Source of the DNA: Gammaproteobacteria bacterium
GTDB taxonomy: Bacteria > Pseudomonadota > Gammaproteobacteria > Steroidobacterales > Steroidobacteraceae
DNA: 33,529 nt
Direction of reading: 5' to 3'
NCBI GenBank assembly: GCA_003132425.1
Contig: PKXS01000097.1
Location: 1-33,529 of the forward strand
The notes under the pieces were generated by a model. The model saw only the letters and a list, made by a program, of their open reading frames with translations, had not been told where the DNA came from and ran no database searches. This document shows positions 1 through 33,529 of the stretch, piece by piece. Numbering within the stretch: position 1 is the stretch's first letter; the number at the start of each line of letters is the position of its first letter. The position numbers and the translations under genes are program-made.

Positions 1-1
1 T

Positions 2-121
2 ACCAGCGCCGACGGGAATTTCCTGGCATTGACGTATCTCGTGCTCGCGACCAGCCGCGAGCAACTGGACGCGATCTACCGCGAGCTGACCGCCTGCAAG
101 TCCGTATTGATGGCGCTGTAA
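2..121 (+). CDS. ybeD: DUF493 (YbeD/UPF0250) family protein, 3' end only
   Basis: Only the last 39 codons and the stop (TAA at 119-121) are inside the window. The readable tail contains DGNFLALTYLVLATSREQL and [15 protein letters not shown], which parallels the C-terminus of E. coli YbeD (a GNYHSVSITINATHIEQV segment followed by LYEELGKIDIVRMVL). YbeD is a small ACT-like protein of unclear function that usually sits directly upstream of lipB in the same direction. Here it faces lipB instead, and the two genes overlap tail to tail by 46 bp (76-121). The family call rests on a short segment. The 5' part lies outside the window. Confidence 0.75.
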   Translation, partial: TSADGNFLALTYLVLATSREQLDAIYRELTACKSVLMAL

Positions 122-741
122 TCGGCATCGAAACCCAGCTGCCGCAGTAGGTGCGGGGTCAGCCGGTCGATCACGGCGCCGATGTCGGCGACTGCGCAAA
201 GATCCGCCAGGCTCGTCACGACAAGTCCCCGATGACCGCACACGTTGATCCGTTCGAACGGTCGAAGGTCGAGGGACACATTAAGAGCAAGTCCGTGGTA
301 GCTCGCGCCGCGGCGAATCCGCAATCCGATGCTCGCGAGTTTCGCGCCGCCGACATACACGCCCGGCGCGTCGCGCGAGCCCATCGCCGTCACTCCCAAC
401 TCCGCCACGTACGCAATGACTGCGTTCTCGAGCGCCATCACCAATTGGCGCACACCCAGCGCATGCCGGCGTAGGTCGATGAGTGGATAAATCACGAGCT
501 GCCCGGGTCCGTGATAGGTCACTTGACCGCCGCGATCGATTTGCACGACTGGAATATCGCCGGGGCGCAGCAAATGCTCGCGGCTCGCGTTCAGCCCCAG
601 GGTAAACACGGGAGGATGCTCGACGAACCAGATTTCATCCGCCGTCGACGGCCCGCGCTCGTCGGTGAATCGCTGCATCGCCCGCCAGGTTGGCTCATAC
701 GGCGCGAGCCCGAGGCGGCGGATCACGGGGGCGCCGCTCAT
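76..741 (-). CDS. lipB: Octanoyl-[ACP]:protein octanoyltransferase LipB
   Basis: LipB moves the octanoyl group from acyl carrier protein to lipoyl domains such as GcvH and the E2 subunits of 2-oxo acid dehydrogenases, in the cytoplasm. The 221-residue product has the family blocks: [18 protein letters not shown] (about residues 70-87, with the conserved His77), [16 protein letters not shown] with the catalytic Lys134, [13 protein letters not shown], and INVCGHRG with the catalytic Cys168 (usually INPCG). The ATG at 741-739 overlaps the lipA stop as ATGA, so translation is probably coupled to lipA. Its 3' end overlaps the opposing ybeD gene by 46 bp, which is unusual for this pair. Length is normal for the family. 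Confidence 0.96.
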
Positions 742-1784
742 GGATCGATGCGCGCGCCGGCGGCCCTTGCTGCGAGTTTGCCGTTATCCAGACCCGCGTT
801 GTTGCGGGCAAGCGCTTGTTCGGCGCGATAGCTCGAGCGCACCAAGGGACCGGACACGCACTCCAGAAACCCAAGGCCCAGGGCCCATTCGCGATACCGA
901 TCGAACTGCTCCGGAGTCACGAACCGCGCGACATTCAAATGATTCGGCGTCGGTCTCAAGTACTGCCCCAGCGTCAGAATATCCACCGCCGCCGCGCGCA
1001 GATCGATCATCGTCGCTCGAATCTCGGCGTCGGTTTCGCCCAGGCCAAGCATCACGCTGGTTTTCGTCAGGACACCGGGTCGAAACGCCTTCGCATGCCG
1101 CAGCACGCCGATGGTTTGCTCATAACCGGCCCGCGGATCGCGCACCGGATGCGTCAGTCGCCGCACCGTCTCGACATTTTGCGCGAACACCTGCAAACCC
1201 GAATCCAGCACCGTTTGCACATCGTGCATCACGCCTTGGAAATCCGGGGTCAGCGCCTCCACGGCTGTGTCCGGGTTGCGGCGCTTGATGGCGCGAATCG
1301 CCGCCGCATAATGCGCGGCGCCGCCGTCGGGCAAGTCGTCACGGTTCACCGACGTGAGTACAACGTACTTCAGCTTCATCAATTCGACCGACCGCGCCAC
1401 GTTCTCCGGTTCTTGGCTATCCAGCCAACCTCGCGGATTCCCCGTATCCACGGCGCAAAAGCGGCACGCGCGCGTGCAAACAGCGCCCATTAACATAATA
1501 GTAGCCGTACCCGCATTCCAGCATTCGCCAATATTGGGGCACTTGGCCTCCTCGCAAACCGTGCTCAAGGCGTGTTCGCGAACGATATGCTTGACCGAAG
1601 CGAATCCGGCGCCGGCCGCCATGGGCGCGCGCAGCCACGGGGGTTTGCGCGCGCCCGCACTCGGGGCTGCGGTGCGCTTAATCCCGTCTTTGATTGCCGT
1701 AAAGCCTTGAGATGTCGTGTATTTCTCGCCGCTGCGGGCCGGCAACTGCGGTTGCAGAATGGGCTTGCCTTTGAATTCAGACAT
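738..1784 (-). CDS. lipA: Lipoyl synthase LipA (radical SAM)
   Basis: LipA inserts two sulfurs into protein-bound octanoyl chains, completing the lipoyl cofactor started by LipB. The 348-residue protein carries the auxiliary-cluster motif Cys77-x4-Cys82-x5-Cys88 ([12 protein letters not shown]), the radical SAM motif Cys103-x3-Cys107-x2-Cys110 (CTRACRFC), and the C-terminal RSSY motif at 316-319 whose serine ligates the auxiliary cluster. The ATG at 1784 lies 4 bp after the murU stop. I see no good Shine-Dalgarno sequence, but TACAAT (1796-1791 on -) sits exactly 6 nt before the ATG, so the gene may also be transcribed from its own promoter as a leaderless mRNA. It overlaps lipB by 4 bp. Confidence 0.97.
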
Positions 1785-1788
1785 GAAG

Positions 1789-2481
1789 CTATTGTACCCC
1801 AGCCTCGTTCAAGGCCCGTAGACGGTCGGGCGCGCCGACGTCCTCCCACAGCCCTCGATACAGCTCCGCAGAACAGCGCCCCGCAGCCATCGAGCGCAGC
1901 AGCAACGGCTTTAAGGGACGCACGCCGTCCTCGCAGCCGGCGAAGAACTCCTCTCGATACACCGCAATGCCGGTGAACGTGTATTGCCCCGCCGCAGCCG
2001 GCAATGCCAAGCCTTGCTCAATTCCAAAATCGCCCTCGGGGTGATGAGGCGGATTCGGCGCGAGGACAAGGTGAGCATCGCTGCGCCCGCCCAGGCTCAA
2101 ATGCTCGAAGGGGTAGTCGGTGAATATATCGCCATTGACCACGGCAAAGGGGCCCGGGCTCAAATGCGGTAGGGCGCGGACGATGCCGCCCGCCGTTCCC
2201 AGCGCACCCGGCCCCTCCTCGCTGTAACTGATAAGCACGCCGTAGCGCGAGCCGTCCCCCAAATACTCGCGAATCTGCGATCCCAGCCATGCCAGATTGA
2301 TCACGATTCGACTCGCGCCGGCGCGCGCAAGTCCAAGCACGTGACGCTCGATGAGCGGCTGCCCGCGCACCCGCAGCAGCGGTTTGGGAATGGAGTCGGT
2401 CAACGGACGCATACGCTCGCCGCGCCCGGCCGCGAGAATCATGGCCGCGCGCGGTCTCTCGGCCGCCGTGCTCACCGTCAC
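1789..2481 (-). CDS. murU: N-acetylmuramate alpha-1-phosphate uridylyltransferase MurU
   Basis: MurU converts MurNAc-1-phosphate plus UTP to UDP-MurNAc in the peptidoglycan recycling route that bypasses de novo synthesis, and so bypasses fosfomycin-sensitive MurA. The 230-residue protein is a nucleotidyltransferase with the signature [13 protein letters not shown] (17-29), IPKPLL and VNGDIFTD. The partner kinase gene amgK lies immediately upstream, which separates MurU from generic sugar-phosphate nucleotidyltransferases. The start is GTG at 2481, overlapping the amgK stop as GTGA and preceded by GGAG at 7 nt. An ATG at 2442 would remove the first 13 residues. It leads into lipA after 4 bp. 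Confidence 0.9.
1791..1796 (-). promoter_or_regulatory. Candidate -10 element for a leaderless lipA transcript
   Basis: TACAAT on the minus strand, followed by AGCTTC and then the lipA ATG. Initiation 7 nt past the hexamer would fall on the A of the ATG. It overlaps the end of murU. I see no convincing -35 hexamer at 16-18 bp, so this rests on the -10 match and on the same layout recurring at other genes in the window. Confidence 0.45.
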
Positions 2482-3512
2482 GCGACCGCTCCGCCTTGAG
2501 CGCGTTGAAACTCCGGTTCGATCCGGCTCGCAATGAAGTCGGCGAATCGGGCCGTCTGCGCATAGGCGCCGGCCGCGGCGCGCGTGTAGTGGAGCACGCG
2601 CGGCAAGTCGTTGAGGTACTGCGACTTGCCGTCGCGATGGTAAAGCCGGGAAAATATGCCCAGCACTTTGATGTGCCGCTGCAATCCGAGTAGGTCGAAC
2701 CAGCGGATGAACTGCGCCTCATCCTCGCCCGCGGCAAGCCCCGCGCCGAGCAATCCTTCGCGGTGCTGCAAAGCCCAGGCGCGCGCGCGCGGCGGCGGCC
2801 AGGCGATATAGCAGTCCTTCAGCAGCGACACCAGATCGTAGGTCACGGGTCCGGTAACCGCATCCTGGAAATCCAGCACGCCGGGATTGTTATCCGCAGT
2901 GAGCAGCAGATTTCGCGAATGATAGTCGCGGTGCACGAAGACCGTAGGCTGCGATAATGCCTCCTGAACGAGAAACTCGAACAACTGGTCCAGCATGCCG
3001 CGCTCCGCGGCGCCGATGCTCATCCCAAGGTGGCGGCCCAAGAACCACTGCGGCATCAGCTCCATCTCGCCCAACAATAATGAGCGGCCGTAGGTAGGCA
3101 ATTCGCGCGCCGCCGCGCCGCCCGCCGTTTGCATTTTCAGCAGCGTATTCAGCGCATCGGCGTACAGGGCGTCCACATTCCGGCCCCCCGCCAGCTCGTC
3201 AAGATATGGACGCGAACCCAAGTCCGACAGCAACAGCAGTCCCTGATCCACATTGCGCGCCAGCAACACCGGCGCATTCACACCCATGCACAGCAGCATT
3301 TGCGCGACCTCGATGAAAGGCCGCAGGTTTTCCTTGTCGGGTGGCGCGTCCATCACGATGTACGTATCCGTGCCGCGCGTTACACGGAAATAGCGGCGAA
3401 AACTAGCGTCCGAGGAGGCAGGTTCGATCCGGCAGCCCGCAAATCCGAGATCGTCGAATACCCACCGAGTCAGAACCGACAGGCGGGAATCGCTTGCATC
3501 CGGTGCACCCAT
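2478..3512 (-). CDS. amgK: Anomeric MurNAc/GlcNAc kinase AmgK
   Basis: AmgK phosphorylates the anomeric carbon of MurNAc (and GlcNAc) to give the 1-phosphate used by MurU. The 344-residue protein belongs to the aminoglycoside phosphotransferase-like kinases: an N-terminal lobe with SSDASFRRYFRV and YIVMDAPP, the catalytic loop HRDYHSRN at about 194-201 (Asp196), and the metal-binding GVLDFQDAVTGP. The reading frame stays open far upstream to 4154, but that part lies opposite lptD. The ATG at 3512 gives the normal family length and follows a TATACT -10 candidate by about 30 nt. The pair amgK-murU next to a divergent lptD is the known arrangement in Pseudomonas, which supports the assignment. 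Confidence 0.9.
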   Translation of the reverse strand: MGAPDASDSRLSVLTRWVFDDLGFAGCRIEPASSDASFRRYFRVTRGTDTYIVMDAPPDKENLRPFIEVAQMLLCMGVNAPVLLARNVDQGLLLLSDLGSRPYLDELAGGRNVDALYADALNTLLKMQTAGGAAARELPTYGRSLLLGEMELMPQWFLGRHLGMSIGAAERGMLDQLFEFLVQEALSQPTVFVHRDYHSRNLLLTADNNPGVLDFQDAVTGPVTYDLVSLLKDCYIAWPPPRARAWALQHREGLLGAGLAAGEDEAQFIRWFDLLGLQRHIKVLGIFSRLYHRDGKSQYLNDLPRVLHYTRAAAGAYAQTARFADFIASRIEPEFQRAQGGAVA

Positions 3513-3548
3513 GCTTGACCATCGACCCACCGCAAATGCGGCGCGCGC

Positions 3549-3565
3549 AGTATACCGCCTATAAT
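3549..3565. promoter_or_regulatory. Back-to-back -10 elements of the amgK/lptD divergent promoter
   Basis: A perfect TATAAT on + (3560-3565) and a TATACT on - (3554-3549) stand 5 bp apart. The predicted start sites are near 3572 for lptD and near 3542 for amgK. The two polymerase footprints would overlap, so they should compete. The TATAAT overlaps an in-frame ATG at 3564, which argues that lptD starts at the later ATG at 3606. The -35 regions are weak on both strands. Confidence 0.55.
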
Positions 3566-3605
3566 GCGCGCGCCCACGCAATCCTCGAGGCGCTGCAATT
3601 TGCTC

Positions 3606-6059
3606 ATGGCTTCTGATGTTCGAGCCGCATTGTTTACTTTCTGCCTCGCGGCAACCTCGATGGTTCGCGCCGCGGATATGTGCCCTTCTCCACCGAAGCA
3701 CGTTGCGCCTGCGGCCGATATAGCCCTCGACGATCTGCGTATTCACATCGACACCGACGGCGCGATTCTCAGCGCCGACGGGACCGATGTTCTGAACGGC
3801 CGCGTGAAAGTCCGCCAGGGAGCGCGCAGCGTGTCGGCCGATACGGTCACCTACGATGAAAAGACCGGCAAAGTATCGGTCAAGGGTTCGGTGGACTTCG
3901 AAGACCCCAAGATGCGCGTGCTCGGCCCGACGGGCAGCTACGACACTGTGGGCCACGCGAATTTCGACCAGGCCGATTTTCAGCTCCTGGATCGCAACGG
4001 GCGCGGTTTCGCCAGTGAAATCGCGGTTCAGCCGGATGGCAAGATCGCGCTCGCGGACGTGCGCTACACGACCTGTCCGGTCGGTGATCAGGATTGGATG
4101 CTGCAGGCATCCTCGATCAACCTCGACACCAAACGGCAGGAGGGCACCGGGCACGGCGTCCTCTTGCGTTTCAAAGATGTGCCCATTTTCTACACACCGT
4201 ATATTTCATTTCCCATGGGCGATGAGCGCAAGAGCGGCTTCTTGTTTCCGACCTTCGGCCACTCCAGCAGCAACGGCTACGAGCTGGAAGTTCCCTACTA
4301 TCTCAATCTGGCGCCGAATTACGATCTCAGCCTCACCCCGGGGCTGCTGTCCGCGCGAGGCGTGCAGCTCGGCGGCGAATTCCGCTATTTGACGGGCAGC
4401 TCGCACGGACAAATCGAGGCCACGTTCCTGCCTGACGATGCGCAGACGCACACCGAGCGTACCTACTTTCACTATTCGGATATCACGGACATCAAGCCGG
4501 GACTGCGTTTCGACACCGACATTGCGAGCGTCAGCGACAGCCAATATTTCGAAGACTTCGCGGTCGGCTCGGAGGCAACCAGCGTGACTTTTCTCGAACG
4601 CCGCGCCGATTTGCTGTACAACGACGACGTCTGGCGGATACGGGCCGAGCTGCAGAACTTTCAGACCATCGATATTGTCAACCTCCCGTACGACGAACGG
4701 CCGTATTCGCGTTTGCCGCGAGTCGATGTGCAAGCGCTGTGGCCGGTACCAGACACCCATTTTGAGTTGGCTCTGCAGAGCGAGGCTGTGAATTTCGTAC
4801 GCGACATAGGCCCCGACGGGGTGCGGCTTCCCACCGGCTTGAGGTTGGATTTGTCGCCGGAGCTGCTTTGGTCGATCCGCGCCTCCGGCTACTACTTCGA
4901 GCCTGCGGTCGGTTATCACTTCACGCAGTACGATTTGGATAACACATTTTCCGGCATGCCGACGACGCCGACGCGCGCGATGCCCTATGGGCGCCTCGAC
5001 ACGGGGTTGGTATTCGAAAGAGATTCCGGCTCCCAGGGCCAGCGCACCCAGATCCTGGAGCCGCGCTTGGTCTACAGCTACGTGCCCTACCGCAATCAAG
5101 ACGAGCTGCCGGTATTCGACAGTGGTCTGCCGGATTTGAATTTGACCGAGTTGTTTCGCACCAATCGTTTCGTGGGCGACGATCGCATCGGCGACGCCAA
5201 CCAGCTCGCCGTCGGTCTGACCACCCGTCTATTCGACCATGACACGGGCGCGCAGTATTTGTCGGCAACCTTGGGCCAGATCCGCTATTTCACCGTTCCG
5301 CGGGTAACGCTGCCCGGACAAACCGACCCGACCTTTGCCCCGAGCTTGGTGCTGCCCGGGGAAACCAACCCGGCGTTGCCCCCTCAGGTGCTCATGACCT
5401 TTCCCGGACAGGCCCCCGTGTTTGCCCCCGCGGAGACGCTCGTGACCTTGCACGGTCAGACCTACGTGACCACCCCAGGAGAGCCGCTGACGAACCTGAC
5501 CCGAGGGCTTCTCCTAAGCTTGCCTGAGCAATCAGTCGGGGCGGGACAATTGCCCGGGTCGCTCGACGCCTCGGACCTGGTCGCCGACATAGCGGTGACG
5601 GCGTACAAGAATTGGGGTCTCAACGTCGACTACAATTGGAACCCGTATACCTCGCATACCGATAAATCGGAGATCGCGCTCCAGTATCGCCCGGATCCCC
5701 GCCGGGTGGTCAATATCGCGTATCGATTCCAAGAAGGGATACTCAAACAGTGGGACGGATCTTTCGCTTGGCCGATTGCCGATCACTGGAACACCGTCGG
5801 GCGCTGGGTCTACTCGCTTCAGGACCACCAGACGATCGAACAGCTGGCCGGATTCGAATACAAAAGCTGCTGCTGGAAAATTCAGATCGTGCAGCGCCGC
5901 TATGTCCGCGTCACCAACGGCACCACCCCGGGACTTGACACCTCGATTGCATTACAATTGGAACTCACGGGCCTAAGTTCGGTCGGAAAAGCGTCGAATA
6001 CCCTCTTGGAGCAGGAAATTCGCGGCTACTCGACCCGCGACCCGAATATCCAGCAATGA
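3606..6059 (+). CDS. lptD: LPS assembly outer membrane protein LptD
   Basis: LptD forms the outer membrane translocon that, with LptE, inserts lipopolysaccharide into the outer leaflet. With the ATG at 3606 the product is 817 residues: a signal peptide (ending about MVRA), an OstA/LptA-like beta-jellyroll (about 40-170), then a long beta-barrel. Four cysteines match the E. coli pattern for the functional disulfides: Cys26 (ADMC), Cys157 (YTTCPVG) and the adjacent pair Cys755-Cys756 (KSCCWKIQIV). An earlier in-frame ATG at 3564 would add 14 residues but overlaps the TATAAT promoter hexamer. Within the barrel, residues about 569-631 are a proline/glycine-rich degenerate repeat (separate entry). 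It heads the lptD-surA-pdxA-rsmA operon, with surA 12 bp downstream. Confidence 0.95.
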   Translation: MASDVRAALFTFCLAATSMVRAADMCPSPPKHVAPAADIALDDLRIHIDTDGAILSADGTDVLNGRVKVRQGARSVSADTVTYDEKTGKVSVKGSVDFEDPKMRVLGPTGSYDTVGHANFDQADFQLLDRNGRGFASEIAVQPDGKIALADVRYTTCPVGDQDWMLQASSINLDTKRQEGTGHGVLLRFKDVPIFYTPYISFPMGDERKSGFLFPTFGHSSSNGYELEVPYYLNLAPNYDLSLTPGLLSARGVQLGGEFRYLTGSSHGQIEATFLPDDAQTHTERTYFHYSDITDIKPGLRFDTDIASVSDSQYFEDFAVGSEATSVTFLERRADLLYNDDVWRIRAELQNFQTIDIVNLPYDERPYSRLPRVDVQALWPVPDTHFELALQSEAVNFVRDIGPDGVRLPTGLRLDLSPELLWSIRASGYYFEPAVGYHFTQYDLDNTFSGMPTTPTRAMPYGRLDTGLVFERDSGSQGQRTQILEPRLVYSYVPYRNQDELPVFDSGLPDLNLTELFRTNRFVGDDRIGDANQLAVGLTTRLFDHDTGAQYLSATLGQIRYFTVPRVTLPGQTDPTFAPSLVLPGETNPALPPQVLMTFPGQAPVFAPAETLVTLHGQTYVTTPGEPLTNLTRGLLLSLPEQSVGAGQLPGSLDASDLVADIAVTAYKNWGLNVDYNWNPYTSHTDKSEIALQYRPDPRRVVNIAYRFQEGILKQWDGSFAWPIADHWNTVGRWVYSLQDHQTIEQLAGFEYKSCCWKIQIVQRRYVRVTNGTTPGLDTSIALQLELTGLSSVGKASNTLLEQEIRGYSTRDPNIQQ
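5310..5495 (+). repeat. Degenerate 14-16-residue Pro/Gly repeat inside lptD
   Basis: Four in-frame units begin at nt 5310, 5352, 5400 and 5448: LPGQTDPTFAPSLV, LPGETNPALPPQVLMT, FPGQAPVFAPAETLVT and LHGQTYVTTPGEPLTN. The shared core is (L/F)(P/H)G(Q/E) followed by T/A, P and an aliphatic tail, with spacing of 42-48 bp. It lies between barrel strands (after RYFTVPRVT, before the ASDLVADIAVTAY strand), where other LptD proteins have a short loop, so it probably forms an extended surface loop. The surface location is inferred. Confidence 0.75.
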
Positions 6060-6071
6060 GCCTGAATTTCT

Positions 6072-7412
6072 ATGACCCGCAGTCTTATGATCAATAGCCG
6101 ACCTTGGCACAAACGCGCCGCTTTCTGCTTCGCGTTCATTGCAGCGATCCTCCTCGTCCAGGCGGCCGATGCGCAGACGCGCGATATCGGCGTGCACGGT
6201 GTATTGCTTGACCGCATTGCGGCGGTCGTCAACGACGGGTTGGTGTTGAAAAGCGAATTGGATGCCCAGATCGAGGCCGTCACTAAGCGGCTGCGGGAGC
6301 AGAAGGTCGAGCTGCCGCCGGAAAACGTCCTGAAGGAGCAGGTGCTCGAGCGCCTGATTGTACAGGAAATCGAGGTGCAGCGAGCCAAGCACATCGGCCT
6401 AACCATCTCGGACGAACAACTGAACGGCGCGCTACAGGAAATCGCGGTGCGAAATAAAATCCCCTTCGATCAATTGCCGACGGCACTCGCTGCACAGGGC
6501 GTCGACTACAAGGCATACCGCGAAAGCATGCGCAAAGAGCTGACTTTGAGCACGTTGCGGCAGCGCGATGTGATCGCTCACATCAACGTCAGTCCGCATG
6601 AGCTCGAACAGTATCTCGAGCGTCAGTCGAGCGAGGCGAGCAACGACGAATTCAACGTCTCGCATATCCTGCTGTCCTTGCCGGCGGCCGCCACCCCGCA
6701 ACAGATCGAGGAGATCACTCGCAAAGCCAAGAATTTGTCCGAACGCGCGACGAAGGGCGAGGATTTCGGTCAGCTCGCGATCGCGAACTCCAACAGCCAA
6801 ACGGCCCTGGACGGCGGCCAACTCGGATGGCGCAAGGGCTCCCAGCTGCCCCAGTTCATTTTGGAGCTCGTCACCAAAATGAAGCCGGGCGAAGTGAGCG
6901 AGCCGGTACGCACGCCGAGCGGCTTCCACATCGTCAAGCTCAACGAGCGGCGCAACGGCCAAGCACAAGTGATCATCAATCAGATTCATGTGCGCCACAT
7001 ATTGTTGAAGCCCAACGAATTGGATGACGATGAAACCGTTCGGCAGAAATTATCCAAGCTGCGGGACCGCATATTGAAGGGCGAAGATTTTGCCGGCATC
7101 GCGTCGGCAACCTCGGAAGATCCGGGCTCCGCGCCGGACGGAGGCGACTTGGGTTGGGCCGGCCCGGGCACCTTTGTGCCGGAGTTCGACAAGGCGATTG
7201 CCGACTTGAAAGTGAACGAGATCAGCCAGCCGTTCAAGACTCGCTACGGCTGGCACATCGTGCAAATGCTGGGCACACGTACCTACGACAGCACCGACGA
7301 TGTGCGTAAGCAACATGCGTTCGCAGCCATCCGCGAGAGCAAGGCGGACGAAGAGACTGAGCTTTGGCTGCACCGCTTACGCGACGAGGCCTTCGTCGAA
7401 ATCAAGATGTAG
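6072..7412 (+). CDS. surA: Periplasmic chaperone / peptidyl-prolyl isomerase SurA
   Basis: SurA escorts unfolded outer membrane proteins, LptD among them, across the periplasm to the BAM complex. The 446-residue product has a signal peptide (hydrophobic about 16-30, cleavage near AADA-QT), an N-terminal chaperone domain starting LLDRIAAVVNDGLVLKSEL, and two parvulin domains: about 192-295 (VSHILLSLP, DGGQLGWRKG, FHIVKLNE) and about 305-405 (VRHILLKPN, DGGDLGWAGPGTFVPEFD, WHIVQMLG). A short C-terminal helix follows. An ATG at 6087 (Met6) is an alternative start. The gene sits between lptD and pdxA as in E. coli, and its TAG stop shares a base with the pdxA GTG start. Confidence 0.96.
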   Translation: MTRSLMINSRPWHKRAAFCFAFIAAILLVQAADAQTRDIGVHGVLLDRIAAVVNDGLVLKSELDAQIEAVTKRLREQKVELPPENVLKEQVLERLIVQEIEVQRAKHIGLTISDEQLNGALQEIAVRNKIPFDQLPTALAAQGVDYKAYRESMRKELTLSTLRQRDVIAHINVSPHELEQYLERQSSEASNDEFNVSHILLSLPAAATPQQIEEITRKAKNLSERATKGEDFGQLAIANSNSQTALDGGQLGWRKGSQLPQFILELVTKMKPGEVSEPVRTPSGFHIVKLNERRNGQAQVIINQIHVRHILLKPNELDDDETVRQKLSKLRDRILKGEDFAGIASATSEDPGSAPDGGDLGWAGPGTFVPEFDKAIADLKVNEISQPFKTRYGWHIVQMLGTRTYDSTDDVRKQHAFAAIRESKADEETELWLHRLRDEAFVEIKM

Positions 7413-8413
7413 TGTACGTACCGCGTATCGTCGTCACGTCGGGGGAACCAGCGGGGATAGGCCCGGATTCCTGCGTGGTTCTCGCGCAGGCGAATTGGCA
7501 GGCCGATATCGTCGTCGCCGCCGACGCCTCCTTGATGGCGGCGACCGCAGCGGCGCTTGGGTTACCGCTCGAGATAAAGCTCTATGACTCATCGCAGCCG
7601 GTGGCTGCGCATCGCGCGGGCATCCTCAAAATCTTGCATGTGCCGGCGGCGCAACCGGTGGTCGCGGGCAGTCTCGATGCGCGCAATGCCGGCTATGTGA
7701 TCGCCATGCTTAATCGCGCCTGCGACGGCTGCATGAACGGTGAATTTGCGGCGATGGTAACGGCCCCGGTGCAGAAGAGCACTCTTCTGGACGCTGGATA
7801 CGCATTCAGCGGCCACACGGAATATCTCGCCGCCCGAACGCGCGCCGCGCTGCCTGTGATGATGCTGCTCAGCGATCGATTGCGCGTGGCTCTCGTAACG
7901 ACTCACTTGAGCCTGGCGGACGTGCCGCGGGCGATCACCCGAGACCGATTGCTGGCCACCCTGCGCATCGTGCAGACGGACTTGGAGCGCCACTTCGCGT
8001 TGAGCGCGCCGCGAATCGCGGTATTGGGCCTCAATCCGCACGCGGGAGAAGCCGGGCATCTGGGTCGCGAGGAAATCGATGTGATTCACCCCGTGATACG
8101 CCAGTTGCAGGCCGAGGGCCTGGACGTTCGCGGCCCGGTGCCGGCGGACACCGCATTTACGCCGCAATTCCTCGCCACTGCCGACGTGATTGTCGCGATG
8201 TACCACGATCAGGGTCTGCCCGTGATCAAGCATGCCAGTTTCGGCCATGCGGTGAACGTGACTCTGGGACTGCCGATTCTGCGCACCAGCGTCGATCATG
8301 GCACGGCGCTATCCTTGGCCCGCAGCGGCAAAGCCGACGTCGGAAGCTTGCGCGCCGCGCTGGCGCTTGCCGTGGAATTGGCGAGCGCAAGTACCGATCA
8401 TGCGGGTCCGTAA
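7412..8413 (+). CDS. pdxA: 4-hydroxythreonine-4-phosphate dehydrogenase PdxA
   Basis: PdxA oxidises 4-phosphohydroxy-L-threonine in the deoxyxylulose-dependent pathway to pyridoxal phosphate. The GTG at 7412 overlaps the surA TAG by one base and gives 333 residues (E. coli has 329), starting with YVPRIVVTSGEPAGIGPD. The frame is open further upstream, to 7364, but that would overlap surA by 49 bp and add residues without homology. Conserved blocks: CDGCMNGEFAAMVTAPVQK, FSGHTEYLAART with a metal-binding His, VALVTTHLSL, LNPHAGEAGHLG, MYHDQGLPVIK, and LGLPILRTSVDHGTAL. Its last 14 bp overlap rsmA. Order and direction match the E. coli operon. Confidence 0.96.
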   Translation: MYVPRIVVTSGEPAGIGPDSCVVLAQANWQADIVVAADASLMAATAAALGLPLEIKLYDSSQPVAAHRAGILKILHVPAAQPVVAGSLDARNAGYVIAMLNRACDGCMNGEFAAMVTAPVQKSTLLDAGYAFSGHTEYLAARTRAALPVMMLLSDRLRVALVTTHLSLADVPRAITRDRLLATLRIVQTDLERHFALSAPRIAVLGLNPHAGEAGHLGREEIDVIHPVIRQLQAEGLDVRGPVPADTAFTPQFLATADVIVAMYHDQGLPVIKHASFGHAVNVTLGLPILRTSVDHGTALSLARSGKADVGSLRAALALAVELASASTDHAGP

Positions 8414-9203
8414 GCGCTTCGGTCAGCATTTTCTACACGATCCGGGAATCATCCGCCGCATTGTGGACGCGGTCGCTCCGGCATTCGGCGAGCGTATCGT
8501 CGAAGTGGGGCCCGGCCGCGGAGCGCTGACGTTCGCCCTTCTGGAGCGCGCCAAGACCTTGGTCGTGATCGAGATCGACCGCGATCTCGCGCAACAGCTC
8601 CGCGCCGACGCGCGTGGCAGGGACTGCTTGCGCGTTCGCGTCGAAAGCGTTCTTGACACCGACTTCGCCGCCCTACGCGCCGGCGGCGAACAGTTGCGAG
8701 TCGTGGGCAATCTGCCCTACAACATCTCGACGCCTCTGTTGTTTCGCTTATTGAGCCAGCGCGCCGCCATTTTCGACATGCATTTCATGCTGCAAAAAGA
8801 GGTGGTCGACCGCATGGCGGCCCAGCCCGGCAACAAGGATTACGGCCGGTTGACGGTGATGCTCGCCGCTTACGCCCGGATAGAGCGTCTTTTCGACGTC
8901 GGACCCGGTGCGTTCGAGCCGCCGCCGAGGGTGTGGTCCGCGGTAGTGCGCGTGCGGCCGAGCCTGGAGCCGCGATTCGGTATCGGCAACGACGGTGCGC
9001 TGCGCGCCTTGGTTACAGCGGCATTCTCGCATCGGCGCAAGACCCTGCGGAACGGCTTGAAGGGGTTGCTGGATCCGCAGGATATCGAAGCCTGCGGTAT
9101 CGATCCGCGGTTGCGTCCGGAGGTACTCGCTCCGGCGCAATTCGGTCTGCTCGCCGCCCACTACGCCGGCTTGCGCGCAATGGCCGCCGGACAATGCTCT
9201 TGA
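8400..9203 (+). CDS. rsmA: 16S rRNA (A1518/A1519-N6)-dimethyltransferase RsmA/KsgA
   Basis: RsmA dimethylates two adjacent adenosines in the 3' hairpin of 16S rRNA during small-subunit maturation. The product is 267 residues from the ATG at 8400. It begins MRVRKRFGQHFLHDPGII, has the SAM-binding IVEVGPGRGALTFALLE (33-49), the acidic loop VIEIDRDL, the catalytic NLPYNIS (104-110), and the C-terminal AFSHRRKTLRNGLKG. It starts inside pdxA (14-bp overlap), which implies translational coupling. The next gene, a UspA homologue, has its own promoter-like sequence just after the rsmA stop. Confidence 0.97.
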   Translation: MRVRKRFGQHFLHDPGIIRRIVDAVAPAFGERIVEVGPGRGALTFALLERAKTLVVIEIDRDLAQQLRADARGRDCLRVRVESVLDTDFAALRAGGEQLRVVGNLPYNISTPLLFRLLSQRAAIFDMHFMLQKEVVDRMAAQPGNKDYGRLTVMLAAYARIERLFDVGPGAFEPPPRVWSAVVRVRPSLEPRFGIGNDGALRALVTAAFSHRRKTLRNGLKGLLDPQDIEACGIDPRLRPEVLAPAQFGLLAAHYAGLRAMAAGQCS

Positions 9204-9226
9204 GGCGCCGTGCGCTCCGCTATACT
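9200..9226 (+). promoter_or_regulatory. Candidate promoter of the uspA-like gene
   Basis: TTGAGG (9200-9205, overlapping the end of rsmA) and TATACT (9221-9226), with a 15-bp spacer. The ATG at 9236 follows the hexamer by 9 nt, so the predicted 5' UTR is only 2-4 nt, and I see no Shine-Dalgarno sequence. It would let this gene be expressed independently of the lptD operon. Confidence 0.5.
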
Positions 9227-9235
9227 TGAACCCGC

Positions 9236-9667
9236 ATGAGCGAATACAAGAAAATCTTGGTGCTGCTGGATCTGTCCGAGGACAGCGACCAGGTGGCCAT
9301 CGCCGGGCGGGATTTGGCGGCGTACTCAAATGCTGCGATAGTGGTCTTGCACGTCGTGGACTTCGTGCCGGTGGACCCTTTGGGCAATACCTTGATGCCG
9401 ACAGTTCAGATCGAAGAAGAATTGGTCGATGCCTCGCGGCGCAAGCTCGGTGAGCTTAGCGCGCGGCTCGGGCTCGCGGCAGCGGTATGCAGAGTCGAAA
9501 CCGGCAATACCAAGACGGAGATTCTGCGTGTCGCGAATGAGGAAAGCGTGGATTTGATCATACTAGGCAGCCGCGAGCGTCACGGTCTCGCAATTCTCGT
9601 GAATTTCACTGAAGATACGGTTCTACACTCGGCTCATTGCGACGTATTGGCCATTCGATTGAAGTAG
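9236..9667 (+). CDS. Universal stress protein, UspA type
   Basis: A 143-residue single-domain Usp protein, starting [25 protein letters not shown] as E. coli UspA does (YKHILIAVDLSPES) and ending with [40 protein letters not shown]. The ATP-binding Usp signature G-x2-G-x9-G-S/T is not intact: the second half reads NFTEDTV where ATP binders have GS. It therefore resembles the non-nucleotide-binding UspA branch. Its role in stress survival is general to the family and not shown here. It sits between rsmA and apaG, which are adjacent in E. coli, and has its own near-leaderless promoter candidate. The apaG start follows its stop by 8 bp. Confidence 0.88.
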
Positions 9668-9675
9668 TGGAAGGT

Positions 9676-10065
9676 ATGCGGACATCTGAGTCGACGAATC
9701 CTAGAATTCGCGTTGAGGTCGAGACTTCCTACATCGAGGAGCAGTCCGACCCGCGCGACAAGCGTTTTGTATTTTCGTACACCATCACGATTCGCAACGA
9801 GGGACAGGTGCCGGCGCGGCTGCTCACGCGGCATTGGATCATCACCGACGCGAACGGTAACGTCAAAGAAACACGCGGTGACGGGGTCGTCGGCGAACAG
9901 CCCTATTTGAAACCAGGCCAAGGATTCCGCTATTCGAGCGGTGCGGTGATCGAGACGCCCGTCGGTACCATGCAAGGCAGCTACCAGATGGTGGCCGACG
10001 ACGGCCGGCAATTCGATGCGCCGATCGCGCCGTTTAGATTGGCAATGCCTGGAGTCCTGCATTAG
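9676..10065 (+). CDS. apaG: ApaG (DUF525) protein
   Basis: ApaG is a small beta-sandwich (fibronectin III-like) protein of unsettled biochemical role, usually encoded between rsmA and apaH. The 129-residue product matches the family throughout: [75 protein letters not shown] and the terminal [10 protein letters not shown] chose the ATG at 9676, preceded by GGAAGG, over an upstream TTG at 9637 that would overlap the uspA-like gene. It is followed by apaH after 14 bp. Confidence 0.95.
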
Positions 10066-10079
10066 ACCGGCGGTGCCAG

Positions 10080-10907
10080 ATGGCGCTCTACGCAATCGGC
10101 GACATACAGGGCTGCGACGTTGAATTGGAAGCGCTGCTCACGGCTCTAAGATTCTCACCGGATCGCGATCGACTCTGGTTCGTCGGAGATCTCGTCAATC
10201 GCGGGCCGGATTCCCTGAAGGTGCTGCGCAGAGTTCGTTCCCTGGGCGGCGCGGCCGGCGTGACTCTGGGGAACCACGATCTGCATCTGTTGGCCGTAGC
10301 CTTTGGCCGCGCGCAGCTGCGCAGCGACGACACGCTTACCGAGCTGCTGGCCGCTCCCGATCGCGATGCGCTTCTCGAGTGGCTCATCGGACGCCCTATG
10401 TTGATCGAGGATCGGGCGCTGAACCTGACCCTGCTGCATGCCGGATTGGCGCCGCAGTGGGATATGGCCACTGCGCGAAGCTGCGCGCGCGAGCTCGAGC
10501 AAGCCCTGCAACGCCGCCCTGAGTCATTGTTCGATCGGCTGTACGGCGATCAGCCGGATATTTGGGGCGACGATCTGGAAGGCGAAGCGCGCCTGCGATT
10601 CATCACCAACTGCTTTACGCGGCTGCGCTATGTCGACGCCGCCGGCCGATTGGTCTTGCGCGCCAAGGGATCCCCGAAAAAAGCGCAGGCGAAGTCGCTG
10701 ATTCCCTGGTTCGAGGCGCCGGACGCGCGCTGGCGCGGGTCCCGCGTGGTTTTTGGACATTGGTCGACGCTGGGGTACTTCACCAATGCGGATGTCATCG
10801 GACTGGATACAGGATGCGTTTGGGGGGGACGGCTGACGGCGCTGCGGCTGGATGCGCCGAACGCCGATCCGGTACAGGTGGGTTGCGGCGGCGCTAAGGC
10901 GCCGTAG
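10080..10907 (+). CDS. apaH: Symmetrical diadenosine tetraphosphatase ApaH
   Basis: ApaH hydrolyses Ap4A to two ADP and removes Np4 caps from RNA 5' ends. The 275-residue protein is a calcineurin-like metallophosphatase with the expected metal motifs: YAIGDIQGC (4-12), WFVGDLVNRGPDS, VTLGNHDLHLLA, LLHAGLAPQWD, the later VVFGHWSTLG, and GLDTGCVWGGRLTALRLD. It is the last gene of the lptD operon. Its final 14 bp overlap the end of the opposing gene at 10894, leaving no room for a dedicated terminator between them. Confidence 0.96.
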   Translation: MALYAIGDIQGCDVELEALLTALRFSPDRDRLWFVGDLVNRGPDSLKVLRRVRSLGGAAGVTLGNHDLHLLAVAFGRAQLRSDDTLTELLAAPDRDALLEWLIGRPMLIEDRALNLTLLHAGLAPQWDMATARSCARELEQALQRRPESLFDRLYGDQPDIWGDDLEGEARLRFITNCFTRLRYVDAAGRLVLRAKGSPKKAQAKSLIPWFEAPDARWRGSRVVFGHWSTLGYFTNADVIGLDTGCVWGGRLTALRLDAPNADPVQVGCGGAKAP

Positions 10908-11490
10908 GGTTTTCGCGGCCCGCGGCTTGTTCGCCCCTCGGCACCGGCTTCAATACCTCGCCACGGATCCAATACCGGCTCACACCCGGCTCGTAAGGCA
11001 CGCAGTCTACATTTTGCTTGACATCCCGTGTGGCCAGCTTCGGCAGGATTTGATGGCTAAATTCCTCCACCAATTCGCAGTCGCCGATTTCCATGTTGCG
11101 AAACGCATCGCTGGTGATGGTAAACGCCTCAAAACGCGCATCCACCGCCGCCAAATCGCCCGGGTGCCGCGGCTTCACCGTGGCTTCCGGCAGCGTCGGC
11201 GAGGAAAACACGATGTCGAGACTGGGACCGGGACCGCTAAACCTCAGGCGAAGCCCCGATTCGCCGCAGCCGATCGAGGTAATCCGCAGATCCCGGCGCG
11301 CTCCCATGTCAAGCAGAATGGCGTGCATTTTGTCGCGCAGGCCGTCACAGGTGTAACGCGACGTTCGGCCCATGTAAAAGAATTCCACGTGCTGCTTCTT
11401 CCAGACCGCCGGTATGGAATTGCCGCCATCGGCATTCGCCGATATCGCGATCATCAGACATATCCCGCTGCTCGCCCACACAGGCCGCAT
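10894..11490 (-). CDS. Uncharacterised secreted four-cysteine protein
   Basis: I do not recognise this 198-residue protein. The ATG at 11490 has a strong GGAGG 6 nt upstream, which is better than the GTG at 11517. An N-terminal signal peptide (hydrophobic GICLMIAISANA, probable cleavage near residue 20) points to the periplasm or outside. The mature part has exactly four cysteines (48, 75, 138, 163), enough for two disulfides. It contains WKKQHVEFFYMGRTSRYTCDG and a C-terminal charged tail (GEQAAGRENPTAP). No membrane segment or known catalytic motif is visible. It is monocistronic, its 3' end overlaps apaH by 14 bp, and it is divergent from the 3-hydroxyanthranilate dioxygenase gene. Confidence 0.75.
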   Translation of the reverse strand: MRPVWASSGICLMIAISANADGGNSIPAVWKKQHVEFFYMGRTSRYTCDGLRDKMHAILLDMGARRDLRITSIGCGESGLRLRFSGPGPSLDIVFSSPTLPEATVKPRHPGDLAAVDARFEAFTITSDAFRNMEIGDCELVEEFSHQILPKLATRDVKQNVDCVPYEPGVSRYWIRGEVLKPVPRGEQAAGRENPTAP

Positions 11491-11547
11491 AGCTAACCTC
11501 CGTCCGCTTAAGACCACGCCAGTTGCGGCGAAGTTTCACCACACCGT

Positions 11548-11553
11548 TATAAT
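11548..11553 (+). promoter_or_regulatory. Perfect -10 element for the kynurenine cluster, leaderless layout
   Basis: TATAAT, then GGCGTG, then the ATG at 11560. Initiation 7 nt past the hexamer would begin exactly at the start codon. A weak TTGCGG at 11523-11528 gives a 19-bp spacer. An in-frame GTG at 11557 lies just before the ATG and would not be on such a transcript. There is no Shine-Dalgarno sequence. Confidence 0.6.
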
Positions 11554-11559
11554 GGCGTG

Positions 11560-12078
11560 ATGCAAGTAGCGGCACCCTTCAACCTGCGCCGATGGATCGA
11601 TCAGCATCGCGATTTGCTGCGGCCGCCCGTCGGCAACAAGCTGCTGTATCAGGACAGCGGGTTCATAGTCATGGCCGTCGGCGGTCCGAACTCGCGCAAA
11701 GACTTCCATCACGATCCCAGCGAAGAGCTTTTCCTCCAACTCGAGGGAGACATGGTGCTGAGGACCGTGCAGGACGGCCGGGTGATCGACGTGCAAATCC
11801 GCGAAGGCGACATGTTCCTGCTGCCGCCGGAAGTCCCCCATTCCCCGCAGCGCCCCGCGGGGAGCGTCGGACTCGTCGTCGAGCGCCGGCGCAATCCCGA
11901 CGAGCTTGACGGCTTTTCCTGGTATTGCGAAAACTGTGGAAATCGCTTGTACCTCGAACGCATTGCCGTGCGCGACATCGAAACGCAGCTACCGGAGATT
12001 TTCTCGCGGTTTTTCTCGAGCATTCAACATCGCACCTGCGGCTCCTGCGCAACCGTCATGCAAGCACCGCCCAAGTGA
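11560..12078 (+). CDS. nbaC: 3-hydroxyanthranilate 3,4-dioxygenase
   Basis: This enzyme opens the ring of 3-hydroxyanthranilate to 2-amino-3-carboxymuconate semialdehyde, the precursor of quinolinate. The 172-residue cupin has the iron-binding set His50/Glu56 (DFHHDPSEELF) and His94 (PPEVPHSPQRP), matching His51/Glu57/His95 of the Ralstonia enzyme. It also has the C-terminal rubredoxin-like site Cys123/Cys126 (YCENCGNRLY) and Cys160/Cys163 (TCGSC) typical of bacterial and fungal forms. I place the start at the ATG at 11560, 6 nt after TATAAT. It is first in a cluster with kynureninase and kynurenine 3-monooxygenase, which fixes the pathway. Confidence 0.95.
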   Translation: MQVAAPFNLRRWIDQHRDLLRPPVGNKLLYQDSGFIVMAVGGPNSRKDFHHDPSEELFLQLEGDMVLRTVQDGRVIDVQIREGDMFLLPPEVPHSPQRPAGSVGLVVERRRNPDELDGFSWYCENCGNRLYLERIAVRDIETQLPEIFSRFFSSIQHRTCGSCATVMQAPPK

Positions 12079-12097
12079 TGGCCGCGGACATCAATTG

Positions 12098-13375
12098 TTG
12101 AACCCGGAACTCTGCGCGGCAAGCGCGCTGATCCATGACGCGGCCGACCCATTGTCGGGCTTCGCGGCTGAATTCCACCATCCGCGCGACGCCGCGGGGC
12201 GCCGGTTGGTCTATCTATGCGGTCACTCGCTGGGCCTTCAGGCAAAATCGGCGGCGGAATATGTTGAACAGGAGTTGGCCGATTGGCGGCACATGGCGGT
12301 GCTGGGACATCACGCCGCGAGGCGCCCGTGGATCGCTTACCACGAACTCGCCGCCGCGCCGCTCGCCGCGCTGGCCGGCGCGATCGAGAGCGAAGTGATC
12401 GCGATGAACTCGCTGACGGTGAACCTTCATCTGATGTTGATCAGTTTCTTCAGGCCCGACGCTCCCAGAAATTGCGTATTGATCGAGAAATCGGCATTTT
12501 CGTCCGATCGCTACGCGATCGTATCCCAGCTTGAGTTTCATGGGCTGAACGCCGCGCAGCACTTGATCGAGGTTGAACCCCGCGCCGGCGCGCGGCATTT
12601 GCGGACGGCGGACTTGATCGATCGCATCGGCCGCGAAGCACCGCGGCTGGCGCTCGTATTGTTGCCCGGCGTCCAATACCTCACGGGACAATCCTTGGAG
12701 CTTGGGCCGGTGATCGATGCCGCTCGCCGCGCGGGCGCCACGGTGGGTCTGGACCTCGCGCACTCCATCGGCAACACGCTGCTGAATTTGCACGATTGGC
12801 ATGCCGATTTCGCCGTTTGGTGCAGCTACAAGTATTTGAACGCTGGGCCCGGCGCTGTCGGCGGTTGCTTTGTCCACGAGCGCCATGCTCGCCGCTTCGA
12901 TTTGCCGCGGCTTGCCGGATGGTGGGGACACGATAAAAGCACGCGATTCGAAATGGGACCGGAATTTCGTCCTATGGCCGGCGCGGAGGGCTGGCAGATC
13001 AGCAACCCGCCGGTGCTGTCCACCGCGCCGCTGCTGGCATCGCTGGATATTTTCCGGCGTGCGGGCCTAAATCAGCTGCGCGAGAAATCCATTTCGCTGA
13101 CGGCCTACTTCCACCGCCTCATCACCGGCCTGCTGCCGGGGCTGGTCGACATCATAACGCCGGAGGCAGCGGCCGAACGCGGCTGTCAATTGAGCCTGCG
13201 CCTCGCATTGCCCGCGTTCGAGGCCAAACGCTGCCATGATCGCCTGACTGCGGCCGGTATAATCGGCGATTGGCGGGAGCCTGATATTCTGCGCCTCGCG
13301 CCCGCGCCGCTCTACAATTCGTACGGCGACGTCTACAGGGCCGTCGAGGCGTTGGCGCGCGCGGTCCGCTCGTGA
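12098..13375 (+). CDS. kynU: Kynureninase
   Basis: Kynureninase cleaves (3-hydroxy)kynurenine to (3-hydroxy)anthranilate and alanine with PLP. No ATG or GTG is available near the expected N-terminus. Tandem TTG codons at 12095 and 12098, with GGA a few bases upstream, give about 425 residues, the family length. Conserved blocks include LVYLCGHSLGLQ, RRPWIAYHE, AMNSLTVNLHLML, GVQYLTGQSLELG, GLDLAHSIGN and the PLP-lysine segment WCSYKYLNAGPGAVGG (Lys245). These blocks look closer to the vertebrate enzyme (for example WCSYKYLNAGAGGIAG, ALMNALTVNLHLLMLSFF) than to the short-form Pseudomonas enzyme. It ends in a GTGA overlap with the next gene. Confidence 0.94.
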   Translation: MNPELCAASALIHDAADPLSGFAAEFHHPRDAAGRRLVYLCGHSLGLQAKSAAEYVEQELADWRHMAVLGHHAARRPWIAYHELAAAPLAALAGAIESEVIAMNSLTVNLHLMLISFFRPDAPRNCVLIEKSAFSSDRYAIVSQLEFHGLNAAQHLIEVEPRAGARHLRTADLIDRIGREAPRLALVLLPGVQYLTGQSLELGPVIDAARRAGATVGLDLAHSIGNTLLNLHDWHADFAVWCSYKYLNAGPGAVGGCFVHERHARRFDLPRLAGWWGHDKSTRFEMGPEFRPMAGAEGWQISNPPVLSTAPLLASLDIFRRAGLNQLREKSISLTAYFHRLITGLLPGLVDIITPEAAAERGCQLSLRLALPAFEAKRCHDRLTAAGIIGDWREPDILRLAPAPLYNSYGDVYRAVEALARAVRS

Positions 13376-14757
13376 GCTTAAGTCGGAGCGAGGTCGGTAT
13401 CGTCGGCGCGGGCCCCACGGGCGCGCTTCTCGCGATTTTTTTGCAGCGCCTCGGCATGAAGGTTGAGATCTATGAGCGCCGGTCCGATCCGAGAAAGGAA
13501 CTTAGCGCGTCGGGCCGATCCATCAATTTGGCCCTGGCCGATCGCGGAATTCACGCCCTCGCGCGAGCGGGGGTAATCGGCGACATCATCCCCGCGATGC
13601 TGCCATTGCGCGGACGGCTCATTCATGCGCCGGACGGAGCCACATCGTTGCAGCCTTACGGGCAGCGGCCGAATGAGGTCATTCATGCGATTTCCCGGCT
13701 TCGCCTCAATCAAACGCTGCTGGACGTTGCCGTGCGCAGGCACGGCGTGCAGGTTCACTTCGAGCACCCGTTGGAGGATGCGGATTTTACCGGCGCAGTG
13801 GCGCACATCCGCGACCTGCGCCAAAACCGCGTCCTCGGCGTGCCGATGCACCCCCTCCTGCTGTGCGACGGCGCGGCATCGCCGATGCGCCGCCTCATGA
13901 GCAGCCGTGGACTCATCGATGCGCGCGAGACCGAACTCGATCACGGCTACAAGGAACTGACGATTCCGGCAGGCGTGGACGGTAGGCACCGCATCGCGAA
14001 GGACGCTCTGCACATATGGCCGCGGGGAAATCACATGCTGATCGCGCTGCCGAACGAGGACGGCAGCTTCACCGCGACGCTTTTCCTGCCGCAGCGGGGC
14101 GCGGTCAGTTTCCAGAGCCTGGCCGATGCGAACGCGATCGAGCGGTTCCTCTCGAGCAGCTTCCCGGACGTGCGTGCGCTGATGCCGAATTGCGTTGCGG
14201 AATTCCAAAACCATCCGACCGGTTTTCTCGGTACCGTGTATGCAAGTCCCTGGCACTACCGAGGCATGGCGGGGTTGGTGGGCGACTCCGCGCACGCCAT
14301 AGTGCCGTTTCACGGTCAGGGAATGAATTGCTGCTTCGAGGATTGCGTCGAATTCGCCGAATGTGTGCGGCGGCATTCGTCGTGGGACGCGCTGTTCGCC
14401 GAATTCGGCACCCGCCGCAAGCCGCAGACGGATGCGATCGCTGCAATGGCGCTGGAGAATTATCTAGAAATGCGCGAGCGGGTTGCCGATCCTTGCTTTC
14501 AACTTCAGCAGGCGCTCGCCTTGGAACTTGAAAAACGCCATCCGCAGCGATTTATTCCGCGCTATTCGATGGTGATGTTTCATCATGAAATACCCTACTT
14601 GCTGGCCCAGCAGCGCGGCAGCATCCAAACGCAGCTACTGGCCGGCTTGACCGCCGGCGCCGCGACATTGGCGGATGTCGACTTCGCACGCGCGGAGTCC
14701 GAAATCAAGTCGAGGCTCGCGCCCATCATGCAGGAACAGCTATCCGATCGAGCGTGA
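13372..14757 (+). CDS. kmo: Kynurenine 3-monooxygenase
   Basis: This FAD enzyme hydroxylates kynurenine to 3-hydroxykynurenine, the substrate of the preceding kynureninase. The 461-residue product has the FAD GxGxxG motif (VGIVGAGPTGALLA, Gly12/14/17), the arginine-containing segment SGRSINLALADRGIHAL, and the second FAD motif GLVGDSAHAIVPFHGQGMNCCFEDC. The start is GTG at 13372, overlapping the kynU stop (GTGA). With its two upstream partners it converts kynurenine to the quinolinate precursor. No tryptophan dioxygenase, kynurenine formamidase or quinolinate phosphoribosyltransferase gene is in the window. The 3' end overlaps folA tail to tail by 32 bp. Confidence 0.95.
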   Translation: MSLSRSEVGIVGAGPTGALLAIFLQRLGMKVEIYERRSDPRKELSASGRSINLALADRGIHALARAGVIGDIIPAMLPLRGRLIHAPDGATSLQPYGQRPNEVIHAISRLRLNQTLLDVAVRRHGVQVHFEHPLEDADFTGAVAHIRDLRQNRVLGVPMHPLLLCDGAASPMRRLMSSRGLIDARETELDHGYKELTIPAGVDGRHRIAKDALHIWPRGNHMLIALPNEDGSFTATLFLPQRGAVSFQSLADANAIERFLSSSFPDVRALMPNCVAEFQNHPTGFLGTVYASPWHYRGMAGLVGDSAHAIVPFHGQGMNCCFEDCVEFAECVRRHSSWDALFAEFGTRRKPQTDAIAAMALENYLEMRERVADPCFQLQQALALELEKRHPQRFIPRYSMVMFHHEIPYLLAQQRGSIQTQLLAGLTAGAATLADVDFARAESEIKSRLAPIMQEQLSDRA

Positions 14758-15256
14758 CAAAGCTAAAACCATGGGAATGCGTGGCGTCTGCCTCATGGTG
14801 TTCGCGGAACGACTCGCGCCACTGCCTGTCGCGCCAGCCCGCGAAGTGAGTGTCGCCTCCCTCGATCCGCGCATGCACGAGAGTAAGATGAATGCGGCCG
14901 GCGAGCGGCAAGCACAGGCGGTAGATCTCGGCTCCCCCGATGACCATGAGCACGGAGTCGGCACCGGCGGCGCGTCGCGCCTCCTCGAGCGATCCCACCT
15001 TGGTGCAATCGCCCGGGGTAAATTCCATCGATCGGCTCAGCACGAGGTTGTTTCGTTGCGGCAGCGCCTTGCCGATCGACTCATAGGTCTTTCGACCCAT
15101 CAACACGTGCCGATTGAGCGTCAGTGCTTTGAAGCGGCGCAAATCCGCCGGAAGATGCCATGGGAGCGCATTGTCGCGGCCGATGACATCATTCTCGGCG
15201 ACCGCGACAACCAGCTCCAAGGCGGCTACGCCACGCTGCATTCGCTGAGAATCCAT
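14726..15256 (-). CDS. folA: Dihydrofolate reductase
   Basis: It reduces dihydrofolate, regenerating tetrahydrofolate after the thymidylate synthase reaction. From the ATG at 15256 (AGGA about 10 nt upstream) the product is 176 residues: LELVVAVAENDVIGRDNALPWHLPADLRR with the catalytic Asp38 (E. coli Asp27), HVLMGRKTYESIGKALP, VLSRS, and MVIGGAEIYRLCLPLAGRIHLTLV. An ATG at 15241 would give 171 residues, and the frame also stays open to 15370 without similarity to the family. The 165 bp between thyA and this start hold no gene that I recognise. The gene follows thyA on the same strand, a common pairing, and overlaps kmo by 32 bp. Confidence 0.94.
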   Translation of the reverse strand: MDSQRMQRGVAALELVVAVAENDVIGRDNALPWHLPADLRRFKALTLNRHVLMGRKTYESIGKALPQRNNLVLSRSMEFTPGDCTKVGSLEEARRAAGADSVLMVIGGAEIYRLCLPLAGRIHLTLVHARIEGGDTHFAGWRDRQWRESFREHHEADATHSHGFSFVTLDRIAVPA

Positions 15257-15421
15257 CGGGTAAGTTCCTGTAAATCGTCTCGTGCGCCGCCTCGCAGGAA
15301 CCAAGGGCGCCCCCCAGCGCTCCCAGGCATCGCGCCGTTCCACATGCACCAGCAGCGACGGCAAGCGCATGTGTTCAACGCCGCAGCGGCACGCAAATGG
15401 CCTCGATGCATATGCGCTTGC

Positions 15422-16216
15422 TCATACGGCGATCGGCGCGTTGATGGCGGCGTGGTGCTGGTAGTCGAGAATCGCGAAATCGTCGAATGCGTAGTCGAAC
15501 AGGCTCGGCGGCCGGCGCAGAAAACTCAACCGCGGCAAGGGATAGGGCTTACGCGTCAGTTGCAGATTGGCTTGGTCCCTATGATTCAAGTACAGATGGC
15601 AATCGCCGCCCGTCCAGATGAGCTCGCCGGCTTCGAGATCGCACTGCTGCGCCACCATGTGCGTGAGCATTGCATAGGAGGCGATATTGAAAGGCACGCC
15701 GAGCAATGCATCGGCGCTGCGCTGATACAGCTGGCAGGAGAGAGTGGCGTTCGCCACGTAGAACTGAAATAGGGCGTGACAGGGCAGCAGCGCCATCTGA
15801 TCCAATTCACCCACGTTCCACGCACTGACGATAATGCGCCGCGAGTCGGGATTGGTTTTCAGTTGCTCAATCGCACGCGCGAGCTGATCGATTTGCCGGC
15901 CGTCGGCGGTCGGCCAACCGCGCCACTGTTTGCCGTAGACCGGACCCAAATCGCCATTCTCGTCCGCCCACTCGTTCCAAATGCTCACAGCGTTGTCGCG
16001 CAGATACTGGATATTGGTATCGCCCCGCAGGAACCACAGCAGCTCGTGGATGATCGAGCGCAAGTGCAGCTTCTTGGTCGTCACCAGGGGGAACCCGGCG
16101 GCGAGGTCGAAGCGCATTTGGTAGCCGAAAACGCTCAATGTGCCCGTGCCCGTGCGGTCCTCTTTGCGCGCGCCCGATTGAAGTATGTGGCGCAAGAAAT
16201 CTAGGTATTGCCGCAC
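15422..16216 (-). CDS. thyA: Thymidylate synthase ThyA
   Basis: It methylates dUMP to dTMP using methylenetetrahydrofolate. From the GTG at 16216 the product is 264 residues, the same length as E. coli ThyA, with the catalytic Cys146 in [11 protein letters not shown] at the same position. Other blocks: [91 protein letters not shown] lies 7 nt before this GTG. A second GTG at 16222 overlaps the lgt stop (GTGA), but the Shine-Dalgarno would then be too close. lgt-thyA adjacency is the same as in E. coli. Confidence 0.97.
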
Positions 16217-16218
16217 CG

Positions 16219-17055
16219 TCACGCCTTCGCTAATTCGACGTTGCCGCTCGCCTGGTTGCGCCGATAGGCGTAAATCATCATCGCGGCGCCGAGGAGGATC
16301 ATGGGGGTCGTCAGCAGCATGCCCATGGTCAGCCAATCGCCGGCCAAGTAGCCGATGTTGGCATCGGGCAGCCGCACCCACTCGACCGTGAAACGCGCGC
16401 AGCCATACACGATCAAGAATAGCCCGGTGGGTGCGAGCCGCGGCCGCGGCCGGCTAGTAAACCACCATAGCACTATGAACAACACCAAGCCCTCCAGGCT
16501 CGCCTCGTAGAGCTGCGACGGATGCCTCGCCACCAATACCCCCTGCGCATTCGGCACGCCGAATCCCCACGGAAGGTCAGTGGGTTTTCCCCACAGCTCG
16601 CCGTTGATGAAATTCCCGAGTCGGCCCGCCAGCAATCCAATGCCGGGCAACGGAGCCACGAAATCCAAGACGTCGGCGCCGTGTTTGTGTTTCGCGCGCG
16701 CGAACAGCACGGCTGCCACGAGCACCCCGGTCATGCCGCCGTGGAACGACATGCCGCCGTCCCAGATATGAAAGATATTCAGCCAATTCTCGGCAATCAC
16801 GTCGTGGCCGTAAAAAATGCACCAACCTACCCGGCCGCCGACGATGACGCCGACGGCGCAGTAAAAGATAAGGTCGTCGATATCGAGCGCGGACCAAGTC
16901 GAGCCTGGCTGACGGGCGCGGTATCGCGCCAGCCACCAAGCCGCGACGAAGCCGATCAAGTACATGATGCCGTACCAATGAACGCGCAGCGGGCCGAACC
17001 CGAACACCGGGCCGATGGAAATGGCGACGGGATTTATATGTGGATAGGTGAGCAT
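16219..17055 (-). CDS. lgt: Prolipoprotein diacylglyceryl transferase Lgt
   Basis: Lgt attaches diacylglycerol from phosphatidylglycerol to the lipobox cysteine of prolipoproteins in the inner membrane. The 278-residue protein is very hydrophobic with about seven membrane segments. It carries the signature [11 protein letters not shown] with His105, and [13 protein letters not shown] (Arg145, Asn148, Glu153). RHPSQLYEA and the late [14 protein letters not shown] segment are also typical. I chose the ATG at 17055 ([16 protein letters not shown]), the usual family start. The ribosome site is weak (AAGG at 2 nt). It lies 43 bp after the rlmI-like gene and runs directly into thyA. Confidence 0.95.
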
Positions 17056-17098
17056 GACCTTAAGTTTACAGTAGTGAATTCCCGCATGAGTCCTGTCA

Positions 17099-18310
17099 TT
17101 ACTTCGGCTGCCCGCCAACGCGGCAAAAGTAGGCCTTCAGATAGCGCGTCTCGGGAATCGCCGGGTGCACCGGATGGTCCGGCGCCTGGCCGCCGGTCTC
17201 GAGAATTTGCAGCCGTTTGCCCGCGGCGCGCGCCGCCTTGGCGATCGCATCCTGCAGGGCCTCGGCGCTGACATGATACGAACACGAACAAGAGACCAGA
17301 ATGCCGTCGTTTGCGAGAACCTGCATCGCCAATTGGTTCAAGCGCTTGTAGGCGGCCAGCGCCTTCGGCAAATCCTTCTTGCGCTTGGCAAACGCGGGCG
17401 GGTCGATCACCACGACATCGAATTGAGCGCCCTGCCGGCCCAAGGCTTCCAGCACCTCGAAGGCATCGCCCTTGCGGGTAGCCAGCTTGTGGCCGTTGCG
17501 TTCGCCGTTCTGGGCTGCCAGCTCGAGCGCTGAGCCTGAGCTGTCGACGCACAGCACTTCGGCCGCGCCGCTCCTCGCCGCGCGCACTCCCCAGGCGCCG
17601 ACGTAGCTGAATACGTCCAGCACGCGCGCGCCTTTGCCAACGTACTTAGGCAGAGCTCGCCGGTTGGCGGCTTGGTCGAAAAACCAACCGGTCTTTTGCC
17701 CCTCGGCCAGCGGCGCTGAATACTTCAGTCCGTCCTCAATGACCAGTCCCAGCTTATTGAGGCTGCCCTTGGCGGCCTCGACATAGCTGGGCAGGCCCTC
17801 CACTTCGCGTGCACCGCTGTCATTCTTGAAGAGCAGCGTCTCGCATCGCAAAACTTGCAATACGGCCTGTTGAATTTGCGCCTTCAGCAGCTCCATGCCG
17901 GCGGTCCCAATCTGCACGACGCAGGCAGTGCCGTAGCGGTCGATCACCAAACCCGGCAGGCTGTCGGATTCGCCGTAGACGACGCGATAGTAGGCCTCAG
18001 CGTACAAGCGCTCTCTCATGGCGAGCGCGGCCTGTATGCGCGCGGCAAACCACGCAACATCGGGCAGCGTCCACGTCTCGAGCATGCGCGCGCTGATCAG
18101 CGATTTCGGATTGACGTAGGCCAGCCCCAGTGCACGGTCGTTGTGCGCCAGCACGCGCACCAATGCGCCCGCTTTGAATTTAGGCAGCGGTGTTTGCCGG
18201 GTGTCGACTTCGTTGCTGAAGATCCACAGATGCCCCGCGTGCAGGCGGCGGTCTTCGTTGCGCTTCAGGCGCAGCGCGGGCAATTGCGCTGCATTGTCAG
18301 GGTCGGACAT
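17099..18310 (-). CDS. rlmI: RlmI-like class I SAM-dependent rRNA methyltransferase
   Basis: The 403-residue protein has an N-terminal PUA-type RNA-binding region (LRLKRNEDRRLHAGHLWIFSNEV), a central EEHGMK-like segment ending GQKTGWFFDQAANRRAL, and a Rossmann methyltransferase domain (VLDVFSYVGAWGVRAARSGA, VLCVDSSGSALE, VVVIDPPAFAKRKKDLP, CSCSYHVS). E. coli RlmI, which makes m5C1962 of 23S rRNA, is 396 residues with the same domain order, the KTGYYLDQ block and a similar C-terminus (ADHPV...YLKGFACRV). The exact target base cannot be read from sequence. The ATG at 18310 lacks a good Shine-Dalgarno. An ATG at 18340 is possible but falls inside the presumed TAGAAT -10 element. Confidence 0.82.
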   Translation of the reverse strand: MSDPDNAAQLPALRLKRNEDRRLHAGHLWIFSNEVDTRQTPLPKFKAGALVRVLAHNDRALGLAYVNPKSLISARMLETWTLPDVAWFAARIQAALAMRERLYAEAYYRVVYGESDSLPGLVIDRYGTACVVQIGTAGMELLKAQIQQAVLQVLRCETLLFKNDSGAREVEGLPSYVEAAKGSLNKLGLVIEDGLKYSAPLAEGQKTGWFFDQAANRRALPKYVGKGARVLDVFSYVGAWGVRAARSGAAEVLCVDSSGSALELAAQNGERNGHKLATRKGDAFEVLEALGRQGAQFDVVVIDPPAFAKRKKDLPKALAAYKRLNQLAMQVLANDGILVSCSCSYHVSAEALQDAIAKAARAAGKRLQILETGGQAPDHPVHPAIPETRYLKAYFCRVGGQPK

Positions 18311-18325
18311 CGGAGGTACTTCGGC

Positions 18326-18344
18326 TATAGTGGATCTCATTCTA
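18326..18344. promoter_or_regulatory. Divergent -10 elements between rlmI and the DUF255 gene
   Basis: TATAGT on + (18326-18331) and TAGAAT on - (18344-18339) face each other in the 53-bp gap. The predicted 5' leaders are about 26 nt for the + gene and about 22 nt for rlmI. The two start regions overlap, so the promoters may interfere. -35 matches are poor. Confidence 0.4.
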
Positions 18345-18363
18345 ACCGACGCGGACTCGCAAC

Positions 18364-20442
18364 ATGCAGCGCAATCGCCTTGCCGATGAGACGAGCCCGT
18401 ATCTATTGCAGCACGCGGATAATCCGGTCGATTGGTATCCCTGGGGCGAAGAGGCCCTCGCCGCGGCAAAGCGCGACAACAAGCCGATCCTCCTCTCGGT
18501 GGGCTATTCGGCCTGCCATTGGTGCCACGTCATGGCGCACGAATCCTTCGAGGATCCCGCCACCGCGGCATTGATGAACGAATCATTCGTCAACATCAAA
18601 GTGGATCGCGAAGAGCGCCCGGACTTGGACAAGATTTACCAAGCGGCGCAGCAGATGATCACGCATCGTTCCGGCGGTTGGCCGCTGACCCTGTTTCTGT
18701 CTGCGCAGGATCAACAACCCTTCTTCGGGGGCACTTATTTCCCTAGAGAGGCGCGATATGGAATGCCCGCATTCGGCGAGATCCTGCGGCGCGTTGCCGA
18801 GTACTACCATGGTCACGAAGAGGAGATTCGCCGGCACGGCGCGCAGCTCAAGCTCGCTTTCGCGAGGATGTTGCCGGACAGGCCGGAGCCGGACGTTGCG
18901 CTCGACAGCGCGCCGCTCCGGCAGGCGCGCATTGCGCTCGAGCAATCCTTCGACGCGCGTTTCGGCGGGTTCGGCCAAGCTCCCAAGTTTCCTCAATCCG
19001 GCAGCGTGGAACGCTGCCTGCGGCAGTGGCATCGCACCTCCGCCGGCACGACGCCGGACCTCAAGGCTTTGAACATGGCAAGCCTGACGCTGACGCGCAT
19101 GGCGGAGGGCGGCATCTACGACCAACTCGGGGGCGGATTCTCCCGCTATTCGGTGGATGATTCCTGGATGATTCCGCACTTCGAGAAAATGCTCTATGAC
19201 AATGCACAACTGCTGGCGGAGTATGCGCGAGCCGGCCTTGCGACCGGCGAGCCGCTGTTTGCACGAGTCGCCGGCGAAACCGCGGACTGGGTATTGCGCG
19301 ACATGCGCTCACCGGAGGGCGGTTTTTACTCGAGCCTCGATGCGGATTCCGCGGGTCATGAGGGCAAATTCTACGTCTGGACCCGGCCCGAGGTTCAGGC
19401 ACTGCTCACATCCGCCGAGTACGCCGCGTTTTCGCGACGCTTCGGATTGGACCGCGACGCCAACTTCGAGGGCGAATGGCACCTGCATACTTTCGAATCG
19501 ATAGACGCCGTTGCGGAATCGCTCGGTGAATCGCCGGCATCGATCAGTGCCTCGATCGATTCGGCGCGGGCAAAATTATTGGCGGCGCGCAACCAGCGCA
19601 TTTGGCCGGCGCGCGATGAGAAAATCCTGACCGCTTGGAACGCACTCATGATCAAGGCGCTGGCTATCGCGGCCCGTGTGCTGGATCGCCCCGACCTCGC
19701 CGACGCCGCCACGGCCGCGGTCGATTTTCTACGCAGCAAACTGTGGCGCGACGGCCGGTTGCTGGCCACCTACAAGGACGGGCGGGCGCACTTGACTGCC
19801 TATCTCGATGACTACGCTTTTCTCGCGGACGCGCTGCTCGAGTTGCTGCAAACCCGTTGGCGCGGCAGTGACCTTGAATTCGCGCAGGACTTGATCGGCG
19901 TCCTGTTGGGCAAATTCTCGGACCCGGATGCCGGCGGCTTTTTCTTCACGGCCTCCGATCATGAACAACTTATTCATCGCAGCAAGAGCTTCGGCGACGA
20001 TTCCATTCCGGCCGGTAACGGGGTCGCGGCTTCGGTTCTGTGCTGGTTGGGATACTTTCTCGGCGAGCTTCACTATTTGAATGCTGCCGAACGGACGCTC
20101 GGGACCGCGTGGCCGCTGCTTGCGCAATATCCGCAAGCTCACATGAGCTTGCTGAACGCGCTGGAGGATTTTCTCGCGCCGCCGCAAATCGTTATCATTC
20201 GCGGCCCTTTGCAAGACGCTGCGGCCTGGGCTCGGCGGCTCGGAAGTCAGTACGCGCCGACCCGCATGATATTCTCCATTCCGGACGATGCCTCCGGGCT
20301 GCCGGCGGCGCTTGCCGAAAAGCGCGTGGCGGCGGGGACCTTGGCTTATCTTTGCACCGGCATGACGTGTTCTGCGCCGATCACCGAATTGCGGGAGATC
20401 GCGCGCGAACTTGCATCGCCGGTCGCGTCGCGAACCGCGTAG
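18364..20442 (+). CDS. yyaL: DUF255 (YyaL/SSP411-type) thioredoxin-fold protein
   Basis: A 692-residue protein of the family named after Bacillus YyaL and mammalian SPATA20. The N-terminal thioredoxin-like domain opens with the hallmark [24 protein letters not shown] (split here as [17 protein letters not shown] and [12 protein letters not shown]) and a CHWC redox motif at 51-54, followed by [10 protein letters not shown] and [10 protein letters not shown]...FGGTYFP. The rest is a six-hairpin glycosidase-like toroid ([50 protein letters not shown]). The biochemical role is unknown. Because it combines a thioredoxin fold with a glycosidase-like fold, any substrate assignment would be a guess. 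It is transcribed alone, divergent from rlmI. Confidence 0.92.
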
Positions 20443-20463
20443 ATAAGGAATCATTGAGTATGA

Positions 20464-20598
20464 AAGGATCCACCTTGGCATCGCGCGCGCAAAATCAGCC
20501 CCGGTAAATTCGAAGAGTTCGTGTACTACGATCACCCGAGCGGCTACGAACGCGTTCGCGCCGCGATGATTTGGCTGAAGGAGAATCAGCACCCTTAG
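20464..20598 (+). pseudogene. Decayed C-terminal fragment of an M48-type peptidase
   Basis: Right after the DUF255 gene, one frame reads about 44 codons without a start codon and ends at TAG 20596-20598. It contains ISPGKFEEFVYYDHPSGYER followed by VRAAMIWLKENQHP. The pattern E-E-F-x-x-Y-D-H-P-S-G-x-x-R-x-x-A-A-M-x-W is what I recall from the C-terminus of bacterial STE24-like M48 metallopeptidases. The zinc motif HExxH and the membrane segments are absent. An ATG at 20460 opens a 15-codon frame that ends in TAA at the point where this frame would continue, as if an internal deletion or frameshift joined two ends. The family call is from memory and moderate; the missing start is directly visible. 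Confidence 0.5.
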
Positions 20599-21065
20599 CC
20601 CGGAAACGCGCCGGAGGCGCCCAACTCGCGCGCTTCGATCTCGGCCGCTATCCGGCGCTTCAGCTCGCCGTGCGCTGCCTCGGAATACTCAGGCGCCAGA
20701 TCCCAGTCCAGTGCCCAGGGGTGGAGGCTTCGCGACGAGGACGGCTCGGTCGAATGGCGCGGGAACAAGTGCGCGTGCAGCGCAGGATCCACGTTGCCGA
20801 AAATCGCATAGTTGATGCGCGTCGCCCCGGTGCTTGCGAGCATGGCATCGCCGCTCGATGCCATATCGGACAAGAACTGCGCCTGCGCCGCCGGTTGCAA
20901 CGCATTCAAATGCGCAACCACCGGATCCGGGAGCAGCAGGCAATAGCCCGGAAACACCTGTCTTTCGCCCATGACCAACCAACCCGAGCGCAGCCTCGAG
21001 ACCACGGCGGGGTAGTCGCCCGCGCGGCAGCGCTCCAGCATGCGATGTATGGCGGTGGGCGGCAC
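20595..21065 (-). CDS. HIT-like protein with incomplete histidine triad
   Basis: A 156-residue protein resembling the diadenosine tetraphosphate hydrolase-like branch of the HIT superfamily: GWLVMGERQVFPGYCLLLPDPVVAHLNAL, then ATRINYAIFGNVDPALHAHLFPR. The triad motif HxHxH reads His97-Ala-His99-Leu-Phe101, so the third histidine is replaced. The position is Gln in the GalT-like branch. Nucleotide hydrolase or transferase activity is therefore uncertain. The start is GTG at 21065, with a poorly spaced GGAG. An ATG at 21041 (Met9) is an alternative. It follows the cytochrome c gene by 6 bp on the same strand. Its stop overlaps the end of the M48 remnant. Confidence 0.75.
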   Translation of the reverse strand: MPPTAIHRMLERCRAGDYPAVVSRLRSGWLVMGERQVFPGYCLLLPDPVVAHLNALQPAAQAQFLSDMASSGDAMLASTGATRINYAIFGNVDPALHAHLFPRHSTEPSSSRSLHPWALDWDLAPEYSEAAHGELKRRIAAEIEARELGASGAFPG

Positions 21066-21071
21066 GCTCCG

Positions 21072-21488
21072 CTAATTCCCCAGGGCCCTGGCGACGGTCG
21101 CTGAGTCGACAGGCGACGCCGAATTGCCGAAATTTGAGCGCACATAGGTGAGCAATGCGGCGGCGTCCTCAGCCTTCATCCAGCCGAACGATAACATCAT
21201 CGTGCCGTATCGCCCGGCGGCCATGGAGGCGGGTCTTTGCCCCCTGACCACCCACAGCGCCAGCGCCGCCGGATCGCCGCGCACCACCGGGGACCCGGCC
21301 AAGCTTGGATAGACGCCGGGTATGCCCTGCCCGTTTTGCTGGTGGCACGGCACGCAGTTGGCGGTGTAAATCCGTTCACCCGCATCCGCAGCCGGCGGCG
21401 CGGCCGGCGCAGCGCCGGGAGTTGGCCCCGAGCAGGCGGCTAAGCTCTCGATGAATGCGATCAGAAATAGTGCGCTGCGCGTTTGCAT
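21072..21488 (-). CDS. Lipoprotein c-type cytochrome (monohaem)
   Basis: A 138-residue protein starting at the ATG at 21488. It has a lipoprotein signal (ALFLIAFIESLAAC, lipobox LAAC with Cys19), a flexible Ala/Pro-rich linker (20-35), and one haem-binding motif CVPCH at 45-49 in IYTANCVPCHQQNGQGIPGVYPSLAGS. Met97, Met98 or Met104 (GTMMLSFGWM) probably provide the axial ligand. It should be a membrane-tethered periplasmic electron carrier. The partner oxidase or dehydrogenase is not nearby. AGGA 8 nt upstream can serve as ribosome site, although the same bases form a TAGGAT -10-like hexamer. The frame runs open far upstream through the divergent gene, which I discount. Confidence 0.88.
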   Translation of the reverse strand: MQTRSALFLIAFIESLAACSGPTPGAAPAAPPAADAGERIYTANCVPCHQQNGQGIPGVYPSLAGSPVVRGDPAALALWVVRGQRPASMAAGRYGTMMLSFGWMKAEDAAALLTYVRSNFGNSASPVDSATVARALGN

Positions 21489-21500
21489 AGGGTAAATCCT

Positions 21501-21521
21501 AGCAGACTGGCGCAGTCTGCT
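21501..21521. promoter_or_regulatory. Perfect 8-bp inverted repeat, candidate operator
   Basis: Arms AGCAGACT (21501-21508) and AGTCTGCT (21514-21521) with a 5-nt spacer GGCGC, in the 48-bp gap between the divergent cytochrome and alkX genes. It ends 3 bp before the TATCAT -10 of alkX, so it covers the spacer and -35 region of that promoter. It also touches the TAGGAT hexamer of the cytochrome gene. That placement fits a dimeric repressor controlling both genes. No regulator gene is adjacent. Confidence 0.5.
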
Positions 21522-21524
21522 TGT

Positions 21525-21530
21525 TATCAT
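21525..21530 (+). promoter_or_regulatory. Candidate -10 element for a leaderless alkX transcript
   Basis: TATCAT, then CGCGCC, then the ATG at 21537: the same 6-nt spacing seen at lipA, nbaC and tsaC. There is no Shine-Dalgarno sequence between them. The -35 region is occupied by the inverted repeat and has no clear consensus. Confidence 0.5.
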
Positions 21531-21536
21531 CGCGCC

Positions 21537-22628
21537 ATGCCGATCACGCTGGACCATCTGCGCCGCTACGCCGTCGCGCGCTCGCTGTTCAAGCCGACGA
21601 CTCTCGGGCGTGCGATCGGCAAGCTCGGCTTCGTGCAAGCCGATCCGATCCGTGCTCCGGCCCGCGCCCAAGACCTCACGCTGCGCCACCGCGTTGCGGG
21701 CTATTGTGCCGGCGACCTCGAGCGCCGCTATCCGACATTGCCGCTCGAGGAGGACTATTTCGTCAACTACGGATTTCTGCCGCGTGCGCACCACGGATTG
21801 ATGCATCCGCGCCCGCCGGCCGCGGCGTGGAACCCGCTGCGCCGCGCGCAGGCCAAGGCTGTCCTGGCCTTTATCCGCGAGTGCGGCGCCGCGCATCCGC
21901 GCGAGGTGGACGCGCATTTCGCTCACGGCAAGGTGACCAACTGGTTCGGCGGTTCGTCGAACGCAAGCACGCAGCTGCTCGATGAAATGCACTATCGCGG
22001 TCTATTGCGAGTCGCGCGCCGGGAGGGGGGCACGCGAGTCTTTGCCGCGCGCGACACGGCGGCGGCGGCCCAGGCCGGCACGGCCGGTTCGCGGATGGAC
22101 AGGCTAGTGGACTTGGTGGTGCGCAAGTACGCGCCGTTGCCGGCAGCCAGTCTCGGTCAACTCGTGAGCCACTTGCGCGGCGGCGCGCCGCAATGGGCCT
22201 CGCAGCGCGCGGCGGCGCTCACGCGCGCCAAGCAACGCGTGGCCCATGCACGGGTGGACGGCGTCGACTGGTACTGGCCCGCGGAGGAATCGCCGGCCTC
22301 CAAGCGCTGGCGGCCCGACGACTGCGTGCGCCTGCTCACACCCTTCGATCCCATTGCGTGGGATCGCCGCCGCTTCGAGGTCTTTTGGGGTTGGGCCTAT
22401 CGCTTCGAAGCGTACACACCCGCACCGAAGCGCAAACTCGGCTACTACGCGCTGCCCTTGTTATGGCACGATCGCGTGATTGGCTGGGGCAACGTGGCGG
22501 TGGCCGAAGGAACACTGCAGTGCTCCTTCGGATACAGCGGCGGCAGCGCGCCGTACGATGCGGCGTTTCGCGCCGGCCTCGACGCCGAACTCGCGCGAAT
22601 GCGTTTATTTCTGGGTCTGGCGGGTTGA
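21537..22628 (+). CDS. ycaQ: AlkX/YcaQ-type DNA glycosylase (winged-helix HTH_42 family)
   Basis: A 363-residue member of the HTH_42 (AlkZ/YcaQ) family, winged-helix proteins that remove bulky or crosslinked alkylated bases. The catalytic motif of the YcaQ/AlkX branch is QxD, and here Gln34-Ala-Asp36 occurs in LGFVQADPIRAPARAQDLTLRHRV; the AlkZ branch has QxQ. Other family blocks: EEDYFVNYGFLPR, VTNWFGGSSNASTQLLDEMHYRGLLRVARREGGTRVF, LLTPFDPIAWDRRRFEVFWGWAYRFEAYTPAPKRKLGYYALPLLW. E. coli YcaQ repairs interstrand crosslinks; activity on the same substrates is inferred. It starts at the ATG at 21537, 6 nt after TATCAT, and ends 19 bp from a convergent gene. Confidence 0.88.
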   Translation: MPITLDHLRRYAVARSLFKPTTLGRAIGKLGFVQADPIRAPARAQDLTLRHRVAGYCAGDLERRYPTLPLEEDYFVNYGFLPRAHHGLMHPRPPAAAWNPLRRAQAKAVLAFIRECGAAHPREVDAHFAHGKVTNWFGGSSNASTQLLDEMHYRGLLRVARREGGTRVFAARDTAAAAQAGTAGSRMDRLVDLVVRKYAPLPAASLGQLVSHLRGGAPQWASQRAAALTRAKQRVAHARVDGVDWYWPAEESPASKRWRPDDCVRLLTPFDPIAWDRRRFEVFWGWAYRFEAYTPAPKRKLGYYALPLLWHDRVIGWGNVAVAEGTLQCSFGYSGGSAPYDAAFRAGLDAELARMRLFLGLAG

Positions 22629-22647
22629 TTCGGTGCCGGCCGGCGCG

Positions 22648-23205
22648 TCAACCGCGCCAGGTGCGAAAGGCGCCGGTATCCAAATGCACGAAATCGGAGC
22701 TGCGGTAATATCCGACCCCGCCTCGGCTCAAAGCCTCCGCGTGAGCCGCAAGATTGGCGCAATCAATACCGGCCACGCGCACATCGATGGCGCGCCCTTC
22801 CATGTGCAGGCTGCGGCGCGCGACGCCGCTGCCGCGCTCGCGCAGCATCTCATTGGTCCGGGGCGATCGGTAGCCGGAGATCACGCTGTATACGGGGTCG
22901 ACGCCGATTGCCGAGGCCACATCGAACAAATAATCCATCAGGGGCGGATCGATGGCGTGGCGTTCTGCGGTGCGAAAATCGCGCAGCAACTCCTCGATGG
23001 CCGCGAGCGCCTCCGGAACATAGGCGCCGTCGCGAAAGAATTCGACATCCAGTCTTTCCGCGGTGTGCAGATTCATGAGTGCAATTCGTTTCACGCCGGC
23101 CGCTGCGCTCTGTTGGGCGCTGGCGAATCGCGACGGGCTGGCGGCAGCCGCAGCGCAGGCAAGAAAGCCGCCCACCTGCAGCACCCGGCGCCGGTTGGTG
23201 CTCAT
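22648..23205 (-). CDS. mepK: DUF882/YcbK-type murein peptidase with Tat signal
   Basis: A 185-residue member of the M15-like DUF882 family. The N-terminus MSTNRRRVLQVGGFLACAAAAA is a twin-arginine signal (NRRRVLQ), with cleavage near residue 30. The zinc-binding pattern SxHxxGxAxD is present as SLHMEGRAID (His134, Asp141), and the second His is in DFVHLDTG (His174). SGYRSPRTNEMLR is also typical. E. coli MepK (YcbK) cleaves LD-crosslinks in peptidoglycan; the same role here is inferred. The ATG at 23205 overlaps the stop of the upstream decarboxylase (ATGA) and is preceded by GAGG. Coupling to a decarboxylase gene is unexpected for a cell-wall enzyme. Confidence 0.9.
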   Translation of the reverse strand: MSTNRRRVLQVGGFLACAAAAASPSRFASAQQSAAAGVKRIALMNLHTAERLDVEFFRDGAYVPEALAAIEELLRDFRTAERHAIDPPLMDYLFDVASAIGVDPVYSVISGYRSPRTNEMLRERGSGVARRSLHMEGRAIDVRVAGIDCANLAAHAEALSRGGVGYYRSSDFVHLDTGAFRTWRG

Positions 23206-24407
23206 CGTCCGTCCTCGGGAAGAAGCCGGCCGCGATCGAGCGTCAAAACCGTGGCTCGCGGGAAGAAATTAAAATCCGTTGCCGTAGCCCAGGTGTAGGC
23301 GCCCATCGACCGGCCGAGAATCAAATCGCCCACTTCGAGCTTCGGCAGTTCCAAGTTCTCGTTGATGACATCGAAGCCATCGCAGGTGGGACCTGCCAGC
23401 ACCGACGGGTGCGTGCTGCCGGAGGGCACCAGCGCTTCGACCGGGTAGTTCATGTGGTCGAACACTTGGCCGCTGTAGCTGCCGTACAGGCCGTCATCCA
23501 AGTAGTACCACCAGCGCCCATTGCGCAGCGCCCGGCCCATCACTGCCGCCACGGCCATGGCCGCGGGGGCGGCAATATAGCGCCCTGGCTCAGCGATGAT
23601 GCGCACCTCCGGTGCAAGGGTCTTCAATGCCTCGCGAATCGGCGCGCAGAACTCCTCTATGGGGGTCGAACGCTGCAAATAGTCGACCGGGAATCCACCG
23701 CCGATATCCAGCGTGACAAGATTCTGGCCGCCCTGCCCGGCCTCTTGCATCAATTCCCAGCACACGCCGATCGCTTCGACGAACATGCTCGATCCGGCCG
23801 CTTGCGAGCCGACGTGAAACGACAGCCCTTCGATCTTGATGCGCAGCTGCGCCGCGAGCGCGAGCAAGCCGCCGACGGCCTGAATTTCGCAGCCGAATTT
23901 ACGCGACAAATCGCAGACGGCGTCCGGGCTGTGGAACGCCACCCGGATCAACAGGGATACCTGACGCCGAAATTTCACGAACTTGCGCAATTCGTCGGGG
24001 TTATCGATGACGAACGTTCTGACGCCGTAGGCCAGCGCGGTACGGATGTCGCTGTCGCGCTTAATCGGGTGCGTGTGGATGCATCGTTCCGGCGCCACCC
24101 CCATGCGCCTGACAAGATCGACCTCTCCATTGGTCGCCAGATCGAAGTACGCGCCCGCATCGCGCAGCGTCGCGATCACCGGCGCCTGCGGCAGCGGCTT
24201 GAGCGCGTAGTGCAGATCGACGCCCGGCAACGCCGCCGCGAGCCGGTGGTACTGCTGGCGCAGGCGCTGCGCATCGACGATGAACAGGGGCGATCCGTAG
24301 CGCGCCACCAGGTGCTGAATCGACTCGCGGGCGAACGGATCCTGCGTAGGATCCAGCTCCGGCGTTTCGACGGCGGATGCACTGGGAATTCCGGATACCT
24401 TGGCCAA
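23202..24407 (-). CDS. Ornithine/lysine-type PLP decarboxylase (fold type III)
   Basis: A 401-residue decarboxylase of the eukaryotic ODC-like group. PLP-lysine Lys70 lies in HYALKPLPQ; other blocks are GAYFDLATNGEVDL, SFHVGSQ, LDIGGGFPVDY, AEPGRYIAAPAA, LDDGLYGSYSG, and the active-site cysteine Cys342 in GPTCDGFDVI. Such enzymes make putrescine from ornithine or cadaverine from lysine. The GPTCDGFD variant (classical ODC has CDALD/CDGLD) does not settle which. The start codon is TTG at 24407, supported by AGGAG 6 nt upstream. It begins 9 bp after the tsaC stop and overlaps the DUF882 gene by 4 bp, so the three form one operon. Confidence 0.9.
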   Translation of the reverse strand: MAKVSGIPSASAVETPELDPTQDPFARESIQHLVARYGSPLFIVDAQRLRQQYHRLAAALPGVDLHYALKPLPQAPVIATLRDAGAYFDLATNGEVDLVRRMGVAPERCIHTHPIKRDSDIRTALAYGVRTFVIDNPDELRKFVKFRRQVSLLIRVAFHSPDAVCDLSRKFGCEIQAVGGLLALAAQLRIKIEGLSFHVGSQAAGSSMFVEAIGVCWELMQEAGQGGQNLVTLDIGGGFPVDYLQRSTPIEEFCAPIREALKTLAPEVRIIAEPGRYIAAPAAMAVAAVMGRALRNGRWWYYLDDGLYGSYSGQVFDHMNYPVEALVPSGSTHPSVLAGPTCDGFDVINENLELPKLEVGDLILGRSMGAYTWATATDFNFFPRATVLTLDRGRLLPEDGR

Positions 24408-24416
24408 ATCCTTCTC

Positions 24417-25412
24417 CTAGCCCGCGCTCAGCTCGAGGTCATCCATGTCCATTCCCACGCCGCTCGCTCGCTGCAGGCGATCGAGGATCGCCGCCCATCG
24501 CTCGCCCTGCGGCAATTCCTGCACGAGAATTCTACTGCACCCCGCCCGATCGAGCGTGCGCAAATGATTGTAGAGATTGTGGGCATACGTGTCGGCCTTT
24601 TTACCCGCATTGATCCACGTCATGTAGCGCTGCGTATTCAGCGGCGGCCGCATGGCGAGCACTGCCACCTTCTCCTGCCGCGCCGCTATCTCGCCCGCTC
24701 GCGCTTCCATCTCGTCCGAGGACACGATCTCGAGCGGCGTGGAAGGCGCGTAATGCAGCATTTGGTCCCCGGGCGCGCGCGGCGCGGCGCCGCCTTGCGC
24801 AAGCTCGCCCACCGTTTGTTCGAGCTGCGAACGGGTGATGAGCCCGGGACGCAGCAAGCGCACGGTATTATCCAAGCAAGAAACGATGGTCGATTCCAAA
24901 CCGATGGGCGATTCTCCTCCATCCAATATGACGCGGATCGCCTCGCCGAACTCTTCGCGCACATGCTCGGTTTTCGTCGGACTCAAGCGGCCATAGCGAT
25001 TGGCGGAGGGGGCAGCGATGCCGCCGCCGAAGGCGGTCAACAGCTGCTGCGCCATCGGGTGCGACGGCACTCGAATGCCGATGCTGTCTTGGCCGCCGCT
25101 GACGATGTCGTTGACGTGGTCCGCCTTCGGCAGAATCAGCGTCAAGGGACCCGGCCAGAACTTAGCCGCCAATTGTTCGGCGAGCGGCGGCACCTCCGAT
25201 ACCCAGCGATGCAAGTATCGCGGATTGTCCAAGTGAACGATCACGGGATGGTCCGCCGGACGGCCCTTGACCTCGAAAATCTTGCGCACGGCGGCCGGAT
25301 TCGAGGCGTTCGCGCCGAGTCCGTAAACCGTCTCGGTCGGGAATACGACCAGGTCGCCGGCGCGCAAGGCCTCGACGGCTTCTTCGATTTCAGTCTGTGT
25401 AGCTCTTACCAC
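24417..25412 (-). CDS. tsaC: L-threonylcarbamoyladenylate synthase, Sua5 type
   Basis: It makes threonylcarbamoyl-AMP from threonine, bicarbonate and ATP, the first step of t6A37 modification in ANN-decoding tRNAs. The 331-residue length shows the long Sua5 form rather than the ~190-residue TsaC: a YrdC domain (1 to about 200; PTETVYGLGANASNP at 25-39, KGRPADHPVIVHL, FWPGPLTLIL, SIGIRVPSHPMAQQLL, APSANRYGRLSPT, GLESTIVSC), a linker, and a C-terminal Sua5 domain from about 230 (LHYAPSTPLEIV to the end). The start is GTG at 25412, exactly 6 nt after TATCAT. No Shine-Dalgarno is visible. It leads the operon with the decarboxylase and DUF882 genes. Confidence 0.94.
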   Translation of the reverse strand: MVRATQTEIEEAVEALRAGDLVVFPTETVYGLGANASNPAAVRKIFEVKGRPADHPVIVHLDNPRYLHRWVSEVPPLAEQLAAKFWPGPLTLILPKADHVNDIVSGGQDSIGIRVPSHPMAQQLLTAFGGGIAAPSANRYGRLSPTKTEHVREEFGEAIRVILDGGESPIGLESTIVSCLDNTVRLLRPGLITRSQLEQTVGELAQGGAAPRAPGDQMLHYAPSTPLEIVSSDEMEARAGEIAARQEKVAVLAMRPPLNTQRYMTWINAGKKADTYAHNLYNHLRTLDRAGCSRILVQELPQGERWAAILDRLQRASGVGMDMDDLELSAG

Positions 25413-25418
25413 ACACGC

Positions 25419-25424
25419 ATGATA
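25419..25424 (-). promoter_or_regulatory. Candidate -10 element for a leaderless tsaC transcript
   Basis: On the minus strand TATCAT is followed by GCGTGT and then the GTG start of tsaC. A TTGCTG at 25446-25441 gives a 16-bp spacer. The layout matches lipA, nbaC and alkX, but with a GTG start codon. Confidence 0.45.
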
Positions 25425-25494
25425 TCAAGACTGCGGCACCAGCAAGCGCCGCAAAATGAATGTCGCAAAAGAGCTACATGAGGTAATTTCGCGG

Positions 25495-28359
25495 TCAAGG
25501 CGACTGCGCCATGGTCACGTCCGGCGGATCAAGCGCGGTGCGGGTCCAGCTGCCGTCGCTCTGCCGATCGAGTTCATAAGCCGGCCAGTAATGCTTATCG
25601 AGCTTCAGGGTGATGACATCCACTTGGCCGTTCCAGCTCACCGTCTTCAACCGCACCGATGCCCTGCTGGACTTACCGCTGACGGCCTTGATGAAGGCGT
25701 CGAGATCGGCCGTGGGTTGGCCATCGACCTCAACGATGCGCCGGCCGGCATACAGTCCGTAACGCGTGGCGGGCGAACCGTAGAAGAAAAATGACACGAA
25801 GACTCCGTAGGGAGCGATGTCGCGTTGCGCCGCCATCGCGCGGTGCGGCGCCTGTAGGGTGGCTCCCGCCCAGATCAGTATCCGATCGATTCCGCGGCCA
25901 TTGAGCGCAACGGTTTTCAACTGCAGCGTTTTCTCCGCGCCGTCCCGCCAAACGGTCACGGAGACTTCGGGCTTCTGCACGGCGCGCTCCACCTCGCGAA
26001 ATCGATTCACCACATTGCCGTCGATCGCGAGCACTAGATCGCCGGGCTCAAGCAAGGTCGCGGCGGGCGATCCGGCCACCAGTCGATCGATTCCCAGCAC
26101 CTGCCGGCGTTGCGCATTATGTTCTTCGAAGCGCCGCACCCACTCCTCCGGCAGCCCCAAGTCGCGCGCGCCGGCCAAGGACTGCACTGAGAATTCGGCC
26201 TCGAAGGAATACAGCGGGCGGCCATCGGTGACGACATTGATCATTTCCGTGACCAGGTCGGCCGGCATGCCGCGATAGGTTTGCTCGAGCTCGCGCGAAG
26301 TCTCGAAGGCAAAGCTCGACCATAGGGCGAGCACTTCGCCTTTGGAATTCGCCAGCACACCGTCGAAATCGGCGGGCGGATTGATCAAGCTCACCGCCTC
26401 CAAATTGCTTTCCCGGAAGCGCAGCGTGCGCGACAGGGGCAAGGACACCACATCGACGCTGGAAATCTGCGTTTTCTCCGACAGGATCTTCGAGTCGCTG
26501 CGTTGGCCCACGACCCACACATCCTCGCCCGCACTCAGCTCCCTGGTGACGAACGTAGCAGCGCGGACCGGCGTATCTCCGATCGACTTCGGATCGTAGG
26601 AGACCACCGCGAGGTTGTGCAGCGGATGAATGAACACGACTTTTCCCGGCACCTCGACGGTGCCGGCAAAGGTGACGCGAACATCGCCCATCGCGACCGG
26701 TACCGTGTTGCGGTCTATCGCCACCAGACCGCGCTTGGCATCGAGGATCACTCCGGTCCCGTGATAATTCTTCTCGGTCACCCCGGACACCGAATAGGGC
26801 ATGTCGAAGTTGACCGTCACCAGTGACGGGGCCAGCCGATCGATGCGTTCGTCGCCGGTCTTTGCAAATTGCGTCGCGGCCGGTTTCAGCGGTACCGGAG
26901 CGGGGCCTGTGGCGATATTGATGCACGGCCAAATACCCAGAGTATCGTCGCGTTTGCACTTGCGCGCAGGGAACCAGCGCCTGTCCATGCGAATCACCTT
27001 GAGCTGCATTGCCCGCGGATCTTCGAGGGTCACGTAGCGCACCGGTGCAAGCGCGCCGTCGGCGAGATCCGCAAGGGCCGCTTCGAAATCGGCCAGTTTC
27101 GTGATTTTCTTGCCGTTGAACGAGCTGATCAGAGCTGCCCGCGGAATGCCGGCACTGCCGAACACATAGCCGGGGTGCGCAACATAGACTCCCTGAATCG
27201 GCAGGTTGAAGTGCCGGGCTTGCTGGTAGGACAGGTTATGGACCACGGCCTCGCCGAACTCGATGTACTCATCGGGGGTAATCGCGCTCAAATTCTGCAC
27301 CACAAGGGCGTGGCGCATGATCTGCTTGCCGCGTTGTATTTCGAGCTTGATCGGCAGGCCGACATGATTGTCCAGCACATCCTCCAGCGCGAAGAATTCC
27401 GGTACCGGCTTGCCGTCAATCGAGATGAGCATGTCGCCCGGCGACAAGATGCCGTCGGCCACCGACCCTGGCTGCACATCGTCGACCACCAGCATGCCGG
27501 TCAAATTGGGATAGGCGCTGCGCATGCGTGCTTCGGTGTCGGAATTGAGTCCTAGGCGCCGCAGTTCGTCATACGGCGTATATTTGAAAACCGTTTCCAG
27601 CGTCCCGCGCGGCACCGGCTTGCCGGCATCGATGAACTTAAGCGCCCGGGTAATCGCCGGGAGCGGCAAATAGAAGCTCGACGCCGCGCCCGTCGCGCCC
27701 CCGGCATTGAGCGCCACCACGCGCCCCTCGATGTCGATCACCGGCGAGCCCGATGAGCCCCCGGAGGTGCTCGACGCCGCTTGGTAGTAAAACGTGTTGA
27801 AGTCGTTGTACTTGCCGTAGCCGTATTCCGGAGCCTCGCGATCCAGGCGCGCCAGGGTGCCGGCGAGAATCGACAACTGCTCGCCGGCGTCGTTCCCCAC
27901 CACGCGAATCTCGCGGCCGATCACCGCGCCAGCCGGATAAAGCGGCAGTTCGGCCGGCTTGATGAATCGCAGTTTCGCCGGATTGTAGTGATAAATGCCG
28001 AAGTCATGCACCGGGTCGCGATAGATCGGGTAGAGCTGCACCTCCTCTCGGTTCAGGAAGGTGGCTTGGGCGGTCACCGGCCCCGGCGTGACTACGTGAC
28101 GATTGGTCAGAATCAGGCCCCGTTTGGCGTCGATCACAAAACCGGTCGCCTGCGCAGTCGTGTTCCATTCCGTATCGAAGGCTCGCGTGCTGTCGATTTG
28201 AATGCTCACCACGCCGGTGGCGATCCTTTCCAGCGTTTGCGCCCAATTGGCCGGAGAGGCGGAAGCGCCGGGAATCCCGGGAGTCGTCGGCGCAGTCGCC
28301 GCGAATGCAGTTGTCATCGCCAAGACGCACAGTGACGGAAGCAGTGACTTGCTGATCAT
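25495..28359 (-). CDS. Nma111/Deg7-like tandem HtrA protease, second domain inactive
   Basis: A 954-residue exported protein (signal peptide to about 21; AGGA 5 nt before the ATG at 28359). Order: active trypsin-like domain (about 45-245), PDZ1 (285-355), PDZ2 (380-460), a second protease fold (about 505-690), PDZ3 (745-815), PDZ4 (850-920). The first domain has His88 (LTNRHVV), Asp119 (YRDPVHDFG) and Ser203 (SGGSSGSPVI). In the second domain the matching places read Asn551 (DRNTV), Asn582 (LHNLAVVSYD) and a non-serine (DFDGVLANSKGEV). Blocks such as YPIYRDPVHDFG, IRVVGNDAGEQLSIL and LDREAPEYGYGKYNDFNT are nearly those of yeast Nma111, a nuclear HtrA. Periplasmic quality control is inferred. 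It starts 23 bp after dgkA. Confidence 0.88.
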   Translation of the reverse strand: MISKSLLPSLCVLAMTTAFAATAPTTPGIPGASASPANWAQTLERIATGVVSIQIDSTRAFDTEWNTTAQATGFVIDAKRGLILTNRHVVTPGPVTAQATFLNREEVQLYPIYRDPVHDFGIYHYNPAKLRFIKPAELPLYPAGAVIGREIRVVGNDAGEQLSILAGTLARLDREAPEYGYGKYNDFNTFYYQAASSTSGGSSGSPVIDIEGRVVALNAGGATGAASSFYLPLPAITRALKFIDAGKPVPRGTLETVFKYTPYDELRRLGLNSDTEARMRSAYPNLTGMLVVDDVQPGSVADGILSPGDMLISIDGKPVPEFFALEDVLDNHVGLPIKLEIQRGKQIMRHALVVQNLSAITPDEYIEFGEAVVHNLSYQQARHFNLPIQGVYVAHPGYVFGSAGIPRAALISSFNGKKITKLADFEAALADLADGALAPVRYVTLEDPRAMQLKVIRMDRRWFPARKCKRDDTLGIWPCINIATGPAPVPLKPAATQFAKTGDERIDRLAPSLVTVNFDMPYSVSGVTEKNYHGTGVILDAKRGLVAIDRNTVPVAMGDVRVTFAGTVEVPGKVVFIHPLHNLAVVSYDPKSIGDTPVRAATFVTRELSAGEDVWVVGQRSDSKILSEKTQISSVDVVSLPLSRTLRFRESNLEAVSLINPPADFDGVLANSKGEVLALWSSFAFETSRELEQTYRGMPADLVTEMINVVTDGRPLYSFEAEFSVQSLAGARDLGLPEEWVRRFEEHNAQRRQVLGIDRLVAGSPAATLLEPGDLVLAIDGNVVNRFREVERAVQKPEVSVTVWRDGAEKTLQLKTVALNGRGIDRILIWAGATLQAPHRAMAAQRDIAPYGVFVSFFFYGSPATRYGLYAGRRIVEVDGQPTADLDAFIKAVSGKSSRASVRLKTVSWNGQVDVITLKLDKHYWPAYELDRQSDGSWTRTALDPPDVTMAQSP

Positions 28360-28382
28360 GCATATCCTAAGGTTAGATTCAT

Positions 28383-28757
28383 TCAGTGCACGTGATCCGA
28401 CAGGATCAGCAGCCACACGGTTCCTAACAACGCGAAACTCAGCATCACCGCGGCAGATCCCATGTCTTTCGCCATTCCTGCCAGCGGGTGGCGCTCGGTG
28501 CCGGATCGGTCGACCACGGCCTCGACGGCGCTGTTCAATATCTCGACCACCAGAATCAGCAGCATCGGACTCACCAGCAAGGCACGCTCGACACCTGTGC
28601 GGCCCAGATACAGTCCGCCGGGAATGACCAGAAGGGCCAGCGACACCTCTTGGCGAAACGCCGCCTCTTCCCGCCAGGTATGCACAAAACCTTGGAAAGA
28701 ATAGCCGAAGGCGCGCAGCAAGCGCGTGATTCCGGCCGGTTTCTGCCTATCGGTCAT
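28383..28757 (-). CDS. dgkA: Diacylglycerol kinase DgkA
   Basis: DgkA phosphorylates diacylglycerol (and related lipid substrates) in the inner membrane, recycling diacylglycerol left by osmoregulated glucan and LPS modification. The 124-residue protein has an amphipathic N-terminus (REEAAFRQE), three hydrophobic segments (about 38-52, 57-75, 101-119), and the active-site signature VEILNSAVEAVVDR (71-84) followed by HPLAGMAKDMGSAAVML. The ATG at 28757 follows the gcvPB TGA with no gap (TGAATG), so it is probably translated by reinitiation in the glycine operon. Placing dgkA downstream of gcv genes has no obvious metabolic reason. Confidence 0.95.
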   Translation of the reverse strand: MTDRQKPAGITRLLRAFGYSFQGFVHTWREEAAFRQEVSLALLVIPGGLYLGRTGVERALLVSPMLLILVVEILNSAVEAVVDRSGTERHPLAGMAKDMGSAAVMLSFALLGTVWLLILSDHVH

Positions 28758-30236
28758 TCAAGGGGCGGGCACCCACGCCAAGTCGAGCTGTTTCGCGGCA
28801 CGCACGTCGTCCAGTCTGCGGACCGGCATGGTATGCGGAGCCGAGGTGAGTTTTCCGGGCTCTTGTTCCATTTCTCGCCGAATGGCGATCATGGCCTCGC
28901 AGAAACGATCCAGATCTTCTTTGGTTTCGGTTTCGGTGGGTTCGATCAGCAGGCATTCAGGCACCAGCAGGGGGAAGTAGGTGGTCGGGGCATGAAAGCC
29001 ATAGTCGAGCAGACGCTTCGCGACGTCCATCGCCGTGACCTGGTAGAGCCTGTTCTCCCGCTTCAATGTGATGATGAATTCATGGCTGGCGCGGCGCTTA
29101 GGATAGGCCGCTTCGTAGCCCGCCGCCTGCAGGCGCTTCATCAAGTAATTCGCGTTGAGCGTGGCGAATTCGGCGACGCGCACCATGCCCTCCCGGCCCA
29201 ACATCCGCATGTAGATAAAGGCGCGCAGGTTGACGCCGGCGTTGCCCATGAAGCCCGACAACCGGCCGATCGATTGTGGCACGTCGCGTTCGCTCAACCA
29301 GCGAAACTGCGAGGAGTCTTTGCCGACCATGGGAATCGGCAGGTACGGCAGCAGGCGTGCGCCGACTCCCACTGCCCCCGATCCGGGACCGCCTCCGCCG
29401 TGCGGCGTCGAGAAGGTCTTATGCAGATTCATGTGAATCACGTCGAATCCCATGTCGCCCGGGCGAACCTTGCCGAGTATCGCGTTCAAATTGGCGCCGT
29501 CGTAGTACAGCAGCCCGCCGGCATCGTGAACCATTTTCGCGACCTGCGCGATCTTGTGCTCGAAGACGCCGAGTGTCGACGGATTCGTGAGCATGATGCC
29601 CGCCGTCTTTGGACTTAGCGCGGCCCGCAGCGCCTCGACATCGACATCGCCGTTGCCATCGCAGGGAATCTCTTTGACAGTGCAGCCGCACATCGCGGCG
29701 GTGGCGGGATTGGTGCCGTGCGCCGCCTGCGGCACGATGATTTCGCTGCGCGCTAAATCGTTGCGCGCGCGATGGTAGGCGCGAATCATCGCAACGCCGG
29801 CGAACTCGCCCTGCGCGCCGGCCATGGGCGTCAGGCTCACGCCTTGCATGCCGGTGATGGCCTTCAGCATCTCCTGCAGCTCATACATGCATGCGAGGAA
29901 CCCTTGGGGTTCGGGTGCAAGTGGATGCCTCGACAAAAATTCCGGCAGCATGGCGTAGGTGTTGCACGCCTTGGGGTTGTACTTCATGGTACAGGAGCCC
30001 AAGGGATAGAAATGCGTGTCGATGGAGAAATTCATCTGCGACAGCCGCGTGTAGTGGCGCACTGTCTGCAATTCGGAAACCGCCGGCAGCAGGGGTGGGG
30101 TCACGCGCCGCATATGCGCGGGAATTTCGTCCGGTGCCGTACCCGCGACGCGCGGCGGAAATTGACTGCTTGCATGACGTCCCGGCTTGCTCAATTCGAA
30201 TATGACCGGTTCCCGCAGTTGGAGTTCTGACATCAT
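28758..30236 (-). CDS. gcvPB: Glycine decarboxylase P-protein subunit 2
   Basis: The PLP-binding half of a split P-protein, which decarboxylates glycine and passes the aminomethyl group to lipoyl-GcvH. The 492-residue protein has [11 protein letters not shown], the PLP-lysine segment [30 protein letters not shown], and [12 protein letters not shown]. Two ATGs in tandem (30236, 30233) follow AAAGGA. The second has the better spacing, so the protein may be one residue shorter. It starts 7 bp after gcvPA. In E. coli both halves are one polypeptide; the split form occurs in many other bacteria. Confidence 0.95.
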
Positions 30237-30243
30237 GCGTCCT

Positions 30244-31641
30244 TTATGCAGCTTCGCCCGAGCGCGCGCCGTTCATTACATCGGATAATGCGGACGTATA
30301 GGCTTCAATATCGGCCTCAAGCTTCGTTTCCGTGGCGCAGACCAGCAGCGCGTGTCCCAATTCCGGAAAGGCGTGCCTAAGATCGAGCCCACCCAGGATT
30401 CCACGATGCGCCAGCGCCGCGAGCACGGGCGCCACCGGCCGATCGAGCAGCAGCACGGCTTCGTGGAAGCGCGGCGCGGTAAAGGCGAGCCTGACGCCCT
30501 TGACCCGCGTGAGTGCGGCCGCCAAATCGTGCGTGCGCTGTACACTGGCGGCGGCGACGCGCTCCAGCCCTTCCGCACCGAGCAGCGCCAGGTAGATCGT
30601 CGCGGCAGTGACCATGAGGCCTTGGTTCGTGCAGATGTTCGATGTCGCCTTGCTGCGTCGAATGTGCTGTTCGCGTGCCTGCAGCGTTAAGCTGAACCCC
30701 GGCCGCCCCTCCACGTCCACGGTGCCCCCGACGATTCGGCCCGGCATTTGCCGCACGTACTGCATTCGCGTTGTCATGAAGCCGAAATACGGGCCGCCCG
30801 AGGAAAGCGGCACGCCCAGCGCCTGTCCCTCGCCGCAAACGATATCCGCGCCCTGTGTGCCCTCGAAAACTTGGCCCCACCGGCCGGGCGGCTTGAGCAG
30901 CGCCAGCGACGTTGGATTCACCACCGCGATCAGCAGAATCTTGTTGGCATGCGCCCAGTCAGTCAGGCTGTCGACTTCCTCCAAGTTGCCAAAGAAATTC
31001 GGTTGCTGAACCACCAATGCCGTGAAATCTTGACCATTGTAGGCCTGCAGAGATTCCAGCAGCGTTCGCCCCTGTCCGCGATCGAAATCCACCGGCTCGA
31101 AACTGATGTCTTGATTGCCGGCGATCGCGCGCGCAACTTGCGCGTAGGTCGGATTCAGCGAACGCGGCAGCAACACGCGGCGCGAGCTCGAGGCGCGGTT
31201 CGAACGCACCGCCATCAGACAGGCCTCCGCAAGCGCGGATGCGCCGTCATAAAGCGAGGCATTCGATACTTCCATCCGCGTCAAAGCGCACATCATCGAT
31301 TGAAATTCGTAGATGAGCTGCAACGTGCCTTGGCTCGCCTCGGCTTGATAGGGTGTGTAGGCGGAGTAGAACTCGCCGCGCGTGGCGATTGCCCATACGG
31401 GTGCCGGGATATGATGCTCATAGGCGCCGGCGCCGATGAAGCTCAACGGCCTTCCGTCGCGCGCCGCGCGCTCCATAAGCAGGCGCCCCACCTCCATTTC
31501 CGACAGGGCCGGCGGCACGCCGTCGAGCGCCTTTATTTTCAGTTCGGGAGGTATTTCATCGAACAAGTCTTCGATGGACCTCACCCCGATGAGTTCGAGC
31601 ATGCGGGCCACATCGTCGGGGGTATGCGGTATGAACGCCAC
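30244..31641 (-). CDS. gcvPA: Glycine decarboxylase P-protein subunit 1
   Basis: The partner half of the split P-protein, 465 residues from the GTG at 31641. AGGGG lies 5 nt upstream, and the N-terminus [19 protein letters not shown] is the usual family start. Blocks: [119 protein letters not shown]. The frame is open to 31746 through gcvH, which I exclude. It lies 8 bp after gcvH. Confidence 0.95.
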
Positions 31642-31649
31642 GGTGGCCC

Positions 31650-32045
31650 CTACTTGGCTTCGTCGGTCAATGTGCTCGCATAGTCGCCGGCACTCATGAG
31701 CGGGGCGCTCGCGCCGGGAGAATCGACTTCGATCCGTATCAGCCACCCCGCGCCGTAGGGTTCCTGGTTCAGCAGTTCCGGCCGGCTTGCCAAGTCCGCA
31801 TTACTCGCCGTGACCTTGCCGCTGACCGGGCTGTACACATCCGAGGCCGCCTTGACCGACTCGACCACGGCGCAGCCTTCGCCTGCCTTCAGGTGGCGGC
31901 CCACTTCCGGCACCTCGACAAACACCAAATCGCCGAGCGCGCCCTGCGCATGATCCGTAATGCCGATCTCAACCTGCCCGTTCGGCAGCCGGCGCACCCA
32001 CTCGTGACTGCGGGTGTACTGCAATTCGCTGGGAATACTGCTCAA
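31650..32045 (-). CDS. gcvH: Glycine cleavage system H protein
   Basis: GcvH shuttles the aminomethyl group on a lipoyl arm between the P, T and L proteins. The 131-residue protein has [40 protein letters not shown] and the lipoylation site Lys65 in [16 protein letters not shown]. The start codon is TTG at 32045, with AAGGAG 8 nt upstream and the typical MSxIPxELxYTxSHEW N-terminus. The lipoyl group would be supplied by LipB/LipA, encoded at the other end of the window. Confidence 0.96.
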
Positions 32046-32061
32046 AGCGATTTCTCCTTCA

Positions 32062-33159
32062 CTATGTTGGAATCAATGCCTTGCCATGGCGCACGAACGG
32101 CGGCTTGACGATGCTGGCCGCGTGCAGCTTGCCGCGAATGTCGACCTGCACTCGCGCTGCGGCTGCCCTCGGCACGCGAGCCAGCGCAATCGACCGGTTT
32201 AGGGTCGGCGAGAAGGTGCCGCTCGTGACTTCGCCGAAGGCCGCATCCGAGCCTGCGCCCGTGATCACTTTCTGATGGCTGCGCAGCACTCCGCGGTCTT
32301 CGAGCAGCAAGCCCACGAGTTGGTTCCCGGCGGCGGACCGAGCTTGCTCAAGCGCCGCGCGCCCGATGAATTCGCGATCAATGGGATCGAAGGCCACCGT
32401 CCATTCCAGACCCGACTCCAAAGGGTGATGCGCTTCATCCAGGTCATTGCCGTAAAGGCACATGCCCGCCTCCAGGCGCAGCGTATCCCTTGCGCCCAAG
32501 CCCGCGGGTGCGATGCCTTGACGCCCAAGCGCTGCCCACGTTGCGGGGGCGTCCGCGGCGGGGAGCATGATCTCGAAGCCATCCTCGCCGGTATAACCGG
32601 TGCGCGCGATGAACCAAGCGCCAAACTCGGCGCCGACAAACGGCTTTAAGTCAAGGGCGGCGGCGCGGCGGCTCTCGGGCAGCAGCGCAAGCACCTTGAC
32701 CCGTGCTTGCGGCCCCTGCGCCGCGATCATCGCCAGATCGCTGCGATCCCGTACGGCGACCGCGAAGCGCGCCGCGCGCTCGCGTATCCAAGCGAGGTCC
32801 TTGCCGCGCGTTCCGGCGTTGATGACCAGGCGAAACCAGGATTCCGTCAGGAAGTAGACGATCAAGTCGTCGAGCACGCCGCCGCTCGGCAAGAGCATGC
32901 AGGAATACAACGCCTTGCCCGGCACTTTGAGCCGATCGACGTCGTTGGCCAGCAAAGACTTCAGGAATTCGCGCGACCTGGCGCCGGTCACATCGACGAC
33001 CCCCATGTGCGACACATCGAACATGCCCGCATCGCGCCGCACCGCGTGGTGCTCTTCGATCTGCGAGCCATAGTGCAAGGGCATATCCCAACCGCCGAAG
33101 TCGACGATTTTCGCGCCTTGCAGTACATGGCTGTCGTAGAGCGGGGTCTTCAGGCCCAT
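32062..33159 (-). CDS. gcvT: Glycine cleavage system T protein (aminomethyltransferase)
   Basis: GcvT releases ammonia from the aminomethyl-lipoyl GcvH and makes 5,10-methylene-tetrahydrofolate. From the ATG at 33159 the product is 365 residues, preceded by GAGG at 5 nt, and begins GLKTPLYDSHVLQGAKIVDFGGWDMPLHYGSQIEEHHAVRRDAGMFDVSHMG (read in two parts: GLKTPLYDSHVLQGAKIVDF and GGWDMPLHYGSQIEEHH). Later blocks are FIARTGYTGEDGFEIML, GLGARDTLRLEAGMCLYGNDLDE, and VTSGTFSPTLNRSIALA. It is the first gene behind the glycine riboswitch. L-protein (dihydrolipoamide dehydrogenase) is not encoded here. Confidence 0.96.
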   Translation of the reverse strand: MGLKTPLYDSHVLQGAKIVDFGGWDMPLHYGSQIEEHHAVRRDAGMFDVSHMGVVDVTGARSREFLKSLLANDVDRLKVPGKALYSCMLLPSGGVLDDLIVYFLTESWFRLVINAGTRGKDLAWIRERAARFAVAVRDRSDLAMIAAQGPQARVKVLALLPESRRAAALDLKPFVGAEFGAWFIARTGYTGEDGFEIMLPAADAPATWAALGRQGIAPAGLGARDTLRLEAGMCLYGNDLDEAHHPLESGLEWTVAFDPIDREFIGRAALEQARSAAGNQLVGLLLEDRGVLRSHQKVITGAGSDAAFGEVTSGTFSPTLNRSIALARVPRAAAARVQVDIRGKLHAASIVKPPFVRHGKALIPT

Positions 33160-33190
33160 CGCAACCTCGCTGCGAATGAATTCAAAGGAC

Positions 33191-33213
33191 ACACGGCACT
33201 TTCGTGCCGCGCC
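33191..33213 (-). promoter_or_regulatory. GNRA-capped hairpin between the glycine riboswitch and gcvT
   Basis: In the mRNA sense CGGCAC-GAAA-GUGCCG (33209-33194) forms a perfect 6-bp stem with a GNRA tetraloop, extendable by G-U, C-G and G-U pairs to about 9 bp. It sits just downstream of aptamer 2 and about 25 nt before the gcvT GAGG site. No U-tract follows, so it is not a standard terminator. It may be part of the expression platform. Confidence 0.5.
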
Positions 33214-33404
33214 CCTCTGTCCTTCGGACCTGAGAGATCAAGCGCCAATGCGCGCTGTTCCCCTTCGGTGGACCTGCACCATTGACGATGCGATCGCTCT
33301 CCAGAGATCGCGAGAGACTGCCGTTCATGTGCCTGAGCGTTTCCGGGCGGTTGCGCCTTCGGCGGTCCTTAAGATTTAAGGACTCTCTCCGGACAGCTCT
33401 TGTC
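33211..33404 (-). ncRNA. Tandem glycine riboswitch upstream of gcvT
   Basis: Two aptamer-like units lie in series in the gcv leader. Aptamer 1 (about 33398-33303) has GGAGAG, a perfect P-stem GUCCUUAA/UUAAGGAC (33383-33365), CCGAAGGCGCAA (33362-33351) and AAACGCUCAGGCA (33342-33330). Aptamer 2 (about 33302-33211) has GGAGAGCGAUCGC (33302-33290), CCGAAGGGG (33268-33260), CUCUCAGG (33236-33229) and GGACAGAGGGG (33222-33212). These are the conserved core motifs of the gcvT element. Glycine binding normally turns on degradation genes such as gcvT. Exact boundaries are estimates. Confidence 0.92.
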
Positions 33405-33415
33405 GCGATAGGTGA

Positions 33416-33446
33416 ATGATACACGATCCGCTTCAGGTCATGGCAA
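33416..33446 (-). promoter_or_regulatory. Candidate promoter of the gcv operon
   Basis: On the minus strand TTGCCA (33446-33441) and TATCAT (33421-33416) have a 19-bp spacer. The predicted start near 33409 is just ahead of the first aptamer, giving a leader of about 250 nt. The spacer is longer than ideal. Confidence 0.45.
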
Positions 33447-33454
33447 GACCGGCA

Positions 33455-33460
33455 TAGAAT
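33455..33460 (+). promoter_or_regulatory. Candidate -10 element for the right-end gene
   Basis: TAGAAT, 7 nt before the ATG at 33468, with no Shine-Dalgarno sequence between. It is back to back with the gcv promoter. Confidence 0.4.
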
Positions 33461-33467
33461 TCGGCCG

Positions 33468-33529
33468 ATGAAGCACCACATTTTGGTTATCGTGTCGATG
33501 CTCGGCGCGCTATGCGCGCCGGCCGCACC
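33468..33529 (+). CDS. Start of a secreted protein, cut by the window edge
   Basis: Twenty codons are visible: MKHHILVIVSMLGALCAPAA. This is a signal peptide with a short basic n-region, a hydrophobic core and an approaching AxA-type cleavage site. Nothing of the mature protein is present, so function cannot be judged. The ATG follows a TAGAAT hexamer by 7 nt. It is divergent from the glycine operon. Confidence 0.6.
   Translation, partial: MKHHILVIVSMLGALCAPAA

What the first reader, a model, noticed from the sequence alone, without database searches (positions are those of the whole stretch)
1784..33468. Recurrent leaderless-promoter layout: -10 hexamer exactly 6 nt before the start codon
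Four genes show a -10-like hexamer, 6 nt, then the start codon: lipA (TACAAT-AGCTTC-ATG), nbaC (TATAAT-GGCGTG-ATG), alkX (TATCAT-CGCGCC-ATG), tsaC (TATCAT-GCGTGT-GTG). Three more have 7-9 nt: the right-end gene (TAGAAT, 7), the cytochrome (TAGGAT, 7) and the UspA gene (TATACT, 9). The six genes other than the cytochrome lack a visible Shine-Dalgarno, while genes elsewhere in the window (gcvH, gcvT, the decarboxylase, the 10894 gene) have strong ones. Initiation about 7 nt past the hexamer would put the start codon at the RNA 5' end. Leaderless mRNAs are common in actinobacteria, Deinococcus and archaea but are regarded as minor in gammaproteobacteria, so a fixed spacing used for housekeeping genes would be notable. 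-35 matches are weak.
Basis: partly seen in the sequence, partly recalled or inferred. Interest (0 to 1): 0.72.

Follow-up and report, generated by a model that had tools for sequence, protein, structure and literature searches.

The report
Leaderless genes in a gammaproteobacterium
In this bacterium a promoter box sits right against the start codon of some everyday genes, so their messenger RNAs very probably begin at the start codon itself; the layout is real and kept by evolution, but it is an example of a kind already known.

Summary
All seven hexamers are where stated, and 4 of 32 genes called in the window have TANNNT exactly 6 nt before the start (p 1.7e-4). In 859 kb from the rest of this 4.08 Mb genome, 18 of 673 starts, chosen without any motif, have TANNNT at 6 nt (shuffled mean 5.9, p 4e-5). 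A second genome of the family peaks at 6-9 nt (30 against 5.6, p 4e-13). An E. coli sample shows no excess. TA-led genes mostly lack Shine-Dalgarno sites. In orthologues the box and spacing persist: lipA 26 of 30, nbaC 21 of 29, alkX 8 of 11, tsaC 23 of 28. Where the tsaC start codon lies elsewhere, the box lies with it. Of 8 nbaC orthologues without the box, 6 have a Shine-Dalgarno site. So these are very probably promoters of leaderless mRNAs. 'Exactly 6 nt' is the mode, not a rule (uspA: 5-9). The kind is known: a 2011 survey predicted leaderless genes in 15 of 239 gammaproteobacterial genomes, averaging 4.5% of genes; I estimate 4-8% here. New member of a known kind; no RNA 5'-end data.

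The parts
1791..1796 (-). -10 hexamer TACAAT of lipA, 6 nt before ATG 1782-1784; overlaps the end of the upstream nucleotidyltransferase gene (1789-2481, minus)
   Evidence: box in 26 of 30 family loci fetched, 24 at exactly 6 nt
738..1784 (-). lipA, lipoyl synthase
   Evidence: Pfam Radical_SAM and LIAS_N
11548..11553 (+). -10 hexamer TATAAT of nbaC, 6 nt before ATG 11560
   Evidence: in all 21 same-genus loci fetched with a readable start, 20 at 6 nt and 1 at 7
11560..12078 (+). nbaC, 3-hydroxyanthranilate 3,4-dioxygenase
   Evidence: Pfam 3-HAO
21525..21530 (+). -10 hexamer TATCAT of alkX with TGn in front, 6 nt before ATG 21537
   Evidence: box in 8 of 11 loci with an aligned start
21537..22628 (+). 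alkX, AlkZ-like DNA glycosylase
   Evidence: Pfam AlkZ-like
25419..25424 (-). -10 hexamer TATCAT of tsaC, extended -10 (TGA before TATCAT), 6 nt before GTG 25410-25412
   Evidence: box in 23 of 28 loci with a readable start
24417..25412 (-). tsaC/sua5, threonylcarbamoyl-AMP synthase
   Evidence: Pfam Sua5_yciO_yrdC and Sua5_C
33455..33460 (+). -10-like TAGAAT, 7 nt before ATG 33468 of the right-end gene (cut off by the window end)
   Evidence: not tested in relatives
21496..21501 (-). -10-like TAGGAT, 7 nt before ATG 21486-21488 of the cytochrome c gene (21072-21488)
   Evidence: cytochrome c by Pfam; not tested in relatives
9221..9226 (+). -10-like TATACT, 9 nt before ATG 9236 of the UspA gene (9236-9667)
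   Evidence: box at 5-9 nt in 21 of 30 loci

Best explanation
The hexamers before lipA, nbaC, alkX and tsaC are -10 elements of ordinary housekeeping-sigma promoters placed directly against the coding sequence. RNA polymerase opens DNA at the hexamer and starts at the purine about 7 nt past it, which is the A (or G) of the start codon. The mRNA therefore has no leader, and ribosomes must bind a 5'-terminal AUG or GUG instead of a Shine-Dalgarno site. In this genome it is a minority mode beside Shine-Dalgarno-led genes. Shown here: position-specific enrichment, fewer Shine-Dalgarno sites, conservation in orthologues, the box lying with the start codon where that differs. Inferred: the RNA 5' end itself, the sigma factor, and 70S-type initiation (knowledge from other bacteria).
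For: Genome-wide peak outside the window: TANNNT at 6 nt in 18 of 673 starts against 5.9 shuffled; 6-9 nt 46 against 21.9 (p 4.7e-6); G031 30 at 6-9 nt among 299 starts against 5.6 (p about 4e-13). Of 64 XY...Z patterns at 6-8 nt, TA...T ranks first in G031 and third in G000, behind two Shine-Dalgarno-like patterns. SD in TA-led genes: 3 of 39 against 157 of 634, and 2 of 24 against 78 of 275. TGn before the box in 9 of 39 against 36 of 634 in G000 (p 6e-4); -35 match better in both genomes (p 0.02, window included, and 4e-4). Orthologues with the box: lipA 26 of 30, nbaC 21 of 29, alkX 8 of 11, tsaC 23 of 28, while spacer bases vary in lipA, nbaC and tsaC. tsaC: in five loci whose start lies elsewhere the box sits 6-9 nt before that ATG. 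nbaC: SD in 0 of 21 with box, in 6 of 8 without (p 6e-5). TATAATN{6,8}ATG 526 against 202 for N{14,16} in 37 family genomes, higher in 35. E. coli sample: 5 against 10.4.
Against: No RNA 5' ends for this MAG, which is also rated 5.7% contaminated. About a third of the hexamers at 6 nt outside the window (5.9 of 18) are expected by chance, so single unconserved cases are uncertain. TGn is not enriched in G031 (1 of 24 against 13 of 275). uspA spacing varies from 5 to 9. The alkX spacer is itself conserved (7 loci), so alkX says little about drift. TATAAT-to-GTG counts are not enriched (191 against 173 in 60 genomes), although GTG starts are weakly so at gene level, and tsaC uses GTG. The SD-for-box swap is not significant in lipA (p 0.054) or uspA (p 0.069) and absent in tsaC and alkX. 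Outside the family set only 10 of 42 further readable lipA loci have a box. Orthologue counts are not phylogenetically independent.
Confidence: 0.87

Rival explanations
1. For the genes with spacing 7-9 (right end, cytochrome, UspA) and perhaps others, the boxes are true -10 elements that give very short leaders of 1-5 nt rather than strictly leaderless mRNAs. This can be true beside the best explanation, so the two confidences do not add to one.
For: Spacings 7-9 occur: G031 7, 8, 9 and 6 hits at k = 6, 7, 8, 9; uspA loci 5-9.
Against: For lipA, nbaC, alkX and tsaC the mode is exactly 6 (24, 20, 7 and 15 loci), which puts +1 on the start codon at the usual 7-nt distance (general knowledge).
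Confidence: 0.3
2. The AT-rich hexamer is a translation element (for example an S1-binding or unstructured site) in a longer leader, not a promoter.
For: Nakagawa et al. 2017 (PMC5397173, passages; author name from the text's own citation of its earlier work and recall) say that AT-rich bias before non-SD starts might also reflect S1 binding.
Against: The signal is the specific TA...T frame at a set distance, not general AT-richness, and comes with TGn in one genome and better -35 matches in both.
Confidence: 0.05
3. Chance hexamers before gene starts.
For: In the window alone the bare pattern is not in excess (6 against 4.3).
Against: Enrichment outside the window and conservation in orthologues.
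Confidence: 0.02

Closest known systems
TA-led (leaderless) genes of bacteria, Zheng et al. 2011 (PMC3160421; passages and section 7 read)
   Same: TANNNT about 10-12 bp upstream of the start, a minority of genes (mean 4.5%, range 3.0-5.7, in 15 of 239 gammaproteobacterial genomes), mostly in orders near the root of the class.
   Different: The passages read name Xanthomonadales and Legionellales, not Steroidobacterales; they show no per-gene conservation across a family.
-10 motif adjacent to ORFs in Deinococcus-Thermus, Zhong et al. 2025 (PMC12340547; outline, introduction and one results section read)
   Same: TANNNT about 6-7 bp before the ORF, T1, A2 and T6 nearly invariant, conserved within the genus; the introduction reports that mutating it disturbs expression.
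   Different: There about one third of genes; here about 4-8%.
Leaderless mRNAs of Mycobacterium, Shell et al. 2015 (PMC4633059; passages read)
   Same: 5'-terminal ATG or GTG as the signal, TTG poor.
   Different: GTG is efficient in mycobacteria; here the evidence for GTG is mixed apart from tsaC.
Leaderless mRNAs of E. coli and Klebsiella pneumoniae by TSS profiling, 2012 (PMC3415461; two passages read)
   Same: Gammaproteobacteria with TSSs exactly on the start codon.
   Different: 18 and 10 genes only; no positional excess in my E. coli sample of 142 genes.

Membership tests
Leaderless (TA-led) bacterial genes | TANNNT -10-like hexamer at about 6-9 nt before the start, enriched over shuffles | tested here: met
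Leaderless (TA-led) bacterial genes | Few Shine-Dalgarno sites in the same genes | tested here: met
   3 of 39 against 157 of 634 (p 0.012); 2 of 24 against 78 of 275 (p 0.032)
Leaderless (TA-led) bacterial genes | Hexamer and spacing conserved in orthologues | tested here: met
   lipA, nbaC, alkX, tsaC; for uspA the hexamer is kept but not the spacing
Leaderless (TA-led) bacterial genes | RNA 5' end at the start codon | not testable with these tools
   no transcriptome for this MAG
Leaderless (TA-led) bacterial genes | Start codon AUG (or GUG), not UUG | tested here: inconclusive
   Window left out, TTG starts show 0 boxes at 6-8 nt, but only 1.1 and 0.2 were expected; in the window one start called as TTG (17118) has one at 7 nt. 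GTG is enriched at gene level (7 against 2.9; 3 against 0.6) but not in the 60-genome pattern counts (191 against 173)
Housekeeping-sigma promoter | -35 element or TGn extension with the -10 | tested here: inconclusive
   TGn enriched in G000, not in G031; -35 match slightly better in both

The most novel reading that the evidence does not exclude
In Steroidobacteraceae a defined set of housekeeping genes (lipA, nbaC, alkX, tsaC and others) has been held leaderless by selection across many species with spacing locked near 6 nt, including a tsaC kept on a leaderless GUG start in all 18 loci that align at that codon and carry the box. That would mean per-gene selection for leaderless translation, for instance to keep these proteins made when SD-led initiation is down, with ribosomes that accept a 5' GUG better than those of E. 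coli.
Probability: 0.25. Interest if true: 0.6.

Novelty: new member of a known kind. Interest (0 to 1): 0.4.

Why it matters
It adds a gammaproteobacterial family to those with a real leaderless fraction and shows the mode kept gene by gene over a genus or family, with an apparent switch to Shine-Dalgarno initiation in more distant relatives (nbaC). It also helps with start codons: a box 6 nt before an in-frame ATG or GTG points to the true start. For the field it is incremental, since the kind was predicted for this class in 2011.

Tried and rejected
Chance was rejected for the four spacing-6 genes. A general AT-rich or S1 element was considered and found unlikely. The idea that the lipA box is only the end of the upstream nucleotidyltransferase gene: 20 of 30 lipA loci carry that gene's C-terminal signature and 18 of these have the box; of the other 10 (one of them the window's own locus, where the gene is present but its signature differs) 8 have it, so the box appears to follow lipA; this test is crude. 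GUG-led leaderless genes as a general habit: not supported by whole-genome pattern counts (191 against 173), weakly supported at gene level. A class-wide claim was dropped: over 141 class genomes the signal-to-control ratio is 1.83 in the 35 with least background and 0.96 in the 41 with most, so AT-rich genomes cannot be judged this way. A first binning of the same counts by the control itself was biased and was replaced by binning on the backward-read control. My first SD window (-17 to -4) also counted GGAG lying directly before the lipA box, too far from the start: there lipA showed no swap at all (7 and 29 with box, 7 and 29 without); a 4-10 nt spacing was used afterwards. The column conservation printed was made on rows chosen for having the box, so it is not used as evidence for T1, A2 and T6. 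A weaker first gene caller (470 genes; 14 at 6 nt) was replaced (705 genes). The Xanthomonas dRNA-seq paper that I recall as reporting leaderless mRNAs is not held and is not used.

What was left out of counts. Each genome search returned loci for at most 30 matches: lipA 30 of 37 family genomes, tsaC 30 of 45 genomes, nbaC 30 of 38, uspA 30 of 39 with a match. alkX gave 18 loci in 15 genomes; 7 were dropped (4 distant partial matches, 3 second pieces of the same two genomes). One tsaC and one nbaC locus start off the contig end; one further tsaC locus had no candidate start. Of the 80 named lipA loci, 44 were aligned (L052-L095) and 42 had a readable start.
Full report
What is there. The window is contig C104 of a 4.08 Mb, 146-contig genome, 96.6% complete and 5.7% contaminated.

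Chance. In the window by itself the bare pattern is not in excess (6 against 4.3). A gene caller was written that picks genes and start codons from dicodon scores only, with no SD or promoter term. On 60 stretches of the genome plus the window (893 kb) it called 705 genes. TANNNT by distance to the start, 0 to 9 nt: 5, 5, 7, 4, 6, 4, then 22 at 6 nt, 10 at 7, 13 at 8, 8 at 9; the mean at 12-49 nt is 6.55. Without the window: 18 of 673 at 6 nt against a mean of 5.9 in 60 dinucleotide shuffles (largest 13), p 4.3e-5; spacing 7 not in excess (8 against 5.3), spacing 8 in excess (13 against 5.5, p 0.004); 6-9 nt together 46 against 21.9, p 4.7e-6. In G031, a single-contig genome of another genus of the family (400 kb sampled, 299 genes), 6-9 nt holds 7, 8, 9 and 6 against 5.6 in all, p about 4e-13. 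Controls by the same code: E. coli K-12, 200 kb and 142 genes, 5 against 10.4; G190 (another family of the class) 10 against 10.4; G140 (another) 8 against 6.0, TANNAT 5 against 1.8. The excess over expectation is about 4% of genes in G000 and 8% in G031.

Is it a promoter. Among all 64 patterns XY...Z at 6-8 nt (window left out), TA...T ranks first in G031 and third in G000, where the two above it (GG...A, AG...G) look like Shine-Dalgarno sites. With SD defined as a 4-mer ending 4-10 nt before the start, TA-led genes have one in 3 of 39 (others 157 of 634, p 0.012) in G000 without the window and 2 of 24 (others 78 of 275, p 0.032) in G031. A TGn extension precedes the box in 9 of 39 against 36 of 634 (p 6e-4) in G000 but in 1 of 24 against 13 of 275 in G031. 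The best -35 match is a little better than in other genes (mean 2.96 against 2.73 of 6, p 0.02, window included; G031 3.21 against 2.61, p 4e-4).

Conservation. Starts were chosen without the motif, nearest the codon aligned to codon 1, ATG favoured. lipA: 26 of 30 family loci have the box, 24 at exactly 6 nt and 2 at 7; of 42 further readable named loci, mostly from other groups, 10 have one. nbaC: 21 of 29, 20 at 6 and 1 at 7; these 21 are all the same-genus loci fetched with a readable start (one same-genus locus is cut by a contig end; one genome's 44% match was not fetched), and the 8 without are other genera and families. alkX: 8 of 11, including fragmentary loci of two genomes. tsaC: 23 of 28; in 18 the box precedes the GTG aligned with the window's GTG (14 at 6 nt, 2 at 5, 2 at 7), and in five loci whose start lies elsewhere the box lies 6-9 nt before that ATG. 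uspA: 21 of 30, but at 5-9 nt. The spacer bases vary in lipA, nbaC and tsaC while the hexamer stays; in alkX the spacer is conserved too. For nbaC, SD occurs in 0 of 21 loci with the box and in 6 of 8 without (p 5.9e-5); pooled over five genes, in 1 of 109 with box and 14 of 61 without. Gene by gene the others are not significant: lipA p 0.054, uspA 0.069, alkX and tsaC 1. No count corrects for relatedness: the nbaC contrast may be a single switch.

Breadth. Exact TATAATN{6,8}ATG against TATAATN{14,16}ATG: family 526 against 202 in 37 genomes, higher in 35; other families of the order 450 against 346 in 23. In 141 genomes of the class outside the family, sorted by the tool's backward-read control: 300 against 164 in the 35 of least background, falling to 5028 against 5217 in the 41 of most. 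For GTG the same count in 60 family genomes gives 191 against 173, and in the 18 genomes counted for both codons ATG 203 against 76 and GTG 73 against 65. At gene level GTG starts do show boxes at 6-8 nt, window left out (7 against 2.9, p 0.03; G031 3 against 0.6, p 0.026). The GUG question is open.

Comparison with print. Zheng et al. 2011 (PMC3160421) predicted leaderless genes from the same signal in 15 of 239 gammaproteobacterial genomes, mean 4.5% of genes (3.0-5.7), mostly Xanthomonadales and Legionellales. Zhong et al. 2025 (PMC12340547) describe the same layout, TANNNT 6-7 bp before the ORF, as a working -10 in Deinococcus. A review (PMC9031893, passages) states that in E. coli GUG works much less well than AUG on leaderless mRNA. 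In Cupriavidus 4.67% of primary TSSs gave leaders under 5 nt (PMC7563307, passages). A paper on gene-start prediction cites predicted leaderless transcription in 21.6% of bacterial species (PMC9581028, passages). The search 'leaderless' with 'Steroidobacter' gave one paper, on an enzyme fusion by its title and abstract start; the listings showed me no report for this order.

Verdict. Real, found across the genome, conserved, and best read as leaderless promoters; a new member of a known kind.

Noticed in passing
window 33207-33403, minus strand: Two glycine riboswitch aptamers in tandem (Rfam RF00504, 57.9 and 37 bits) in front of gcvT, back to back with the right-end leaderless candidate: a long structured leader next to a gene that may have none.
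   Followed up: partly
window 21489-21536: 48-bp divergent intergenic region between cytochrome c and alkX with both -10 boxes against their starts and a perfect 9-nt inverted repeat (21501-21509 / 21513-21521) between them, a possible shared operator; by eye not seen in the printed upstream stretches of other alkX loci.
   Followed up: partly
locus L152 8941-8985 (G000 contig C41): A second divergent pair, 43 bp apart, with TANNNT 8 nt before both start codons.
   Followed up: no
window 25410-25424, minus strand, and L193-L209: tsaC keeps GTG as start codon in all 18 loci that align there and carry the box; among the 14 with spacing 6 the letters AGTCTTG before the hexamer are conserved in at least 13 at each position (extended -10).
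   Followed up: partly
window 9236-10907: A universal-stress-protein gene sits between the rRNA adenine dimethylase gene and apaG plus a phosphoesterase gene (apaH by position), in a run lptD-surA-pdxA-rsmA-uspA-apaG-apaH, with its own TATACT box.
   Followed up: no
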